Origin: Campylobacteraceae bacterium
Lineage (GTDB): Bacteria > Campylobacterota > Campylobacteria > Campylobacterales > Campylobacteraceae
Direction: 5' to 3'
Length of the DNA: 64,000 nucleotides
NCBI GenBank assembly: GCA_031266555.1
Contig: JAISAU010000020.1
Location: forward strand, 1 to 64,000
In this document: in pieces, positions 1-64,000 of the stretch
Numbering within the stretch: position 1 is the stretch's first letter
Layout: each line of letters starts with the position of its first letter
The notes under the pieces: generated by a model
Told to the model about the DNA's origin: nothing
Database searches by the model: none
The model's input: the letters and a program-made list of their open reading frames with translations, nothing else
Made by a program: the position numbers and the translations under genes

Positions 1-566
1 AAGGAGTGCATGCATTAAATCAAGTTGTACATGTTGATATTCCGCTTTTTTGGGAAGATTTGGAAAAATTAAAAAACAGCTTAAATCGCCTGCTTTCTCC
101 TTATATACATGTAAGAAATGTATTTCCTCTTAACTTACATGCAAGGTTTGACGCTAAAAAAAGATTATATAGATATGTTTGCTATAGCGGCGAATACAAC
201 CCGCTTTTAAGCGATTACGCGCTTTTTTTGCCAAAATTTGATTTGAATCTCATAAATAAAGCTCTTTTGCTTTTCATTGGAAAGCACGACTTTGGCTTTT
301 TTAAAAAAACCGGCAGCGAAACAAAAGACGATATAAGAATTTTATATAAAGCGGACGCTTACATGTATAAAAACTTTTTGATTTTTAGATTTTTAGCGAA
401 CGGTTTTTTGCGCTCACAAGTAAGGCTCATGACAAGCGCGGCGTTAAGCGTACAAGATGGCGCGCTCACATTCTCGGCGTTAAAAGCTCAAATAGATAAA
501 AAAAACCGCGTTTTTACTAAAGCCGCGCCTGCTTGCGGATTGTATTTAAGCAGAGTCTACTATTAA
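1..566 (+). CDS. truA: tRNA pseudouridine synthase A, 3' portion (5' end outside window)
   Basis: TruA converts uridines 38-40 of the tRNA anticodon arm to pseudouridine in the cytoplasm. The reading frame is open to the left edge, and the first residues read G-V-H-A-L-N-Q-V. This matches the family signature R-T-D-x-G-V-H-A, so the GTG at position 6 is an internal valine codon and not a start. The catalytic Asp lies just outside the window. Later family features are visible: the YRYVCY strand near window residue 55, the HDF-FFKKTGS segment, and FLRSQVRLM in the C-terminal domain. About 186 residues of a usual 240-270 are present. The gene converges on the ABC-F gene across a 228-bp gap with three TACATGTA copies. 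Confidence 0.9.
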   Translation, partial: GVHALNQVVHVDIPLFWEDLEKLKNSLNRLLSPYIHVRNVFPLNLHARFDAKKRLYRYVCYSGEYNPLLSDYALFLPKFDLNLINKALLLFIGKHDFGFFKKTGSETKDDIRILYKADAYMYKNFLIFRFLANGFLRSQVRLMTSAALSVQDGALTFSALKAQIDKKNRVFTKAAPACGLYLSRVYY

Positions 567-794
567 AATGATTGGGTTGCTTGAAAGCGCTTGTATTTGT
601 TGTTTTCTCATTCGCAAAAATTTGAAGCGTAATTTTGTCAGCTTACATGTAACAATACGGCATTAATCGATATTTTGTCATTTGCGAAAAAGCGCGACAA
701 TGCATAATTGCTGCTTTACATGTAAGCGTTAAATTGGAACTGTTTTTTTATAAACTCAATATGTCGCTACATGTAAGCTCAAATTAATGCTAAA

Positions 795-2270
795 TTACAA
801 TTCTATAATTTTGGTAGCGATTTTTTCCGCGAATGTCTTATCATGCTCCACAAATAGCATTGTGGGGCGATACTCTAAAAGCACATTTTCAATCTGCATT
901 CTTGAAAGCACGTCAATAAAATTCAACGGTTCATCCCATATGTATATATGAGCGCTCTCGCATAAACTTTTCGCTACAAGAACCTTTTTCTTTTGTCCGT
1001 CGCTAAATTCGCTCATATCTTTTTCAAATTGTTCGCGCGAAAAATCCAATTTGCGTAAAATAGTTTTAAAAAGACTCTCGTCTATTTGTGAGATTTTCGC
1101 GAACTCTTTTAAACTCCCTTTCAGCGTCATAGTTTGCGGCACATAAGATATTTTCAAATCGCTTTGCATATAAAGATTGCCCTCGTGAGTTATATTCTCG
1201 CCTAAAATCAATTTTATAAGAGTGCTTTTGCCGCAACCATTCTGCCCTTTCAGCCAAATTCGCTCGCCGTTTTCAATCGTAAAATTTAATTTTTCAAAAA
1301 TAGTTTTACCATAAAAAGCGCTGAGATTTACCGCCTCTATCAATCTCTTTCGCGGATATTCCAAAAAGGAAAGTTTCAAATCCGGAGCGTATTCAAGATT
1401 TTTCAACAGTTTAGATTTTTCATCGGCGGCTTTATTGAAACGATTTTGAGCGTTTTTCGCTTTTTGCATAAGTTTGGCGGATTTATGTCCGATAAAACCT
1501 TTGTCCGCCGCTACGCCGCTGCCTTTATCTATATGGTATTTACCGCGTTCGGTCTTATTTGACCATGCGATTATCTCTTTTGCCGCTACTTGTAAACGCT
1601 TAATATTTTGAGAAAGTTTTTTATTTTGCGATAACTCAAAATTATCTTTGTACTCTTTGTTTTGCTGCCATGAAGAAAAGTTGCCGTATTGCACCTCTAA
1701 TCCTGTTTGATTTATGGACAAGATATGATCTACGCAATTGTCCAAAAAATAGCGGTCATGGGATATCAAAATGAAACCTTTTTTATATTTTAAATACTCC
1801 GATATATTTTGCACAGCTTTAGTGTCCAAATGGTTGGTAGGTTCGTCCAAAAGTAAAAAATTATTCTCTTTTAAAAATAAAATTGCCAGTAGTGATTTGG
1901 TCTGTTCGCCGCCGCTTAAAGTTTTAAACGCTCTTTTTAGAACAGTTTTGTTTAAATTTAAAAGTGAAACTTCTTTTTCTAATTGCCACAGTTCGATAAA
2001 AGGACAAATTTTTTGAGCTATTTCAAGCACAGTTTTTTCAGACTCATTTATTTTAAATGGAAAATAGTCAAAATTCACCGACGCCGATATAGCGCCTGCG
2101 TATTCGTATTGTCCCATTAAAAGTTTTAAAAGAGTCGTTTTGCCGCGCCCGTTTCTACCGATAAAACCTAATTTCCAATCGGTATCCAAAACTATGGAAA
2201 TATTTTCAAAAATAGCATCGCTCCCATTTTCATAAGAAAAACTTAGATTTTTAATATTTATCGGCGACAT
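795..2270 (-). CDS. ABC-F family ATPase, Lsa/Vga-like ribosomal protection type
   Basis: This is a soluble twin-ATPase ABC-F protein with no membrane domain; such proteins bind the ribosomal E site. The first nucleotide-binding domain has Walker A GRNGRGKTT, signature LSGGEQ and Walker B LLLDEPTNHLD. The second has GQNGCGKST, a variant signature SDGQ, and IWDEPLNFID. The TDWKLGFIGRNGRGKTT wording, the KGFIGHKSAK linker segment and the variant second Walker B are those I know from the Lsa/Vga/SalA antibiotic-resistance group, not from EttA/Uup. The start at 2270 gives 491 aa, the usual length. The upstream ATG at 2309 would add 13 unconserved residues and lacks a ribosome site. Resistance to lincosamides, streptogramins or pleuromutilins is inferred only. 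Confidence 0.85.
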   Translation of the reverse strand: MSPINIKNLSFSYENGSDAIFENISIVLDTDWKLGFIGRNGRGKTTLLKLLMGQYEYAGAISASVNFDYFPFKINESEKTVLEIAQKICPFIELWQLEKEVSLLNLNKTVLKRAFKTLSGGEQTKSLLAILFLKENNFLLLDEPTNHLDTKAVQNISEYLKYKKGFILISHDRYFLDNCVDHILSINQTGLEVQYGNFSSWQQNKEYKDNFELSQNKKLSQNIKRLQVAAKEIIAWSNKTERGKYHIDKGSGVAADKGFIGHKSAKLMQKAKNAQNRFNKAADEKSKLLKNLEYAPDLKLSFLEYPRKRLIEAVNLSAFYGKTIFEKLNFTIENGERIWLKGQNGCGKSTLIKLILGENITHEGNLYMQSDLKISYVPQTMTLKGSLKEFAKISQIDESLFKTILRKLDFSREQFEKDMSEFSDGQKKKVLVAKSLCESAHIYIWDEPLNFIDVLSRMQIENVLLEYRPTMLFVEHDKTFAEKIATKIIEL

Positions 2271-2554
2271 GTAGAGTTTCCCGCAAAAAGTTTTTATACA
2301 GTTTATCAAAAAATATCATTTTAGTAAAATCGTAACCGATTATTGATCGTATTTTGGATTTATTGTTGGCGCTTATTGCGTTAGAGCGAGAGTTTGAAAT
2401 ATATCGCATAATCAACCAAAGAAACAGCGATAGTTATTGTGCGGATTTTGGCTTTGCTTTGAACTTTTTAAAAGCGTGTTTATTTGACCTTCAACGCAAA
2501 CTTAGCATACTTCAAAGTTTATATAAAATGGGTCGTATTTTATTGCTTTTTTTA

Positions 2555-3775
2555 TCAAGTATTTTTATATACGACTTTGCCTTTAGCTATGGTATAAACT
2601 ATTTTTCCCTTTAGCGTTTCGCCTGAATATACAGAATCCGATATCTTTAATTTTTCCTCACATGTAGGGTCAAATATAACTAAATCAGCGTCAAATCCCT
2701 CTTTTATCTCGCCTTTTGTTTTAAGACCTAAAATTTTCGCGGGCGTTTTGCTTGTCAAATTTATAAATTGCTCTATAGTTATCAATTTTGTACTAATTAA
2801 GTAGGTAAAAATGAGCGGCATATAATCGCAAACAGCGTGTATGCCGTATGCCGCTTCCTCAAAAGCCACGTCTTTATAGAGAATAGAACGCGGAGAATGC
2901 GCGGAAGTTAAAATATCTATGCCACCAACCAACTCTTCCAACAACTTTTGGCGCTCGTCTTCATCTCGCAAAGGCGGTTTGATTTTCGCATAAGTATTAA
3001 AATCATCGCAACTTGTGTCATTTTTGAGCAAATGGTGAATGGAAACTTCGGCATAAGTTTCTATTGTCTTTTTAGCCTCCTTTATAAGCTCGACGGAATG
3101 TTTGGTAGATAATGTTTGAAAAAGAATCGGCATATTATAGTATTTTGCCATCTCGCACAGTTTGGCTACCTCGCTGGTTTCCGATATCTTTGAAATACCC
3201 GGAAGTCCGAGTTTAAACGCTACTTCGCCGTCATTCATTACGCCGTTATCATCCAAATCATCGTCGTAACAATCTATCAAAAAAGGCGTTTTTCTCATTT
3301 TGGCGTATTGCATGCCGCGTCTAATGAGATTTGAATTCACATGTGATTTGCCCCATATGGCAATCGCGCCGTTTTGTATTAAAGTAGCGATATTGTTGAG
3401 CTTGTTTGTCTCCTCGTTCGCTAAAGGAGCCGATAAAAGTATAGTCGCGGGCAGAGTATTTACTTTAGCGCTTAAAAGCTCTAAAAAACTCTCATTATCA
3501 AGGCGAGGAATAAAATCAGGAACAATGAGAGCCGTTGTGACTCCGCCTCTAACGCAATCTTTGAAAAGAGTATTTAAATTTTTTTGATTTAGCGTATCGT
3601 TTTTGAGTCTTACATGTAAGTCTATGAGCCCCGGAAACAAATATGCTCCGTTGGCATCTATCGTATCATTGTCAATATCTGCGATACTGTCCGCTATTTT
3701 AACTATTTTATCATTTTCAATAAGAATATCTTTTAGGGTTTTATCGTCGGATATTTTGGCGTTTTTAATTAACAT
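2555..3775 (-). CDS. Dihydroorotase-like protein (type I fold, probably non-catalytic)
   Basis: The 406-aa sequence has the amidohydrolase layout of type I dihydroorotase: the N-terminal sandwich, FPGLIDLHVRL, a long barrel, then ILGL-KG-I-EGFDADLVIFD at the C-terminus. Active enzymes carry H-x-H after the first strand, a His before the E-D segment, and D-H-A-P-H. Here these read H-V-R, C-Y-D-D and S-A-H-S-P-R, so several zinc ligands and the catalytic Asp are missing. Known PyrC' proteins with such losses serve as scaffolds for aspartate carbamoyltransferase PyrB; that role here is inferred. An AGGA ribosome site lies before the ATG. gpsA ends 63 bp upstream on the same strand. Confidence 0.75.
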   Translation of the reverse strand: MLIKNAKISDDKTLKDILIENDKIVKIADSIADIDNDTIDANGAYLFPGLIDLHVRLKNDTLNQKNLNTLFKDCVRGGVTTALIVPDFIPRLDNESFLELLSAKVNTLPATILLSAPLANEETNKLNNIATLIQNGAIAIWGKSHVNSNLIRRGMQYAKMRKTPFLIDCYDDDLDDNGVMNDGEVAFKLGLPGISKISETSEVAKLCEMAKYYNMPILFQTLSTKHSVELIKEAKKTIETYAEVSIHHLLKNDTSCDDFNTYAKIKPPLRDEDERQKLLEELVGGIDILTSAHSPRSILYKDVAFEEAAYGIHAVCDYMPLIFTYLISTKLITIEQFINLTSKTPAKILGLKTKGEIKEGFDADLVIFDPTCEEKLKISDSVYSGETLKGKIVYTIAKGKVVYKNT

Positions 3776-3838
3776 GCAGATCCTTTAATTGTGGTTTTTA
3801 CAAATACGCTTTTTGTTTTGGTTTTTAGAAATAGCGCG

Positions 3839-4723
3839 TTAAGCAAGCAAATCCCTCAAACTATCAAGCGGAGGTTTCCCTTCTATAATCATACTCACCT
3901 CTCTTGCTATAGGAGTGTAGATATCTCTCTCTTTTGAGATTTTACTTATAGCTCTTGAAGTTAAAACTCCTTCTGCCACCTCTCCTAACTCTTGCAATAT
4001 TTTATCAAGTTTAGCTCCCTTAGCTAAAGCCATTCCTACGCGATAGTTGCGTGAAAGCACGCTTGAAGCGGTCAAAAACAGATCCCCAGCCCCGCTAAGT
4101 CCTAAAAACGTCGCCTCTTTAGCGCCAAAACTCAAACCAAATCTTTGCATTTCAACAAGACCTCTTGCTATAAGACTCGCTCTTGCGTTAAGCCCTAAAT
4201 CAAGCCCGTCGCATACTCCGCTGGCAATCGCCAAAACATTTTTATACGCTCCGCTTATCTCAGCTCCAACGATATCCTCATCAGCATAAGCTTTAATAAA
4301 ACTTGGGAAAAACGCGCAAAACTCTTTCGCCGTCTTCTGCTCTTTGGAACTCACCACTAAAGCCGTCGGCAGCGCTTTCATAACCTCCGCGGCAAACGAA
4401 GGACCGGAGAGATAGGCAAGATTAAAATCCGGAATAAAATCTGAAAATATCTCGTTCAAAAATCTTCCGCTGCTCTCTTCTATGCCTTTAGCGGCTATGA
4501 GAACTTTTTGATTATTGTATTTGAAGTTTTTTTTGAGCCATTCGCCGATAATCTGCGCGGGAAGCGCCATAACAATATATTCATTATCCAACGCTTCGTC
4601 AAGGCTTACAAAACCGGGAATATCTTTTTTTGTTCTTGAGGTAATCACGCTTTTATGATTTTGCGAAAACGCAAAATGCAACGCTTGCCCCCATTTGCCT
4701 CCGCCGATTACAGCTATATTCAT
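3839..4723 (-). CDS. gpsA: Glycerol-3-phosphate dehydrogenase [NAD(P)+]
   Basis: GpsA reduces dihydroxyacetone phosphate to sn-glycerol 3-phosphate for phospholipid synthesis. The protein begins MNIAVIGGGKWGQAL, a Rossmann NAD(P) site. It then has the family blocks KGIEE, LSGPSFAAEV, the catalytic lysine segment SGAYKNVLAIASG, N-A-R-A-S-L-I-A-R-G and GLSGAGDL. At 294 aa it is slightly shorter than the E. coli enzyme, as usual in Campylobacterota. I place the start at the ATG at 4723, which lies just after the gatB stop (4725-4727) with a one-base gap. The longer frame would need a TTG at 4735 inside gatB. Translational coupling to gatB is likely. Confidence 0.93.
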   Translation of the reverse strand: MNIAVIGGGKWGQALHFAFSQNHKSVITSRTKKDIPGFVSLDEALDNEYIVMALPAQIIGEWLKKNFKYNNQKVLIAAKGIEESSGRFLNEIFSDFIPDFNLAYLSGPSFAAEVMKALPTALVVSSKEQKTAKEFCAFFPSFIKAYADEDIVGAEISGAYKNVLAIASGVCDGLDLGLNARASLIARGLVEMQRFGLSFGAKEATFLGLSGAGDLFLTASSVLSRNYRVGMALAKGAKLDKILQELGEVAEGVLTSRAISKISKERDIYTPIAREVSMIIEGKPPLDSLRDLLA

Positions 4724-4724
4724 T

Positions 4725-6152
4725 TTACATACCAAGCTTTGCTTTTAAAAGTTCGTTCACTTTTGTCGGATTCGCCGCGCCTTTGCTTTCTTTTATTACT
4801 TGTCCGACAAAAAATCCAAATAGCTTATCTTTACCCGCTTTTATCTGCTCTACTTTGTCTTGATTTGCATTTAAAACCGCGTCTATTATCACCATTATCG
4901 CGTTATCGTCGCTTACTTGTTTAAGTCCTAGTTTTTCGATAACGCTATCAATATCCTCATCGTTTCGCATCAAAAAGTCTAAAATCTCTTTCGCCGCTTT
5001 GCCGCTTATCGTACCATCTTCTATTCTTTTAACCAACGCGGCTAATTTATCGGCTTTAACGGGCGAATTTTCTATCCCTACCCCACCCTCAAGACGCCCT
5101 AAAAGCTCAACGCTAAGCCAATTTACGCTACTTTTCGCGCTCGCTCCAAACTCTATCATCTCTTCAAAGTATTTAGCCAACTCAACTGAGTTTGTGATAA
5201 CTTCCGCGTCATACGGTTTAATGTTAAACTCTTTTATATAGCGAGCTTTTTTTTCATCCGGAAGTTCAGGGATTTTGACGCACTCTTCCATCATTTTATC
5301 ATCTATTATCACAGGCAACAAATCAGGATCCGGAAAATAACGATATTCCGCGCTATCTTCTTTATTTCTCATACTTCTCGTTTCGCCGCTTTCTATATTA
5401 AAAAGCCTTGTCTCCTGCACAACCTCTTTGTCGTAAACTCCGTCTGTCCAAGCTTCGCTTTGACGTTCTACTTCATAATCTATCGCTTTTTGTATAAATC
5501 TAAAAGAGTTTAAATTTTTTATCTCTACTCTTGTGTATAGTTTCGTATCGCCTTTAGGTCTTATGGATACATTCGCGTCGCAACGAAAACTTCCTTCTTG
5601 CATATTGGCGTCGCTGATATTGAGGTATCTTAATATAGCGTGAATTTTTTTAAGATACGATACGGCTTCGTCCGAACTTCTAAGGTCGGGTTCGCTTACT
5701 ATTTCTAAAAGCGGAGTGCCTGCGCGATTTAGGTCAACGCCGCTAAAATCAGTTTCATGCACGTTTTTGCCGGCATCTTCTTCCAAATGAGCTCTTGTTA
5801 CGCCTATTTTTTTTGTCGAACCGTCTTTTAAATCTATATAAACTTCGCCTTTTTCGACTATAGGAATTTCAAATTGACTTATCTGATAAGCCTTAGGAAG
5901 ATCGGGATAAAAATAGTTTTTTCTGTTAAAAATAGAGCGTTTATTTACAGTCGCGTTGATAGCCGCTCCAAAAGCTATTGATTTTTTAACAGCTTCTTTA
6001 TTTAGCACTGGAAGTGCTCCGGGAAGCCCTAAGCACACGGGACACACATTTGTGTTTGGTTTCTCGCCAAAACTTGTGGGACATGAGCAAAAAATCTTCG
6101 TTTTTGTATTTAGTTGAGTATGAACTTCAAGACCTATTACAACTTCAAACAT
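4725..6152 (-). CDS. gatB: Aspartyl/glutamyl-tRNA(Asn/Gln) amidotransferase subunit B
   Basis: GatB is the kinase and tRNA-binding subunit of GatCAB, which converts mischarged Glu-tRNA(Gln) and Asp-tRNA(Asn) into the correct amide forms. The N-terminus reads [15 protein letters not shown]. It is followed by cysteines 22, 24, 37 and 40 (CxC and CPVC, the structural zinc site), [11 protein letters not shown], and [17 protein letters not shown]. The [23 protein letters not shown] and [10 protein letters not shown] blocks follow. The C-terminal helical and YqeY-like tail ends with [10 protein letters not shown]-like and ANP-KVNELL. The length of 475 aa is normal. It is followed by gpsA and preceded by the ThiE-like gene on the same strand, 11 bp apart. 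Confidence 0.97.
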
Positions 6153-6163
6153 ATATAAAACCT

Positions 6164-6715
6164 TTATTTTAAAAAATAACGAATGGACGCATATCCGATT
6201 GCCCCTGCTTCTTCACATGTACGTATTTGAGAATTCTCCAAAATACCGCCGAGCGCAATACATTTATTTGGTATTTTATCCGTTATTTCTTTTAACTTCT
6301 CTAAACCAAGAGGTTTATTTTTGTTTGGAGTATAAAAAATAGGACTTACAGTGATAAAATCAGCTCCGAAAAAGATCGCTTCGTTTGCCTCTTTTAACGA
6401 ATGCGCGCTTGCGATTACAAAAATATTTTCTTTTTTGATTAGAGGAATATTTTCAAAATCTTTTGTTGACAAATGGACGCCGTAAGCGCCTAAAATTGAT
6501 GTTTTTTGCCAAAAAGTATGTAAAATGGGCTTTATATTTAATTCGCCACATGTAACAATAAAAGCTTTAGCTAAATCCTCATAATTTTCAGAATTTTTAT
6601 CTCTTAAACAAGCATAATCAATTTTATGTTTTTTAGCAGTTTGAAAAAGCGTCGCGGTTATGGATTGTTTACTGTTTCCGTAATATTTTGGGTCAGTTAT
6701 CAGATACGATATCAT
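6164..6715 (-). CDS. Thiamine phosphate synthase family protein (ThiE/TenI-like)
   Basis: This 183-aa TIM-barrel protein has the ThiE/TenI pattern: YLITD at the start, CLRDK (cf. Q-x-R-x-K), [12 protein letters not shown], the SPIF-TPNK-x-LGL segment and ALGGI. ThiE joins the pyrimidine pyrophosphate and thiazole phosphate of thiamine. The usual I-N-D-R magnesium segment before G-V-H-L-G-Q reads L-H-T-F here, and the G-Q-x-D after it reads S-T-K-D. So it may be TenI-like or inactive as a synthase. Its first 23 bp overlap the end of the upstream small membrane protein gene. The neighbours are housekeeping genes, not thiamine genes. Confidence 0.6.
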
Positions 6716-6992
6716 CTGAGCTATCCGAGCCGCTTAATTTCTTTTTCAAAAGCGTCTCAAGCAGCTTTGTTTGGCGTTTTAGTTCGGATAGCTTTTCGGC
6801 TTGTATCGAAGCTAATCCTACAATCATAACCAAAAACAACCCGAACAAAGAACCTATAAATCCCGCCGTTATCGCCGCGAAAATACCAAGCGGCAAAAAA
6901 ACGGCAAAAAGCTTAATAGCGCCTAATATAGTAATAGCCCATGAAGCACCCATTAAGAAACTGATTAAAAAATCAAAATGAGTTTTTTTCAA
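6693..6992 (-). CDS. Small conserved-looking inner-membrane protein
   Basis: The 99-aa protein has two or three hydrophobic segments (about residues 8-60, including FLMGASWAITILGAIKLFAVF and a glycine-rich FIGSLFGLFLVMIVGLA stretch). A short basic/acidic coiled tail follows, with QTKLLETLLKKK and an acidic end. No enzyme motif is visible and I do not recognise the family. It sits 14 bp after atpB on the same strand and overlaps the ThiE-like gene, so it is probably co-transcribed with both. The tail (heptad-like leucines at residues 70-90) suggests self-association or binding a partner at the membrane; that is inference. Confidence 0.7.
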   Translation of the reverse strand: MKKTHFDFLISFLMGASWAITILGAIKLFAVFLPLGIFAAITAGFIGSLFGLFLVMIVGLASIQAEKLSELKRQTKLLETLLKKKLSGSDSSDDIVSDN

Positions 6993-7006
6993 TTGGATTT
7001 ATCTTT

Positions 7007-7684
7007 TTAGTGATCATTGCTGATATGTACGGCACCCGCTAAATATACGTAAGTTAAAATCATAAATATAAAAGCTTGTAAAGCGCCAAAAAATACCAAT
7101 ATAAAGAAAGGCAAAATAGGTAAAACCCATGGAGCCAATAAAAGTATGACCATCAAAAACAGATCGTCGCCTTTGACATTTCCGAAAAGCCTGAAAGAGA
7201 GCGATATAATTCTTGAAAAATGAGAAGTTATCTCTATCGGAAGCATTAAAGGGGCAAGCAGTAGCTTTGGTCCTAAAAAATGTTTAAAATATTTAAGCAC
7301 GCCGTTTACTCTTATGCCTTCAAAATTATAATATAAAAATACTATGAGAGCAATTGGCAATGTGATATTGATATTGCTTGTAGGAGCCTCGAAGCCCGGA
7401 ATTACTCCAATCATATTTGACACAAAAACAAAAAGAGCGATTGTAGCCGCGAGAGGAAGATATTTTCTAGCGACCTCTTCTCCCGCTATATCGCTTGCTA
7501 TGCCGATAATTCCTTCCAAAAACATCTCAAAAACGTTTTGAGTATTACCGGGTACTAACTGCAAAGATGATACGGCGATTTTCGCTACGACCAAGATGAT
7601 GATTGCCACTATAAGTATTTGTGAAAGCACAATCCAAGTGTGGTTATCGCTTATTAAACTTGTGAAGATAAAAATTTTAGACAT
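7007..7684 (-). CDS. atpB: F0F1 ATP synthase subunit a
   Basis: Subunit a forms the proton half-channels of the F0 rotor in the inner membrane. The 225-aa sequence has five or six hydrophobic segments. The key helix [13 protein letters not shown] contains the essential arginine (Arg165), and the C-terminal helix contains [15 protein letters not shown], both diagnostic. The [12 protein letters not shown] block is also typical. It stands alone, away from the other atp genes, as is common in Campylobacterota. The start ATG at 7684 is preceded by a GGGCTTT-type leader with only a weak ribosome site. Confidence 0.96.
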
Positions 7685-7890
7685 TTAAAGCCCTGCGTTT
7701 GAAAAATTTATGGGTGATTATAGCAATCAAAGAATTAAGATTCTATGAATTTTCTCATTATATTGTATATTTCAAAACTTTATCCTCGCTATTTATTTAT
7801 TACATGTAATTAGTTTACATGTAGCAATATTCTAAGCTTAATTTGTTTTTTAAATCGCAATCTTTTTATATATTTATCCCTACATGTAAC

Positions 7891-7923
7891 GAGGTTTCTT
7901 TGAATTACAAACAAAGAAACCTC
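7891..7923 (-). terminator. Perfect 12-bp stem hairpin at the 3' end of the autotransporter gene
   Basis: GAGGTTTCTTTG (7891-7902) and CAAAGAAACCTC (7912-7923) pair perfectly around a 9-nt loop. The hairpin lies 8 bp beyond the autotransporter stop, with a TACATGTA copy 3 bp further on. There is no clear T tract on the minus strand, so it may be a stabilising 3' stem or a weak intrinsic terminator. Confidence 0.6.
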
Positions 7924-7931
7924 AAAATGTC

Positions 7932-10900
7932 TTAAAACTTATATCTATATCCGATATTGGCTTTCATGCTGTCAAATTCGCTGCCTTTTTGTAAGCCTCC
8001 TTCCAAATAGAGATTATGATTGTCTCCGCTTATCGTAACTCCAAGAGCATTATCAAATATATTTTGGTTCATTTTATACTCTTTTTGCGTATTTTGAGCG
8101 TCGTTAAAAGAGTACGTTGTTTTACCGCCAAGCTCTTTCGCGTAACCTGTTTTAAAATAAAGATTCGCGTTGTCTTTCAACTTATATCCAAACACTACGC
8201 CAATTCTTGCGAGATACGAGTCAAAACCGTCGATATTTGTTTTGAGGTTATTTGACGAGCTTACGCTAAAACTTCCTTGCTTAGCGTAAGTTAACTCAGC
8301 TTGCGGCTCAATATAGATATTTTCCATATCGTATCTCTTGCCTGCTTCAACGGACAAAGAGAATCCCTTGCTGTCTCCGCTTCCCTCTACGGTTAGATTG
8401 TTTGAGGTGCGAGTGTTAAAATCGTTATCGTTTTGAACATATTTGACAAGCGTGTCTATGTAAAAATTATTGTCGCTTTTATATAAAGCGTACGCGCCAA
8501 AATCATACATGACACTTTCGCTATCTCCTATACTGTAATCCGTATCCGATTTTAAATATCCAAAAGTAACGCCTGCGTAAAGTTTGCCGTTCTTTACATA
8601 AGAGAGTTTATCCGCTCCTATTTGAATACCGTAATATCCGACGCTGTCTATTCTAGTATTATCGTCAAATGAGCCGAGTTTTCCAAAATATGTTCTCGCC
8701 CATACATCGCCGTTATCTTTATCGTTTGAGCGCAATTCTCCCATTCTTTGAAGAATGTTTTGCGTATTTATATAGTTAGACAGATAGTTTACGGTTAAAA
8801 AGCCTATTGAAGAAACGGCGGCGTTGTTGAGAACGGCTCCGCTTCCTGGAACAATACTGCCTGATGGAGTTACGTCTCCGATATAATAGCTTTTCGTTGC
8901 GTTGTCAAAATTTAAATTGTAAGTATAAGCTCCGATATCGGCGTGTCCTCCAAAATTAGCTTGATAATCTCCCGCAGGATTTAGATGTTGCACGACTATC
9001 AAGGATAAATTACCGTTTGGATTGTACCCTCCTGTTGTTTTATCGTAAAAGTTTACAGTATGCGATCCTGATGAACTATTAGAGATAAATATCTTATCTT
9101 GCATGTCGTTATTAGCGTCAACTCTTACGTTAAATACGCCATTTCCCAATATATTATCCGCTATGAGCGACGTTGGACTTGACAAAGGAGAATTATTGTA
9201 ACTTAAGTCAACTATAGCTCCGTTTGAAAGCTCTAAATTACTAACAATCGAATCTTTTGACACTATCCATTTGGAATTATCAAACGATAGATCCATAACT
9301 CCGCCGTTTGCTAAAGACGCGGAACCTACAAACGAAGACTGGCTGTCAAACGCTAAAGAGATAGCTCCGCCGTTATCGCTTAATAGATTTCCAAATACAT
9401 GAAGAATATTGCCGTTTGAACTAACTTGTGCGCCATTCGCGTATATGGCGTAAGAACTATCGTCAAAAGCGTTTAAAGACGTTTCATCGTCAAGTATTAG
9501 ATTGGAACCTCCCGCTACATGTAGAGCGTAAGAGTTTGGACCGTAAACGTTTATAGTAAGTGCGTTAAAATCATACGTATATCCATCGTCAAGATACACG
9601 GCTTTTGAGTCGGAACCGTAAGTATTTATATTTAAAGCGTCGTTGAAATGGACGTTTTCGTTGAACGTGTTGTTGCTGGTGCCAAAATTGCCCGCTAAAT
9701 TGTTTATTGCGAAAACACTGGTATTGTCACCTAAAGAATTTAGAGTTGTCTCGCCATTAAAGTCAATCGATGAATTTGCATATGTGATTTCAAAAATTTT
9801 GGTATTGTTGCCATTCGCGTTCAACGTAGATGTTCCCTCAAAAACAACGCTGGTAGGAAAAACGGTTAGTGCAGTCGGCGAATAATTTCCAACATATACA
9901 ACAGAAGCTTTGTCTCCGCTTACACTTAAATTGGCATTATTTCCCAAAGTGATATTGCCGCCTTGTCTGGCATAAATAGCGTTAGCCGCGCTGGAACCTC
10001 CGTAAGCGGGAGACACGAGGTTTGCGTTTCCGCTTGTGCTGATGATAGCGTTATCGCCTATAATCACTGCCGCGCCACCTACAGAATTTGCAAGAGTTGA
10101 TGAAGACCCCCAAGAATATACGCCGATACTTGAATCCCCTGTTGTAATAATTTTTGCGTTATCTCCCAAAGTAATATACCCTTGAAGAGCATAAATAGCA
10201 TGCGAATATCCGCCTGTTGTAAGTATGGTGGCGTTATTACCAAAAGTAATCTTCGGATAATAATACACCCCGCCCAAGCTAGCTCTGCTATCGGCTTGAA
10301 CCGCGCTGGTAGGACCTTTGCCCAAGCCTCCCGTTGTTGCTATAAAAGCGTTATCACCGATATCAACTATGGAAGCGCCGTTAACCGAAAGTCCGACAGA
10401 GATTTCCGGTCCTGAGGTGATAGCTTTTAAATTGTCTCCTATTGTCAAGTATGTATAACCATTTGGCAAACTATCTCCGCTAAGAACTTGTATCGCCATT
10501 GTGCCGTTTCTACCCACACCCGTTACGTCCACCGTCAAATCATTGCCGATAGTGACGTTTGAACCTCTGCGAACTTCAACGCCATAAGAAAACCATCCCC
10601 CACCAGGTGTACCGCACGAACCGCATCCCGTATCTCCTGTTGTGGAAATCGTCGCGCCATTTCCTATTCTTACGTTAGAATTGTTATCTGCTCTCATTCC
10701 AAAGCTACCGATACCGGTTGTAGTTATGCTTAGATTATCCCCGATATCAACATCAGCAAAATGCGCAACCAAACCTTCGGAACTACTTTTGCCTGTGCTA
10801 TGAGCTTGCGATCCTTCGGTTAATATATTTAAGTTATTACCGATAATAACAGCCGCTTTATTCGCAGCATTTGCTCCTCTGGCGTTTATACCTTGCGAAT

Positions 10901-11474
10901 TTGACGCGTTTGTATATATATTTGCGTCGTTGCCTAACGTGATTTTTGAACCTTGCAAAACATATACGGCAGCGGAATTACCCCCCCCTGTACTTAAATT
11001 TATATTATTACCCGCGCTGATATTGCCGTTTTGCGCATAAATAGCATAAGAATTTGTGTTAACTGTATTGATATTCAAATCATTAAATCCAAAGTTATCG
11101 CCATTATCGGCATGAACACCATAAGCGTTAATAGTTGTTGTGTTAACAACATAATTTGAGTTTTGCGGATAAGTTCCGTAAACAGACGAATCTACCGTAT
11201 CATCGCAATAGATTGTATCGCTTGAAAGTGTGCATGCGGCGGATAGATTTGAAGCGAAAAAGCCAAATAAAATCAAAACTGCGGCGGTTGTTTTTTTAAA
11301 AATAAATTTCGTGAAAATATCGTCTCGATACTCATTTGAATTAACTTCACTCATTTTGCGTTTTTTCAACATATCGGAACAATATTTTGAAAAACGAGAA
11401 GCTTTACCCTCACCCAACATCGTAACATTCCCAAAAATATCGGAATGATACTTGTTTAAACTATGTAAACGCAT
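7932..11474 (-). CDS. Autotransporter (type Va) outer-membrane protein
   Basis: The 1180-aa protein has a long N-terminal region of about 60 residues, then a signal-peptide core (TTAAVLILFGFFASNLSA, ending near residue 79). This is an extended signal peptide architecture. The passenger (about 80-850) is a repetitive beta-helix built from units such as I-G-D-N-A-x-I-x-T-T-G, rich in Gly, Asn, Thr and Ser. The last 280 residues form the autotransporter beta barrel, ending in Y-R-Y-K-F with the terminal aromatic needed by the BAM machinery. An AAAGGAG ribosome site precedes the ATG at 11474, which supports the long N-terminus. A Fur-box-like site lies upstream at 11543-11560. A function in adhesion is possible but not shown. 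Confidence 0.92.
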   Translation of the reverse strand: MRLHSLNKYHSDIFGNVTMLGEGKASRFSKYCSDMLKKRKMSEVNSNEYRDDIFTKFIFKKTTAAVLILFGFFASNLSAACTLSSDTIYCDDTVDSSVYGTYPQNSNYVVNTTTINAYGVHADNGDNFGFNDLNINTVNTNSYAIYAQNGNISAGNNINLSTGGGNSAAVYVLQGSKITLGNDANIYTNASNSQGINARGANAANKAAVIIGNNLNILTEGSQAHSTGKSSSEGLVAHFADVDIGDNLSITTTGIGSFGMRADNNSNVRIGNGATISTTGDTGCGSCGTPGGGWFSYGVEVRRGSNVTIGNDLTVDVTGVGRNGTMAIQVLSGDSLPNGYTYLTIGDNLKAITSGPEISVGLSVNGASIVDIGDNAFIATTGGLGKGPTSAVQADSRASLGGVYYYPKITFGNNATILTTGGYSHAIYALQGYITLGDNAKIITTGDSSIGVYSWGSSSTLANSVGGAAVIIGDNAIISTSGNANLVSPAYGGSSAANAIYARQGGNITLGNNANLSVSGDKASVVYVGNYSPTALTVFPTSVVFEGTSTLNANGNNTKIFEITYANSSIDFNGETTLNSLGDNTSVFAINNLAGNFGTSNNTFNENVHFNDALNINTYGSDSKAVYLDDGYTYDFNALTINVYGPNSYALHVAGGSNLILDDETSLNAFDDSSYAIYANGAQVSSNGNILHVFGNLLSDNGGAISLAFDSQSSFVGSASLANGGVMDLSFDNSKWIVSKDSIVSNLELSNGAIVDLSYNNSPLSSPTSLIADNILGNGVFNVRVDANNDMQDKIFISNSSSGSHTVNFYDKTTGGYNPNGNLSLIVVQHLNPAGDYQANFGGHADIGAYTYNLNFDNATKSYYIGDVTPSGSIVPGSGAVLNNAAVSSIGFLTVNYLSNYINTQNILQRMGELRSNDKDNGDVWARTYFGKLGSFDDNTRIDSVGYYGIQIGADKLSYVKNGKLYAGVTFGYLKSDTDYSIGDSESVMYDFGAYALYKSDNNFYIDTLVKYVQNDNDFNTRTSNNLTVEGSGDSKGFSLSVEAGKRYDMENIYIEPQAELTYAKQGSFSVSSSNNLKTNIDGFDSYLARIGVVFGYKLKDNANLYFKTGYAKELGGKTTYSFNDAQNTQKEYKMNQNIFDNALGVTISGDNHNLYLEGGLQKGSEFDSMKANIGYRYKF

Positions 11475-11542
11475 AGTTACTCCTTTAAAGAAAATATTTA
11501 AAATGAGATTCTAAGACAAAAATCATTAAAACAAATTTAAAC

Positions 11543-11560
11543 TAATAATCATTATCATAA
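11543..11560. promoter_or_regulatory. Fur-box-like operator upstream of the autotransporter
   Basis: The segment AATAATCATTATCATAAT closely resembles part of the GATAATGATAATCATTATC Fur consensus. It lies about 70 bp before the autotransporter start codon, where a repressor would block transcription. This suggests iron-repressed expression; no experiment supports it here. Confidence 0.5.
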
Positions 11561-12129
11561 TATTTTTAAAATTAAAATAGGCAAAGATAAAGCCATAAAA
11601 AAATGAAGGGCTATGTCAAAAAATAAACGCTGTATCTCTTTTGCTGTTAACAGAAATGAATAATTCGCCGTAAACCGTACAGTTGTTAATAGAAGCAAAT
11701 ATCGTCGCGCTACCAAGCTCGACATTTTCTTTTTATCACTGTGGATTTTTATTTCGCGCTTTATCGCAACGAGTTTTTCGCGACAACTTGTTTTATAATT
11801 TTAGCGATGAGATGGCTGGAGAAAGTTACGTTTGATAATATTTAAACTACTCTGCTAAAAATAAATTATATTTTAGCGTTTTTACCAATCAAATAGTTTG
11901 CGAAAGCGTTAAATGTAACGAAATAAATTTCGCGTAACTTAATATCGCTGAAAAATATTTTGGCTTACATGTAAGGATATTAAAATATGAGAACCTCAAT
12001 TTGTATTATTATGCAAAAAATGTATATTTTTCTTGTTACATGCAACGTTTTTAATTGATATTTATATGATTTATATAAACTCCGTAGCGTAAAATAATTA
12101 AAATATAAACTAACCGAATAAAATTATTA

Positions 12130-12135
12130 TATAAT
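12130..12135 (+). promoter_or_regulatory. Probable -10 box for the first M48 peptidase gene
   Basis: TATAAT lies 33 bp before the ATG in an AT-rich stretch, as expected for a sigma-70 promoter in Campylobacterota, where the -35 box is often weak. No good -35 is visible. Confidence 0.45.
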
Positions 12136-12168
12136 TTAGTCTTTAAAACTCTTTTTGGGAACTTTTGG

Positions 12169-14082
12169 ATGAACTTTTATAAAGAGCAAGAGAGGTCTAA
12201 ACGATATAGCGTCATTTTGGCGTTAGCTTTTATTTTGAGCGTTATTATTGTCGTATTTGCTGTAGGAATGATTTTTATCACTATAAATGTATTGTATATG
12301 CACGAAGAGGCGCATTCTGATTTTACTCTTTCCCCTTTTTATATATTAAAGAGTGCTAGTTGGTTTGCTATAATTTGTTCGTTTTTGAGCGTATTTTTCG
12401 TCATAGCTTACGGAGCTATTAAAAAAAATGACGATTTGGCAAAAGGAGGAGATACGGTAGCAAACGAACTTGGCGGTAAATTACTTTTGGCAGAGAGCGC
12501 GAATAAAAAAGAGAAAATTTTGATAAATGTGGTAGATGAGATATCTATAGCTTCCGGTATATCGTCGCCTCCTATTTATATTATGGAAAACAAACATATT
12601 AACGCCTTTGTAGCTGGAACCACTTATGACAATACGGTTTTAGGCATAACAAGAGGCGCGATAGAACTTTTAGAGCGAGAAGAGCTTCAAGGAGTTGTCG
12701 CCCACGAATTCAGCCATATATTTAACGGCGATATAAAGTTGAACAATTACACTACAAGCTTTGTCAGCGGCATAATGTATATCTTCCTTATAGGTATGGA
12801 ATTTATTTTTCCCAGCCGATTTGGCAAAATTGACGATAAAAAAATAGAAGATTATTATTGGGGTCTTCTCTTCTCGCCCATCGCTATATTCGGCGGGTTT
12901 ATATTAGCGATTTTAGGCTCTTTGGGTATGGCTTTGGCGTCTTTTATTCAATTTTTAATAAACCACCAAAGAGAGTTTTTTGCCGACGCTTCGGCGGTAC
13001 AATTTACAAGATATCCGCAAGGCATAGCGAACGCCTTAAAAAAAGTCGGACAATACGGTTATAAGTTTGCGAATGCTAATGTGGGTTATTACAGCCATAT
13101 ATTTTTCGCGACTTGGTCGTCTCCCGCGACGGATAAAAGAATTTACAAGATAGAACCAAGGTGGAACGGCAAATATATCAATACGGAAAAAAAGCGAAAA
13201 GAGATATTTAAAGAACCCGAACCAAAAAAACCTATAAACACTTTAACGGTAGCTTATTTACTAAATCAACTTTCAAATATAGGCAACATTGACTCTAAAC
13301 AACTTTTACATGCAAAAAAGGTTTTAGATATGATTCCTCAAGATCTCAAGCAAAGCGCTAAAAATCCGCTTGAAGCTGAGTTTATCATATACGCGCTCCT
13401 TTTTGACGCCGATGCGGACACAAGAAGAATTCAAGCGGAACTTACGGCGCGAAAACTTTTTCCGAATAATCCTTTAAAACAAGAAGCGGTAAGAAGACGA
13501 CTTTTTATCATCTACGATAATACAAGCTTTCTGGAGCGCGCGGCATATCTTGACATTATACATATCTGCACAGCGGCGTTAAAGGCTATATCGTCCGAAC
13601 AATACGCGACTTTTAAAGAATTGGCAAACGAACTTACCCTGTACGATAAACATATTTCCACGTTTGAATGGTGTATTAAATACATCGTTTTTTATCCGCT
13701 TGATATGACGTTTGGATTAAGAAAACCGCCGCTTGAAATTCACACACATGTAGGGGCTTTTAAAAAAGAGCTTGAAATTTTACTATCGGCTGTAGCTTAC
13801 ACACAATGCAAAAATGATAAAAAAGCCGCCGCTATATTTGACAATATAAAAAAACAAAGCGGTATCACGTCTATTCAATATATGCCGTATAATGAATTTT
13901 TACAAAAAGATTTTATAAAAGCCATAGATGAGATACAAAACTCAAAACCGCTTGTGAGACGCAAAGTAATGGAAACGGCGATAATGATTTTAGGAAACGA
14001 CAATGAGATATCTCATAAAGACCTCGCTGTTATACACGCTTTAAGTGAAGCTTTGCATTTGCCTTTAGGCATCGAAGCGTAA
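12169..14082 (+). CDS. Membrane M48 family zinc metallopeptidase (HtpX-like), copy 1
   Basis: The 637-aa protein has two N-terminal membrane helices (about 15-40 and 63-83), then the M48 protease domain. The zinc motif HEFSH is at 179-183 and the third ligand Glu269 is in QREFFADASAVQF. Further hydrophobic segments (about 197-215 and 235-262) lie between them, as in HtpX, with the active site facing the cytoplasm. HtpX proteases degrade damaged membrane proteins. The C-terminal half (about 340-637) is a long helical extension not found in E. coli HtpX, of unknown role. The same architecture recurs in the gene at 14887, with lemA between them. Such LemA/M48 pairs are frequent in bacteria. Confidence 0.88.
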   Translation: MNFYKEQERSKRYSVILALAFILSVIIVVFAVGMIFITINVLYMHEEAHSDFTLSPFYILKSASWFAIICSFLSVFFVIAYGAIKKNDDLAKGGDTVANELGGKLLLAESANKKEKILINVVDEISIASGISSPPIYIMENKHINAFVAGTTYDNTVLGITRGAIELLEREELQGVVAHEFSHIFNGDIKLNNYTTSFVSGIMYIFLIGMEFIFPSRFGKIDDKKIEDYYWGLLFSPIAIFGGFILAILGSLGMALASFIQFLINHQREFFADASAVQFTRYPQGIANALKKVGQYGYKFANANVGYYSHIFFATWSSPATDKRIYKIEPRWNGKYINTEKKRKEIFKEPEPKKPINTLTVAYLLNQLSNIGNIDSKQLLHAKKVLDMIPQDLKQSAKNPLEAEFIIYALLFDADADTRRIQAELTARKLFPNNPLKQEAVRRRLFIIYDNTSFLERAAYLDIIHICTAALKAISSEQYATFKELANELTLYDKHISTFEWCIKYIVFYPLDMTFGLRKPPLEIHTHVGAFKKELEILLSAVAYTQCKNDKKAAAIFDNIKKQSGITSIQYMPYNEFLQKDFIKAIDEIQNSKPLVRRKVMETAIMILGNDNEISHKDLAVIHALSEALHLPLGIEA

Positions 14083-14251
14083 AAATACGCATTTTTTTAA
14101 TTTATTATTCATTACGCAAAAGAGGTCGCAATAGTTTTGGTTTTTATATGCTCTTTTTGCCTCTCTCTGCTGTATCACAAAAAGCAATGCGTATTAAATT
14201 TCATATTTAAAATTTTCACAAATGTATGGGTATTTTAACCTCAATTTATTA

Positions 14252-14257
14252 TATAAT
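14252..14257 (+). promoter_or_regulatory. Probable -10 box for lemA
   Basis: TATAAT occurs 26 bp before the lemA ATG, in the 201-bp gap after the first M48 gene, followed by an AGGAG ribosome site. lemA and the second M48 gene may therefore have their own promoter. Confidence 0.45.
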
Positions 14258-14283
14258 TATGAAAATTTTCAATAGGAGTTAAA

Positions 14284-14880
14284 ATGAAAACGTCATTTAT
14301 TGTAATTGTTATAGTGTTGGTACTGCTTGTGCTTTATGTTATAAGCATTTTTAATAGTCTCGTAGCGCTCAAGAATCGTTATTTAAACGCTTTCGCGCAA
14401 ATTGAGGTTCAATTAAAAAGAAGGTATGACCTTATTCCAAATTTAGTAGAAACGGCAAAAGCTTATCTAAAGCACGAAAGAGAAACGTTAGAGCTTGTAG
14501 TGCGAGCGAGAAATCAAGCCGCTCAAACATTGGAAAACGCGAAAACAAATCCGTCGGAACCGCAAAATATTGAAGCTTTGGGAAAAGCAGAGCAAAATTT
14601 GCAAAATGCGCTTGGGAAATTAAACGTAGTGGTTGAAGCGTATCCGGATTTAAAAGCGAATGAAAATATGATAAAACTTCACGAAGAGATAGCAAGTACC
14701 GAGAATAGAGTCTCTTTTGCCAGACAAGCTTTCAATGATTCCGTTATGTCTTACAACACTTATCGCCAGTCATTCCCGCAAAATATATTCGCGACATCGT
14801 TTGGTCACGCGAAAGACGCCGCTCTTTTGGAGTTTCAAGACAGCGCCGTTATGCAAGACGCACCTAAAGTAAGTTTTTAA
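14284..14880 (+). CDS. lemA: LemA family membrane protein
   Basis: LemA proteins have one N-terminal membrane helix and a helical-bundle domain exposed outside the cytoplasm. Here the helix is residues 4-24, followed by the family signature SLVALKNRYLNAFAQIEVQLKRR-YDLIPNLVE and KAYLKHERETLE. The family blocks LNVVVEAYPDLKANENM, EIASTENRVSFARQAFNDSV and YNTYRQSFP then follow. The length (198 aa) is typical. AGGAG stands 5 bp before the ATG. It lies between two M48 proteases and 6 bp before the second. LemA is often next to HtpX-like or TPM-domain genes and may act as a partner of the protease; its biochemical role is unknown. Confidence 0.93.
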   Translation: MKTSFIVIVIVLVLLVLYVISIFNSLVALKNRYLNAFAQIEVQLKRRYDLIPNLVETAKAYLKHERETLELVVRARNQAAQTLENAKTNPSEPQNIEALGKAEQNLQNALGKLNVVVEAYPDLKANENMIKLHEEIASTENRVSFARQAFNDSVMSYNTYRQSFPQNIFATSFGHAKDAALLEFQDSAVMQDAPKVSF

Positions 14881-14886
14881 TCAAAA

Positions 14887-16797
14887 ATGAATTTCTTTGA
14901 ACAACAAAAAAGAGCCGAAAAAAATTCAAAACTTTTAATCGCGCTCTTTTTCGCAGGCGTTATAGGAGTTTGCTTATGTGTAAGCGGCGCTTTGTTCGCT
15001 ATAGTATCGTATGGCGAGACTAATGCTGATTATCATTCGTCCATAATTTCGCGATACGGCTTTTTTAAAGTCACCGTTTTACCGTTTTTGGTCACTTTGC
15101 TGATAATATTTTTTGCTTCAATTTATAAAATAAGCAGCTTATCAAAAGGCGGAGGCGCCCTTATAGCTCAATCTTTGGGCGGCGAAAGAGTCTTTAGGAA
15201 AAGTGCGAATACAAATGAAATAATGCTTTTAAACATCGTTGAAGAGATGTCTATAGCTTCAGGCGTGCCAGTTCCTCCTGTTTATATCTTGGAAGACGAG
15301 AGCATAAACGCTTTTGCCGCAGGTCTTGGATATGACGACGCGGTTATAGGGGTCACGAGAGGAGCGGTCACATATTTAGATAGAGACGAACTTCAAGGAG
15401 TTATCGCCCACGAGTTTAGTCATATATTTAACGGCGATATGAAGTTAAATATTCGTTCGATAGGTATCTTAAACGGTATTTTATTTATAAGCTTAATAGG
15501 CAAATTTATATTAAGGTCGCTTGCTAATTCAAAAAGCGTTTCAAGAGGAAATAAAAAAAACAATGGAGCGGCGGTATTAATGGTAATAGGTATCGCCTTA
15601 TATATTATAGGACTTATAGGGGTATTTTTCGGTAATCTGATAAAAGCGGCGATAAATAGACAGCGCGAATACTTAGCCGACGCTTCGGCAGTACAGTTTA
15701 CAAGACTTCCTTCGGGTCTTGCGAATGCGCTTAAAAAAATAGGCGGTAGCGATTCGATTATCAATTCGGCAAATGCAAATGAATTCAGTCATCTATACTT
15801 CTCAAAAGGCATCAAAAGTTTCCTTTTCAGCACTCACCCTCAGTTAGATGAAAGAATCAAAGCTATACAACCCAATTGGAACGGGCAATATATAACTCCA
15901 AAACCAATAACTTATAGCGGTAAAGAGATTCAAAAAACAGAAGAAAAGAAAAAAGAAAAAATTGTAAAAACTATAACGACAGCCGCGATTTTAAATGAAA
16001 TTAACAATATAGGCACCATAACTTACGAAAAACTGAATACGGCAAATAAAAAAATAGATAAAATTCCTCAACTTTTATATGACAGTACGGCGGATACTCT
16101 TTTGGCGCAATTTATTATCTTTATTCTTCTTTTGGATAAAGACGAGAAGATACAAAAATTGCAAATTGAGATAATAGCACGAGACTTTTTTACATCGGAC
16201 AATGAAGGGGCTTTGGAAAAATTTGAAAATATAAAATCGGAATTTAAAAATATTTCGCGCAATATTTTTCTAAATCTCATTCAAATTAGTATGCCGACTC
16301 TAAAAACGCTCTCAAAAGAACAATATTTAAAATTCAAAAATACAATAATCAATCTCATTGAAGCCGATAAAAATGTGTCTTGGTTTGAGCTCAATCTAAA
16401 ATATCTGGTACTTTATCCGCTTGACGTCGCATTTAGAATTAAAAAAATCCCGCATGAAATTCATTATGCGATAAGAGCTATAAAATTTGAAACGGAAATT
16501 ATACTCTCTGCGATTACTTATAGTCAATTTTTAAATGACGACAAAGCGAATGAAACATTCATAAAAACAGTGAAGACTTTCGGCACAACCGCGCTAAAAT
16601 ACGTACCGTCCAAAGATATCTCTTTAATATCGATTGAAAACGCATATTATGAAATACAAAAAGCAAAACCGCTTATTAGAAAAAAAGTGCTTGAAATGGC
16701 TATATCGTGTCTAAAAGACGACGGTCATCTCTCAGAACAAGATATAGAGACTATTCACGCTTTATGCGCGCTTTTGCATTTGCCTATAAGTATATAA
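14887..16797 (+). CDS. Membrane M48 family zinc metallopeptidase (HtpX-like), copy 2
   Basis: This 636-aa protein is a clear paralogue of the gene at 12169. It shares MNF-EQ at the N-terminus, two membrane helices (about 14-42 and 62-80), HEFSH at 175-179, and the third zinc ligand in QREYLADASAVQF. The C-terminal helical extension is the same, including YPLD and the I-H-A-L-x-x-x-L-H-L-P-x end. Similarity runs end to end, so it reflects duplication of the whole gene rather than domain sharing. It starts 6 bp after lemA and is probably co-translated with it. Substrates are unknown; membrane protein quality control is inferred from the family. Confidence 0.88.
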   Translation: MNFFEQQKRAEKNSKLLIALFFAGVIGVCLCVSGALFAIVSYGETNADYHSSIISRYGFFKVTVLPFLVTLLIIFFASIYKISSLSKGGGALIAQSLGGERVFRKSANTNEIMLLNIVEEMSIASGVPVPPVYILEDESINAFAAGLGYDDAVIGVTRGAVTYLDRDELQGVIAHEFSHIFNGDMKLNIRSIGILNGILFISLIGKFILRSLANSKSVSRGNKKNNGAAVLMVIGIALYIIGLIGVFFGNLIKAAINRQREYLADASAVQFTRLPSGLANALKKIGGSDSIINSANANEFSHLYFSKGIKSFLFSTHPQLDERIKAIQPNWNGQYITPKPITYSGKEIQKTEEKKKEKIVKTITTAAILNEINNIGTITYEKLNTANKKIDKIPQLLYDSTADTLLAQFIIFILLLDKDEKIQKLQIEIIARDFFTSDNEGALEKFENIKSEFKNISRNIFLNLIQISMPTLKTLSKEQYLKFKNTIINLIEADKNVSWFELNLKYLVLYPLDVAFRIKKIPHEIHYAIRAIKFETEIILSAITYSQFLNDDKANETFIKTVKTFGTTALKYVPSKDISLISIENAYYEIQKAKPLIRKKVLEMAISCLKDDGHLSEQDIETIHALCALLHLPISI

Positions 16798-16877
16798 ATT
16801 TATAAATTTACATGCAAAAAACCTTACATGTAGCGTAATATAAATCGCGATGATGGATATTTCTCGAGGAAAATAAA

Positions 16878-17166
16878 GTTGAATTGATACAAGTGTTGTA
16901 TTGAAATAGAATTAATTCGTAAATATCTTTAGAGACTATCATAGTTGAACAGAAACAAAGGTTGTTTGAAATGGTTTTCTGTAATCTACTACATGTAGCG
17001 GCGTTGTAGGTTGAATGAAAGCAAGCGTCGTGTTGAGATGGATAAGGATAATACCTTCAAAGTTTGCCGATTATCAAATATGTAAATACTGTATTGAAAT
17101 CTTCCTTTGGTTGTCATATTTAAAATTTTATTTTGAAGTGAACTGAAAAAAGCATTGTATTAAAAC
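16878..17166 (+). repeat. Degenerate CRISPR-like repeats, 66-bp period
   Basis: Three related 30-bp units begin at 16878, 16944 and 17010, exactly 66 bp apart. They share GTTGAA at the start, a central CAAG/CAAA, and TTGAAAT (or TTGAGAT) at the end. Copy 1 matches copy 2 at 24 of 30 positions and copy 3 at 22 of 30. Two partial units end with ATTGAAAT at 17100 and ATTAAAAC at 17166, again 66 bp apart. A 30-bp repeat plus 36-bp spacer, with an ATTGAAAC-like 3' end, is the layout of type I-B/III CRISPR arrays. The repeats are too divergent for a live array and no cas gene is present, so I read it as a decayed remnant. Confidence 0.4.
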
Positions 17167-17482
17167 GGTTGGGTTTACTTCGCAAACATTTTCCTCTTTA
17201 TTTGTTGGCAAGCAATCATTATGATACTTTTGATATTTACTATTTAATTTTTAAAAATAGCGATGAATTCGTCATTGGTAGCTTTTTAGCATTACAAGTA
17301 TTTGCGATTTGAAAGTTTAAGATTTCTGCTCTTTCTTGATACATTGTGACTTTCTAAAATTCTTAAAATTTATCCGAAAACTTATTAAAAGTATTGATAG
17401 TGCGTAATTTGTACGATTTTTGGACGCTAAATCACAACAGTTGTAAAATATAGCCAAGAAACACAACACGAACTTAACGACC

Positions 17483-17505
17483 AAGGAACTTTTTGGTTCC
17501 TTTTT
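17483..17505 (+). terminator. Intrinsic terminator-like hairpin in the gap
   Basis: AAGGAAC (17483-17489) pairs with GTTCCTT (17496-17502) around a TTTTTG loop, followed by T residues. No recognised gene lies directly upstream on the plus strand, so it may end a small RNA or be a relic. Confidence 0.45.
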
Positions 17506-17799
17506 ATATGTATCATTCTCGAACCGCGCCTTTTTCTCTCCGTACTGTTACTAATTTTTGCACTCTCATTCCATCACTTTTTCCAGTATTTCACCAAAAA
17601 GCTTATGCTCGGTTGTCTGATATTCTTTGATTTTGTGTAGCTATAAGATTATTGCTAAATAGATACAAAGAATACTGAAATTTCTATATCTAACTTATTG
17701 CCTACCAAAAACAAAGATTGCGTTAGAACTCAAACGCCATTGTGTTATTTTTTGCTACTGCTGTGGATAAGCGTTGTACTAGAATATGTTTTTGTTGTA

Positions 17800-17827
17800 A
17801 AAAATGCCTTACATGTAAGGCATTTTT
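17800..17827. terminator. 28-bp perfect palindrome with TACATGTA at its centre
   Basis: The two 14-nt halves are perfectly complementary about the centre of TACATGTA (17810-17817). The stem includes ATGCCTTACA and flanking A and T tracts. On RNA it would fold as a terminator-like hairpin in either direction. Confidence 0.55.
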
Positions 17828-17842
17828 AGTGTATACAAATAT

Positions 17843-17897
17843 TGTCAAGCAAAATAAGAAATCTTGCTAAAGGAGCGTGTAACTATTTTGCTTGACA
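17843..17897. repeat. 14-bp perfect inverted repeat with 27-bp spacer
   Basis: TGTCAAGCAAAATA (17843-17856) and TATTTTGCTTGACA (17884-17897) are exact reverse complements. Each arm contains TTGACA, the ideal -35 hexamer, reading outward. It lies between the palindrome at 17800 and the TonB receptor terminator. It could be a binding site, the ends of a small element, or an RNA stem. Confidence 0.6.
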
Positions 17898-17910
17898 TAT
17901 AGATAAAATT

Positions 17911-17938
17911 AACAAAAAGAGCTTACGCTCTTTTTGTT
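17911..17938 (-). terminator. Intrinsic terminator of the TonB receptor gene
   Basis: AACAAAAAGAGC and GCTCTTTTTGTT form a perfect 12-bp stem with a 4-nt loop, overlapping the stop codon of the receptor. It has A and T tracts on both sides and so could work in both directions. Confidence 0.8.
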
Positions 17939-19958
17939 AAAAATTGGAATGAAAACCTACAGTTACTCTTCTGCCGTCTATATGCTTTCCAAACGACGCC
18001 GCGGTTATCTCTTTATTAAATACGTTATAAACTCCAGCGCCCACTTTTAGCCTATCGGTTAGTACATAGTTAACTCCCAAATCAACCAAAGTATAAGCTT
18101 TATTCGTTTGAGTATTATCAGACCTCAAAGAACCGTAAAAATCAGCTTTACCTCTATAATTTGCCTGCGTCCAAGCGCTAAATTTGTCGTTTGCAATATA
18201 CTCGAGTCCCAAACTCGCTAAAGTTTTTGGAGTATCATTGAGCGGCAAACCTTTATAGTCGCCGGTTTTTTGATTGCTCTTTTGATATGTATAACTTCCC
18301 GTGAGTATTAAACTTGACAAAACGCTATATTTTAAACTAAGTTCAGCGCCGTACAACTCAGCTTTATCAACATTTTTATAAATTGATATAAAGTCAAAAT
18401 CCTCTCCGTTGTAATGGCAGCCAAGCGAACCCGAAGGACCTTGACAATCTCTAAATTCCGCGATTTTATCTTTAAAATCCGAATAAAAAACCGTCAAACC
18501 CGCATTTAAACCTATAGCTTTATCGTCATAAGACGTTCCGATTTCATAATTTAGACTTTTTTCAGGATCCAAATCAGGGTTTCCTACCATAACGCCGGCA
18601 CTAACGCCTCCGCCGGTAACTCCGCCGAAATCATCAGCGGATTGCCTTAAGCTCGGTTGTTTATAACCGGTTGATATGCCGCCTTTTACGACCACTTCAT
18701 CCGTTAAATGTAAAACCGCGTATAATCTTGGATTGATATAATTTCCGAACTTTTCGTCTTTGTTATATCTAACTCCCGCCGTAAGCGCGAAGTTGTCAAA
18801 TATACTCCATTCATCTTCCGCGAAAAGCGCGAATTGCCACTTTTTCATAGTAACCGGAATATTCCCGCCCAGCGAATTAGTTACCTTATCCTCCAACTTC
18901 TCTTTTTTGTACTGAGCGCCAAGTGAGAGCGCGTTTGAATCAAAAAAGTATGTAGCTTTGCTATTTAACGTCAACACATCGTAAAAAATACCAGTGTCAT
19001 TTCCTCTTTTTCTATTGTTATACGTGCTCATATATTGCGCGAAACTATCCACGACCAATTCATCGTACTTCGCGTTATGTCCCAACGACCAAGTATCTTT
19101 CACAGCCAAATTCTCAGATAAAGATGAAGTGAGCGCGACTGATTTTCCTGGCGTTGAAACCCTTTGCTGTTTTGAGTAATCATAGCCCAAATATACGTCG
19201 TTATTTTCATTAAGAGCCAAAACCAATTTAGTACCGATTTGTCTTCTTTTAAAATCAGGATTAGGTGCAGAACTTTTGCCCCCCCCTTGAATTTCGCTCT
19301 CGTCAAGCCCTAAAAAAGAACCGTAAGTTTGCAAAGACAAGATATCGCTTACAATGGGACCGGACAGATAAAAATTTGTCTGATATCCGTCATTGCTGAC
19401 GTCATTAAATGATTTTGTATACTCCGCGCCTACTGTTCCAGACCAAACGTTCGGCACTCTTTTGGTAATGATATTTACAACTCCGCCCATCGCTTCCGAA
19501 CCATAAAGAGAAGACATAGGACCTCTTACAACTTCTATTCTTTCTATCGCTGAAACCGGCGGTAAAGAGTTTGTGGCTATTCCGCCCGCCATACCGTTTG
19601 GACTATGCGCCTCGTTTCCGGACATAGGTTTTCCATCGACCAGATAAAGAGTATAGCTGCTGCTCATACCGCGAATAGACACGTCTTTAAAAACGCTTCC
19701 TGATTCTATATAAACTCCGGGAACATTTTTAAGCACATCCGTCAAATCTTGTTCCGACCTTTTTTCCAGCTCCTCTTTCGTGATGACAAACACGCTAGCC
19801 GGCGCGTCGGCTATGTTTTGTTCATAACCCGCGGCACTAACAACTTTTATCTCGTCTAACTTGACCGTTTTATTTGTTTCGTCATCAGCATAGACTAATG
19901 AAGTCAAACAAACCAGAGCGGCAAAAGCGCTGCAAACTACCCTTTCTTTCCTTTTCAT
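17937..19958 (-). CDS. TonB-dependent outer-membrane receptor, catecholate siderophore type
   Basis: The 673-aa protein has a signal peptide (MKRKERVVCSAF... to about residue 25), a TonB box region (VKLDEIKVVSA), the plug domain and a 22-strand barrel ending in phenylalanine. The plug contains ASVFVITKEELE, DVLKNVPGV, IRG, VDGKP, IERIEVVRGPMSSLYGSEA and GGVVNIITK. The overall look is of the FepA/CfrA/CirA group, which imports ferric catecholate siderophores, though the ligand cannot be read from sequence. I choose the ATG at 19958 because TAGGAG lies 6 bp before it; the ATG at 19982 lacks a ribosome site. Fur-box-like sites upstream suggest iron repression. No TonB/ExbBD or periplasmic transporter gene is adjacent. 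Confidence 0.92.
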   Translation of the reverse strand: MKRKERVVCSAFAALVCLTSLVYADDETNKTVKLDEIKVVSAAGYEQNIADAPASVFVITKEELEKRSEQDLTDVLKNVPGVYIESGSVFKDVSIRGMSSSYTLYLVDGKPMSGNEAHSPNGMAGGIATNSLPPVSAIERIEVVRGPMSSLYGSEAMGGVVNIITKRVPNVWSGTVGAEYTKSFNDVSNDGYQTNFYLSGPIVSDILSLQTYGSFLGLDESEIQGGGKSSAPNPDFKRRQIGTKLVLALNENNDVYLGYDYSKQQRVSTPGKSVALTSSLSENLAVKDTWSLGHNAKYDELVVDSFAQYMSTYNNRKRGNDTGIFYDVLTLNSKATYFFDSNALSLGAQYKKEKLEDKVTNSLGGNIPVTMKKWQFALFAEDEWSIFDNFALTAGVRYNKDEKFGNYINPRLYAVLHLTDEVVVKGGISTGYKQPSLRQSADDFGGVTGGGVSAGVMVGNPDLDPEKSLNYEIGTSYDDKAIGLNAGLTVFYSDFKDKIAEFRDCQGPSGSLGCHYNGEDFDFISIYKNVDKAELYGAELSLKYSVLSSLILTGSYTYQKSNQKTGDYKGLPLNDTPKTLASLGLEYIANDKFSAWTQANYRGKADFYGSLRSDNTQTNKAYTLVDLGVNYVLTDRLKVGAGVYNVFNKEITAASFGKHIDGRRVTVGFHSNF

Positions 19959-19988
19959 TTTTACTCCTAATGAAATTTTCATAATTTT

Positions 19989-20002
19989 GATAATTATTAT
20001 CG
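19989..20002. promoter_or_regulatory. Fur-box-like operator upstream of the TonB receptor
   Basis: The segment GATAATTATTATCG is a near-palindromic Fur-type site about 30 bp before the receptor start, within the expected promoter and leader. Confidence 0.5.
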
Positions 20003-20051
20003 GTCTGGAATATTACACAAAAAATAATAAAATCAATATTAAAGATTTAAA

Positions 20052-20068
20052 AATGATAATTATTGTAA
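20052..20068. promoter_or_regulatory. Second Fur-box-like site upstream of the TonB receptor
   Basis: AATGATAATTATTGTAA resembles half of a Fur box and lies about 95 bp before the receptor start. Paired with the site at 19989 it would suit cooperative binding. Confidence 0.4.
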
Positions 20069-20530
20069 ATATCTTAAAAGACAGTTTTAAAAACTTTGCG
20101 TTAAAAATATCTTATAAACACACTAAACTCACGTCACTCATTAATTAAATATATTTTATATTCGCTATCGTTGTTATTTCCGCAAAATTTACTAGTTAAA
20201 TACATGTGACGATTAGAGTGTTTGCCAAAAGAGCGAAAATTATGGCAGATTAAAAAGCTAGCCTAACTATATGTCGGCGATTAGAGTTGAAAAAAATAAA
20301 GTGATTATTAGCGCTTTTTATGTCATTTCGGAAATATCGAAAATATAAAAATCTTTATTTTATTAACACTCATTTTCTATAGTTTGAATGTTTATAGGAG
20401 TTATTTTTGCTCTTTTGAGAATGCAAATGTTTAATGTCTTATCAGTTTTTTAGTGCATAAAATTTCGGGGCGAAATTATAGACTTTCGCGAAATAACTTT
20501 TGCTCTTTTTTTGAATATATATTTTTGCTT

Positions 20531-20901
20531 TACATGTAGCCGCTTTCATATAATAATATTATCCGCTTACATGTAAAAATATATCACGATATTTTTCAAC
20601 CCAATTTCTTACATGTAAAAAGAATTGAGACCTCAAACTATTTTTGTCGTTAATGTCTAAAATTTTTTACATGTACGATATAGTTAAAACAGATAAAATA
20701 AAACCGTACATGTATAGCTCTACTCAATTTTATCACTTTGAAAAGTAAGTTTTTAAATAATATACAAAATAAGTTTCGCGGTTATGTTAGCGCTAGTTTT
20801 ACATGTAAAAAGATTATGAAAACCATAAAAATATTTCTATCATATTATGTATTTCATAAGATGTAACTTTTCGATATCGTTATAATTTTTCCCTACATGT
20901 A
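20531..20901. repeat. Cluster of seven TACATGTA palindromes in 371 bp
   Basis: Exact copies start at 20531, 20568, 20610, 20668, 20707, 20800 and 20894, most within TTACATGTA. The flanks differ, so this is not a tandem array but repeated occurrence of the 8-mer. Spacing is 37, 42, 58, 39, 93 and 94 bp. The cluster lies in gene-free DNA between the receptor and trpC. Confidence 0.85.
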
Positions 20902-21074
20902 AAGTAAAATTTGCTTATAAAATATGATATAAATAGAAATTCTGAGTGAAAATAAGAATTTTAATTAAATATTAAATAAGCTAAAAAGATGAGATGGGGC
21001 TTTAGATTTAAACGCGAATATCGCTTGTAATTATTAGTATATAAATATTAGATTTTAAAAGATTTAATAAGATT

Positions 21075-21860
21075 TTAAACTTTTTTCATCTCTCGCACCG
21101 CTAATCCAACATCGTTTTGACGCATAAAATGTTCTCCTATCAAAAAAGCGTCAACGCCAATAGAAGATAAATTTACTATTGTCTCTTTGTTATTAAGCCC
21201 GCTTTCAGCTACTATAATTTTATCTTTAGGAATGAGCGGCAAAAGCTTTTGGCTTAAACTCATATCCATATCAAAAGTTTCCAAATTTCTATGATTTATA
21301 CCTATAATATTGCCGCCTGCCGATACGGCTTTTAATAAATCCGTTTTATCGTGTACTTCCACTAAAACTTCCATTCCAAGATTTACAGCAAAAGACAGCA
21401 AAGCGAAAAGCTTTTTTTTACTCAAAACTTTCGCTATCAAAAGAATAAAATCCGCTCCGTACATGTACGCTTCTAAGATTTGATACTCGTCGATTATAAA
21501 ATCTTTCCTCAAAAGCGGCGTTGGAACATATCGTCTAATTTGAGCCAAATACTCCAAGTTGCCTTTAAAAAAATGCGGTTCCGTTAAAACAGAAAGCGCG
21601 TCCGCTCCGCCCTCTTTATAGCTTTGCGCTATAGCTATCGGATCAAAATCATCTCTGATAACTCCTTTGCTAGGACTTGCCTTCTTAACTTCAGCGATAA
21701 TACGGTAAGGATTTTCTTTTGTGGAACGCAAGTATGGTTTTACATCGCGCGGAACGAGATTATTATAAGAAAGACTTCTGCCAAGCCATTCTATGGGAAA
21801 CTCTTTTTTGCGCTTTTTCAGATCCTCTTCGGTTTGTTTTATTATCTCGTCTAATATCAT
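21075..21860 (-). CDS. trpC: Indole-3-glycerol phosphate synthase
   Basis: TrpC closes the indole ring in tryptophan synthesis, acting on carboxyphenylamino-deoxyribulose phosphate. The 261-aa TIM barrel has [12 protein letters not shown] (56-66) with catalytic Glu/Lys. It also has the [15 protein letters not shown] block, [30 protein letters not shown] and [12 protein letters not shown] at the phosphate-binding end. It stands apart from other trp genes. Its ATG overlaps the stop of the TPR gene by the ATGA pattern, so the two are translationally coupled. Confidence 0.95.
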
Positions 21861-23122
21861 TTTTCTACTTTTTTATTTTCCGCTATACACTCTTTTATCA
21901 AATCGTAATGCTCTAAAACTTCTTTGTCTTTCAGTACTCCAACCACTTTTTGCATAATATCGTAAGCGTCTTTGCAATTTTTTTGTTTATAAAATCCCCA
22001 TGCGAGAGAATCTTGATAATACGGCGAATCCGGCTGATTTTGAAGCGCTTTTTTAACAAAATCTATGCCCTTGGACACATCTATATCGTGATTTATCAAT
22101 AAATAACCGTAGTAATTCAGATAAAGCGCGTCGCTTTTACTGCTGAGCGAATCCTCAAACTTGTCGGTAACTGAATTTAACAACGCGTCCGTTTTATTAT
22201 TCGCGCTCTCATACTCTAAAATCGCGATTTTAGACAAATATTCAAGATTGCCCGTCTTTTTGTACGTTTCGTTGGCTAAATTCACAGCTTTATCATACTG
22301 TTTTTCCACAGTATACAGTTCTATCAATATGTCCGGTTTATATTTGCTTTTTTCCAAAAAACCTATAGCTTCGAAACGTTTGCTTTGAAACATAAGTATC
22401 TCAAATATTTTTTGAGCGTAATCGTCTCCTTCAAACTTTTCATAAAGCCTTTTATAGACATCCAGCATTTTATTTGTATTTTTCTGCGCGCCGTAAATTT
22501 CTACAAGCTTATGGCAGCTGTTTACGCTGCAACCGTTCATTCTCGTATAAGTCTCAAGCCGCAAAATCGCTTCGTCAACTTTTCCAAGTCTTAATTCTAT
22601 ATCCGCAATCTGAACAAGCAGTTGTTCGCTTTTAGAGATATTATACGCTTCATTAAAGTAGTTTAAAGACGAATTGTACTCTTGCATGTAAAGAAAAATA
22701 GAACCGACAAGCTTTAGATTTTGTTCGTTTCTCTCTTTTTCTAAGAGCGCTATTGACGCTTTTTGCGCCGCCGTTATATTATTTTCTTTGATTAACTTAG
22801 CTATATTAAAACGCTCATATTCAAAATCTTGCGGATAATTTTCAAACCCTTTTTGTATTAAACCGTCTATAGCGCTGAAATTATTCGTCATCAAAAAAAG
22901 TCTTATAGAGCTTTTTAGATACTCTTCTTGTCCGCTTTTGGCATAAAGTTTTTCAAAAAGCGAAGCCGCGTCCGCGAACTTGCCGTATTGTTGAGCGTCC
23001 AAAGCTTGTAAAATGAACAGATTTTCATCTATCGACAAAGCGCTTTTGGAAACATTTGTTTCGTTAGTAGTTCCGTATGCGCACAATACGCTTAAAATTA
23101 TGATGGCAAAATACCTATACAT
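21857..23122 (-). CDS. Exported tetratricopeptide-repeat protein
   Basis: The 421-aa protein starts with a signal peptide ([14 protein letters not shown], about residues 3-17). The cysteine does not fit a standard lipobox, so it is probably periplasmic rather than a lipoprotein. The rest is helical with TPR-like units, for example [42 protein letters not shown], and near the end [19 protein letters not shown]. No enzyme motif is present, so it is probably a scaffold or assembly factor in the periplasm. It lies in a five-gene minus-strand run and overlaps the YkgJ-type gene by 25 bp and trpC by 4 bp. Confidence 0.8.
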
Positions 23123-23475
23123 TCATCCTCCAACTCTTTTTTGTGATTTTTAAAATAGTCCCAAAATGGAAATGCGCGACATTGATTTGGTCTGACATCA
23201 TATACTCCGCAACCCATTATTTTCTCATCAAAAAAGATACATGCGTAACCGCTTTTAAATCTTACCTCTTTTAAGATATAACGAGAATTTATTCTTTGCA
23301 GATATTGTAGTATAAATTCTTCCTTTTTCATATCCAAAAAATTAACAAAAGTCAAAATTTCTTCCTCGCTCACCCAAATATATCCACTTTCGCCGATACA
23401 ACATTTGCCGCCGCAAGATATACAAGCGTCAGCATCAAACGCGTAGTTGAAACCGTCTCGTTTTATTATTCCCAA
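23098..23475 (-). CDS. YkgJ family cysteine-cluster protein
   Basis: The 125-aa protein carries CISCGGKCCIG near the N-terminus, a further Cys around residue 78, and GCGVYDVRPNQCRAFPFW, the pattern of the zinc/iron-chelating YkgJ (UPF0153) family. The function of the family is not established; the cysteines probably bind metal. The start is a TTG at 23475, chosen because GAGGAG lies 8 bp before it inside the methyltransferase gene and no upstream ATG is available. It overlaps its neighbours on both sides, which indicates tight co-translation. Confidence 0.85.
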   Translation of the reverse strand: MGIIKRDGFNYAFDADACISCGGKCCIGESGYIWVSEEEILTFVNFLDMKKEEFILQYLQRINSRYILKEVRFKSGYACIFFDEKIMGCGVYDVRPNQCRAFPFWDYFKNHKKELEDECIGILPS

Positions 23476-24158
23476 TCTAAGCTCCTCGTATCGGCGATCT
23501 TAAAAATCTCCTTAGCTTCTTTTGAGTACGCGTCCTCTTCAAACATAAAAAACGGCGAATGAATTTTTGCAAAGGCTTTAGACTCTTTTCTCGCCCCTAT
23601 AAGAACTAACGAAGATTCTCTGTCTTTTTTGGGATAAACAAAACGAAAATCACAAATCTTTAGCTTTGCCGCGCTGCTTTGCAAGATAATATCTTCTATC
23701 TGCTTTGAATCGTAACAAAAAACCAAAAAACCTTTCGGCTTCATCAAAAAAGCGCTTTTTAACAAAAACTCTTTAAGCGGTAGCAAATTTGCGTAACGGC
23801 TTATTTTTAATCTTTCATCTTCGCTTTTTTTTGTCAATTCATGATAAAACGGCGGATTTGATACGATAAAATCAAATTTTTCACCAAATTCATATTTCGC
23901 AAAATCCCCCAAAATAACATTTGCGTTAAGAGCGTTTTTTTGAACGTTTTTGAGCGTTAAAGAGACATGTTCTTCTTGAATATCTATAGCACTTAAATTT
24001 ATAGACGGAAAATCGCGTTTTAGCAAAAGTCCTAAAATACCGCACCCACATCCAACGTCCAATACGCTTCCTTTTGGTCTGAAAAAGCGCGCGAAATCAT
24101 ACAGCAACATTGCGTCGCTCGTATATCTATAGCCTTTTTTATATTGATAAAGATTCAT
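23466..24158 (-). CDS. TrmN6/YfiC-like tRNA (adenine-N6)-methyltransferase
   Basis: The 230-aa protein has a class I methyltransferase fold. YRYTSDAMLLYDF opens the domain, LDVGCGCGILGLLL (33-46) binds S-adenosylmethionine, AIDI holds the acidic ribose ligand, and NPPF (101-104) is the catalytic motif of N6-adenine and N5-glutamine methylases. This arrangement matches TrmN6, which methylates A37 of tRNA(Val). The substrate is inferred from family resemblance only. It is the first gene of the run leading to trpC, with 57 bp separating it from the oxidoreductase upstream. Confidence 0.8.
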   Translation of the reverse strand: MNLYQYKKGYRYTSDAMLLYDFARFFRPKGSVLDVGCGCGILGLLLKRDFPSINLSAIDIQEEHVSLTLKNVQKNALNANVILGDFAKYEFGEKFDFIVSNPPFYHELTKKSEDERLKISRYANLLPLKEFLLKSAFLMKPKGFLVFCYDSKQIEDIILQSSAAKLKICDFRFVYPKKDRESSLVLIGARKESKAFAKIHSPFFMFEEDAYSKEAKEIFKIADTRSLDWE

Positions 24159-24215
24159 TGTTTTATATCGTTACATGTAGCAATGTTATTATTCATTAGT
24201 ACCGCTCTTCATTAG

Positions 24216-25166
24216 TCATTTTTTAAATGCGTGCGTAATAATTTTATAAGCTTGATTTAGAGCAAGAGCGATGGAACCGCCCTGAGTTGTAGCGACGTCG
24301 CCGCATATATACATATTTTTAACGCTTGTCTCAAAATTTTCATCAAATATAGGATGCCCTTTTTCGTCCAGCGAAATACCGCATTTTTTCAAAAAATCAA
24401 TTGGAGTTGTGCCTCCTATCGCGTAAACAACGCGATTAACGACCAAAGACGTATCATTGTCAAACAATACCCTCACATCCCCGTTTTCACTCTCCAGCCC
24501 TTTTATATCAACGCCAAGCGCCAATGAGAGTTTCCCTGTCTTTTGCAAATCCCATATCATTTTCTCATTTATATCATTCAGTCTTGTAAATTTCTCTTTT
24601 CTGTAGTTTAGTATTATTTTATTGCTATTTGAAAGTCCTATCGCGTATTCAGCGGCAGAGTTCCCGCCGCCGACAACCAATATACTCTCCCCTTGAGAAC
24701 ATTTGTCAAGATTAAAATTTACTTTATCAGTTATAGAAAGAGGGATTTTATAATCGGGCTTATTCGGACGTCCCATTCTGCCTATAGCCACAATAATAAT
24801 CTTGGCCAAATAACCCGTTTTGCTTGTGCTGACTCTAAAAACGTCATTCGCTTTTTCTATGCTCTCCACTTCGTTATTAAAAGCCGTATCTATCTTTTCT
24901 TGATCCAAAAGTTTATCAAAATAATCTATAGTACTTTCTTTGCTGCCGTCTATAAATTGTATATTACCCTCAAGATTTATCTCTTGACCTTTGTAATCTT
25001 TATCAACTCTTTTATTGTCTTTGTAAAACTTGCGAATAGTTTGCGAATGGTTATCGCCTTTTTCTATCAAAAGAATATTTTTTATCCCTAAAATACTGCT
25101 CTCCACTGCCGCTCCAACACCCGCAGGTCCTCCGCCTATAATAATAACATCATATAAATTTTGCAT
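24216..25166 (-). CDS. FAD-dependent NAD(P)-disulfide-type oxidoreductase (YpdA/CzcO-like)
   Basis: The 316-aa protein has an N-terminal FAD site VIIIGGGPAGVGAA, a second nucleotide site VVGGGNSAAEYA around residue 162, and VVYAIGG. The C-terminal NMYICGDVATTQGGSIALALNQ then contacts FAD. The layout is that of thioredoxin reductase, but the redox-active C-x-x-C is absent, so it is not a thioredoxin reductase. It resembles YpdA-type flavoproteins and related proteins of Campylobacterota. The substrate is unknown. It is divergent from the acetate transporter, with a hairpin-containing intergenic region between them. Confidence 0.75.
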   Translation of the reverse strand: MQNLYDVIIIGGGPAGVGAAVESSILGIKNILLIEKGDNHSQTIRKFYKDNKRVDKDYKGQEINLEGNIQFIDGSKESTIDYFDKLLDQEKIDTAFNNEVESIEKANDVFRVSTSKTGYLAKIIIVAIGRMGRPNKPDYKIPLSITDKVNFNLDKCSQGESILVVGGGNSAAEYAIGLSNSNKIILNYRKEKFTRLNDINEKMIWDLQKTGKLSLALGVDIKGLESENGDVRVLFDNDTSLVVNRVVYAIGGTTPIDFLKKCGISLDEKGHPIFDENFETSVKNMYICGDVATTQGGSIALALNQAYKIITHAFKK

Positions 25167-25502
25167 AGGATCTTACCCTTTTGTTTTTTTTGATTAAAAT
25201 ATAGTAGCACTTTTTTCTTTAGCGGCAAATTATAAAAACCTTCAAGACCTTTTTATAATAATCTCATACAAAAACATACTGTATCTTTTGGTAACAAAAT
25301 ACGAAGTATGTTTTTTTCGCATAAAATCATCTAAAAATCTCTATTTTATGGGCAATCTATACTATTGTTTATTAAAGTGAATTCTCATATTGTATCTATT
25401 GGTAACACTATTTACACTTTTTACCCTTTAATGCTCTAATATTTTTCAAAAGTTTAATATTAACCTTTACAATGGAAAATATCTTAACCTAAAGGGAACA
25501 AT
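25167..25502. promoter_or_regulatory. Divergent control region with a 22-bp direct repeat
   Basis: Two 22-bp copies (25275-25296 and 25386-25407) match at 20 of 22 positions, are 111 bp apart, and both end in TTGGTAACA. The first sits inside a long imperfect hairpin (about 25270-25315). An AAAGGGAACA ribosome site precedes the transporter ATG. No gene lies here. The repeat pair is a candidate operator for the transporter. Confidence 0.5.
25270..25315 (+). terminator. Long imperfect hairpin with T tract upstream of the transporter
   Basis: AAAAACATACT and AGTATGTTTTT enclose an inner stem in which TTTTG pairs with CAAAA. The structure ends in a run of seven T. On plus-strand RNA it could act as a terminator or attenuator in the leader. 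Confidence 0.45.
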
Positions 25503-26096
25503 ATGAAAAGTTTTTCTGAGACTATAGAAATCACTTCCAAGCAAGCTGATCCGTCGGCATTGGGGCTATTTGGTTTAGCCGTCGTTACTTTAGTTGCGTC
25601 CAGCGAAAAATTAGGTCTTACCACAGGCACTATAGGCATTTTGCCTTGCGCGTTGCTTTTGGGCGGCTTTATTCAGCTAATCGCAGGGGCTTTGGATTAC
25701 AAAAAACAGAATGTTTTTGGCGGTTTGGCTTTTATGGGCTATGGTATGTTTTGGGTTACAATAGCTCTTACATGGTGGTTTATGTTTCAACAATATGAGG
25801 GGGATTTCACAAAGCAGCTTGGTTTCTTTTACCTTGGCTATTTGATTTTTACCGCATATATGACGATAGGAGCCGGCACGACAAACAAAGTGCTTTTTTC
25901 TATTTTCTTGGCAATCGACGTTCTGTTTATATCTCTTGTATGTTACGGATTTGGCATAGCGCCAGAATTGGCAAAGCTAACGGCAGGCGTAGCTGAACTT
26001 GTCATATCGTTACTCTCATTTTACGGCAGCGCGGCAAATGTGTTAAACATACATATGCAAAGGGAAATTTTACCTGTCGGTAAAATGGAAGCGTAG
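25503..26096 (+). CDS. Acetate uptake transporter family protein (GPR1/FUN34/SatP type)
   Basis: The 197-aa protein has six membrane helices and the family signature near its N-terminus, here A-D-P-S-A-L-G-L-F-G (residues 15-24; usually N-P-A-P-L-G-L). The later blocks GGFIQLIAGALDYKKQNVFG and FMGYGMFWVT are also typical. SatP-type proteins carry acetate or succinate with protons across the inner membrane. pta-ackA at 40.3-43.6 kb would process the acetate. A strong AAAGGGAAC site precedes the ATG. The start of the signature has A-D where most have N-P, which may affect specificity. Confidence 0.88.
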   Translation: MKSFSETIEITSKQADPSALGLFGLAVVTLVASSEKLGLTTGTIGILPCALLLGGFIQLIAGALDYKKQNVFGGLAFMGYGMFWVTIALTWWFMFQQYEGDFTKQLGFFYLGYLIFTAYMTIGAGTTNKVLFSIFLAIDVLFISLVCYGFGIAPELAKLTAGVAELVISLLSFYGSAANVLNIHMQREILPVGKMEA

Positions 26097-26120
26097 TAAA
26101 TTTAACCTATTTTTAAATAA

Positions 26121-26163
26121 AACCAACCCTTGCATGTAAGCTTTCTTTACATGTAAGGCGGTT
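26121..26163. terminator. Convergent hairpin built from two TACATGTA-type arms
   Basis: CCTTGCATGTAA (26128-26139) pairs with TTACATGTAAGG (26147-26158) with one G-U pair and a 7-nt loop, extended outward by AACC/GGTT. It lies between the transporter and the lipoprotein gene, both of which end here, so it may end both transcripts. Confidence 0.55.
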
Positions 26164-26177
26164 TAAAGATTCATTTT

Positions 26178-26615
26178 CTAAAACTGTATTTTATAAACTC
26201 TTCCGTCGTTTGTTTTCGCTTCGCCAAAACCATTTTTAGACCAATTTTTGATAGTTACCAGTATCTCCATTTTCAAAGGAGACGTTTGACTTGTTAAAAG
26301 CGCGTATTTTGTGGATTCGTAACCAAAATTAAGACCTATACCGATACCGCCGAACGTCCCGCCGCTACGATATCTGCTGCCGCTTGAATATCCAAACGTA
26401 TTTGAGAAATACATAGGCTCTTCGCTATCAAGAGAGCTATAATTGCCGCTTAATACTTCGCCGTCGGGCATTGTCACAGTCACCGTTTGAGTTTTCTCGT
26501 CAAATACGCTTTTTAAAACATCTTCCGAGTTAAAACCAATAAGCATTACATCGTGTTTTGAAGCGCATCCGCCAAGAAACAAAACTATCATAAATAGAAA
26601 AAATATCTTTTTCAT
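26178..26615 (-). CDS. Lipoprotein of unknown function
   Basis: The 145-aa protein has a signal peptide with lipobox L-G-G-C (cysteine 17), so it should be lipid-anchored. The mature part has a beta-rich segment (TVTVTMPDGEVLSGNYSSL) and a Gly/Ser/Arg-rich middle (about residues 75-100). It ends with LKMEILVTIKNWSKNGFGEA, DGRVYKIQF. The D-G-x-V-L-x-G-x-Y and N-D-G-R-x-Y segments look like repeated beta hairpins. No known family is recognised. It is a single gene facing argG across a divergent gap. Confidence 0.75.
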   Translation of the reverse strand: MKKIFFLFMIVLFLGGCASKHDVMLIGFNSEDVLKSVFDEKTQTVTVTMPDGEVLSGNYSSLDSEEPMYFSNTFGYSSGSRYRSGGTFGGIGIGLNFGYESTKYALLTSQTSPLKMEILVTIKNWSKNGFGEAKTNDGRVYKIQF

Positions 26616-26759
26616 GTAAAACCCTTTTAAAGCATAAAATAATTTAACTTATTATAACGCTTTTTATGTAAATAAGTCTTCGCGTAATTGGCGATTAAAC
26701 TAACTTTGGTTATTATTGAAAGTTTAATATATACTATTTTCAATTTAAGGATTTTCATT

Positions 26760-27989
26760 ATGAAAAAGAGCGTTAAAAAAGTAGTTTTGGCGTATTCTGG
26801 CGGACTTGATACGAGTATTATTTTAAAATGGCTTCAAGACGAATATAAATGCGAAGTTGTAACCTTTACAGCCGACATAGGCCAAGGCGAAGAGCTTGAA
26901 CCCGCGCGCAAAAAAGCGCTTTCGCTCGGAATAAAACCTGAAAATATTTTTATAGAAGATTTAAAAGAAGAGTTTGTAAAAGATTTTGTATTTCCTATGT
27001 TTAGAGCAAACGCTATTTATGAGGGCGAATATCTTTTAGGCACTTCAATCGCGCGCCCTTTGATAGCAAAAAGACAAGCCCAGATAGCAAAATTGACAAA
27101 CGCAGATGCAGTTTCGCATGGAGCTACCGGCAAAGGAAACGATCAAGTAAGATTTGAGATAGGATATCTGAAATTTAATCCGGATTTAATTATTATAGCT
27201 CCTTGGAGAGAGTGGGATTTAAATTCGCGTGAAAAGCTTTTGCAATATGCGCAAAAACACGGCATAGATATAGAAAAAAAAGGTAATAAATCACCCTACT
27301 CTATGGATGCGAACTTGCTTCACATATCATATGAGGGACTGGTTTTGGAAGATCCCGACAAAGAACCGGAAGAGAGTATGTGGCGGTGGACTGTGGATCC
27401 GCAATATGCGCCAAATGAACCTGAAATTATTGAAATTGAATACAAAAACGGCGATCCTATAAAATTAAATTCAAAAACGTTAAATCCGGCGCAAATGCTC
27501 GCAAAATTAAATGAACTTGGTGCAAAACACGGCGTAGGAAGACTTGACATCGTAGAAAACAGATATGTCGGAATGAAATCGCGCGGTTGTTATGAAACCC
27601 CCGGCGGAACTATTATGTTAAAAGCGCACAGAGCGATAGAGAGTATTACGCTCGATAAAGAAGCGGCGCATTTAAAAGACGAGCTTATGCCTCGATATGC
27701 GAGTTTAATTTATAATGGTTTTTGGTTTTCGCCGGAGCGAGAAATGCTACAAGCCGCTATAGATAAATCACAGAAAAGCGTAAACGGAACGGTAAGAGTT
27801 AAACTATACAAAGGAAATGTGATAATTATAGGCAGAGACTCAAAAACGGACAACTTGTTTAATCAAGCGTTTTCAACGTTTGAAGAGGATGAAGTCTACA
27901 ATCAAAAAGACGCGGCTGGATTTATCAAGCTAAACGCGCTTAGATTTATCATCAGCGGAAAAAACAAAAAAATGCAAAACAAAGACTAA
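26760..27989 (+). CDS. argG: Argininosuccinate synthase
   Basis: ArgG joins citrulline and aspartate using ATP in arginine synthesis. The protein has the PP-loop AYSGGLDTS (11-19). The family blocks [36 protein letters not shown] and IAPWREW follow, with NLLHISYEG and [13 protein letters not shown] after them. I place the start at the ATG at 26760 with AAGGA 9 bp before it, giving 409 aa. The in-frame upstream extension of 24 residues is hydrophobic and unlike the family. rplI follows after 36 bp; the order argG-rplI-hslVU-era matches Campylobacter as I recall it. Confidence 0.97.
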
Positions 27990-28025
27990 AAATGTCTACA
28001 AGTATAAAATAGCGAAAGGAGATTT

Positions 28026-28472
28026 ATGAAAGTTTTATTGATTAAAGATGTAAAAGGGTTTGGAAAAACAGGCGATATAAAAGAGGTTAAAGACGGCTAT
28101 GGCAAAAACTTTTTAATAGGTAAAGGGTTCGCCAGACTTGCGACAAACGATGTTTTGCGCCAATACGAAGCCGAACAAAAAAGAAGGGCTGAAGCCGAAG
28201 CAAAAGAGCTTGAGAGATTAAAAGAGATGAAAATTGCGCTTGAAAATATAACTCTTATTATAAAACGCTCTTTAGGCGCAAACGGAAGCCTTTTTGGAGC
28301 AGTTACAAAAGACGAGATAGCAAAAGAGCTTGAAATCCAACATAAAATAGAGATTGATAAAAAAAATATAGAAATTGAACTGCCTATAAAAAACACAGGT
28401 ATTTTTGATGTGTCGGTTAAACTTGGACACGGAATTCACTCAAATCTTAAAATAGAAATCGTCGGAGAGTAG
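28026..28472 (+). CDS. rplI: Large-subunit ribosomal protein bL9
   Basis: bL9 binds 23S rRNA near the L1 stalk base. The N-terminal domain reads MKVLLIKDVKGFGKTGDIKEVKDGYGKNFLI, the family signature with its conserved glycines and the G-Y-x-R/K-N-F/Y-L motif. A long central helix (about 40-75) and the C-terminal domain follow. The length (148 aa) is standard. AAAGGAG stands 5 bp before the ATG. hslV starts 3 bp after the stop. Confidence 0.97.
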   Translation: MKVLLIKDVKGFGKTGDIKEVKDGYGKNFLIGKGFARLATNDVLRQYEAEQKRRAEAEAKELERLKEMKIALENITLIIKRSLGANGSLFGAVTKDEIAKELEIQHKIEIDKKNIEIELPIKNTGIFDVSVKLGHGIHSNLKIEIVGE

Positions 28473-28475
28473 AGC

Positions 28476-29021
28476 ATGTTTCACTCAACTACTATTTTGG
28501 CATTTAAAGGTAAAAACAAATCTGTCATAGGCGGCGACGGACAAGTAACTTTTGGCAATACCGTCTTAAAGGGGAATGCCGTTAAGATTAGAAAATTACA
28601 TAACGGCAGCGTTTTGGCAGGCTTCGCTGGAAGTACGGCCGATGCTTTTAATTTATTTGATATGTTTGAAAATATTTTAGAGCAAAAAAAGGGAGACTTG
28701 CTAAAATCAGTCGTTGAATTTTCAAAAGAGTGGCGCAAAGATAAATATTTGCGTCGCTTAGAAGCGATGATGATCGTCTTAAATAGAGAACACATCTTTA
28801 TTTTAAGCGGCACAGGCGATGTGGTAGAACCTGAAGACGGACAGATAGCGGCCATCGGCAGCGGTGGTAATTATGCTATCTCGGCGGCGCGCGCTTTGAA
28901 TAAACACGCGCAACTTGCCGAAGAAGAGCTTGTTAGCGAAAGTTTGAAAATTGCCGCAGATATTTGTATATATACAAATCATTCAATAAAAACTTTTATT
29001 TTAGAGGACAAAAAAGATTAA
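28476..29021 (+). CDS. hslV: ATP-dependent protease peptidase subunit HslV
   Basis: HslV is the threonine-protease dodecamer of the HslUV proteasome-like complex. The nascent chain is M-F-H-S-T-T-I-L-A. Removal of four residues would expose the catalytic N-terminal threonine (Thr5) of the T-T-I motif. GGDGQVTFG and [21 protein letters not shown] are family blocks, and the C-terminal half has [14 protein letters not shown]. Length 181 aa. The TAA stop shares its last base with the hslU ATG (TAATG), which couples synthesis of the two subunits. Confidence 0.97.
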
Positions 29022-30349
29022 TGAACTTAACGCCAAAAGAGATAGTAATATATCTAAATGAATATATAATCGGACAATTTGAGGCTAAAAAAGCGATAGC
29101 GATAGCGCTTAGAAACAGATATAGACGCATGAAGCTTGAAAAAGAGATGCAAGATGAGGTCATACCTAAAAATATTCTAATGATAGGTTCCACAGGAGTG
29201 GGAAAAACTGAGATAGCAAGACGACTTGCGAAGATGATGAGTTTACCTTTTATAAAAGTAGAAGCCAGCAAATACACAGAAGTGGGTTTTGTAGGGCGCG
29301 ATGTAGAATCTATGGTTAGGGACTTGGCGCTTGCTGCGCTGGCGCTTGTAAAAGCCGAACATAAAGAAAAAAACGCGGAAGCGATAGATAGATATATCGA
29401 AAAGATAATACTTGAAAAACTTTTGCCGCCATTGCCTAAAGGCGCTAGCGAAGATAAGCAAGAAGCTTATAAACAAAGTTATGAAAAGATGCGAGAAAAG
29501 CTTATCGCCGGTGACCTTGACGGACTAAACATTGAAGTAGACTTGCGCCAAAGCAATAATGAGTTCGGAGATGATTCAAATATGCCTTCCGAAATGATAA
29601 AAGTACAAGAATCTTTTATAAAAATATTAAACGCCGGACAAAATAATACTAAAAAAGAGATGTCGGTAAAAGAAGCGAAAGAGGCTTTGAAAGTTGAAGC
29701 CGCCGATAAAATATTAAACAATGAAGTCATAAAGCGCGAAGCGGCGCAAAGAGCGCAAAACAGCGGCATAATATTTATAGACGAAATCGATAAAATAGCG
29801 GTACCATCAACCGCGCAAGGCAGACAAGACCCAAGTAAAGAAGGTGTTCAGCGAGACCTTTTGCCAATAGTTGAAGGCTCATCTGTCTCAACAAAACTCG
29901 GCACCATAAACACAGATCATGTACTATTTATAGCAGCCGGCGCTTTTCATTTAAGTAAACCAAGCGATTTAATTCCGGAACTTCAAGGAAGATTTCCTTT
30001 GAGAGTTGAATTAAACTCATTGGACGAAAATACGCTATATAAAATTTTAACCCAACCGAAAAACTCTTTGCTGCGTCAATACCAAGCATTGCTAAAAGCT
30101 GAAGACGTTGAGCTTATTTTTGATGATGAAGCCATAAAAGCTATCGCGAAAATAGCGTATATAACAAACGATAAAACAGAAGATATAGGAGCCAGAAGAC
30201 TGCATACCATAGTAGAAAAAGTCATTGAAGACATAAGCTTTAACGCAGATGAACACAAAGGCAAAACCATACATGTAGACGCGGCTTTGGTTCATGCGAA
30301 ACTTGACACTATTTTGGAAGACGAAGATAGCGCAAGGTACATTTTGTGA
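29021..30349 (+). CDS. hslU: HslU, AAA+ ATPase subunit of HslUV
   Basis: HslU unfolds substrates for HslV. The start LTPKEIVIYLNEYIIGQ-x-AKKA is the family N-terminus. Walker A is GSTGVGKT (56-63), followed by ASKYTEVGFVGRDVE. The inserted I domain spans about 110-230. Walker B is IFIDEIDKIA. Sensor and pore elements follow, and the C-terminus Y-I-L inserts into HslV. The ATG at 29021 gives 442 aa, the normal length; the upstream in-frame ATG lies inside hslV. The stop overlaps the era GTG start (GTGA). Confidence 0.97.
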   Translation: MNLTPKEIVIYLNEYIIGQFEAKKAIAIALRNRYRRMKLEKEMQDEVIPKNILMIGSTGVGKTEIARRLAKMMSLPFIKVEASKYTEVGFVGRDVESMVRDLALAALALVKAEHKEKNAEAIDRYIEKIILEKLLPPLPKGASEDKQEAYKQSYEKMREKLIAGDLDGLNIEVDLRQSNNEFGDDSNMPSEMIKVQESFIKILNAGQNNTKKEMSVKEAKEALKVEAADKILNNEVIKREAAQRAQNSGIIFIDEIDKIAVPSTAQGRQDPSKEGVQRDLLPIVEGSSVSTKLGTINTDHVLFIAAGAFHLSKPSDLIPELQGRFPLRVELNSLDENTLYKILTQPKNSLLRQYQALLKAEDVELIFDDEAIKAIAKIAYITNDKTEDIGARRLHTIVEKVIEDISFNADEHKGKTIHVDAALVHAKLDTILEDEDSARYIL

Positions 30350-31215
30350 GTGAAAATCCGCAAAAAGCAGGATTTATAGCTGTTGTAGGCAAGCCAAACG
30401 CGGGCAAAAGCTCGCTTTTAAATTGGCTTGTCGGCGAAAAAATGGCTATGGTTTCAAAAAAAGTCAACGCCACAAGAAAAAGAGCAAATATAATTGTTAT
30501 GCACAATAATACGCAGTTTATATTTGTCGACACTCCAGGCATACATGTAAGCGAAAAACTCTTAAATAAAATTATGATTGAAGAGTCTTTAAAAGCTATG
30601 AGCGATTGCGATTTGATACTATTTTTAACACCAGTTACCGATTCTTTGCAAAGCTATAAAGATTTTTTAACTTCACATAATAATAAACCTCATATCGTTT
30701 TACTTACAAAATGCGATATGGTAGATAATGAAAAAGTGTTAAAAAAAATAACTGAATTTGAAATTTACCAATCGCAATTTAAGGCGCTTATTCCAATTTC
30801 AATAAAACACTATAAATCTAAAATGTATTTGTTAAATGAGTTGGAAAAATTTATTCCGGAACATCCTTATTTTTATGATCCGGAACTTTTAACAACTCAA
30901 ACAATGCGGGAAATTTATAAAGAGCTTATAAGAGAGGCTATCTACAAATTTACAAGCGATGAAGTTCCGTATTCATCTGATGTGGTTATTACTAAGGTTG
31001 AAGAAAAAGAAAAAATTGATAAAATCTATGCGGACATTATAACTGAAAAAGAGGGTCAAAAAAATATTATTATAGGAAGCGGTGGGGAAACGCTAAAAAG
31101 AATAGGAATATACTCAAGAAAAAATATTGAAAAAATTATTAATAAACAAATTTTCTTAAAAATATCAGTTAAAAATGATAAAAAATGGAACAAAAGCGCA
31201 AAAAACTTGGTATAA
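30346..31215 (+). CDS. era: GTPase Era
   Basis: Era binds 16S rRNA and helps 30S ribosome maturation. G1 is GKPNAGKS (15-22), G3 is DTPG in FVDTPGIHV, and G4 is TKCD. The C-terminal KH domain contains KNIIIGSGGETLKRIG, the RNA-binding GXXG surface. The length of 289 aa is typical. It starts with GTG at 30346, overlapping the hslU stop. A TACATGTA copy falls within the I-H-V codons just after the G3 motif, so the palindrome is tolerated in a highly conserved place. Confidence 0.96.
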   Translation: MSENPQKAGFIAVVGKPNAGKSSLLNWLVGEKMAMVSKKVNATRKRANIIVMHNNTQFIFVDTPGIHVSEKLLNKIMIEESLKAMSDCDLILFLTPVTDSLQSYKDFLTSHNNKPHIVLLTKCDMVDNEKVLKKITEFEIYQSQFKALIPISIKHYKSKMYLLNELEKFIPEHPYFYDPELLTTQTMREIYKELIREAIYKFTSDEVPYSSDVVITKVEEKEKIDKIYADIITEKEGQKNIIIGSGGETLKRIGIYSRKNIEKIINKQIFLKISVKNDKKWNKSAKNLV

Positions 31216-31289
31216 CTTGCATATTCATGATAAAAATTTTCACTTTTTGTGATACAATAATCGTTGTACAGTCTTAAGGATGGGTATTA

Positions 31290-32837
31290 ATGGCAAAAAT
31301 AAAAAAACATAAAAGCGGCAGCGCATCTTCATCTATCATTACAATAGACCCGTATTCTAATACATCATATAAGTTTAGTTCAAACGAAATGGTGGAAAAC
31401 GATCTTAAACGAGCTTCTTTCAAAAAAAGTAACTTTTTTATATCTTATGTTATGACAAAAGATATAGTATTCGGCACTATTGAGATTAGCAGGAGTGTTT
31501 CTGCTGATGATTTACAAGACGCTCTAGAGATAAAAGCTTATGAAGATTTGGGATTGGATTCATCCATAAATTATAAAATTAATTATGTTGAAACAGCATC
31601 TTCGGTGAGCGACCAAAAAAATTACGTATATGATGTATTTGCAGTTAATTCAGATATTATGGCTCAAAGCTTTTCTCCCTTGAGGGGAAAACTCCCATGC
31701 GTTGATTACGTAACTACCGCGCCTATGTTAATTACCGCTTTATACAAAAAAAGTATTATAGACCAAAGAGGCGGTGCCGAGTGTTTTATATATTTCCAAA
31801 AAAATGACGCTTTTTTGGCAATTTATCAAAACGGGCGATACTTATACTCCAAATCTTTAAGATATTCATTAAGAGAAATCAACGAGAGATTTTGTTCGTT
31901 AATAGGCGAAAGAGTTGACGAGGAAATATTTTTTGAGATACTTAAAAAAGACGGATTAAATACTAGCGATATCAGATATCAACAACAATTTATGAAACTT
32001 TTCGGAGAAGTTTTTCTATATATTAACGATATTGCCGTATATGGGAAAAGATATTGCAATATCTCTCAAATTGACAGAGTTTATATAGGAACGGAGATTG
32101 GCGTTATAGTAGGAATGAATGAGTATGCTAAAAGTTATATGGGACTTGAAGCTCATAATTTTAACTTCAGCATTGCTATAAACGCAAAAGAGCAATATAT
32201 AGATCAAATTCATGTGATGATGGTGCTTGCAGCTCAATTGTATGTTGAATCAGGCAGTGAAAACGCATTTAACTTTACTATATTCAAGCGCCCTGACCCA
32301 TTATCTAAAAGATCAGCAGGCATACTATTAGGCGCTGTTGCTGCCGGATTGGCAGTTGGTTTAATATACCCTATATTTAATTATGGATTTGGATTTTATA
32401 ATTATGTTATCTACGGAATGAGATACAAAGAATATCAAGAAAAACTTGATATTGCCAATGATATGAGAGGCAAGATTGCCATGCTTGAGCAAGAACACAG
32501 TTCGTTAAAGACAAGCTATGACGCAGAATCAAATCTTTTAATGACAAGAGAAGGGTTATTGAGAGAAATTAAAAGCAAAAGAGTTGATTACATAATGAAA
32601 GGTTCTACTGTATCGGACCTTGTTAAATTGACAAATAAAAATAACGTAAAACTAAACAATATATCTCAGATAAATAATACTGTAGTATTGTCTTTGATTA
32701 GTCAAAACGAGAAAAATATAACAGAACTCATAGATGAAATAGCTGACACTAAACTTTATACGATTAGAACGAAAGTTATATTAAAAAATGGCAATACAAG
32801 CAGATATGAGAGTAATATTAGTATGGAGATTCTATAA
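31290..32837 (+). CDS. mshI: MshI-like (PilM/PilN-type) pilus assembly protein
   Basis: The 515-aa protein is first of an eight-gene operon. Its N-terminal two-thirds resemble the actin-like PilM/GspL cytoplasmic domain. One membrane helix follows (SAGILLGAVAAGLAVGLIYP, about 340-362), then a coiled coil (about 378-415) and a small ferredoxin-like periplasmic domain as in PilN/GspL. MshI has this fused form. Such proteins form the inner-membrane platform linking the ATPase to the secretin. The assignment rests mostly on gene order and topology, because sequence similarity in this family is low. It starts 74 bp after era. Its TAA shares a base with the next ATG. Confidence 0.65.
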   Translation: MAKIKKHKSGSASSSIITIDPYSNTSYKFSSNEMVENDLKRASFKKSNFFISYVMTKDIVFGTIEISRSVSADDLQDALEIKAYEDLGLDSSINYKINYVETASSVSDQKNYVYDVFAVNSDIMAQSFSPLRGKLPCVDYVTTAPMLITALYKKSIIDQRGGAECFIYFQKNDAFLAIYQNGRYLYSKSLRYSLREINERFCSLIGERVDEEIFFEILKKDGLNTSDIRYQQQFMKLFGEVFLYINDIAVYGKRYCNISQIDRVYIGTEIGVIVGMNEYAKSYMGLEAHNFNFSIAINAKEQYIDQIHVMMVLAAQLYVESGSENAFNFTIFKRPDPLSKRSAGILLGAVAAGLAVGLIYPIFNYGFGFYNYVIYGMRYKEYQEKLDIANDMRGKIAMLEQEHSSLKTSYDAESNLLMTREGLLREIKSKRVDYIMKGSTVSDLVKLTNKNNVKLNNISQINNTVVLSLISQNEKNITELIDEIADTKLYTIRTKVILKNGNTSRYESNISMEIL

Positions 32838-33481
32838 TGCATGAAGATACATTTTTAGACAAAATTGACAACTGGCTTTCAGCTAAAAGTAAAAATGAGC
32901 GAGGATTGGTATACTTAATAGCTTGTTGTGCTATTATAGGCATTATATATCTTACTTTGTTTCAACCTTCAGAGTTCTTTTTAAGCGATAAGCAAAGAAT
33001 TTTAAATGAAACAACAAATAAGCTTTCTACTGAAACTAACTATATAAATTCCAACTCTCAGGTAATTCCCAGATTGGAAAATGAGATTAGAAATTATTCA
33101 ACTTCACTAAGCGGCATAAGAGATTCAAATAACTATATTGACGGTAAATTAAAAGAGTTGTCATATCTGTTGTTTAATGATAAAAGCTGGGCTGATTTTA
33201 TGGATAGGTTGGCTTTTTTAGCAAAAGAGTATAGTGTAAATATTTTAAAGATCGAAAATACTTTTTTAGAGAGCGAAAATTTGCAAGACAGAAAAGTGAA
33301 ACAAGTTTTGGATATAGAAGTTGACTTTAGAAGTAATTTTAATAATGCTATAAAATTTTTAAACGCCATTGAAGAAAGTCAGCTTGTTGTAGATGTTTAC
33401 AACAGCACAATATCCAGTAGCGTTAGAAGCAACTCTGTAGATGGTAATATTCAAATTGCGGTATGGGGGATGTTATATTGA
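32837..33481 (+). CDS. mshJ: MshJ-like (PilO/GspM-type) pilus assembly protein
   Basis: The 214-aa protein has a short cytoplasmic start, a membrane helix (23-43), a coiled coil (about 50-95) and a C-terminal ferredoxin-like domain. This is the PilO/GspM/MshJ layout. The platform pair MshI-MshJ aligns the secretin with the inner-membrane motor. The order after mshI supports it. The last codons overlap the start of the next gene. Confidence 0.65.
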   Translation: MHEDTFLDKIDNWLSAKSKNERGLVYLIACCAIIGIIYLTLFQPSEFFLSDKQRILNETTNKLSTETNYINSNSQVIPRLENEIRNYSTSLSGIRDSNNYIDGKLKELSYLLFNDKSWADFMDRLAFLAKEYSVNILKIENTFLESENLQDRKVKQVLDIEVDFRSNFNNAIKFLNAIEESQLVVDVYNSTISSSVRSNSVDGNIQIAVWGMLY

Positions 33482-33882
33482 AAAAGTCTATTATTGTGAT
33501 GTGCGTATCTTTGATATGTGTAAGAGGTGCATTATGCGATAGTGCCGACATAGTAGAATACGATAGGTTTTTTAATGAAATTGGCGAAGTACGTATAGGT
33601 ATTGCAAATCAGGATATAGACAATATAGCAAATCCTTTTGTGACTATAGCTGTACCTACCAGTTCAAACAACACCAACGCCTCATCGCCCACATTTAAAC
33701 TTAACGCTATTTTTGAAAATAAAGTCAAGATTAATGATAGTTGGTTAACTCAAGGTTCAACAGTTAATGGTTTAAGAGTAATTGCTATAAAACAAAATAG
33801 TGTTGTTTTAGGCAGTGAAAATCGAGCAATAGAATTATTCTTAAGGGAAAAAAATGAAAATAGTATCATTACAATTAATTAA
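33478..33882 (+). CDS. Small exported protein in MshK position
   Basis: The 134-aa protein has a signal peptide (LKKSIIVMCVSLICVRGALC). The mature part ends with FKLNAIFENKVKINDSWLTQ-like and LRVIAIKQNSVVL, the short beta domain seen in PilP/GspC-type and MshK proteins that dock on the secretin. I prefer the TTG at 33478, which overlaps the mshJ stop (TTGA) and has GGGGGA 8 bp before it. The ATG at 33463 would add five residues before the signal peptide. The gene also overlaps the secretin start by 29 bp. It is probably equivalent to CtsR of C. jejuni in position. Confidence 0.6.
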   Translation: MKKSIIVMCVSLICVRGALCDSADIVEYDRFFNEIGEVRIGIANQDIDNIANPFVTIAVPTSSNNTNASSPTFKLNAIFENKVKINDSWLTQGSTVNGLRVIAIKQNSVVLGSENRAIELFLREKNENSIITIN

Positions 33883-35473
33883 AAAAAGTATTGTCTTAAC
33901 GGCAAGCGTTGCACTATGTGCATTAATGATGTATCCATCCTCGCTTTTAGCACAAACAACTCAAGCAAAAAAAGGGTGTGAGTATAGAACGTTGAGTATG
34001 AAAATAGGTTCTGACGTTAAAGTCAGCGAAGTATTAACTCAACTATCCGAAAAATGCGATTTTAGTATAATTTTTGTTGATGCGCCCGCTATTGAGATAG
34101 CAAATCAACCGTTATATGGTACAAACATTAAAGATAAATCTCTATTTGAAACATTAGATATTTTGGTAGCATCCAATAATCTTAATTACGAGTATAAAAA
34201 TAATATTCTAAAAGTTTCAGCCCTTGATACAAAAAGTTTTAAAATCGATTATATTACATCCGTTAGACAAGGAACCGCTACAATGAGCGCTTCTGTTAAT
34301 TCAGCTCCAAGACAAGTGTCAAGCGGCGGAGAAATGAGTATTGACAGATCTGACAATGAAATCGTTGTAAAAGAAGAGTTTGACTTTTGGAATACCATTA
34401 ACGCGGAAGTACAAGCGATATTAAATACAGGTAAAGAGTTATATATCGCTAAAGAGCCTATAATTAACGCAAGAGCGGGATTAATAACGATAACCGCTAC
34501 AAAAGATCAACTCTCAAGAATAGAAGAGTACTTTAACACTTTAAAAGAGAGATTGTCAAAACAAGTTTTAATAGATGTCACTATCCTATCCGTAGAACTT
34601 AATGATGATAATAGAATGGGGGTCGATTGGTCTAAATTTCAACTTGGATTTTTTGGCGAAGCTATTGCCGCTGCTACCGGTATTAACACTGGTGCGTCAT
34701 GGTCTTATGCGCCTAATACTCCGAGTAGCAACTACCCATATTATCCTCAAGGCGGAAGCGGTGGTAATATGTTTACCCCTTCAAATAGTGGTACTTTTAA
34801 TACCGGCGGAATCGTCGCTTTTGGCAGCGGCGTACAACTTTCGCTTGACGGCGTTTTTAATTTTTTAAAAGATAAAGGCAAAACAAGTGTTGTATCCAAT
34901 CCAAAAGTTTTAACTCTTAACAACCAACAAGCATTGATTACTGTAGGCGATACTATAAATTACCAAACAAGGTCGACGACAGTCACATCAAGCACTACCG
35001 CAACAACGAGTGAAGATATAACAAATTATTCGCTTTTTGTAGGAATACTATTAAATATACTTCCTACAATTTCCGAAGATAATAATATTATGTTAAGAAT
35101 TAACCCGTCTTTGAGCGATTTTAAATATAGGGAAGACGATATTAGATATGCCAACACCGACGGTACTGCTATCCCAAGAACAATAGCTCCCGATACGGTA
35201 GACAAAAAATTATCAACTGTAGTGAACGTGAAAAACGGCGATACAATCATTCTTGGCGGTTTAATTACAAATAACGTTTTGCAAATAAATAAAGGTGTTC
35301 CTATACTTGGAAGCATTCCAATCTTAGGATATGCGTTCAAATACGCCGGAGAAGAGATAAGAACTAAAGAGTTGGTATTTATAATTACTCCAAAAATTAT
35401 CGGTGAAGATATATCTGTTATTTCACCTGAATCGTTAAAAGATTTGGGTTATAACAGTATCTTAGAAAAATAA
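33854..35473 (+). CDS. mshL: MshL/CtsD-like secretin
   Basis: The 539-aa protein has a signal peptide (about 1-33), an N-terminal STN/N0-like domain (about 45-120), and an N1-type domain. The C-terminal secretin barrel (about 280-520) contains RMGVDWSKFQ, DKGKTSVVSNPKVLTLNNQQA, VNVKNGDTIILGGLI and NKGVPILGSIPILGYAFK. These are diagnostic of GspD/PilQ/MshL. It forms the outer-membrane pore of a type IV pilus or DNA-uptake machine. A Gly/Ser/Tyr/Pro-rich insert (about 275-315) is probably the gate or loop region. It is followed with 1-bp overlap by the AAA+ ATPase gene. Confidence 0.93.
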   Translation: MKIVSLQLIKKSIVLTASVALCALMMYPSSLLAQTTQAKKGCEYRTLSMKIGSDVKVSEVLTQLSEKCDFSIIFVDAPAIEIANQPLYGTNIKDKSLFETLDILVASNNLNYEYKNNILKVSALDTKSFKIDYITSVRQGTATMSASVNSAPRQVSSGGEMSIDRSDNEIVVKEEFDFWNTINAEVQAILNTGKELYIAKEPIINARAGLITITATKDQLSRIEEYFNTLKERLSKQVLIDVTILSVELNDDNRMGVDWSKFQLGFFGEAIAAATGINTGASWSYAPNTPSSNYPYYPQGGSGGNMFTPSNSGTFNTGGIVAFGSGVQLSLDGVFNFLKDKGKTSVVSNPKVLTLNNQQALITVGDTINYQTRSTTVTSSTTATTSEDITNYSLFVGILLNILPTISEDNNIMLRINPSLSDFKYREDDIRYANTDGTAIPRTIAPDTVDKKLSTVVNVKNGDTIILGGLITNNVLQINKGVPILGSIPILGYAFKYAGEEIRTKELVFIITPKIIGEDISVISPESLKDLGYNSILEK

Positions 35474-36294
35474 TGGATGCTGATATAAATCAATTTTACA
35501 ATGTTAAAAATATATTTCTTGATGGAAAAGTTTTTGACTATATAAGCCTTGACAAGTCTGTCGTAGCTTATGACAAGCTTTCAAGCGCTATTGATAAACC
35601 GCTAAAATTGGTTCTTTTTTATGGAAAACCAGGTAGCGGTAAGACTTTTTTATTGGAAAAAATCTATAATGATTTAAGAGGCAAATACCCTATAGTGTTT
35701 TTTCCAAGGCCATTTTTTGATGAAAAACAGTTTTTAAAATCTCTATTTGAAGAAGTTTTTGCTATAAAATCTCCTGAATTTAGCGGTTATGAAGAGTTTT
35801 TAACAATATATAAGACTAAAGTGCCAAAAATCTCAGAGCAAACTATGGTAACAGTCTTACTGGATGAAGCGCAACTGTATCCTCGCGATTTAATTGAAAA
35901 AATTCGCCTAATGGCTGATACTAGATTGTTTAAGTTTCTATTTACAGTGCACAAAACGGAAAAAGAAGATGTTTTGGCAAAAGATTACTTTAAAACAAGA
36001 ATTTGGGAAAGCATTGAACTTAGTGATTCAACTTTTGAAGAGATTAGAGTATATTTGGAAAAAAAATTTCTTTATCACAATAAATTTGAATACTTCCCTT
36101 ATGTAAAAGATTTTATCACATTTATATTTTCTGCAACAAATGGCAATTTAAGAAGCGTAAATAAACTGCTTTTTAAAATTTTTGAGCTTTATGAATATTA
36201 TGAAGCCAATAAGCCGTCTATTATCACAAATAGCAATAGTAGAAAAAAAATTATTGAAATGGCTGGAATCGCGATAGGATTTATAAATGCTTAA
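35473..36294 (+). CDS. mshM: MshM/ExeA-like AAA+ ATPase
   Basis: The 273-aa protein has Walker A GKPGSGKT (51-58) and Walker B VTVLLDEAQLYP (Asp131-Glu132), with sensor elements after it (TVHK, KTRIWESIELSDST). ExeA/GspA-type ATPases, including MshM, help the secretin pass or attach to peptidoglycan. This one lacks the C-terminal peptidoglycan-binding domain of ExeA, which fits MshM. CtsP of the Campylobacter DNA-uptake system occupies the same position. It overlaps both neighbours by a few bases. Confidence 0.82.
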   Translation: MDADINQFYNVKNIFLDGKVFDYISLDKSVVAYDKLSSAIDKPLKLVLFYGKPGSGKTFLLEKIYNDLRGKYPIVFFPRPFFDEKQFLKSLFEEVFAIKSPEFSGYEEFLTIYKTKVPKISEQTMVTVLLDEAQLYPRDLIEKIRLMADTRLFKFLFTVHKTEKEDVLAKDYFKTRIWESIELSDSTFEEIRVYLEKKFLYHNKFEYFPYVKDFITFIFSATNGNLRSVNKLLFKIFELYEYYEANKPSIITNSNSRKKIIEMAGIAIGFINA

Positions 36295-36988
36295 AACAGA
36301 GGAAGTACTTATATTAGAAGAACAGTGGAAAGAGTTTAGGAACAAAAAAATATTTAAAAAAATCCTTATAGCTTTTTCTGTATCATTTTTAATCTTATTG
36401 TTTGTGCTTTTATATTTAGTCTTAAATACATCAAGCGATGCAAATCCCAAAGACAATATTTCTTTAAATAGCACTACAAATGAAATAAACCATACAAATA
36501 TAACACAGTTGAATAACACTATTGTCGAAGATTACAGCAATAGTACTGTTAATATCATAGATAACAAAGAAAATACCAATTATACCCTTAGTGTTCCGAT
36601 TATAGAATCAAATACTCTACATGTTAGCCCTCAAATTATGATAGAACCACCGGAAGAGAAAAAAATTATCATTGAGACAAATAATATTCAAAATATTAAT
36701 GAACTTATCAAAAAATTTGAGGATACAAACAATATAGTATTTGCCAATATGATATCGGAAGAATTTTATGAAAAAAAAGACTATCATAAATCTTTAGAAT
36801 ATGCCCTAAAAGCCAATGAAATAGATTCGAAGAATGAACTTAGTTGGATTGTATTTGCTAAAAGTCAAGTGAAGCTTGGCAAAAAGGAAGACGCTATAAA
36901 AGCGCTTGAAGTTTTTATAAAATCGTCTAAAAATTCCCAAAACGCTTTAAGTTTATTACAAAAAATTAAAAATGGGGAATTTAGATAA
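36287..36988 (+). CDS. mshN: MshN-like membrane-anchored TPR protein
   Basis: The 233-aa protein has a short cytoplasmic end, one membrane helix (about 27-46), an Asn/Thr/Ser-rich linker (50-130) and C-terminal TPR helices (HKSLEYALKANEIDSKNELSW and KKEDAIKALEVF). MshN has the same plan and position between mshM and mshE. CtsX of Campylobacter is also a membrane protein of this size in this position. It is probably a periplasmic scaffold. Sequence similarity cannot be judged by eye. Confidence 0.6.
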   Translation: MLKTEEVLILEEQWKEFRNKKIFKKILIAFSVSFLILLFVLLYLVLNTSSDANPKDNISLNSTTNEINHTNITQLNNTIVEDYSNSTVNIIDNKENTNYTLSVPIIESNTLHVSPQIMIEPPEEKKIIIETNNIQNINELIKKFEDTNNIVFANMISEEFYEKKDYHKSLEYALKANEIDSKNELSWIVFAKSQVKLGKKEDAIKALEVFIKSSKNSQNALSLLQKIKNGEFR

Positions 36989-37061
36989 TTTTTTTTAAAT
37001 TTTATGAGCTAAATACCAAATTGAATGGTAAAATATTGTAAAAAAGTAAAAAGGTTTTGTA

Positions 37062-38828
37062 ATGAGTGATGCGACTAACGCTATGGGCGCTACAAGCGCG
37101 ATTATAAGCTATCTTGTCGGAAATAGGATTATAGATGAAAAAACAGCGGAAAATATTCAGATAGCAGCTTCGCAAGAAGGCTCTTCGCTTGGTTCTGCAT
37201 TAATAGATAGCGGCTACTTTTCAAAAGACGACTTATTAATTTTACTTTTAGGATTTTACAAAAGCGGAACTATTACTCTTGATGATATTACTACTGAATT
37301 TGCCATACAATCGGAAATCTTTCTAAAATTTTTTGCAAGCGAGTCCGGATTTGAGTATATGGATTTAGATGCCATGGATATCGATTCAAAACTTTCCAAA
37401 AAAGCCTCTTTAGTGCAATTAAAAAAATATGAAGCTTTACCTGTCAAAGAAGATGACATCAACATATTTGTAGCTGTTAAAGATCCGTCGAATATGACAA
37501 CCAGAGAAGGTTTACAAAGGTTATTCAATAGAAAAATCGTAAAAATTGTTATAGCCGATCCCACGCTCATTGAAAAATATCTAAACAAAATTGAGCTTAG
37601 CGAAAGCATAAACGGTATCATAAATGAAATACGAAGAGAAATAACAACAAGCGCCGCTGAAAACCCGCAAGAGTCTTCCGGTATTTTAAAGCTAATTGAA
37701 GCCATATTAAAAACTTCCATTTTATCTCGCGCGAGCGATATTCATATAGAACCTACGGAAAAAAACTGTATGGTCAGAAGCAGAATTGACGGTATGCTGG
37801 CTGAAACATTTATGTTTGAAAAAGATATTTATCCGCCTTTGGCGTCAAGAGTAAAACTATTATCTAGTATGGATATAGCCGAGAAAAGAAAACCTCAAGA
37901 TGGAAGATTTTCGGCAAAAATTATTGGAAAAGAGTATGATTTTCGTATATCCGCGCTTCCTACACTCTTTGGAGAATCCATAGTTATAAGAATTTTAGAT
38001 AAGTCAAAAATTATGATTAAAATGGAAAATTTAGGCATGCATCCAGTAAATTATGAAAAGTTTTCCAGAGCTATGCGCTCACCTTATGGTATCATACTTG
38101 TCACCGGACCCACAGGAAGCGGTAAAAGTACTACATTATATGCCGCGCTTAACGCTATTAAAAGCGTAGAGAGTAAAATTATTACCGTAGAAGATCCTGT
38201 TGAATACCAACTAAACTTAGTTCAACAAGTACATGTAAACGAAAAAGCTAATTTAACTTTTGCTTCGGCATTACGTTCAATATTAAGGCAAGACCCCGAT
38301 ATCATTATGATTGGCGAAATTAGAGATCAAGAAACGCTAAGAATTGCTGTTCAAGCAGCGCTTACAGGGCATTTGGTCTTTTCAACGCTTCACACAAACG
38401 ACGCGATAAGCGCGGTAACAAGAGCGATTGATATGGGAATTGAACCTTATCTGATAAGCGGCGCTTTGGTTGCCATAGAAGCACAAAGATTGATTAGAAA
38501 ATTGTGTCCGAACTGTAAAACAAAAATAAATCTTCCAAAATCCATGTACGAAAGAATAAAATCATTTATTCCCGAAGACTACACATTTTATAAAGCTGTG
38601 GGATGTGAGAAATGTTCTCAAACCGGATATCTAGGACGTGAAATGATTTCTGAAATTCTGCCTATCAGCGAAAAAATATCCAGTATGATAGCTCAAGGCA
38701 CTACAAAAGAGGAGTTGAAAAAACAAGCGTATGCCGAAGGATTTATAGACTTGTTCAAAGACGGTATCATCCGAGCGGCAAAAGGAATAACATCTATAGA
38801 TGAAGTACTAAGGGTGGCAAAATCATGA
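37062..38828 (+). CDS. mshE: MshE/CtsE-like assembly ATPase (GspE/PilB family)
   Basis: The 588-aa cytoplasmic motor powers pilus extension or pseudopilus assembly. The N-terminal domain (about 1-180) is the MshEN/T2SE-N region. Walker A is GPTGSGKST (349-357), the Asp box is EDPVEYQL, Walker B is DPDIIMIGEIRDQET, and the His box is TGHLVFSTLHTND. A zinc site C-P-N-C ... C-E-K-C lies near 482-521. The MshEN region of related proteins binds cyclic di-GMP; whether this one does needs the exact R-L-G-x-x-L-x-x-x-x-L motif, which I see only weakly (LGSALIDSGYF). A 73-bp gap separates it from mshN. Confidence 0.94.
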   Translation: MSDATNAMGATSAIISYLVGNRIIDEKTAENIQIAASQEGSSLGSALIDSGYFSKDDLLILLLGFYKSGTITLDDITTEFAIQSEIFLKFFASESGFEYMDLDAMDIDSKLSKKASLVQLKKYEALPVKEDDINIFVAVKDPSNMTTREGLQRLFNRKIVKIVIADPTLIEKYLNKIELSESINGIINEIRREITTSAAENPQESSGILKLIEAILKTSILSRASDIHIEPTEKNCMVRSRIDGMLAETFMFEKDIYPPLASRVKLLSSMDIAEKRKPQDGRFSAKIIGKEYDFRISALPTLFGESIVIRILDKSKIMIKMENLGMHPVNYEKFSRAMRSPYGIILVTGPTGSGKSTTLYAALNAIKSVESKIITVEDPVEYQLNLVQQVHVNEKANLTFASALRSILRQDPDIIMIGEIRDQETLRIAVQAALTGHLVFSTLHTNDAISAVTRAIDMGIEPYLISGALVAIEAQRLIRKLCPNCKTKINLPKSMYERIKSFIPEDYTFYKAVGCEKCSQTGYLGREMISEILPISEKISSMIAQGTTKEELKKQAYAEGFIDLFKDGIIRAAKGITSIDEVLRVAKS

Positions 38829-40078
38829 GTTTAAAATATTTTGAAGTAGAGTCTTCACGAAGAGGTCAGCACTCAAGGACTATTATTCAAGCAAATAATA
38901 GAACCGATATTGTAAGAATTTTTAAGGCAAGAAATCCTGATAGTTCAATAGTTAAAATAACGGAAACATCGGCCCCTTTAGATGTTCAGTTTAAAAAAAT
39001 TAAAGACAGTATTTTAGGAGCTCTTGTCAAAAAAAGTATCAAAACAGAATTTCTTGTTTCATCTTTTAGACAACTGTCTGTTATGACAAATGCCGGCATA
39101 CCTATTCACGATAGCGTAAAAGAGGTTGGAGTATCGGCAGCTGATGAAAAATTAAAAACTATTTTTGTGAAAATAGATGAAGATTTAAATGCGGGTCTTA
39201 GCTTATCGGCATCTGCCTCAGCATTTAGAGAAGATCTTGGAGATGTTAGTATCGCAATGATCGAACTTGGTGAAAATACCGGTAATTTATCAGACTCTTT
39301 AAAAAAACTCTCCGATATCCTTGAAGACGTTCATGAAAATAAAAAAAGATTTAAAAAAGCTTTGAGATATCCGATAATAGTAATAACGGCAATAATAGTA
39401 GCATTTATTATTTTGATGATTTTTGTTGTTCCGGCTTTTAGAGATATATTTTCACAACTTGGCGCAAATCTTCCTCTGCCAACAAGAGTTTTGCTCGGAA
39501 CTGAAAGTGCTATACGTAATTACGGACTTTATATATTAATTGGTCTAATCGCGTCATATGTGCTTTTGCGTCGCTCATATAAAACAAACCCCATTTTTCA
39601 TGCGCAATTTGATAAATATCTATTAAAAACTTATCTTGTGGGAAAAATAGTATTTTATTCAAATATGCATAGATTTACATTAATACTATCCGAACTCATT
39701 AGAGCAGGTATACCTGTTATAGAGGCATTGGATACTTCATTGCTCACGGTAAATAATGTGAATATGCAAGAAAATCTCTCATTGGTTAAAGTATCCGTGC
39801 AACGAGGCATATCTTTAACCGAAGCTTTTAGAGAAACCAAACTATTTGAAAATATGTTAATACAGATGATTCAAGCCGGTGAAAAAGGCGGTATGCTTGA
39901 TGCTATGCTTGTAAAAGTAACCGAGTATTTTAATTCAAGATTTAATGAGATAATAGATAATATATCAAGCTATATAGAACCTATATTATTAGCATTTATC
40001 GCTTGTATGGTTTTATTGATGGCGCTTGGCATATTCTTGCCTATGTGGGAGTTGGGTTCCGCCGTTAAAGGAGGCTAA
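38825..40078 (+). CDS. mshG: MshG/CtsF-like inner-membrane platform protein (GspF/PilC family)
   Basis: The 417-aa protein has the two GspF repeats. The first is FLVSSFRQLSVMTNAGIPIHDSV with NTGNLSDSLKKLSDILE, and the second is RFTLILSELIRAGIPVIEALD with GEKGGMLDAMLVKV. Three membrane helices lie near 185-205, 235-255 and 385-405. It forms the inner-membrane base turned by MshE. The start overlaps the mshE stop (ATGA). It is the last gene of the operon, with a perfect palindrome terminator 16 bp downstream. Confidence 0.94.
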   Translation: MSLKYFEVESSRRGQHSRTIIQANNRTDIVRIFKARNPDSSIVKITETSAPLDVQFKKIKDSILGALVKKSIKTEFLVSSFRQLSVMTNAGIPIHDSVKEVGVSAADEKLKTIFVKIDEDLNAGLSLSASASAFREDLGDVSIAMIELGENTGNLSDSLKKLSDILEDVHENKKRFKKALRYPIIVITAIIVAFIILMIFVVPAFRDIFSQLGANLPLPTRVLLGTESAIRNYGLYILIGLIASYVLLRRSYKTNPIFHAQFDKYLLKTYLVGKIVFYSNMHRFTLILSELIRAGIPVIEALDTSLLTVNNVNMQENLSLVKVSVQRGISLTEAFRETKLFENMLIQMIQAGEKGGMLDAMLVKVTEYFNSRFNEIIDNISSYIEPILLAFIACMVLLMALGIFLPMWELGSAVKGG

Positions 40079-40094
40079 AAATCGCCTTTTTAAC

Positions 40095-40124
40095 AATAAA
40101 GAGATGAAGCTTCATCTCTTTATT
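40095..40124 (+). terminator. Perfect 30-bp palindrome, terminator of the msh-like operon
   Basis: AATAAAGAGATGAAG and its exact complement form a 15-bp stem centred on AAGCTT, 16 bp after the mshG stop. It would fold strongly in either direction. Confidence 0.8.
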
Positions 40125-40197
40125 ACAAATCGTTACATAAATACTTATTTTTATCTTCAAAAACAGTTTTAAACACTAAAATAGGGTTATTTTTTCA

Positions 40198-40203
40198 TAT
40201 AAT
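40198..40203 (+). promoter_or_regulatory. Probable -10 box for pta-ackA
   Basis: TATAAT lies 62 bp before the pta ATG. A short palindrome CACATGTG occurs in the leader (about 40230), and AAAGGAA precedes the start codon. Confidence 0.4.
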
Positions 40204-40264
40204 AACATTCACTTCGCAAATAAATTCACACATGTGAGTTTCCATTAAAATATAAAGGAATTAA

Positions 40265-42364
40265 ATGAAGACGAAGAGTTTGTATATATCATCTCTTGAG
40301 CCATATTCCGGAAGTCTGGTAATAAGTATGGGATTTATGGAAATTTTGAGGCGGCGCGTGAAAAATATTGCATTTTTTCGCCCTATAGTGCCTTCAAAAA
40401 AAACAGACAATATTATCTCATTTATGCTCGAATATTATGATTTAAAAATGGATTATCCCGACGCTGTCGGCTTTAGCATAGAAGAGGTTAAATCCGCGGC
40501 TGCCGAAGGAAAATTAAACGAATTGATGCAAAATTTAATCGCCAGATTCAAAATGCTTGAAAAAAACTATGATTTCGTTTTATGCGAAGGAATAGCTCGC
40601 TCCCTACTCTCTTCCGTTGTAGATTTTGATATAAATTTTGAAGTTGCGAAAAACTTAGGTACGCCTTTGATAAATCTGTTAAGCGGTATAAATCGCACAA
40701 ATCTCCAATTACTCGACGAGATAAAAATAGAGTCAAAAGCTATCAGGAAAAGCGGCTGTAATCACTTTAATACTTTTATAAACAGATTAGAACCGGATGT
40801 TTTAGAAAAACTTCAAAAAGATATAAAACAATTTGAAACCTCATATCCTCCTATATATCTACTGCCTGAGGTTGAGGAACTTAGCAGTCCTACTATAGAA
40901 GAGATAAAAAACGCTCTTGGATGTAAAATAGTTTTTGGAAAAGATGACGATTTGAAACGTGTTGCAAGACAAACAAGAGTCATTTCCACTACTATCGACA
41001 CAATGCTTTCGTATTTGCAAGAAAATGACTTGATAATAACGGGCGGAGATAGGTCTGATGTGATTTTAGGCATTCTTGCAGCAAATGATTCCGGCGCTTA
41101 TCCTACAATAGCCGGTATTTTGCTAATAGGTGATATTTTGCCAAAAGAGTCATTTTTGAAACTGATAAGAGGTTTTTCAAAAATCTCTCTGCCAATTTTG
41201 AGCATTAGCGGTGATACGCTTTCGGCGGCTTTGAAAGCAAGGAAAGTTCCCGCGCAAATCACAATAAACAGCGAACGCAAAATTGCTCTTGCTATGGGAT
41301 TGTTCTCAAGCAGAGTCAATACTGAGGATATTGAAAAATGTATAGATACCGCTTCAAATTCAATGTCTATGACGCCTATCATGTTTGAATATAATATGTT
41401 TGAAATGGCAAGAAAAAATAAAAAAAGAATAGTATTGCCGGAAAGCAATGACGATAGAGTTTTGCGTGCGGCTGAAATCGTCATAAGAAGAGACGTTGCC
41501 GATATTATACTTTTGGGTAAAGTATCGGATATAAACAAAAAAGCGGCGTCTTTAGGCATTAATATCTCAAACGCTACAATAATAGATCCCGCCAAATCTC
41601 CTTTGATGGAAAATTACGCAAAAGAATTTTATGAACTTCGCAAATCAAAAGGCGTAACTATAGAACTTGCGAAAGACGCTATGCAAGGCTTAAGTTATTT
41701 CGCAACTATGATGGTGCACAAAGGAGATGCGGACGGTATGGTCTCAGGCGCTATCCATACCACAAGCGATACGATACGTCCGGCTTTACAAATCATCAAG
41801 ACAAAACCTAATATCTCCATAATCTCAAGCATATTTTTTATGTGCTTGGATACAAAAGTGCTTGTTTATGGCGACTGTGCGGTTAACAAAGACCCAAATG
41901 CCGAGGAACTCGCGCAAATCGCTATCTCTTCAGCCGATACCGCTGTTAGTTTTGGAATTAAACCAAAAATCGCAATGTTATCATACTCTACAGGTAGTTC
42001 GGGCGAAGGGGCTGACGTTGAAAAAGTAAAAGACGCTGTTAAAATCGTTAAAAGTATACGACCAGACTTGATGGTAGAAGGTCCTATACAATATGACGCC
42101 GCTATCGATCCTATTGTAGCAAAAACAAAACTGCCCGAGAGCAAAGTGGCGGGTCAAGCTACGGTATTTATATTTCCGGACTTAAATACGGGCAATAATA
42201 CGTATAAAGCCGTTCAACGCTCTTCCAACGCTGTCGCGGTAGGTCCTGTGCTTCAAGGGCTTAAAAAACCTGTTAATGATTTAAGTAGAGGTTGTTTGGT
42301 CGCTGATATTGTTAATACCGTCGCTATTACGGCTATTCAAGCCGGACAAATCACCGAAGGATAA
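40265..42364 (+). CDS. pta: Phosphate acetyltransferase (long form)
   Basis: Pta interconverts acetyl-CoA and acetyl phosphate. The 699-aa protein has the three parts of the long enzyme: an N-terminal degenerate P-loop domain (about 1-190), a DRTGG regulatory domain (about 220-330, containing ITGGDRSDVILGIL), and the catalytic PTA domain (about 370-695). The last contains RIVLPESNDDRVLRAAE, MVSGAIHTTSDTIRPALQI, SYSTGSSGEGADVEKV, EGPIQYDAA and FPDLNTGNNTYKAVQRS. It is followed 3 bp later by ackA, the standard pair. Confidence 0.97.
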   Translation: MKTKSLYISSLEPYSGSLVISMGFMEILRRRVKNIAFFRPIVPSKKTDNIISFMLEYYDLKMDYPDAVGFSIEEVKSAAAEGKLNELMQNLIARFKMLEKNYDFVLCEGIARSLLSSVVDFDINFEVAKNLGTPLINLLSGINRTNLQLLDEIKIESKAIRKSGCNHFNTFINRLEPDVLEKLQKDIKQFETSYPPIYLLPEVEELSSPTIEEIKNALGCKIVFGKDDDLKRVARQTRVISTTIDTMLSYLQENDLIITGGDRSDVILGILAANDSGAYPTIAGILLIGDILPKESFLKLIRGFSKISLPILSISGDTLSAALKARKVPAQITINSERKIALAMGLFSSRVNTEDIEKCIDTASNSMSMTPIMFEYNMFEMARKNKKRIVLPESNDDRVLRAAEIVIRRDVADIILLGKVSDINKKAASLGINISNATIIDPAKSPLMENYAKEFYELRKSKGVTIELAKDAMQGLSYFATMMVHKGDADGMVSGAIHTTSDTIRPALQIIKTKPNISIISSIFFMCLDTKVLVYGDCAVNKDPNAEELAQIAISSADTAVSFGIKPKIAMLSYSTGSSGEGADVEKVKDAVKIVKSIRPDLMVEGPIQYDAAIDPIVAKTKLPESKVAGQATVFIFPDLNTGNNTYKAVQRSSNAVAVGPVLQGLKKPVNDLSRGCLVADIVNTVAITAIQAGQITEG

Positions 42365-42367
42365 CCA

Positions 42368-43570
42368 ATGAAAATACTTGTGATAAACTCAGGAAGCTCT
42401 TCCATTAAGTTCCAACTTTTCTCTATGAAAGAGAACAAAATAATGGCATTTGGACTTATAGAACAAATAGGCGAACCTACGGGTAAAATAAAAATGGGTT
42501 CATTTCATCATGAAGAGCCGATAACAAAAATGCTTCATATAAAAAACCACGAGCAAGGCATTGAGATTATCTCATCCTTTTTGATAGATGAAAAAATAAT
42601 AAAAGGGCTTGACGAATTAGATGGCATAGGGCATAGAATGGTACACGGCGGCACTATGCGAGAAACTGAATTTCTTAATGATAAAATTATAAAAGCGATT
42701 GAGAATTTTTCATCATTAGCCCCCTTGCATAATCCGCCCGGTTTAGCCGGCGTTAAAGCGACTATGTCAAAAGCTCCTCATGTTCCGCAAGTAGCGGTTT
42801 TTGATACGGCGTTTCATCAAACAATGCCTCAATACGCCTATATGTACGCTCTGCCTTATGAACTTTATGAGAGACTACATATTAGACGTTACGGTTTTCA
42901 CGGCACTTCGCACCATTTTGTCGCGACACAAGCGGCAAAAGAACTCAAAAAGCCGCTCCAAAAATGCAATTTCATAACCTTACATCTTGGAAACGGCGCT
43001 AGTATAGCCGCTATCAAAAACGGTAAATGCGTTGATACGTCTATGGGATTATCCCCACTTGAAGGGCTTATCATGGGAACAAGAAGCGGCGATATAGACC
43101 CTGCTATTTTATTTTATTTGGAAAGAGAAGAAGGATTGGACATAAAAGAGCTGGACACTCTTTTAAATAAAAAAAGCGGACTCAAAGGAATTTGCGGCAC
43201 AAATGATTTACGCGAAATAAAAGCGAAAATAAAAGACGGCGATGAAAAAGCAAAACTTGCTTTTGATATGTTTTGCTATAGAATAAAAAAATATATAGGC
43301 GCGTATTTTGCTGTATTAGGCAGAGTCGACGCTTTAGTTTTCACAGGCGGTATCGGTGAAAACGCCGTAAGCGTACGACGTAAAATTTGCGGCGAGCTTA
43401 AAATATTTGGTATTGGCATAAATAAAAAACAGAGTGAAAAAAGAGGTGTTCTTGTTCATTTTGAAAGCAAAAAAAGCGCTGTTAAACTACTCGTTGTTCC
43501 CACAAACGAAGAGTTGGCGATAGCAAAACAAACGCAACATTTAATTCAAAAAACAGCAAAGAGGAGTTAG
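42368..43570 (+). CDS. ackA: Acetate kinase
   Basis: AckA converts acetyl phosphate and ADP to acetate and ATP (or the reverse). The 400-aa protein has [78 protein letters not shown] and FTGGIGENA. All the family signatures with the catalytic Arg, Asp and His residues are present. The length is normal. Together with pta and the acetate-uptake-family protein at 25503 it gives the cell a route for acetate use or excretion. Confidence 0.98.
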   Translation: [400 protein letters not shown]

Positions 43571-43588
43571 CCTCCTTGCTCAAAAATT

Positions 43589-44386
43589 ATGATAACCATC
43601 AGAGAAATCTCAGTAAAAAATCTTATAACAAAATCAAAACTTCCGTCCGTTGATTTTGTTATCAATCCTTATGTCGGTTGTCCTCATAAATGTATATACT
43701 GCTATGCGGAATTTATGAAAAAATTCACCAATCATAAAGAAAAATGGGGCGATTTTTTAGACGCAAAAACACGCTATGAAAAGATTGATATTGAAAAATT
43801 CAAAAATCATAATATATTCTTAAGTTCCGTCACGGACGCATACAATCCGTTTGAGAAAAAATACAATATCACAAAACAAGTGCTGGAGCGATTCGCGAAC
43901 AGCGGCGCGAACATAAGCATATTAACAAAATCAAATCTTGTATTGCGCGATATAGAAATTTTTAAGAAAATTCCCAATATAAACGTAGGTTTTTCTATCA
44001 ACACCACAAACGACGATATCAGAAAAGAGATAGAACCTCACGCCTCAAGCATAGAAAAACGGATAGAAGCTTTAAAAATTTTGCATGGCGAAGGTATCGA
44101 CACTTGGACTTTTGTTTCGCCCATATTTCCCCAAATAACAGATTTTGAAAAAATACTAGAATTGTGCAAGCGCTTTTCCAATAGTTTTGGTTTTGAAAAT
44201 TTAAACTTAAAAAATATGTGTCGCGAGCGTGTTTTAAATTATATACAAAAGCGTCACAAAAATTTACTGCCTTTATATCAAGAGATATATACATGTAACG
44301 ATAAAAGCTATTGGCGCAAAATGTCGCAAGAGATTCATAGCTATTGCCAAAAAAACGAGATAGATTATACGATACATTTTCATTAA
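43589..44386 (+). CDS. Radical SAM protein of the SPL-like family
   Basis: The 265-aa protein has the radical SAM cluster motif C-P-H-K-C-I-Y-C (Cys31, 35, 38) after VDFVINPYVGC. The N-P-Y-x-G-C-x-H-x-C-x-Y-C context is that of spore photoproduct lyase-like proteins, which are widespread outside spore formers. The segments FMKKFTNHKEKWGDFLDAK, LSSVTDAYNPFE and ILTKSNLVLRD are also typical. The reaction is unknown. It may have reached this place independently of its neighbours, since it lies between ackA and murF with no clear pathway link. TACATGTA occurs at 44290 in the gene. Confidence 0.82.
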   Translation: MITIREISVKNLITKSKLPSVDFVINPYVGCPHKCIYCYAEFMKKFTNHKEKWGDFLDAKTRYEKIDIEKFKNHNIFLSSVTDAYNPFEKKYNITKQVLERFANSGANISILTKSNLVLRDIEIFKKIPNINVGFSINTTNDDIRKEIEPHASSIEKRIEALKILHGEGIDTWTFVSPIFPQITDFEKILELCKRFSNSFGFENLNLKNMCRERVLNYIQKRHKNLLPLYQEIYTCNDKSYWRKMSQEIHSYCQKNEIDYTIHFH

Positions 44387-44402
44387 ACGTATCGTTTTGC
44401 GG

Positions 44403-45878
44403 TTACATGTAAGAAGGTGAATCATTTGAAAATAGTATCAAATCCCCGACAAACGTATTTTCAGCTAATATTCGCGTCAATTGCGTTTTATCATTTAAAA
44501 TAATTTTATCAGCTCGCTTTATGTAAGTGTTTAATGTTTCGGCATTAACGCTGCCGGTAATGATAACAAGGTCAAAGATTTCGTCTATAATTTTTGAAAG
44601 TTTTTCATTCTCCTCTTCTGTACTCTCAACGATCCCTGGAGTTATCAAAACTTTTCTGCCCTCGTATGTTTTAACCAATTCGTAAGAGCTTTTCATACCT
44701 TCAAAATTGCCGTTAAAACTATCATCAAGAATTATCTTTCCGCCGACGTCCATTCTTTGTAATCTATGTTCAACGCTTGAAACGCTAAGTATAGCCTTTT
44801 GTATCGTTTTTATATCAAGACCTAAATAAAGCCCTATATGAACGCATATAGCTAAATTAGCTGCGTTAAAGGCTCCAAGCAGTTTGGTCTCAAAGACGAT
44901 CTCCGATCCTTGTATATTCATCCCAAATTTTGTGCCTTCAAGCGAAGCTTCAATAAAAGTTATCTCGCCGCCCCAAATTTCAACTCTTTTCTCATGATCA
45001 GTATTGACGTTAGCGCTTACATGTACAAACGCTTTTTTAAGCTTTGGCGAAAACAACAGCTCCATTTTCGTATCTCTTATGTTATCTAGCGTTTTAAAAT
45101 ATTCTATATGCTGCGCGCCGATTTGCCCAACTATAGCGATATCGGGCTTTAAAAACTCCGCTATCTCTTTTATATCGCCTCTCTCTCTGGCTCCGGCTTC
45201 AGCTATATAAATTTCGCTCTCTTTAGGTAAAGACGTATTTATATCAAGCGTAAGTCCGACTAAAGTATTTATGCTTCGCGGCGTCTTATAACAATTAAAT
45301 TTAAAAGACAAGATATGATATAAAAAGTTTTTTATACTTGTTTTACCGTAACTCGCGGTTATCGCTATTATTCGCAAATCCCGCATACTGTCAAGTTTTC
45401 TAACGGCTTCTTTTTTAAAACCCGAAAAGAGTATAGCTTCATAAACGTTATTAAAAACAAGAGCTAAAATAAGCGGCGTCAAAACGCCCAAAAATGCGCT
45501 TCCGATTTTTGCGTAAAGTATATAGCAAAGCATATCGTTAAAAATAATAGCCAACAGTAAAAATAGAAAAAATCGCTTAACCCTAGCGGTAAAACGCAAA
45601 GATTTATCAAGTTTTTTTTGCCAAAAATACAGTGCGGCAAAATATATCGGCGTTAACGCCATAAATAAAATATACAGTCCAAAAAAACAAAAAACATAGT
45701 ATAAGCAAATAGGCAATACCAGATAAAACAGATGCCACACAGGTCTGTTGTAGTGAAAAATAACCCGCACTATTTTGTACGAATACCATTGCATAGCGCT
45801 TTTTATATAATATCCCAAAGCAAAAACAAACAACGCTTGCAGGAGTAAAAAAAAAGCGTACATGTAATGACTTGTCAT
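44403..45878 (-). CDS. murF: UDP-MurNAc-tripeptide D-Ala-D-Ala ligase with membrane N-terminus
   Basis: MurF adds D-Ala-D-Ala to the peptidoglycan precursor. The 491-aa protein has about 150 N-terminal residues with several hydrophobic helices, then the Mur ligase core with ATP loop ASYGKTS (175-181). The blocks NTLVGLTLDIN, EAGARERGDIKEIAEFLKPDIAIVG and HRLQRMDVGGKIILDDSFNGN follow. A membrane-extended MurF is usual in Campylobacterota, as I recall. The last residues are S-N-D-S-P-S-Y-M, in an overlapping TACATGTA. The gene is followed in the convergent direction by the radical SAM gene with only 16 bp between. Confidence 0.93.
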   Translation of the reverse strand: MTSHYMYAFFLLLQALFVFALGYYIKSAMQWYSYKIVRVIFHYNRPVWHLFYLVLPICLYYVFCFFGLYILFMALTPIYFAALYFWQKKLDKSLRFTARVKRFFLFLLLAIIFNDMLCYILYAKIGSAFLGVLTPLILALVFNNVYEAILFSGFKKEAVRKLDSMRDLRIIAITASYGKTSIKNFLYHILSFKFNCYKTPRSINTLVGLTLDINTSLPKESEIYIAEAGARERGDIKEIAEFLKPDIAIVGQIGAQHIEYFKTLDNIRDTKMELLFSPKLKKAFVHVSANVNTDHEKRVEIWGGEITFIEASLEGTKFGMNIQGSEIVFETKLLGAFNAANLAICVHIGLYLGLDIKTIQKAILSVSSVEHRLQRMDVGGKIILDDSFNGNFEGMKSSYELVKTYEGRKVLITPGIVESTEEENEKLSKIIDEIFDLVIITGSVNAETLNTYIKRADKIILNDKTQLTRILAENTFVGDLILFSNDSPSYM

Positions 45879-45879
45879 A

Positions 45880-46602
45880 TCAATCCTTTAAATTGCGGAT
45901 AATTTTCTCTTCTATAAATCCGCCTTTATTCAAAAAGAAAAAGTGATCTCCCTCAAGTTCAAAAAGAGTTGATTTTTGTATCAAAGTATTTATTTTACGT
46001 GCTGAAATAACGGGCGTCGCGCTGTCGTCTTTGCCCCAAAACAGAATCGCCCTACCCTTATAATCTCTAAAATATTCGCTCATATCCTCGTCTACAACTT
46101 TTTTAAACATCTCATACATGGTAAAATTCATATCTTTCACATCTTTTGACGCAAATATCTTATAAAATCTCTTAAGAGCAAAAAATTTAGCGATTTTGAA
46201 AAACGCGATTTTCATTTTAACCCACAATCTTTTTGGCAAAACTATACCGCTGCTGCTTAGCAAAACAATATTTTCAGGATTTAATAAAAGCGCGATTTTG
46301 CCGCCGAATGAGTGTCCTACAACGATTTGCGGATCTTTGCCGATAGATGATAAAAACTCTTTTACGATATCCTTTACATCAAAAGAGTTCAAAGCCTCTT
46401 TTATCGACGAATTACCAAAACCGGGAAGGTCAAGATAAATATGTCGGTAATCTTTTAAAAATTTTCCGAAAACGCCTTTCATTAACTCTTTGTCGGCTCC
46501 CCAGCCATGCAAAAAAAGTATGGATTTTTCACATGTATGATTTAATAACTCGTACGATAAAGAGTATTGAGTTTTGCCGACAGTTACATTCTTAATCGCC
46601 AT
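45880..46602 (-). CDS. Alpha/beta hydrolase
   Basis: The 240-aa protein has the oxyanion HGWG (32-35), nucleophile elbow GHSFGG (Ser98 at 96-101), the acid in WGKDDSATP, and catalytic His in EGDHFFF. It is a complete alpha/beta hydrolase triad, so it is likely an active esterase or similar. The substrate is unknown. The gene sits between murF and the Phd-like gene, as in Campylobacter, so a role near cell-envelope metabolism is possible but unproven. It ends one base before murF. Confidence 0.88.
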   Translation of the reverse strand: MAIKNVTVGKTQYSLSYELLNHTCEKSILFLHGWGADKELMKGVFGKFLKDYRHIYLDLPGFGNSSIKEALNSFDVKDIVKEFLSSIGKDPQIVVGHSFGGKIALLLNPENIVLLSSSGIVLPKRLWVKMKIAFFKIAKFFALKRFYKIFASKDVKDMNFTMYEMFKKVVDEDMSEYFRDYKGRAILFWGKDDSATPVISARKINTLIQKSTLFELEGDHFFFLNKGGFIEEKIIRNLKD

Positions 46603-46840
46603 TTTTAACTTTTTCGTTCGCGGTTTTTTTTGTTTTAGCGTAAATCTTTTGCAAAACGCTAAGCGCGTTTTTTAGTTTTTCATACTCTTCAAAGTTTATC
46701 ATTACAGCTCTAAAATGCCCATTTTTAGCGATAACAACCCGCTCAAGCTCATTAGAACCAATCTTTTTTAAAACCAAACTGAAATCTCTTACGATTTGAG
46801 TAGCCGTAAATATCTCTTCTTTGTTATAAAAATCAGCCAT
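46592..46840 (-). CDS. Phd/YefM-like small protein (orphan antitoxin fold)
   Basis: The 82-aa protein reads like the Phd/YefM N-terminal domain: IFTATQIVRDFSLVLKKI, then ERVVIAKNGHFRAVMINFEEYEKL. Phd proteins bind DNA and neutralise toxins, but no toxin gene is adjacent; the next gene is the hydrolase, overlapping by 11 bp. I place the start at 46840 because GAGGGG lies 8 bp before that ATG. The longer frame from 46855 has no ribosome site. A similar small gene lies between ddl and the hydrolase in Campylobacter, from memory. Confidence 0.75.
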   Translation of the reverse strand: MADFYNKEEIFTATQIVRDFSLVLKKIGSNELERVVIAKNGHFRAVMINFEEYEKLKNALSVLQKIYAKTKKTANEKVKNGD

Positions 46841-46889
46841 CAAACTACCCCTCAAGCTTCAAAAGTATCAAAATTTTACACACTTTTAT

Positions 46890-47927
46890 CTAAGCTTTGC
46901 CTTTAGCTGATTGAATGCTGTTTATATATTTGTACGATACTGGAATTTTGCGTTTTTTCGGCAAATCACGCGCCAAATCGCACACAAGAGAGCTAAACTC
47001 TTCAAAAAGATAGTTCGCCAAAGAGCCTGGATTTGGATTAATTTCGTTTAAATAAACTCTATTTTTTATGACAAAAAAATCGCACCTTATGATAGCGCCT
47101 TCAAAAAGCGGTTCGTATAAACTTCTAAAACTTCTTCTTATCTCTTCGTGCAACATCTCTGTAACTCTCGCTTCAAAAACCTTGTTTGTCCTTGAAAAAT
47201 CAAGATATTTTTTATTAAAGTCCAAAAAAAGCTTCTTTTGCGGCTCTTCTATAATAGAGTACCGTATATTGTTACCGATCTTACAACCCGCGATATTGTA
47301 CTCTATCACGTTTTCCATAAACGGCTCGACCAACACTTCATCATCAAATTCAAAAGCCACGTCAAGTGCGTACTCAAGTTCGCTTTTATCTTTCACAACG
47401 CTCACTCCGATGGAACTTCCAAGCCTCAATGGTTTAATAATAATTGGCAAAGGCAACGTAATTTCGCGGTTATTTTTTGTAATCAACTCGTATTTTAAAG
47501 TATTTATTTTTAGAGATTCCGCGTAAAGTTTCGTAAAAAACTTATTGTAACTAATAACGCTAGCCTCAATATTAGGACCTATGTAGCGAATATTGAAAAA
47601 ATCAAAAAGAGCCGCTATTTTGCCGTCTTCTCCGTCTGCACCGTGAATAATATTTATAACTGCGTCAAGCTCGACTTTCACTTCTTTAAACATCTTTTTA
47701 AAATAAAACCCGCCGTTTTTTGGCATAAGCTTTGTATCGTTCAAATATTCGCCGCCGCTAAAGCGTTTTGACGTAATTTTATCGGTAGGTATAAGATAAA
47801 AATTTCTATCTTTATCGCAAAATATATATATAAGCTCGCAAAATATCACTTTTTTCAGTGCGATGGCGCTTACTATGCTTATTTCGTGTTCATAGCTCTC
47901 CCCGCCAAAAACAATAGCCAATCTCAT
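46890..47927 (-). CDS. ddl: D-alanine--D-alanine ligase
   Basis: Ddl makes the D-Ala-D-Ala dipeptide used by MurF. The 345-aa protein has the ATP-grasp layout: VFGGESYEHEISIVSA, the H-G-x-x-G-E-D-G-K-I segment (HGADGEDGKIAA), PLRLGSSIGVSVVKD, EFDDEVLVEPF, and RCDFFVIKNRVYLNEINPNPGS with magnesium ligands. MurF lies two genes further along the run. The spacing to ruvA is 22 bp. Confidence 0.95.
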   Translation of the reverse strand: MRLAIVFGGESYEHEISIVSAIALKKVIFCELIYIFCDKDRNFYLIPTDKITSKRFSGGEYLNDTKLMPKNGGFYFKKMFKEVKVELDAVINIIHGADGEDGKIAALFDFFNIRYIGPNIEASVISYNKFFTKLYAESLKINTLKYELITKNNREITLPLPIIIKPLRLGSSIGVSVVKDKSELEYALDVAFEFDDEVLVEPFMENVIEYNIAGCKIGNNIRYSIIEEPQKKLFLDFNKKYLDFSRTNKVFEARVTEMLHEEIRRSFRSLYEPLFEGAIIRCDFFVIKNRVYLNEINPNPGSLANYLFEEFSSLVCDLARDLPKKRKIPVSYKYINSIQSAKGKA

Positions 47928-47949
47928 TATAGTCCTTAAAAAATTATTT

Positions 47950-48504
47950 TTATTGAAGTTTACTCAAAGCTTCTTTAATAAGCTCTTGAGTTGTAGCGCC
48001 TTTACATGTAAACAAAACGGCTTTTATTTTTTCGCTCTTAAATCCCAAAGCTTCCAACGCCAATTTTGCTTCGGTTTGACTTTGAGACGACGCGCTTATA
48101 CTGCTTTGAAGCACAAATTCTCCAAGCTCGACCAATATCCTTTTAGCGCTTTTAAGCCCGATACCGGGAACTTTAATCAAAGCGTTTGTATCCGAAGATG
48201 TTAAAGCTTTGGCGAATAAACCAGGAGTAAGAGTCGAGCAAATAGCAAGAGCGGTAGAAGTTCCTATACCGCTTAGTTTTATCAACTGTTCAAACATTCT
48301 CTGTTCGTCCGAGTCCAAAAATCCAAACAGCAAATTCGCGTCTTCTCTTATTATTTGCGTTATTTTAAGCTCTACTATGTCGCTGTTTATTGACGCCGCG
48401 CAATATAAAGATACGGCTATTTTGTAAGTAACTCCGCTTAATGTCTTTACATGTACGCTTGTTGGTTCTTTAATTACCACTTTTCCTTCAATGGCTGCTA
48501 TCAC
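47950..48504 (-). CDS. ruvA: Holliday junction DNA helicase subunit RuvA
   Basis: RuvA binds four-way junctions and loads the RuvB motor for branch migration. The 184-aa protein has the N-terminal OB fold (MIAAIEGKVVIKEP), the FGFLDSDEQRMFEQLIKLSGIG region and two helix-hairpin-helix motifs (LSGIGTSTALAI and VPGIGLKSAKRILVELG). A C-terminal UBA-like domain (about 140-184) contacts RuvB. Length is normal. The ATG at 48504 lies in the end of the FapA-like gene (17-bp overlap). Two TACATGTA copies fall in the gene, at 48003 and 48448. Confidence 0.95.
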   Translation of the reverse strand: MIAAIEGKVVIKEPTSVHVKTLSGVTYKIAVSLYCAASINSDIVELKITQIIREDANLLFGFLDSDEQRMFEQLIKLSGIGTSTALAICSTLTPGLFAKALTSSDTNALIKVPGIGLKSAKRILVELGEFVLQSSISASSQSQTEAKLALEALGFKSEKIKAVLFTCKGATTQELIKEALSKLQ

Positions 48505-49402
48505 TGTTTACTTCCACATTTTTGGTTTCAAGCTGGAACTTATTGTCCCCGCTGTATTTTAGATATATCTCGCCTATATTATCATCTTTTTTCGTATAAT
48601 ATTCCAAATCGTACTTTGGCAAAATAAATAAAATCTGATTATTTTCTCTCCAAATCGAATTGCTAATAATCTTTCCGTTTATTATGATATCATTTTCAAG
48701 CTTTAAAAACTCGTCTTCATCTTCTTTTATATACTGCTCCAACCCTTTAATCACATCTATGAGCGTATCGTACTCTTTTGTGTTCATATTAAACTCTTTA
48801 ACACCCACAAGCAAATCTACATGCGGTATATCGCCGCTTTGTCTCATCTTTTCAATATGCTCTCTGTGCTCTTGCACTTTTCTTTTTTGCTCTTCTAACT
48901 CTTTTAATTTGCGCTCTAACTGACTATTTGTTTTGGCAAACTCTTTTTTAAATAAATCCACTCTATCGTATAAGTTTGAGATTTTACTTAAGATATAGTC
49001 GTCTACTGGCGGTTTTATCACTAAACTATTTTTTGTGCCTTTCACATTGTTTATCTCAATCGTATTGGTTGATATGATTTTGTTTCCTGTGCCAAGATTA
49101 TTGATGTATATATAATTTGCCGTTACCTCTCCGTTTTCCAAAAAATCCACCTTAACCGTATTGCCTACTACCTTACCGCCTTTTATATGCTTTATCTCAA
49201 CATCACCTCCTTCAATCACGCCGCAATGTTCGTTTACATATACTTGCTCTGCGGTTATATAAGACTTTTTATGAGTAGAATCAGCCTCTACATGTAAAGC
49301 CTTTATCTCGCCTTTACCTACTCTTTTATCTATTATTAATTTAGATATCTCAACTGCTGCCTCACCCTCGCCATTTCTTTTAGCTTTAAACAATATTGCC
49401 AT
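48488..49402 (-). CDS. FapA-type (DUF342-like) beta-helix/coiled-coil protein
   Basis: The 304-aa protein starts with beta-helix-like repeats (about 10-130: EIKALHVEADSTHKKSYIT, VNEHCGVIEGGDVEIKHIKG, GEVTANYIYINNLGTGN). A long coiled coil follows (about 145-190: LFKKEFAKTNSQLERKLKELE), then a short C-terminal domain. The layout resembles DUF342/FapA proteins. Such proteins in Campylobacterota are of unknown role and may form filaments or polymers. The start has AAAGGA 10 bp before it. Adjacent to ruvA and divergent from murJ. Confidence 0.65.
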   Translation of the reverse strand: MAILFKAKRNGEGEAAVEISKLIIDKRVGKGEIKALHVEADSTHKKSYITAEQVYVNEHCGVIEGGDVEIKHIKGGKVVGNTVKVDFLENGEVTANYIYINNLGTGNKIISTNTIEINNVKGTKNSLVIKPPVDDYILSKISNLYDRVDLFKKEFAKTNSQLERKLKELEEQKRKVQEHREHIEKMRQSGDIPHVDLLVGVKEFNMNTKEYDTLIDVIKGLEQYIKEDEDEFLKLENDIIINGKIISNSIWRENNQILFILPKYDLEYYTKKDDNIGEIYLKYSGDNKFQLETKNVEVNSDSSH

Positions 49403-49470
49403 TTTGAAAATATCCTTTATTCTCTGTTAGAGAAATTAGTTAATATGAGATATTAGTGTAAATTTTATTA

Positions 49471-49491
49471 ATTATAGTTAAATACTATAAT
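49471..49491. promoter_or_regulatory. Symmetric divergent promoter: paired TATAAT boxes
   Basis: ATTATAGT (49471-49478) and ACTATAAT (49484-49491) are exact complements with a 5-bp spacer. Each arm carries a TATAAT box for its own direction, so one 21-bp element could serve murJ to the right and the fapA-like gene to the left. Confidence 0.5.
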
Positions 49492-49548
49492 ATTTAAATG
49501 ACTATTTTCGCTATACTACAGTTTTAAATTATCAATTGAAGTTTTTAT

Positions 49549-50961
49549 ATGATTTTTCGCGCATTTTTTACAAACAGTTTTGGCATATTGGTATCGCGAG
49601 TATTTGGATTTGTACGCGATCTTTTGACGGCAAACGTCCTTGGGGCAAATATATACAGCGATATATTTTTCGTGGCTTTCAAACTTCCGAATCTGTTTCG
49701 CAGGATATTCGCCGAAGGGGCGTTTACGCAAGCTTTTTTACCCGCGTTTACAAAATCTCGCACAAAAGGAGTTTTCGCCTTACATGTATTTATAAGATTT
49801 TTCATTTTTATAGCTTTTTTGACGACTCTTGTCGTTATATTCAGCCCGTTTGTGACAAAAATATTCGCTTACGGTTTCAGCGACGAGCAGATTTCGCAAA
49901 CCGCGCCTTTAGTCAGCATAAACTTCTTTTATCTGTCGCTTATATACATAGTAACTTTCATAGCCTCTCTTTTGCAATATCGCTCGCATTTCGCCACTAC
50001 GGCGTTTTCTACCGCGCTTCTTAATATAGCTATGATAATCTCGCTTCTTTTAAGCGACCCGACAACTCCTGAAAAAACCGTTTACTATTTAAGTTTTGGT
50101 GTTGTGGTAGGCGGATTTTTGCAAGTTTTGGTTCATATACTCGCTATGAAAAAGATGGGACTTTTTCCTTTGATATTTGGAGCCGTTAAATATAGAAAAA
50201 CTCACAAGCAAAATGAGACTGAACGCAAAACTTTCTACAAGAACTTTTTTCATTCCGTTCTTGGCGGAAGCACCGTTCAACTATCCTCTTTCATAGACAC
50301 GTGGCTTGCCAGCTTTTTGGCGGCGGGAAGTATTAGCTATCTGTATTACGCTAATAGAATTTTCCAACTGCCTTTGGCGCTTTTTGCCATAGCTTTGTCT
50401 ATCGGCATTTTTCCACGTGTAACAAAACTTATCAAAAAAAACGACGAAAGCGAAGCGATAAAACTTTTAGAAAAAGGGTTTTGGTTTTTGGCGTTTTTAC
50501 TGTCTGTTTCAGCTCTTAGCGGAATTTTGCTCAGCGAACCGATAATAAAAATCCTCTTTGAACGAGGCTCGTTTAACTCTTACGATACGATTATATGCGC
50601 TAAAGTTTTATCAATGTATTTACTGGGACTCATACCATTTGGGCTGTCTCGCATATTTTCACTTTGGCTTTTCGCGCAACAAAGACAAAAAGAGGCGGCT
50701 ATGATCTCGGCTGTGTCGCTTGGAGTCGGAGTGATATTCTCTTTTGCGCTCGTATATCCGCTTGGCATTGTAGGACTCTCCCTCGCCAACTCCATAAGCG
50801 GACTTTTTTTGTTTATTTTGACTGTAAGAGCGTTCGGAGCGAAAACATTTTTTAGCATACTCAAACTCAAAAAGTTATCTCTTTTATTTATAGTTTTGAT
50901 TATTGAGTTTTTCATGTTATTGGCTTTAAAAGAACTCTTGCGTTCGCTTTCATTCATTTGA
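49549..50961 (+). CDS. murJ: Lipid II flippase MurJ
   Basis: MurJ moves lipid II across the inner membrane for peptidoglycan synthesis. The 470-aa protein begins with the family signature SFGILVSRVFGFVRDLLTANVLGANIYSDIFFVAFKLPNLFRRIFAEGAFTQAFLPAF in spirit, with the conserved arginines of the central cavity. It contains about 14 hydrophobic helices. GGSTVQLSSFIDTWLAS marks the middle of the protein. It is the first plus-strand gene of the block after the divergent promoter. TACATGTA at 49781 lies in the frame as L-H-V. Confidence 0.95.
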   Translation: MIFRAFFTNSFGILVSRVFGFVRDLLTANVLGANIYSDIFFVAFKLPNLFRRIFAEGAFTQAFLPAFTKSRTKGVFALHVFIRFFIFIAFLTTLVVIFSPFVTKIFAYGFSDEQISQTAPLVSINFFYLSLIYIVTFIASLLQYRSHFATTAFSTALLNIAMIISLLLSDPTTPEKTVYYLSFGVVVGGFLQVLVHILAMKKMGLFPLIFGAVKYRKTHKQNETERKTFYKNFFHSVLGGSTVQLSSFIDTWLASFLAAGSISYLYYANRIFQLPLALFAIALSIGIFPRVTKLIKKNDESEAIKLLEKGFWFLAFLLSVSALSGILLSEPIIKILFERGSFNSYDTIICAKVLSMYLLGLIPFGLSRIFSLWLFAQQRQKEAAMISAVSLGVGVIFSFALVYPLGIVGLSLANSISGLFLFILTVRAFGAKTFFSILKLKKLSLLFIVLIIEFFMLLALKELLRSLSFI

Positions 50962-51242
50962 GATATAAAATCATTATTGGGAGTTTTACTATGATAGCTT
51001 TAATGAAAGGTTATTCTCGTCTCAATAGTTACATGTAGTATCGTAAGAACTTTTAACATTTATAATATCCTTACATGTAAGAGGTTTTAGCGATAAAATC
51101 ATTGAATCTGTTAAGTATTTTCATCTTTCTTATCTGCTTTTTAACTTTTTATATTCATATTTTTCAACCTCTTTAGTATATAATAATAGTTTTGGAAATT
51201 TGTGTCACAGATACTATTTTAAGACTTTTAAGGAAAATTTTA

Positions 51243-52649
51243 ATGCATATTTACGACTCGGCGAAAAAGACAAAGTCGCTATTTAAACCCATTAATAAAG
51301 GCAAGGCGCTTATATACGTTTGCGGACCGACCGTATATGACGACGCTCATTTGGGACACGCCAGAAGCGCTTTAGCGTTTGATTTGCTTCGTCGAGTGTT
51401 AACGCATTTGGGATATAAAGTAACTTTTGTAAAAAATTTCACCGATATTGACGATAAAATCATAAAAAAAATGAACGAGAGCGGCAAAAGTTTGGACGAG
51501 ATAACCTCTTTTTACACCAAACGATACAAAGAGGATATGAGAGCTATCGGCGTACAAGACGCTGATATAGAGCCAAAAGCGACGCAATCTTTAAAAACAA
51601 TCATAGATTTTACACAAAATCTTTTAGACAAAGGATACGCATATATAACTTCAAGCGGAGTCTATTTTGACACTTCAAAAGACGATAAATATCTTTCCGT
51701 CTCGCACAGACATGTAGATGAGAGCGATATGCGTTCAAGAGTGGAGGAAGATGAAGAAAAAAAAGATATTAAAGACTTCGCCTTATGGAAATTCGCCAAA
51801 AAAGGCGACATGTCATATCCCGCGCCGTTTGGAGACGGAAGACCCGGCTGGCATATAGAGTGTTCGGCTATGATAAAAGAACATTTGGCTAATAAGTGCG
51901 GCGAATACCAGATAGATATACACGGCGGCGGCGCGGATCTACTCTTTCCTCATCACGAAAACGAAGCAGCGCAAACAAGAAAAGAAAGTTCTCAAGAGAT
52001 AGCTAAATATTGGATGCATAACGGTTTTGTTACTATAAACGGCGAAAAAATGAGCAAATCGCTTGGAAACAGCTTTTTCTTGAAAGATATTTTAAGAGTT
52101 TATGACGGCGAGATAGTGCGTTTTTATCTATTGTCAACTCACTATAGAGCAAATATCAACTTCAACGAAACAGACCTTTTGCAAAGCAAAAAAAGACTTG
52201 ACAAAATATACAGACTTAAAAAACGAATCGCGGATACGCAAAGTTCGCCGCTACCTGATAAAGAGTTTGAGCATGAGATGACGCAGGCTTTAAAAGATGA
52301 TTTGAATATCTCAAAAGCTTTGAGCGCGATAGACGCTATGGTAGCAAACGCTAATGATATCTTAGATAAAAATCCGAAAGACAATGATAAAAAAGCGCAG
52401 TTTGCGGCAAATATAAAACTCATAAACTCCGTTCTTGGTATAGGCGAAAAAGAGGCTTTCTCGTACTTTCATCTTGGCGTAAGCGAAGAAGAGAAAATAC
52501 AAATAGAAACCCTTTTAAAAGAGCGTTTGGACTTAAAAGCAAAAAAAGAGTTTAAAAAAGCGGATTTTATAAGAGAAGAGCTCGCGAAAAAAGGCATATC
52601 TCTTATGGACGGCATAGACGGCACGAAGTGGGAAAAAGTTGATTTTTAA
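51243..52649 (+). CDS. cysS: Cysteinyl-tRNA synthetase
   Basis: CysRS charges tRNA(Cys). The 468-aa protein has the zinc Cys27, the class I HIGH motif as HLGH (36-39) after CGPTVYDDA, the second zinc segment WHIECSAM, HGGGADLLFPHHENE, and KMSKSLGN. I choose the ATG at 51243 with TAAGGA 9 bp before it; an in-frame upstream ATG would add 17 residues unlike the family. The gap of 281 bp after murJ contains two TACATGTA copies and no gene. msbA, which I recall between cysS and pyrD in C. jejuni, is not present here. Confidence 0.97.
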   Translation: MHIYDSAKKTKSLFKPINKGKALIYVCGPTVYDDAHLGHARSALAFDLLRRVLTHLGYKVTFVKNFTDIDDKIIKKMNESGKSLDEITSFYTKRYKEDMRAIGVQDADIEPKATQSLKTIIDFTQNLLDKGYAYITSSGVYFDTSKDDKYLSVSHRHVDESDMRSRVEEDEEKKDIKDFALWKFAKKGDMSYPAPFGDGRPGWHIECSAMIKEHLANKCGEYQIDIHGGGADLLFPHHENEAAQTRKESSQEIAKYWMHNGFVTINGEKMSKSLGNSFFLKDILRVYDGEIVRFYLLSTHYRANINFNETDLLQSKKRLDKIYRLKKRIADTQSSPLPDKEFEHEMTQALKDDLNISKALSAIDAMVANANDILDKNPKDNDKKAQFAANIKLINSVLGIGEKEAFSYFHLGVSEEEKIQIETLLKERLDLKAKKEFKKADFIREELAKKGISLMDGIDGTKWEKVDF

Positions 52650-52710
52650 AGCAAAAAAGAGTTTATCTTGGTTATAATCAAACGAAAAAACAAAACGGAT
52701 ATATAATTAA

Positions 52711-53772
52711 ATGATAGATTATCAAAGCTTTAAAAAAATATTGTTCAAATTAGATCCTGAAAGAGCGCATTGGTTAGCCGAATGCGGTATGAGATTTGCC
52801 GCTGATTTTATGCCTTTTTTATTAAGCTTTATAGCTTCAAAATACTTTGTGTGCGACGATAAACTTGAGCAAGAGACTTTGGGGGTAAAATTTTCAAATC
52901 CAATAGGAATAGCCGCTGGTTTTGACAAAAACGCCGTTATGATAAAAACTTTAAGCGCTCTTGGATTTGGACATGTAGAGTACGGCACTATCACTCCAAA
53001 ACCCCAAAACGGAAATGAAAAACCGCGTATGTTCAGACATGTAGAAGAAAAGTCTTTACAAAACGCTATGGGTTTCAATAACGACGGTATGGGAAAAATC
53101 TCAAAAAGAGTCTCAAAGATCTATCCCTACACAACGCCGCTTGGCGCAAATATAGGTAAAAACAAAACAACTTCGCAAGAAAACGCCATAAACGATTATG
53201 AAGAACTTGTAAAAGTTTTTTCACCGTTTTGCGATTATCTTGCTATAAATATCTCATCGCCGAATACCCCAAATCTAAGAGATTTGCAAAATGAAAAATT
53301 TGTCAAAGAGCTTTTTAAAACTTGCGTCAAATTAACCGATAAGCCGATTTTGCTTAAAATAGCACCGGATATGAGTGAAAAAGACGTCCTGTCTATATGC
53401 GAAGCAGCTATTAGCGAAGGCGGCGGCGGAATAATAGCCACAAATACCACGATTGACTATTCGCTCGTGGCAAATCCCGCAAACGTCGGCGGAATAAGCG
53501 GAAAAGCATTGAAAGAAAAAAGCTTCAATATTTTTAAGACTTTAGCCAAAGAGTTTTATGGCAAAACGACTTTGATAAGCGTAGGCGGCGTAAGCAGCGC
53601 GAAAGACGTTTATGATAGGCTGCTTGAAGGAGCGAATTTGATACAAATTTACACAGGTTTTATATACGAAGGTCCGTCATTAGCGTATCAAATCAATAAA
53701 GGAATTTTGGAGTTGATGGAAAGAGACGGATTTTGCAATATCAAAGAAGCGATAGGTTCAAGAAGAAAATGA
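52711..53772 (+). CDS. pyrD: Dihydroorotate dehydrogenase, class 2 (quinone-dependent)
   Basis: PyrD oxidises dihydroorotate to orotate and passes electrons to the quinone pool at the inner membrane. The 353-aa protein has the class 2 N-terminal helices, then NPIGIAAGFDKNA, GHVEYGTITPKPQNGN-PR, NAMGFNNDGM, and NISSPNTPNLRDLQ, where class 2 uses Ser as base. The FMN phosphate block GVSSAKDVYDRLLEGANLIQ-YTG follows. It is the only clearly catalytic pyrimidine enzyme in the window. The stop overlaps the M16 ATG (ATGA). Confidence 0.97.
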   Translation: MIDYQSFKKILFKLDPERAHWLAECGMRFAADFMPFLLSFIASKYFVCDDKLEQETLGVKFSNPIGIAAGFDKNAVMIKTLSALGFGHVEYGTITPKPQNGNEKPRMFRHVEEKSLQNAMGFNNDGMGKISKRVSKIYPYTTPLGANIGKNKTTSQENAINDYEELVKVFSPFCDYLAINISSPNTPNLRDLQNEKFVKELFKTCVKLTDKPILLKIAPDMSEKDVLSICEAAISEGGGGIIATNTTIDYSLVANPANVGGISGKALKEKSFNIFKTLAKEFYGKTTLISVGGVSSAKDVYDRLLEGANLIQIYTGFIYEGPSLAYQINKGILELMERDGFCNIKEAIGSRRK

Positions 53773-55082
53773 AACGCATATTTTTAGTATTTATTACATG
53801 TATAGGAGTTATGATGGCTAATTCTTTGCCGCAATACGAGACGCAAACGCTCTCAAACGGACTTCAAGTTTTTGTCGTACCGATGAACAAAGGCAGCGGG
53901 GTTATAACAATGGACGTATTTTATAAAGTAGGCAGCGGCGATGAGATAATGGGCAAAAGCGGAATAGCTCATATGCTGGAACATCTGAATTTTAAATCTA
54001 CAAAAAATTTAAAAGCCGGCGAGTTTGACGAAATAGTAAAAAGTATCGGCGGTATGACTAATGCCGCTACCGGATTTGATTTTACGCACTATTTTATAAA
54101 AAGCAGCAGTAAAAATCTCTCCAAATCTTTTGAGCTTTTCAGCGAATTGATGGCGAATTTGCTCTTAAAAGACGATGAGTTTCAACCCGAACGCGACGTT
54201 GTTATGGAGGAGAGAAAATGGCGAACGGATAACTCTCCGGTTGGATATCTATATTTTAGACTATTCAACAGCGCTTTTATTTACCACCCGTATCATTGGA
54301 CGCCAATCGGCTTTAAAGACGATATAAAAAATTGGACGATAGAGGATATAAAAAATTTTCACGATACTTACTATCAACCTTCAAACGCGATAATAGTAGT
54401 GGCGGGAGATATAGAACCGAGCGTAGTCTTTAAAGAGGCTAAAAAATATTTTGGAAACATAAAAAGAAAATCTATCATCCCTAAAAAATATCAGACCGAA
54501 CCGGAACAAGACGGCGCGAAAAGAGTTTATATAACCAAAGAGAGCGAAACTCAAATGATAGCCATAGCTTATAAAATTCCTGCTTTCGATCACCCTGATC
54601 AAGTAGCTTTGAACGCTATAAGCGCGCTTTTAGGCAATGGCAAAAGCAGTCGTTTATATGAAGTTTTAGTCAACCAAAAAAATCTTGTAAATCAAATATC
54701 CGCTTACAATATGAGTTCGCGCGACCCAAATCTTTTTCTGTTTTTGGCGATTTGCAATCCGAATGTGAAAGCTGAAGATGTAGAAAAAGAGATTTTAACC
54801 ATAATAGAAGATTTGAAAAAAAATAACGTGGGCGAGGACGAACTTAAAAAAGTCAAAACAAATACAAAAGCCGATTTTATATTCGGACTTGAGAGTTCAA
54901 GCGGTATAGCGAATCTTTTCGGAAGTTTCTTGGCAAGAGGTTCTCTTGAACCGCTTTTGAATTATGAAGAAGCCGTAAACGCTCTTAAAGTAGATACGAT
55001 ACGAGAAGTCGCAAACAGATATTTTATTGAAAAACACTCGACAACCGTTATATTAAGAAAGGAGGCGTCCTCCAATGAATGA
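53769..55082 (+). CDS. Exported M16 family zinc peptidase
   Basis: The 437-aa protein has a signal peptide (about 1-17), and the inverted zinc motif H-M-L-E-H (His68, Glu71, His72) in [14 protein letters not shown]. The distal Glu lies in the V-M-E-E-R-K segment. The second, catalytically inactive-type M16 half follows (about 235-420). It is probably a periplasmic processing peptidase; the PqqL/YmxG group is similar in size. I take the ATG at 53769, coupled to the pyrD stop. A TACATGTA copy falls in the signal-peptide codons as I-T-C-I. Confidence 0.92.
55060..55077 (+). promoter_or_regulatory. dapA: dapA ribosome site inside a short hairpin
   Basis: The strong AAGGAGG just before dapA is followed at once by CGT and CCTCC, so GGAGG and CCTCC can pair with a 3-nt loop directly before the ATG at 55075. 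The stem also encodes the last M16 codons, and ribosomes finishing the M16 gene could open it. Confidence 0.5.
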
Positions 55083-55971
55083 CAATTTCTTGCAAGGAGC
55101 AATGACTGCTATTGTAACGCCTTTTAAAAAAGGTAAAATCGACGAGCAAAAATATGAAGAGTTGATAAAACGACAGATACGAAACGGTATAGATGTCGTA
55201 GTGCCTGTGGGAACAACGGGTGAAAGCGCTACTTTAAATCACGAAGAACATCGTCGTTGTATCGAAATAGCGGTAGCTACATGTAAAGGCACAAACGTTA
55301 AGGTTATGGCGGGAGCCGGTAGTAACGCAACGCACGAAGCGATTGATTTGGCTAAATTCGCCGAATTTCAAGGAGCGGACGCCATACTTTCCGTAACTCC
55401 ATATTATAACAAACCGACACAAGAAGGACTTTATCAGCACTATAAAACTATAGCAAATTCCATAAGTATACCAGTGCTTTTATATAACGTCCCCGGACGC
55501 ACAGGTTGCGATATACAACCAAATACGGTTATCAGACTATTTAAAGAGTGCCGCAATATCTTTGGCGTTAAAGAAGCTACGGGTTCTATAGACAGATGCG
55601 TGGATTTGCTCGCGAACGAACCGAAACTCTATCTTATAAGCGGCGAAGACGCGATAAACTACCCTATTCTCTCAAATGGCGGAAAAGGAGCGATTTCGGT
55701 TACGGCGAATTTATTGCCCGATAAAATAGCGGATTTGACGCACAAAGCTTTAAATTCGGATTATTTGGGTGCGAAAGCGATAAATGACGAACTATACGCG
55801 ATAAATAAAGCGCTTTTTTGCGAAAGCAATCCAATACCTATAAAAGCGGCTATGTATCTTGCAGGTCTTTTGGATACGCTTGAGTATCGCCTGCCGCTTG
55901 TGCCGCCAAGCGAAGAACATTTGAAATTGATAGAACAAACAATGAAAAAATATATTATAAAAGGATTTTGA
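55075..55971 (+). CDS. dapA: 4-hydroxy-tetrahydrodipicolinate synthase
   Basis: DapA condenses pyruvate and aspartate semialdehyde, the first step of lysine and diaminopimelate synthesis. The 298-aa TIM barrel has [45 protein letters not shown] with catalytic Tyr, and FGVKEATGS with the Schiff-base Lys. It overlaps the M16 gene by 8 bp and the next gene by one. TACATGTA at 55278 encodes T-C-K. Confidence 0.97.
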
Positions 55972-56738
55972 TGAGGGGGAAAACACTGGTCATTAGCGGC
56001 GGAACAAGAGGTATAGGCAAAGCGATAGTATATGAATTTGCCGCCAATGGAGTAAATATAGCTTTTACATACAATTCAAACGAGCAATTAGCGCAAGAGC
56101 AAGTTAAAGATCTGGAAAGTAACTACGGCATAAAAGCTCGCGCTTATAATCTTAATATTTTAGAACCCGAAACTTATAAAGAGCTGTTTTTGCAAATTGA
56201 TAAAGATTTTGACAGAGTTGATTTTTTTATTTCAAACGCGATAATCTCAGGACGCTCCGTAGTTGGCGGATATACAAAATTTATGAAATTAAAACCGCGC
56301 GGTATTAACAATATTTTTACCGCGACTGTAAACGCGTTTGTTATAGGTGCGCAAGAAGCCGCCAAAAGAATGGAAAAAATTGGCGGCGGGAGTATCATCT
56401 CTATCTCTTCTACAGGCAATCTTGTATATATAGAAAATTATGCGGGACACGGTACATGTAAAGCCGCGGTTGAAGCGATGGTAAGATACGCCGCTACGGA
56501 ACTTGGAGAAAAAAATATCAGGGTAAACGCGGTAAGCGGAGGTCCTATAGATACGGACGCTTTAAGAGCTTTTACAAATTATGAAGAGGTTCGTGATAAA
56601 ACGGCTGAGCTTTCGCCTCTCGGACGAATGGGGCAACCTTCGGATTTGTCGGGAGCTTGTCTTTTTTTATGCTCAGATAAAGCTTCTTGGATTACGGGAC
56701 ACACATTTATTATTGACGGCGGAACGACATTTAAATGA
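55971..56738 (+). CDS. FabL-like enoyl-ACP reductase/SDR oxidoreductase
   Basis: The 255-aa SDR protein has the cofactor loop GGTRGIGKA. Its active site Y-x6-K is in Y-A-G-H-G-T-C-K, and NAVSGGPIDTDAL is very close to NAVSGGAIDTDAL of Bacillus FabL. The segment INNIFTATVNAFVIGAQEAA also fits. FabL reduces enoyl-ACP in fatty-acid synthesis. The assignment is from memory of the Bacillus sequence. The start is the ATG at 55971, sharing bases with the dapA stop. The M-R extension from a TTG upstream is less likely. TACATGTA at 56453 sits inside the active-site codons. Confidence 0.8.
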   Translation: MRGKTLVISGGTRGIGKAIVYEFAANGVNIAFTYNSNEQLAQEQVKDLESNYGIKARAYNLNILEPETYKELFLQIDKDFDRVDFFISNAIISGRSVVGGYTKFMKLKPRGINNIFTATVNAFVIGAQEAAKRMEKIGGGSIISISSTGNLVYIENYAGHGTCKAAVEAMVRYAATELGEKNIRVNAVSGGPIDTDALRAFTNYEEVRDKTAELSPLGRMGQPSDLSGACLFLCSDKASWITGHTFIIDGGTTFK

Positions 56739-57277
56739 GTTGGAATATTCCAAATTTATTAGCGCTTATTAGGGTTTTAATAGCTCCATTGATGTTTTGG
56801 CTTCTAATTAATCAAGATCACGCTGTTTTTGAAGGTATTCATTATTCGTGGATAAATCTTGCCGCCGCTATTTTATTTGTGATAGCATCCGCTACGGATT
56901 TTTTTGACGGATACATAGCAAGAGCTTGGAATCAAAAAACGGTATTTGGAGGCATATTAGACCCATTGGCGGATAAAATGCTTATATTAGCCGCGTTTTT
57001 GGGGCTTATGCTGCTTTCACGCGCAAATCCGTGGATTGTATATATTATCTTGGTTAGAGAATTTTTTATAACCGGACTTCGCGTAGCGGCGGCATCTGAA
57101 GGAAAAAAAGTAGCGGCTTCATTCGCGGGCAAAATCAAAACCGTATTTCAAATGATAGCAATAGGGTTTTTGATTATGGATTGGTCGCCGCTCTCGGAAA
57201 TCCTTTTATGGATTGCGCTCACGCTCACGCTTTATTCCGGATTTGAATATATCATCAGCTACACGAAAAGGAAATAG
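56735..57277 (+). CDS. pgsA: CDP-diacylglycerol--glycerol-3-phosphate 3-phosphatidyltransferase
   Basis: PgsA makes phosphatidylglycerol phosphate in the inner membrane, using glycerol-3-phosphate such as GpsA supplies. The 180-aa protein starts with NIPNLLALIRVLIAPLMFWLL, and has the CDP-alcohol motif D-G-x2-A-R-x8-G-x3-D-x3-D as DFFDGYIARAWNQ-TVFGGILDPLADK. Four to five membrane helices. Its ATG overlaps the previous stop (ATGA). Confidence 0.95.
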   Translation: MSWNIPNLLALIRVLIAPLMFWLLINQDHAVFEGIHYSWINLAAAILFVIASATDFFDGYIARAWNQKTVFGGILDPLADKMLILAAFLGLMLLSRANPWIVYIILVREFFITGLRVAAASEGKKVAASFAGKIKTVFQMIAIGFLIMDWSPLSEILLWIALTLTLYSGFEYIISYTKRK

Positions 57278-57280
57278 CGA

Positions 57281-58369
57281 ATGTTTGGCGCTTCATTTGG
57301 TCATTTTGGTATTGTTTACGCCCTTTTGGCGCTCTCGTTTTTAATATTTTTTCATGAATTCGGACATTTTATCGCCGCACGTATATTTAAAGTAAAAGTC
57401 GAAATTTTCAGCATAGGTTTCGGTAAGAAAATTTTAACTAAAAAGATAGGCGAAACAACATATTGTTTAAGCCTTATTCCTCTTGGCGGATACGTGCAGA
57501 TGAAAGGTCAAAACGATATGGACCCTTTGGAAAAGAGCGACGATGAGGATAGTTACAACAAAAAAGCTCCTTGGAAAAAGATAATTATACTTTTTGCAGG
57601 ACCTCTCGCTAATTTTGTATTGGCGTTTTTCCTTTATATATCTATAGGCAATCTGGGAGTTAAAGAACTTGCTCCGCAAATAGGAAATTTTTCAAATAAT
57701 TCAATCGCGCAAAATGCCGGACTTCAAATAAACGATACCGTCAAAGAGATAAACGGCGTACATGTCAACATTTGGGACGACGTAAAGAAAAATATCCAAT
57801 CAAGTACCGGCGAAATTGATATGTTAGTGGAACGAAACGGCGAATTGTTACATGTAAAGCTTACTCCGCAAATTGGAGACAATAAGAATATATTCGGCGA
57901 AACGGTGCAAGAAAAACTTATAGGAGTGTCTCCCACATACTCGATTTTTACTATGTATTACAGTGGATTTGAAAGTATAATTTACGCTAAGCAAGAAGTT
58001 GTAAAAAACTCTTTACTGATTTTTCAAACGCTAAAGAAGTTGATAGTAGACCGTATCATATCTCCAAAAGAACTTGGCGGAATAATCGCCATAGTAGATA
58101 TAACATCCGACGCCGCGAAGTTGGGTTTAAGCGCTTTTTTAATGCTTACAGCTTTGATTTCTGTAAATCTTGGTGTGCTAAACCTGCTTCCTATTCCGGC
58201 GCTTGACGGCGGGCATATAATGTTTAACATATACGAACTATTTTTTAGACGCCCTCCGAATGAGAAAGTATTTTACTATATGACGGTAGCTGGTTGGGTA
58301 CTTTTGATGTCGCTTGTAGCGTTTACTATTTACAATGATATAGCAAGAATTATCGCTCAAAAGGTATAA
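57281..58369 (+). CDS. rseP: RseP-type site-2 zinc metalloprotease
   Basis: RseP family proteases cut within the membrane, for example anti-sigma factors or remnant signal peptides. The 362-aa protein has HEFGH (25-29) in the first helix, the FAGPLANFVLAFFLY block, one PDZ domain (about 115-200), and NLLPIPALDGGHIMF with the third zinc ligand. This is the short, single-PDZ form. It lies 3 bp after pgsA and before the YggS gene. Confidence 0.93.
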   Translation: MFGASFGHFGIVYALLALSFLIFFHEFGHFIAARIFKVKVEIFSIGFGKKILTKKIGETTYCLSLIPLGGYVQMKGQNDMDPLEKSDDEDSYNKKAPWKKIIILFAGPLANFVLAFFLYISIGNLGVKELAPQIGNFSNNSIAQNAGLQINDTVKEINGVHVNIWDDVKKNIQSSTGEIDMLVERNGELLHVKLTPQIGDNKNIFGETVQEKLIGVSPTYSIFTMYYSGFESIIYAKQEVVKNSLLIFQTLKKLIVDRIISPKELGGIIAIVDITSDAAKLGLSAFLMLTALISVNLGVLNLLPIPALDGGHIMFNIYELFFRRPPNEKVFYYMTVAGWVLLMSLVAFTIYNDIARIIAQKV

Positions 58370-58371
58370 AT

Positions 58372-59046
58372 ATGAACAAATATGCGCAAAATCTTTTAAA
58401 TGTGCAAGAACGCATAGAAAACGCGAAAAAACTCTCATCGTTCAAAGAGGATATAAGATTAATCGCGGTAAGTAAAACCGTGACTTCCGATGAAATAAAA
58501 AAGCTTTATCACGCGAAATGCGCGCATTTTGGCGAAAACAGAGTTCAAGCTTTGAAACAAAAATGTGATGAACTCAAAGATTTTGATATAAAATGGCACT
58601 TCATCGGTAGACTTCAAACAAATAAGATAAATCAACTGATTGATTTAAATCCTGTCCTCGTTCATTCGTGCGATAGTTTAAAACTCGCGACTCAAATGGA
58701 CAAACACTTAAAAGCCAGAAATAAAACTTTGGACGTTTTACTTCAAATAAACAGCGCGAAAGAGATAAGTAAAGCCGGAGTCTCGCCGAACATAGCTTTA
58801 CAAACTTATGAGGATATTTTAGAAAATTGCACAAATCTTAACTTAAAAGGCGTTATGAGCATAGGAGCTCACGTCGACGATATCGCCGTTATACGAAAAA
58901 GCTTTGAGACAACAAGAGAAATTTATGAAAAAGTCGTTCCATTGGGAGCGGTCTATTGCTCTATGGGAATGAGCGAAGATTTTGAGCTTGCCATAAAATG
59001 CGGTTCAAATATGTTAAGGCTTGGGAAGATTTTATTTAATGACTAA
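58372..59046 (+). CDS. YggS/PLPBP family pyridoxal-phosphate homeostasis protein
   Basis: The 224-aa protein folds as a TIM barrel and binds PLP through the lysine in IAVSKTVTSDEI (Lys35). The family blocks FGENRVQALKQK, WHFIGRLQTNK, VLVHSCDS, LLQINSAKEISKAGV, and CSMGMSEDFELAIKCGSNMLRLG are present. These proteins control PLP and amino-acid balance and have no known enzyme activity. It starts 2 bp after rseP. A 485-bp non-coding gap follows. Confidence 0.93.
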   Translation: MNKYAQNLLNVQERIENAKKLSSFKEDIRLIAVSKTVTSDEIKKLYHAKCAHFGENRVQALKQKCDELKDFDIKWHFIGRLQTNKINQLIDLNPVLVHSCDSLKLATQMDKHLKARNKTLDVLLQINSAKEISKAGVSPNIALQTYEDILENCTNLNLKGVMSIGAHVDDIAVIRKSFETTREIYEKVVPLGAVYCSMGMSEDFELAIKCGSNMLRLGKILFND

Positions 59047-59531
59047 AAACTTAGCAAAAAGCAAGTTTAAAAGCGTAAAAAGCTCATTATTTGTCTTTAC
59101 ATGTAAGGTATTTTAAATCGTCTAAAAGAGAAAATAGTAGACTTCAAATCTCTTATTTGTCCTAGAATAATATAGTCGGCATTGAAACCTCTAATCTTTC
59201 AGTTCTTGCGAAATTTCCTTACATGTAGCGCAAAAAGATTTAAAATCTTAGTAAGTTCGGTTGAATTTAACGTTTAACTTCACTGTTTACGCAAATAATT
59301 TGCCTTAAAAATCAAAATTTATCGCTCTTACATGTCAAATCTACAGATAACTTGTTGCGTTAATAGCCCTTTCGCGACGTTTTAAATCTCTACATTAACT
59401 CTTAAAAACTAAAATTTAGTCTAATTTTGACAATCGTCATACGTACATGTAGCGATATTTATGATACTCTTGAGATTTATTTAGTCTAACAAAATAGCGA
59501 TAAATTCGTTATTAGCGAGCGTTTTGATAAT
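59047..59531. other. Convergent non-coding gap with three TACATGTA copies
   Basis: The gap between yggS-like (plus) and bioB (minus) holds exact TACATGTA at 59098, 59220 and 59444 and TACATGTC near 59331. Its right end (59461-59515) resembles 17221-17290. No gene or RNA is recognised. Confidence 0.7.
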
Positions 59532-60368
59532 CTAATGACATACGACCGATATATCAAATCCGTATTTTCTTATCATATCAATATCGCTTGTAGGCTCGTC
59601 GCCCTGAGCGTTCAAGTACCCGCCTATTATGATAGCGTCTATCCCGACTTCAAAAATCTCTTTTTGATTAGAGCCAAAAACCGTCTCTCTGCCGCCCGCC
59701 ATCATAAGTCTTGTGTTTGGCAAATAGCTTTTCGCGAGCTTTATGCACTCTATCGCTTCGGTTCTACCCATAACATCTTCTTTTATCGGTAATGCCGTAT
59801 TTGGAATGTAAAAATTCACAGGCGACGTAAAAGGATTTAGCGAACTTACCGCCTTATAAAACTCCTCTCTGTCTTTCCAACTTTCTCCTATGCCCATAAT
59901 GCCGCCCACGCACAACATAAGACCGACGCTTGCCGCGTTCTCGCATGTTTTGTATCTCTCGTCCCACGTGTGAGTGGTGCAAATCTTTGGAAAAAAATCT
60001 TTTGAAGTTTCCAGATTGTGATTGTAACTATCGACGCCTGCGCTTTTGAGTTCTTTTAAAGACTCTTTATCAGCGCTTCCACAACACGCTATCAGATGAA
60101 AGTCAAACTCTTTTTTTATCATCTTGGCGGCGCGGCTTATATATTCTGTTTTTTGCGAAGTTAAGCTGCGACCTGAAGTTACTAAGCAAAATCCAAGCGC
60201 TCCGACGTCGGCAAAATATTTAGCCTCTTTCATTATCTCTTCAAGTGGCTTCTCTTTGTAAATTTTCACACCCGTTTTGTATTTATGACTTTGCGTACAG
60301 TACGCGCAATCCTCTTTACATCCGCCGTTACTGACATTACAGATTGAACATAAAAATATCTCTTTCAT
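59532..60368 (-). CDS. bioB: Biotin synthase
   Basis: BioB inserts sulfur into dethiobiotin by radical SAM chemistry. The 278-aa protein is of the short form: the CxxxCxxC motif is at Cys17, 21 and 24 in G-C-K-E-D-C-A-Y-C, directly after the start. NHNLET, GGIMGIGES, PFTSPVNFYIPN, and RLMMAGGRE, with the Arg of the 2Fe-2S site, are present. No other biotin gene lies nearby. It has its own upstream region (60369-60458) with a TACATGTA copy at 60426. Confidence 0.94.
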   Translation of the reverse strand: MKEIFLCSICNVSNGGCKEDCAYCTQSHKYKTGVKIYKEKPLEEIMKEAKYFADVGALGFCLVTSGRSLTSQKTEYISRAAKMIKKEFDFHLIACCGSADKESLKELKSAGVDSYNHNLETSKDFFPKICTTHTWDERYKTCENAASVGLMLCVGGIMGIGESWKDREEFYKAVSSLNPFTSPVNFYIPNTALPIKEDVMGRTEAIECIKLAKSYLPNTRLMMAGGRETVFGSNQKEIFEVGIDAIIIGGYLNAQGDEPTSDIDMIRKYGFDISVVCH

Positions 60369-60458
60369 TTTTTCTTTCTTCTTGTTTTTGTTTACGTGTT
60401 AAAAAATCTTATTGCAAAATTAGGCTACATGTAAAGATAAAAAAACTTCTTATCAAAC

Positions 60459-61418
60459 TTACATCCAGCCTTTCTTCTTAAAAATCAAAAGAGGCGTAAC
60501 GGACGATAATATCATCAAAAAGATTGCCAGTAAATATCCGTATTTAAGATGAAGTTCCGGCATCAACTCAAAGTTCATACCATAAATGCTTGCTATCAAA
60601 GTCGGCGGCAAGAAGATAACGTTAACTATCGTAAATATTTTAATCACCTTGTTTTGCTCAATAGACAAAGTGCCTAAAAATATATTTTGCAAATAATCCA
60701 ATCTTTCAAAGTTAAAATCGGTATGTTCGATAAGCGAACGAACGTCTTTTAACATTATTGTCACCTCTTTTTTTAAAAATTCTGGAAACTTTGAGGATTT
60801 AAGCAAAGAGGTTAAAATTCTTTGTTTATCGGTCACATTCTCTCTTATTTTCATATTCAAATCCTCAAATACCGAAATCCTCTCCAGTATCTCTTCGTCT
60901 TCCTCGTTGACAGAATCAACAAAAACTTGGCGTCTTACTTTTGTTATCTCGCGCGCCAATCCTTCTATAGTATCGGCGTCGGCGTCAATTCTAATATCAA
61001 TGATTTTTGTGAATATATCAAATCCGTCTTTCAACTCTTTATGCAAAATAAACAGCTTGTTTGTAAAATCGTCAAAGCTTTTGAGAGTTTTGTATCTGAT
61101 TGATATCAAAAGATTGTCTTGCAGCATAAATGAAACGGTCTCATTATAGGGATTTTCATCATTATTTACAAGAAAGTAACTGTTTATCTCTATTCTCTCA
61201 CCTTCTTCCCAATACCTTGAACTTATCTCTATCTCTTCGCTCTCTTGTTTTGTGGGAAATTTCATATTAAAAAGTTTTTCAACGGCGCGAATCTCGTTTA
61301 TAGTCGGGGTTAACATATCTATCCAAATGATATTTTGCAGCGTCACATCTTTTTTTAACATATTGATGTCGTTTATAATATCCAAACGATTTCCGTCTTT
61401 TACATAATATCTAATCAT
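60459..61418 (-). CDS. corA: CorA-type magnesium/divalent metal transporter
   Basis: The 319-aa protein has an N-terminal cytoplasmic domain, a long stalk helix, and two C-terminal membrane helices. The signature Y-G-M-N lies at the end of the first helix (FLPPTLIASIYGMNFELMPEL). The second helix ends with a lysine-rich tail, FKKKGWM. This is diagnostic of CorA, which imports Mg2+ (or Co2+/Ni2+) as a pentamer. It is separate from its neighbours by gaps of 44 and 90 bp. Confidence 0.94.
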   Translation of the reverse strand: MIRYYVKDGNRLDIINDINMLKKDVTLQNIIWIDMLTPTINEIRAVEKLFNMKFPTKQESEEIEISSRYWEEGERIEINSYFLVNNDENPYNETVSFMLQDNLLISIRYKTLKSFDDFTNKLFILHKELKDGFDIFTKIIDIRIDADADTIEGLAREITKVRRQVFVDSVNEEDEEILERISVFEDLNMKIRENVTDKQRILTSLLKSSKFPEFLKKEVTIMLKDVRSLIEHTDFNFERLDYLQNIFLGTLSIEQNKVIKIFTIVNVIFLPPTLIASIYGMNFELMPELHLKYGYLLAIFLMILSSVTPLLIFKKKGWM

Positions 61419-61461
61419 ACCGCTACTCCCAACTTACAAATAGAGCGAAATTATAATTCTT

Positions 61462-62640
61462 TTATGCTAAAACTTTGGTATGTTTCGTACCCGCAAGCAA
61501 AATTACAGCGCCAATAAACGACGATAACGCCATCATGAGTATCAAAGGAAACAGCGTCCCGTCGTCAAATAAACTTACCAAAAGTCCCGCCGCCGCGCCC
61601 ACACTGTATTGTAAAACGCCGATTACCGCATTCGCGGACGCGCTTGTTTTGGGAAAATACTCTAAAACGATTGAGATGGCGTTTCCAAAGATAAATCCCA
61701 GCATTCCCGTAAATAAAGCTATCAGAGGCACCATTATAAACGCATTCTCGCTTTTATGTAAAATCATCAATACAGCGGCGACAAGCACTTGCGTTTTTAC
61801 TCCGAATTTTAAAAGTTTTAAAGCGGAAAATTTTTTCACAAATTTCGCGTTTATTTTGGAGGTTATTACAATCATGGATACGTTCATAGAAAAACATACC
61901 ACAAACATAAGTTTTGATAAACCAAAATAGTTCATATATATAATTGACGACGAAGCGAGCATAGCGTATAACCCCGAGCTACTTATAACAAGCGCTATCA
62001 TAATTATCATAGGTTTTGGGGTTGTCAAAATCTCAATGTAATTTTTAATAGGAGTGACTTTTCTTTTATCCGTAACATTGGCGGCTTTAAAGCACTTACT
62101 GTAAAAATAGAGCGCTAATAGCGAGTAGACGCTTAAAATTACAAATATAGCCTCCCAACTTCCAAATAATGAAACAACGATAAGTCCAAGCGCTGGAGCT
62201 ACAAGCGGAGCGATAATAGTGATAGAACCTATCATTGAAAAAACTCTAGCGCTCTCGTTCCCGCTAAATATATCTCTTACGGTCGCGGCTACGTTTACTG
62301 TGGCTACCCCGCCGCCAAAAGCCTGAATAAATCTTAAAATCCACAGTACATATACATCATTTATAAAAATAATAAATATACTGCTCAAACAAAACATCCC
62401 AAGCCCAATTATCACTATAGGTCTTCTGCCGTAAGCGTCCGATATGGGACCTCCGAAAAGCTGACCCGCCGCGAGTCCTAAGAAAAATATGCTGATACTT
62501 ATCGCGACTTGCGATTCTGGTACGTCTAAAGATTTGCTCATACTGCTGATTGCCGGCAAATACATGTCAATCGCCAACGGCGTAATAGCCGAAAGCGCGG
62601 CAAGCGTAAATACCAATTGTCTCTCTGTTAATGCTTTCAT
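61462..62640 (-). CDS. MFS multidrug transporter, Bcr/CflA type
   Basis: The 392-aa protein has 12 membrane helices. The N-terminal PLAIDMYLPAISSM and GQLFGGPISDAYGRRPI (MFS motif A) and RFIQAFGGGVATVNVAATVRD are the Bcr/CflA (drug:H+ antiporter 1) signatures. It could export drugs such as chloramphenicol, bicyclomycin or sulfonamides; no substrate can be assigned. It lies between corA and the membrane-protein/receptor pair. Confidence 0.9.
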   Translation of the reverse strand: MKALTERQLVFTLAALSAITPLAIDMYLPAISSMSKSLDVPESQVAISISIFFLGLAAGQLFGGPISDAYGRRPIVIIGLGMFCLSSIFIIFINDVYVLWILRFIQAFGGGVATVNVAATVRDIFSGNESARVFSMIGSITIIAPLVAPALGLIVVSLFGSWEAIFVILSVYSLLALYFYSKCFKAANVTDKRKVTPIKNYIEILTTPKPMIIMIALVISSSGLYAMLASSSIIYMNYFGLSKLMFVVCFSMNVSMIVITSKINAKFVKKFSALKLLKFGVKTQVLVAAVLMILHKSENAFIMVPLIALFTGMLGFIFGNAISIVLEYFPKTSASANAVIGVLQYSVGAAAGLLVSLFDDGTLFPLILMMALSSFIGAVILLAGTKHTKVLA

Positions 62641-62684
62641 TTTGTGTCTTTATTTGTGATTTTTGGAAGTTTTCGCGACTTAAA

Positions 62685-63245
62685 TTATCTCTTGCGCGCA
62701 AAAGATATCATAAGCAAAAAAATAACTACAACTTGTAATGCAATTAAAATATAGTGCAAAAAATATACTTGCGATATTTTATCTAAAATTCCGTTAGTTT
62801 CTACCGTTTTATAATAAATAAACGCGAAGCCGAGTCCTAAAAGATAGCCTATCTGCTTGAATATATCCAGCACGGAATAAAGTTTTATATGTTTTAACAC
62901 AATCGTCTCAACTCTTATCACATAGCTGCCAAACAGAAACGTTATCTGATAACATATGTAGATAATTAAAGCCGAAAGCAAAGATTTACCCAAAATCAAA
63001 AATGTCAAAACAATAGCGAGAGTAACGCATTCAATCGCGAGAAGTATTATAAAAAGCGCGTGTTTGCTCATCAATTTTCTATATTGCGAAGCGATTATCA
63101 TTGTGCCGACGGCTAATAATATTCCCCCGACCGAATAAATCAAAGGTTTTAGCGGCTCATAAATAATAAATATACTGCCGGTCGAAAGTCCAAAAAACAT
63201 AGAGCTAAAAAGTCTGTAAAAAGAGTAATTTTTAAACCTCATCAA
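62685..63245 (-). CDS. Polytopic membrane protein of unknown function, paired with TonB receptor
   Basis: The 186-aa protein has about six hydrophobic helices (for example FFGLSTGSIFIIYEPL, GGILLAVGTMIIAS, HALFIILLAIECVTLAIVL). It begins M-M-R-F and ends in R-K-R. The pattern is reminiscent of half an MFS transporter, but no MFS motif is visible and I do not recognise the family. Its first codons overlap the last codons of the receptor gene by 4 bp, so the two are almost certainly made together. A role in moving the receptor's ligand across the inner membrane is a guess. Confidence 0.7.
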   Translation of the reverse strand: MMRFKNYSFYRLFSSMFFGLSTGSIFIIYEPLKPLIYSVGGILLAVGTMIIASQYRKLMSKHALFIILLAIECVTLAIVLTFLILGKSLLSALIIYICYQITFLFGSYVIRVETIVLKHIKLYSVLDIFKQIGYLLGLGFAFIYYKTVETNGILDKISQVYFLHYILIALQVVVIFLLMISFARKR

Positions 63246-64000
63246 AAATTATCTCTTATCCCGACGTAAAAACTTCTGCCAAGAGTGCCGTATCCGTCCA
63301 CTTCCTGATAGTATTTATCAAATAGGTTATGTATCTTAAAATATAAGCTTATACGTTTATTGACATTATAATTCGCGTTATAATCGGCTAAAAAATATTT
63401 TCCCGTTTGCGCTCCGTTTGTATCGTGCCTTGAACCTACATAAGAGCTTTTTAAATTCATATACAAAGAGTCGTTAATTAGCCACGCTAAAGAGCCTGTG
63501 ATTTTATTTAGCGGTCGCATTGCCAAGCGATTGCCCACCGCGTCTTTAGCGTCAAGATATGTATAAGATAATTCGCACAAAAACCGTTCAAAAAATCTTT
63601 GATTTACGCTTGCCTCAATGCCTTTAAAACGACTTTTTCCATCTATATTGTAATAAAAATCCGTAGGCCATACGCCGCCATAGTTAATAGCGTTTTTTAT
63701 TTGCTGGTCAAAATATGTCAATAAAAAATTTTGAGTTCCAATCGACAGTTCGTATCCGCTTGATTTTTCAGCTTCAAGAGTTTCCGTCGCGCCGTAATTT
63801 TGCTGATAGAGATTTGGAGCTAAAAAGCCTGTTTTATACGAAGTTGATATAAATAAATCTTCATAAAAATTATATTTAGCGCCTACTTTAAATGTCAATT
63901 TGTCCTCAAAAACATCTCTTTTGTCAAATCTTAAAGATTGCGAAGCTACAAAATCGCCAAATTTATTTGAATTCGCGGCAAATATATACTTATCGTCTTG
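63242..64000 (-). CDS. TonB-dependent receptor, BtuB-like, 3' portion (5' end outside window)
   Basis: About 250 residues of an outer-membrane barrel are visible, and the frame stays open to the right edge, so the TTG-type start near 63898 is internal. Barrel features are SYKTGFLAPNLYQQNYG, SSGYELSIGTQNF, FKGIEASVNQRFF, ISLYFKIHNLFDKYYQ and the last strand ending in D-N-F. The LRFDKRDVFEDKLT segment near the edge resembles the cobalamin-receptor barrel. BtuB-like proteins import vitamin B12, but the plug domain is outside the window, so ligand and Fur control cannot be judged. Two TonB receptors thus occur in this window. Confidence 0.85.
   Translation of the reverse strand, partial: QDDKYIFAANSNKFGDFVASQSLRFDKRDVFEDKLTFKVGAKYNFYEDLFISTSYKTGFLAPNLYQQNYGATETLEAEKSSGYELSIGTQNFLLTYFDQQIKNAINYGGVWPTDFYYNIDGKSRFKGIEASVNQRFFERFLCELSYTYLDAKDAVGNRLAMRPLNKITGSLAWLINDSLYMNLKSSYVGSRHDTNGAQTGKYFLADYNANYNVNKRISLYFKIHNLFDKYYQEVDGYGTLGRSFYVGIRDNF

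What the first reader, a model, noticed from the sequence alone, without database searches (positions are those of the whole stretch)
106..60433. TACATGTA is a highly iterated palindrome in this genome
I counted about 45 exact TACATGTA sites by eye in 64 kb, against roughly 2-3 expected from base composition, with about 20 one-mismatch forms. It is enriched in gaps and at convergent gene ends but is also tolerated inside conserved genes (era, dapA, fabL-like active site, ruvA). Flanks are unrelated, so the 8-mer itself is what is maintained. The closest known analogue is HIP1 (GCGATCGC) of cyanobacteria; uptake sequences and methylation targets are other options.
Basis: partly seen in the sequence, partly recalled or inferred. 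Interest (0 to 1): 0.8.

Follow-up and report, generated by a model that had tools for sequence, protein, structure and literature searches.

The report
Methylation-linked iterated palindrome in Campylobacterota
The eight-letter palindrome TACATGTA is repeated about once every 1.7 thousand bases across this gut bacterium's genome and many of its relatives, built around the target (CATG) of a partnerless DNA-methylating enzyme, and it is probably a genome-wide mark for recognising the species' own DNA.

Summary
Confirmed and stronger than claimed. The window holds 45 TACATGTA (0.7-0.8 expected); the 1.52-Mb draft genome holds 874, against 32 for the reversed word. The organism is a Campylobacteraceae MAG.

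The motif is patchy across Campylobacterales: nearly all Sulfurospirillaceae (up to 1,727 copies), some Sulfurimonadaceae, three Campylobacteraceae genera. Flanks are not unrelated: Sulfurospirillum uses TTACATGTAA. Some relatives use another CATG-centred octamer instead (ATCATGAT, up to 1,901).

The motif goes with a solitary D12 adenine methyltransferase whose R-M relatives sit beside ICEA (NlaIII-like, CATG) nucleases. REase-linked copies: CATG depleted, motif high in 0 of 45 loci. Copies without one: 35 of 74. Order-wide odds ratio 9.7, but 15 of 50 motif-rich genomes lack the enzyme. Aligned sites are conserved 66-73% at 65-80% identity; neighbouring octamers 8-15%.

So this works like cyanobacterial HIP1, with a new word in a new phylum. 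HIP1's mismatch-repair model fails here: MutL was not found in 26 genomes. ComEC is in all 27 tested, and a transformation-type operon lies in the window. I favour methylation-dependent self-DNA recognition during transformation, as with CtsM/RAATTY in Campylobacter jejuni. That function is inferred, and methylation was not measured.

The parts
106..113 (.). TACATGTA site 1
   Evidence: exact match
360..367 (.). TACATGTA site 2
   Evidence: exact match
644..651 (.). TACATGTA site 3 (gap)
717..724 (.). TACATGTA site 4 (gap)
768..775 (.). TACATGTA site 5 (gap)
3611..3618 (.). TACATGTA site 6
7801..7808 (.). TACATGTA site 7 (gap)
7816..7823 (.). TACATGTA site 8 (gap)
7881..7888 (.). TACATGTA site 9 (gap)
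9516..9523 (.). TACATGTA site 10
11966..11973 (.). TACATGTA site 11 (gap)
16825..16832 (.). TACATGTA site 12 (gap)
16990..16997 (.). TACATGTA site 13 (gap)
17810..17817 (.). TACATGTA site 14 (gap)
20531..20538 (.). TACATGTA site 15, first of seven in one 1.1-kb gap
20568..20575 (.). TACATGTA site 16 (same gap)
20610..20617 (.). TACATGTA site 17 (same gap)
20668..20675 (.). TACATGTA site 18 (same gap)
20707..20714 (.). TACATGTA site 19 (same gap)
20800..20807 (.). TACATGTA site 20 (same gap)
20894..20901 (.). TACATGTA site 21 (same gap)
21460..21467 (.). TACATGTA site 22 (in indole-3-glycerol phosphate synthase gene)
24172..24179 (.). TACATGTA site 23
26148..26155 (.). TACATGTA site 24 (convergent gap)
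30270..30277 (.). TACATGTA site 25
30542..30549 (.). TACATGTA site 26 (in Era-type GTPase gene)
38230..38237 (.). TACATGTA site 27 (in GspE/PilB-type ATPase gene)
44290..44297 (.). TACATGTA site 28
44404..44411 (.). TACATGTA site 29
45018..45025 (.). TACATGTA site 30 (in Mur ligase gene)
45859..45866 (.). TACATGTA site 31
48003..48010 (.). TACATGTA site 32 (in ruvA)
48448..48455 (.). TACATGTA site 33 (in ruvA)
49289..49296 (.). TACATGTA site 34
49781..49788 (.). TACATGTA site 35 (in murJ)
51030..51037 (.). TACATGTA site 36 (gap)
51072..51079 (.). TACATGTA site 37 (gap)
53795..53802 (.). TACATGTA site 38
55278..55285 (.). TACATGTA site 39 (in dapA)
56453..56460 (.). TACATGTA site 40 (in enoyl-ACP reductase gene)
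57849..57856 (.). TACATGTA site 41 (in M50 peptidase gene)
59098..59105 (.). TACATGTA site 42 (convergent gap)
59220..59227 (.). TACATGTA site 43 (convergent gap)
59444..59451 (.). TACATGTA site 44 (convergent gap)
60426..60433 (.). TACATGTA site 45 (gap)
31290..40078 (+). [quoted passage not shown]
   Evidence: Pfam PF00263, PF00437, PF00482, weak PF04612; assignment to transformation is inferred from the Campylobacter jejuni cts genes

Best explanation
TACATGTA is a highly iterated palindrome of the HIP kind, built on CATG, the target of a solitary N6-adenine methyltransferase of the HpyIM/M.NlaIII type. The enzyme is not in the window; it lies at G000:C13:91443-92432 (minus strand). It descends from IceA/NlaIII-type restriction-modification systems; once the nuclease is lost, CATG is no longer avoided and one particular CATG octamer builds up to about one per 1.7-2 kb. 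Each genome has its own octamer or flanks ('dialect'), set by something other than the methyltransferase. The most likely use is self-recognition of DNA in natural transformation: the uptake machinery prefers DNA carrying the methylated palindrome, so uptake plus recombination enriches and preserves the sites. Shown: the iteration, its distribution, the flank dialects, the link to the solitary methyltransferase, the conservation of sites. Inferred: CATG specificity and active methylation in this genome. Inferred without direct test: the uptake role.
For: Iteration: 45 in the window, 874 in the genome. Patchy but recurrent in Campylobacterales. One D12 methyltransferase in this genome and in its sister G012, none of PF01555 type. 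Order-wide, motif-rich genomes carry it in 35 of 50 against 68 of 350 others, odds ratio 9.7. CATG specificity: R-M relatives have PF05315 ICEA beside them and avoid CATG (median O/E 0.40, down to 0 observed of 74 expected and 1 of 104); hpyIM and iceA1/nlaIII homologs are a CATG system (PMC4687069). Motif-rich loci: 0 of 45 REase-linked, 35 of 74 not. Alternate CATG octamers occur with the same enzyme: ATCATGAT 1,901, 1,288 and 685 copies, CTCATGAG 61-73. Sites far more conserved than neighbours (0.66-0.73 against 0.08-0.15 at 65-80% identity). In the window's genus, relatives with the enzyme (G012 left out) keep the octamer at 6 of 19 aligned sites, relatives without it at 1 of 33 (p = 0.007). 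Uptake: ComEC in 27 of 27 genomes; secretin-GspE-GspF operon in this window; density and gap enrichment like known uptake sequences (comparison from memory); C. jejuni imports only DNA methylated by CtsM at RAATTY (PMC10046745, PMC8437040).
Against: 15 of 50 motif-rich genomes have no detectable intact copy of this enzyme (two keep remnants), and one of them (G207) still has 1,201 sites. Many genomes with the enzyme have no iterated octamer. ComEC is equally present in motif-poor genomes, so it does not discriminate. A Sulfurospirillum diekertiae plasmid also carries the octamer at 0.35 per kb, which an uptake-only account does not predict. Genomes are related, so the p-values overstate independence; the sister genomes are incomplete MAGs.
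Confidence: 0.5

Rival explanations
1. Repair ratchet, as proposed for HIP1: methylation-directed mismatch repair favours mutations that complete the palindrome next to the methylated site, so the octamer accumulates without serving a function.
For: All the HIP-methyltransferase correlations seen here match those of Elhai 2015 (PMC4390886). In this genome, one-mismatch forms are enriched at the outer positions (CACATGTA 11-fold, TGCATGTA 4-fold) and not in the CATG core. Seven sites in one gap suggest a per-site process.
Against: MutL was not found above cut-off in any of 26 genomes, including complete motif-rich ones, while 11 of 14 control genomes exceed the cut-off. In Sulfurospirillum the one-mismatch forms are not enriched (0.8-fold) and aligned sites are either perfect or wholly changed.
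Confidence: 0.13
2. The octamer is the binding site of a chromosome-organising or other DNA-binding protein (nucleoid, segregation, recombination), tuned by methylation, and is kept by selection for that binding.
For: Extended, species-specific flanks (CTTTACATGTAAAG in Sulfurospirillum) look like a protein footprint wider than the methyltransferase target; strong conservation of positions; the same flank dialect occurs with several methyltransferase branches.
Against: Octamer and flanks change between related genera, unusual for a core chromosome function; clusters such as seven sites within 370 bases are not even spacing.
Confidence: 0.25
3. Remnant of restriction-modification: CATG recovers after loss of the nuclease and the octamer has no role.
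For: REase or second-methyltransferase remnants beside the enzyme in G003, G005, G007 and G155; CATG O/E returns to about 1 in loci without the nuclease.
Against: Relaxed avoidance would restore CATG in all contexts, but only one octamer rises some 50-fold (164 against 3.1 and 147 against 2.9) while CATG with both inner flanks changed stays at 0.6-0.7 of expectation; sites are conserved.
Confidence: 0.05
4. Transcription terminator, operator or other gene-regulatory element.
For: Enriched in gaps, most in convergent ones.
Against: More than half of the sites in the 270-kb sample lie inside coding sequence (90 of 164); thousands of copies; an 8-10 base perfect palindrome without a loop is a poor hairpin; Sulfurimonadaceae and ATCATGAT genomes show little or no gap enrichment in small samples.
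Confidence: 0.04

Closest known systems
HIP1 (GCGATCGC) and alternate HIPs of cyanobacteria (Elhai 2015, PMC4390886)
   Same: Palindromic octamer at about 0.3-1 per kb, centred on the target of solitary methyltransferases, replaced by alternate palindromes in some relatives, target otherwise not over-represented, R-M-bearing relatives avoid the target.
   Different: Different word and core (CATG, adenine methylation expected, not GATC/CGATCG), different phylum, MutL absent, strong enrichment in intergenic gaps, 10-base dialects.
CtsM/RAATTY methylation-dependent DNA discrimination in Campylobacter jejuni (PMC10046745, PMC8437040)
   Same: Same order; type II adenine methyltransferase; a 368-aa Campylobacter homolog, about 28% identical and of the length reported for the RAATTY enzyme, falls in the same PADLOC family as this enzyme.
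   Different: RAATTY is short and very frequent (about 28,000 motif positions, PMC4335053); uptake has not been tested in any TACATGTA genome; that the homolog is CtsM is inferred from length and conservation only.
DNA uptake sequences of Neisseriaceae and Pasteurellaceae (DUS dialects, PMC3630211; USS)
   Same: Similar density, enrichment in gaps, species dialects of one word.
   Different: Those are not palindromic and are not known to depend on methylation; no uptake receptor has been identified here.
IceA/NlaIII-HpyIM CATG restriction-modification
   Same: Same methyltransferase family by neighbourhood and sequence; remnants of the system beside the enzyme in the window's own genus.
   Different: No nuclease gene next to the enzyme in this genome or its sister; target enriched in one context instead of avoided.

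Membership tests
Highly iterated palindrome (HIP) | Short palindrome iterated genome-wide far above Markov expectation | tested here: met
   45 against 0.7-0.8 in the window, 874 in the genome
Highly iterated palindrome (HIP) | Methyltransferase for an internal part of the word present in the genome | tested here: met
   One D12 enzyme in G000, family CATG-specific by ICEA neighbours and CATG avoidance; specificity of this very protein not assayed
Highly iterated palindrome (HIP) | Enzyme is solitary (no cognate nuclease beside it) | tested here: met
   No REase found within 4 kb in G000 and G012
Highly iterated palindrome (HIP) | Alternate words with the same core in relatives that lack the main word | tested here: met
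   ATCATGAT in G076, G168, G071; weak CTCATGAG in G006-G008
Highly iterated palindrome (HIP) | One-off forms deviate mostly at the outer positions | tested here: met
   Met in G000 and G012; not in Sulfurospirillum, where one-off forms are not enriched
HIP by methylation-directed MutS/MutL repair (Elhai model) | MutL present | tested here: not met
   0 of 26 genomes above cut-off
DNA uptake sequence | Competence machinery present | tested here: met
   ComEC 27 of 27; secretin, GspE, GspF operon in the window
DNA uptake sequence | Genome-wide excess of about one site per 1-2 kb, more in gaps than genes | tested here: met
   0.57 per kb; 2.80 per kb non-coding, 0.37 coding
DNA uptake sequence | DNA with the word is taken up preferentially | not testable with these tools
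   needs a transformation assay
CtsM-type methylation-dependent uptake | Word methylated in vivo and methylation required for uptake | not testable with these tools
   needs long-read modification data and a knock-out
HpyIM/M.NlaIII CATG methyltransferase | D12 class enzyme with intact catalytic motifs | tested here: met
   PF02086 180.6 bits, DLFAGTG and DPPY present
HpyIM/M.NlaIII CATG methyltransferase | Recognises CATG | tested here: inconclusive
   inferred from ICEA-linked relatives and CATG avoidance; no direct comparison with the HpyIM sequence was made

The most novel reading that the evidence does not exclude
Campylobacterota genomes are written in dialects of a methylated palindromic self-recognition code: a solitary CATG methyltransferase left over from restriction-modification marks the core, and an unknown reader of the flanks (perhaps the DNA-uptake receptor) picks the octamer or decamer, so the word can switch between related genera.
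Probability: 0.4. Interest if true: 0.87.

Novelty: new variant of a known kind. Interest (0 to 1): 0.75.

Why it matters
The function of HIP1 has been open since 1995. Campylobacterota offer independent, replicated cases in genera with cultured members (for example Sulfurospirillum diekertiae), in a phylum where methylation-dependent DNA uptake has been shown in C. jejuni and where MutL, needed by the published HIP1 model, was not found. The question what a highly iterated palindrome is for becomes directly testable: delete one methyltransferase, measure uptake of DNA with and without the word. It would also link HIPs, uptake sequences and decaying restriction-modification systems, so far treated as separate subjects.

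Tried and rejected
Rfam on the window: nothing at gathering threshold, so the site-rich gap is not a known RNA. PF01555 methyltransferases: absent from G000, G012, G031 and G055, so not the common factor. MTase lineage as the cause of the flank dialect: rejected, since TTACATGTAA occurs on several MTase branches and flank types mix among related enzymes. Solved structures for the methyltransferase profile and for ICEA: none. NCBIfam: no model for the enzyme. Literature: no bacterial paper in the held library mentions TACATGTA as a repeated word, and no Sulfurospirillum methylome or uptake paper was found; subscription journals are not held. No structure prediction was run, since the fold was not in doubt.
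Full report
WHAT IS THERE. The window holds exactly 45 TACATGTA sites; 100 dinucleotide shuffles give 0.67 on average and at most 4, a second-order Markov model 0.84. No other octamer in the window comes close. The whole draft genome (1.52 Mb, 75% complete) has 874 sites against 32 for the word read backwards. The genome belongs to a genus of Campylobacteraceae. Sites are 7.6 times denser in non-coding DNA than in genes (2.80 against 0.37 per kb in 270 kb), densest in convergent gaps (5.5 per kb). Seven lie within 370 bases of one gap, with no Rfam match there.

FLANKS. In the window the next base outwards is A 54, G 18, C 10, T 8 (p = 1.4e-8). In twelve Sulfurospirillaceae genomes A follows in 95% of cases, then A 65%, then G 50%, so the word there is TTACATGTAA within CTTTACATGTAAAG. 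Genomes fall into an octamer type with purine preference (window genus, G205, G359, G288) and a decamer type (most Sulfurospirillum, and g10 and g12 of Campylobacteraceae).

DISTRIBUTION. In about 400 genomes of the order the word is near background in most families, but high in almost all Sulfurospirillaceae (f20; up to 1,727), in several Sulfurimonadaceae (f16) and in a few Campylobacteraceae. Family names are inferred from matches of G-handle contigs to named records (for example G155 = Sulfurospirillum sp. Kmv13, G205 = Sulfurimonas sp. RIFOXYD12_FULL_33_39, G055 = S. diekertiae). Densities lie at about 0.3-0.8 per kb. Inside the window's genus counts run from 5 to 874. Some relatives use a different CATG word: ATCATGAT 1,901 and 1,288 in G076 and G168, and 685 in G071, a Sulfurospirillaceae genome with only 28 TACATGTA. 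CTCATGAG is mildly high (61-73 against about 5) in G006-G008.

THE METHYLTRANSFERASE. This genome has one D12-class (PF02086) adenine methyltransferase, 332 aa, at G000:C13:91443-92432, minus strand; G012 has its 86% identical ortholog. Relatives of the enzyme in other phyla and in Helicobacteraceae stand next to an ICEA gene (PF05315, E = 1e-114), the iceA1/NlaIII nuclease family, whose partner hpyIM is CATG-specific (PMC4687069 and PMC2749054). Loci with a nuclease beside the enzyme have CATG at a median 0.40 of expectation (0 observed of 74 expected and 1 of 104 at the extreme); loci without one 0.93. The iterated octamer occurs in 0 of 45 nuclease-linked loci and 35 of 74 others (p = 1e-9 by Fisher, not corrected for relatedness). 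In the window's genus G003, G005 and G007 still show fragments of the nuclease or of a second methyltransferase, while G000 and G012 have none. The suggested path is R-M, loss of nuclease, solitary methyltransferase, iterated word.

ASSOCIATION ACROSS GENOMES. Taking five times the control and at least 100 copies as motif-rich (TACATGTA or ATCATGAT), 35 of 50 motif-rich genomes have the enzyme at E below 1e-100 against 68 of 350 others (odds ratio 9.7, p = 1.7e-12). The 15 exceptions include G288 with a 93-aa remnant and G408 with a split gene. Within Sulfurospirillaceae the density is higher with the enzyme (median 482 against 242 per Mb, p = 0.04), but within its main genus the difference is not significant (p = 0.11). 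Loss followed by slow decay would explain this; a second enzyme of the same specificity was not excluded. The MTase tree puts TACATGTA genomes on several separate branches and TTACATGTAA genomes on about four, so the flanks are not dictated by which MTase lineage is present. That tree has unsettled support and long branches.

SITE HISTORY. In pairwise alignments of Sulfurospirillaceae stretches, TACATGTA is identical in the other genome in 66-73% of cases at 65-80% identity, where octamers 18-36 bases away are identical in 8-15%, other CATG octamers in 6-21% and other palindromes in 11-31% (pairs are not independent and many stretches lie around the MTase gene). When a site is not conserved the CATG core is usually gone too. 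In the window's genus the sister G012 keeps 13 of 19 sites, and CATG in 17. G011, G013 and G009, without the enzyme, keep 0 of 19. Excluding G012 and G004, relatives with the enzyme keep the octamer at 6 of 19 sites, relatives without at 1 of 33 (p = 0.007). G004, which lacks the enzyme but still has 246 copies, keeps 4 of 12. The numbers are small, some genomes are incomplete, and sites were chosen as present in G000.

MECHANISM. A HIP is maintained here, but the published repair model for HIP1 needs MutL. None of 26 genomes, most over 90% complete, has a match above the MutL cut-off; the weak hits (E around 1e-4 to 1e-7) cover short stretches of other proteins. What these genomes do have is ComEC (27 of 27), and the window itself carries an operon with a secretin, a GspE ATPase, a GspF protein and small accessory proteins (31290-40078), the kind of machinery C. 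jejuni uses for transformation. C. jejuni imports only DNA methylated by CtsM at RAATTY (PMC10046745, PMC8437040), and a 368-aa Campylobacter D12 homolog of the right length for that enzyme falls in the same PADLOC family as this one. A methylated, iterated, dialect-forming palindrome enriched in gaps is what uptake bias plus recombination would leave. I give about 0.5 to this as the full explanation, about 0.85 to the narrower statement that this is a HIP tied to a solitary CATG-type methyltransferase, and 0.25 to a different reader protein. Uptake and methylation themselves are untested.

CAVEATS. Methylation was not measured. CATG specificity is inferred from relatives. Gene calls are a simple ORF model. 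The order-wide sample is one genome per species and related species are not independent. The S. diekertiae plasmid that carries the octamer (14 in 40 kb, only 4 as TTACATGTAA, against 66 of 69 on the chromosome stretches) also carries its own MTase gene, whose end overlaps an IS21 transposase gene: it suggests that dialect and replicon can travel together, and it is also a site-bearing element that an uptake-only account would not require.

NOVELTY. The kind (HIP with methyltransferase) is known from cyanobacteria; the word, phylum, core, dialects and R-M origin appear new in the literature I could search. Hence new variant of a known kind.

Noticed in passing
G113 (same order, family f7), genome-wide: TAGTACTA occurs 1,188 times in 2.0 Mb (it was the control word), 17 in 28 kb against 0.5 expected: another iterated palindrome, with a GTAC core and again A/G preferred as the next base.
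   Followed up: partly
L140 and L141 (Helicobacteraceae MAGs): GCGATCGC, the cyanobacterial HIP1 word itself, is mildly enriched (10 against 2.3 and 4 against 1.2).
   Followed up: no
window, whole: GATC (57 against 192), GGCC (7 against 98), CTAG (24 against 108) and TCGA (66 against 165) are strongly under-represented, a sign of past or present restriction of several specificities.
   Followed up: no
window 31290-40078: Operon with T2SSM-like protein, secretin, AAA protein, TPR protein, GspE and GspF; likely the cts DNA-uptake genes.
   Followed up: partly
L266 (NZ_CP059996.1) 1692-2732: Plasmid pSDCE1 of Sulfurospirillum diekertiae carries a copy of the CATG-type methyltransferase whose 3' end overlaps an IS21 transposase gene; on a second plasmid of the species, NZ_CP045454.1, the gene is broken into pieces.
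   Followed up: partly
window 19983-21074: A 1.1-kb stretch without long ORFs and without Rfam match holds seven motif copies within 370 bases, each with different surroundings.
   Followed up: partly

Follow-up and report, generated by a model that had tools for sequence, protein, structure and literature searches.

A degenerate type I-B CRISPR mini-array between convergent genes of a Campylobacteraceae bacterium, and its dispersed kin

Repeat-like units at mostly regular intervals lie at positions 16878 to 17166 of the window, the whole stretch of 64,000 nucleotides analysed here, between a peptidase gene and a TonB-dependent receptor gene. The locus raises the question of whether these units are the remains of a CRISPR array and, if so, whether an array in such a place could still supply guides or is a drifting relic.

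Repeat units, repeat type and insertion site

The focal array consists of five repeat units and four spacers on the + strand. Unit 1 (16878..16907) shares 28 of its 30 positions with GTTGAACTGAAACAAGTGTTGTATTGAAAT, the repeat that an intact array elsewhere in this genome carries, and is followed by a spacer of 36 nt (16908..16943). Unit 2 (16944..16972) has lost one base and measures 29 nt; the 37-nt spacer behind it (16973..17009) carries a genome-wide motif, TACATGTA. Unit 3 (17010..17039) starts 66 bp after the start of unit 2, and spacer 3 (17040..17070) has about 31 nt, its end being approximate where it meets the badly worn unit 4. The latter (17071..17100) is recognisable by eye and only in its 3' part, and spacer 4 (17101..17136, 36 nt) leads to the last unit (17137..17166), a repeat match with seven mismatches in 30. 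The spacers (36, 37, about 31 and 36 nt) have no sequence in common, as expected of the unique spacers of uniform length in a CRISPR array. The initial annotation had described a decayed CRISPR-like array with three 30-bp units and an exact 66-bp period. The unit starts are in fact 66, 66, 61 and 66 bp apart, so that the period holds for three of the four steps and fails between units 3 and 4, and the length of 30 nt applies to units 1 and 3 and not to unit 2. The two partial units ending at 17100 and 17166 do lie 66 bp apart, as had been proposed.

Ungapped comparison with the intact repeat gave 2, 8, 8 and 7 mismatches of 30 for units 1, 2, 3 and 5, and the match of unit 2 improves when its one-base deletion is allowed. 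When both strands of the 64-kb window were searched with the intact repeat, there were four matches with at most 9 mismatches, all of them within the focal array. In 200 dinucleotide-preserving shuffles the mean was 0.01 matches with at most 8 mismatches, and no shuffle held one with fewer than 8. The expectation that automated finders would miss the array was borne out by Tandem Repeats Finder, which did not report it. Rfam has no family at gathering score for the region, and its only CRISPR match there, CRISPR-DR3, was rejected as sub-threshold and on the opposite strand.

The matching array is intact, has 77 units with a period of about 66 bp, and lies at C21:187339-192407 of the window's genome (G000). 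From this match, we conclude that the focal units derive from the CRISPR repeat of their own genome and have degenerated, which upholds the proposal of a decayed array. The handle had been taken to point to type I-B or III, and the genomes of relatives agree with the former: the repeat type is found in genomes with I-B operons, directly adjoins the operon in G008, and accompanies effector modules of two kinds, one in G008 and another in G004. It thus belongs to the I-B systems of the genus, and the focal units, regularly spaced and built from their genome's own repeat, have what is expected of a type I-B array. No I-B cas6 or cas7 was found in G000 (a MAG, 75% complete) with the queries used, and its main array ends about 90 bases or less from the end of the contig. 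In addition, G000 carries a type V-A locus, comprising cas12a with cas1 and cas2. The relatives, retrieved through the htpX-like gene, are MAGs that bear the title Campylobacteraceae bacterium; going by their isolate names and accession prefixes, they would come from termite guts, and the bacterium of the window is probably a termite-gut one too.

That the units are no CRISPR at all, being chance matches or an unrelated tandem or dispersed repeat, is an idea invited by the other dispersed motifs in which the local intergenic DNA is rich. It is refuted by the intact array with its matching repeat, and the unit spacing, the unique spacers and the shuffle test likewise speak against it; we regard its probability as negligible. 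A unit conserved in relatives as a repeat unrelated to CRISPR was also considered and rejected, since the units are absent from the focal site in ten relatives.

The array lies within the 1139-bp gap between two genes. Upstream and in the same direction is a gene for an M48 peptidase of the HtpX-like kind (14887..16797, + strand), preceded by lemA; downstream and convergent is the TonB-dependent receptor gene (17937..19982, - strand). These are its neighbours, and no cas genes lie beside it. The flank of the array does not resemble the leader found at true arrays of G013 and G001, and the array does not combine a leader with an intact first repeat, on which the capacity to acquire spacers depends. 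The first terminator-like site on the + strand after the peptidase gene is at 17483..17502, identified by consensus match only; because none precedes it, read-through from the peptidase gene is plausible. Among 11 related loci scanned, 10 of which have DNA extending past the peptidase gene, no repeat-like units were found, and in seven relatives a gene resembling that of the TonB receptor follows within a few hundred bp (by eye). An intact counterpart at the same locus, for which the initial annotation had suggested a search among relatives, was thus not present; since ten of them have no array there, the focal array would most simply be a lineage-specific addition. Our best reading is that it is an ectopic, leaderless and degenerate type I-B mini-array in an enlarged intergenic region between convergent genes.

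Dispersed mini-arrays and the wear of their repeats

The focal array, which the initial annotation had treated singly, is one of about ten dispersed leaderless mini-arrays that a sequence model of the repeat detected in G000. They lie on C11 (the focal one), C12, C13 (two), C17 (two), C21 (two), C23 and C24, those at C13:247325 and C21:120924 being weak taken alone; a reversed-pattern control in the same genome gave 0 clusters. By hand count, about 30 clusters at E-values up to 0.01 are present in G006, a 99% complete genome of the same genus, and several each in G013, G001, G002 and G011. As the model was trained on some of the units that it scored, its E-values for those units are favourable, whereas the test with the intact repeat is not circular. 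Most clusters are intergenic. Gaps between convergent genes hold seven of nine examined clusters of G000, compared with 5 of the 53 junctions in the window being of this kind. In nine mini-arrays of G006 (L101, L102, L103, L106, L108, L109, L114, L116 and L118), a short trailer, TTTATTACTATAATC or close to it, comes after the last repeat and runs into a dispersed CGTCATTGCGAGGAG repeat; the spacers of these arrays differ.

Wear of the units was analysed in 35 mini-arrays of 2 to 7 units each from G000, G006 and G013. Identity to the repeat of the species was scored in the 5' 10 nt, the middle 12 nt and the 3' 8 nt, with the same unit-detection rule at both array ends. The values in this order were 0.59, 0.86 and 0.95 for first units, 0.88, 0.95 and 0.93 for internal units, and 0.93, 0.89 and 0.70 for last units. 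First units have therefore kept the hairpin and the 3' handle and lost the 5' end, and last units have kept the 5' part and lost the handle. When the first and last labels were permuted, none of 20,000 permutations reached the observed difference, and this effect should even be diluted by some split clusters that had entered as separate arrays. The wear is graded rather than sharp, and the worn parts are more repeat-like than nearby DNA, by a figure somewhat inflated by the choice of the best of several offsets. The wear of the mini-arrays is thus non-random, in that the parts required for crRNA production are the parts kept. The focal array is more worn than most mini-arrays, and the pattern of the class is weak in it alone, its first unit being nearly complete.

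The hairpin itself also carries a signal. At pair 13-21, a double change from C-G to T-A occurs in 5 distinct units, T-G in 9, and a broken pair in 7, and the compensation has a permutation value of 0.002, with kinship among the units ignored. This covariation resides mainly in one base pair and comes from related units.

A serious rival is that the mini-arrays are passive relics: pieces of earlier I-B arrays that recombination or transfer has scattered and that now drift without a function, their worn outer edges marking breakpoints inside terminal repeats. We give it a considerable probability, if below an even one. It is in keeping with the strong degradation of the focal units, and with one array that cuts into an open reading frame, its junction lying inside the first unit. 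The preference for convergent gaps would also fit simple tolerance of insertions. The relic explanation accounts less well for first units in which the hairpin (0.86) and the handle (0.95) are preserved beside worn 5' ends, for the graded course of the wear, and for the compensatory changes at the hairpin pair. Insertion of copies of Cas6-processed crRNAs was considered as another origin and is disfavoured, because first units retain the hairpin upstream of the cut site.

Spacers, effector genes and possible use as guides

The spacers of the focal array, which the initial annotation had proposed to compare with phage and plasmid DNA, gave no convincing or significant match in their own genome, relatives, phages or plasmids, in searches that would miss short partial self-matches. 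The motif common to spacer 2 and the upstream flank was considered as a sign of self-targeting and rejected, since it is explained by the genome-wide TACATGTA motif. This palindrome occurs 45 times in the window against 0.67 times expected from dinucleotide shuffles, for example at 106, 16825, 16990, 17810, 20531-20894 and 59444, with seven occurrences within 20531-20901. In the main array of G000 (L063), a stretch of about one spacer has matches of about 89-94% in the cytosine methylase genes of many phages. The mini-arrays of G000 and this main array have no spacers in common, the one overlap being of 13 nt.

One pair of mini-arrays bears on the history of such segments. L070 of G000 and L076 of G004 have two consecutive spacers with their repeats in common, in different surroundings; the common segment is 84% identical over 147 bp, whereas for a comparison gene (window 21075-21860, judged trpC-like from its sequence) identity between these genomes is 73%. 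From this one pair, segments would seem to relocate, possibly through transfer between species, or to stand under constraint. The spacers of the pair have diverged about as far as its repeats, which drift would produce as well and which is a further point for passive relics. The conserved spacer has no convincing match in IMG/VR, and the exact intact repeat is absent from the IMG/VR contigs. At the site downstream of typA, arrays are present in G001, G008 and G006 with unrelated spacers, and that of G008 has a near-perfect internal run of repeats between worn terminal units. It is our guess that leaderless arrays gained spacers by recombination with a main array.

In G006, cas3, cas5, cas7 and cas8b of type I-B are open frames in a near-complete effector operon, and cas6 is split over two contig ends. 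The genome search found no cas1 there; the shortest contigs seen were just over 3 kb, so that cas1 or a long array may be missing from the assembly. In the I-B operons of the genus, degenerate repeat-like pairs were seen by eye divergent from cas6, resembling CreR: L080 (about 4713), L148 (5020-5105), L177, L176 (about 250), L186 and L180. Several of them have a similar guide start, ATGATTTTTG in some.

Given the effector genes of G006 and these CreR-like pairs, crRNA-like use is the best single reading of the mini-arrays, and we see an even chance that the focal locus and its kin are ectopic crRNA-producing mini-arrays that are now unable to acquire spacers. Transcription of the lemA-htpX genes would read through into the focal array, Cas6 acting in trans would cleave the hairpins of the transcript, and the resulting crRNA-like RNAs would load the I-B effector. 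RNAs from the mini-arrays would begin with the 5' end AUUGAAAU and have their 3' end at the next hairpin. With neither a leader nor an intact first repeat, the focal array could presumably gain no further spacers, and array segments would relocate within and between species, as the one pair observed indicates. A wider proposal, which we put forward tentatively and hold to be rather doubtful, is that the genus keeps part of its I-B guide repertoire in 10-30 leaderless, often multi-guide mini-arrays between ordinary genes, selected for Cas6 processing and exchanged between species. In G006, such mini-arrays might then form the chief or even the sole source of I-B guides for an effector that has no adaptation module.

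The guides might instead be regulatory, each steering the I-B effector to a fixed promoter of its own genome, as CreA and CreR do. The wear of the repeats is as in creA genes, and the CreR-like pairs are in line with such a role. Local targeting, however, was not evident: among 76 mini-array spacers, seed matches near the arrays were in no excess over other loci, a test that a single rare case could escape. Local promoter targeting on the CreA model was rejected for this reason, and a few apparent long local matches were rejected as artefacts of arrays split into two clusters. The unrelated spacers in three species at the typA site, the several units per array with no cas genes alongside, and the focal spacers, for which the own-genome searches gave no significant match, also argue against fixed regulatory targets, and we consider this explanation unlikely.

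Relation to known systems and an adjacent dispersed element

For creA of the CreTA system, it is reported that the 8-nt 5' handle comes from the first repeat, while the second retains its 5' part and contributes the 22-nt 3' handle (PMC8501985, PMC9458426). As a class, the mini-arrays resemble creA in being ectopic and leaderless, in the divergent wear of their flanking repeats and in their type I-B context. creA itself, however, comprises a single guide with one or two repeats and adjoins a toxin and cas genes (PMC8501985, PMC9458426), whereas the mini-arrays mostly have 2-6 units with several guides, occupy about 10-30 loci at which neither a toxin nor cas genes were identified as linked, and show no excess of local targets. 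CreR provides a precedent for a crRNA-like RNA without a toxin, but it acts on a cas promoter (PMC12737573), while the dispersed mini-arrays lie elsewhere and have different spacers. Orphan or leaderless arrays likewise have no adjacent cas genes and possibly use Cas proteins in trans (PMC8616872); the mini-arrays differ from them in the many short arrays per genome and the patterned wear of terminal repeats. Solitary repeat units and mini-arrays of phages, and Racrs, are likewise CRISPR-like repeats that stand alone and would rely on the Cas proteins of the host (PMC8616872, PMC10651486), but the arrays described here are chromosomal and mostly lie between ordinary genes.

Degenerate ectopic repeats have so far mainly been described as genes for one guide each, linked to a toxin or to a cas promoter, and our literature search, with most subscription journals outside it, found nothing comparable on dispersed or relic arrays; an earlier description may exist. 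If the mini-arrays do produce guides, a CRISPR effector could be served by guides encoded all over the chromosome, and a sizeable part of the guide repertoire would escape array finders. If they are relics only, they form a large natural series for measuring the relocation and decay of CRISPR arrays.

A dispersed element of about 250-300 bp adjoins the focal array at window 17205-17510, with further copies at L153 8846-9160, L105 3174-3475, L077 8036-8365 and L181 5900-6200. The bodies of the copies are similar and end near GTTGTAAAATA; behind the body, each copy has an 8-11-mer of its own, repeated three or four times (for example AACTGACA, AATGGACA, AGAAAGGAACA and AAGTTACAT), and in some an inverted 8-11-mer forms a hairpin. 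One copy adjoins an orphan V-A array in G011. The element was considered as a general type V-A leader and rejected; we take it for a separate dispersed element, because copies truncate other genes, a lipoprotein paralog (G004) and cas8b (G013), and because it was not found at the other V-A arrays examined. Type V-A repeats (AATTTCTACTNTTGTAGAT) occur on several contigs, among them G000:C8, C19, C20 and C22, G004:C5, C25 and C31, and G008:C28 and C55; in G004 they are single copies.
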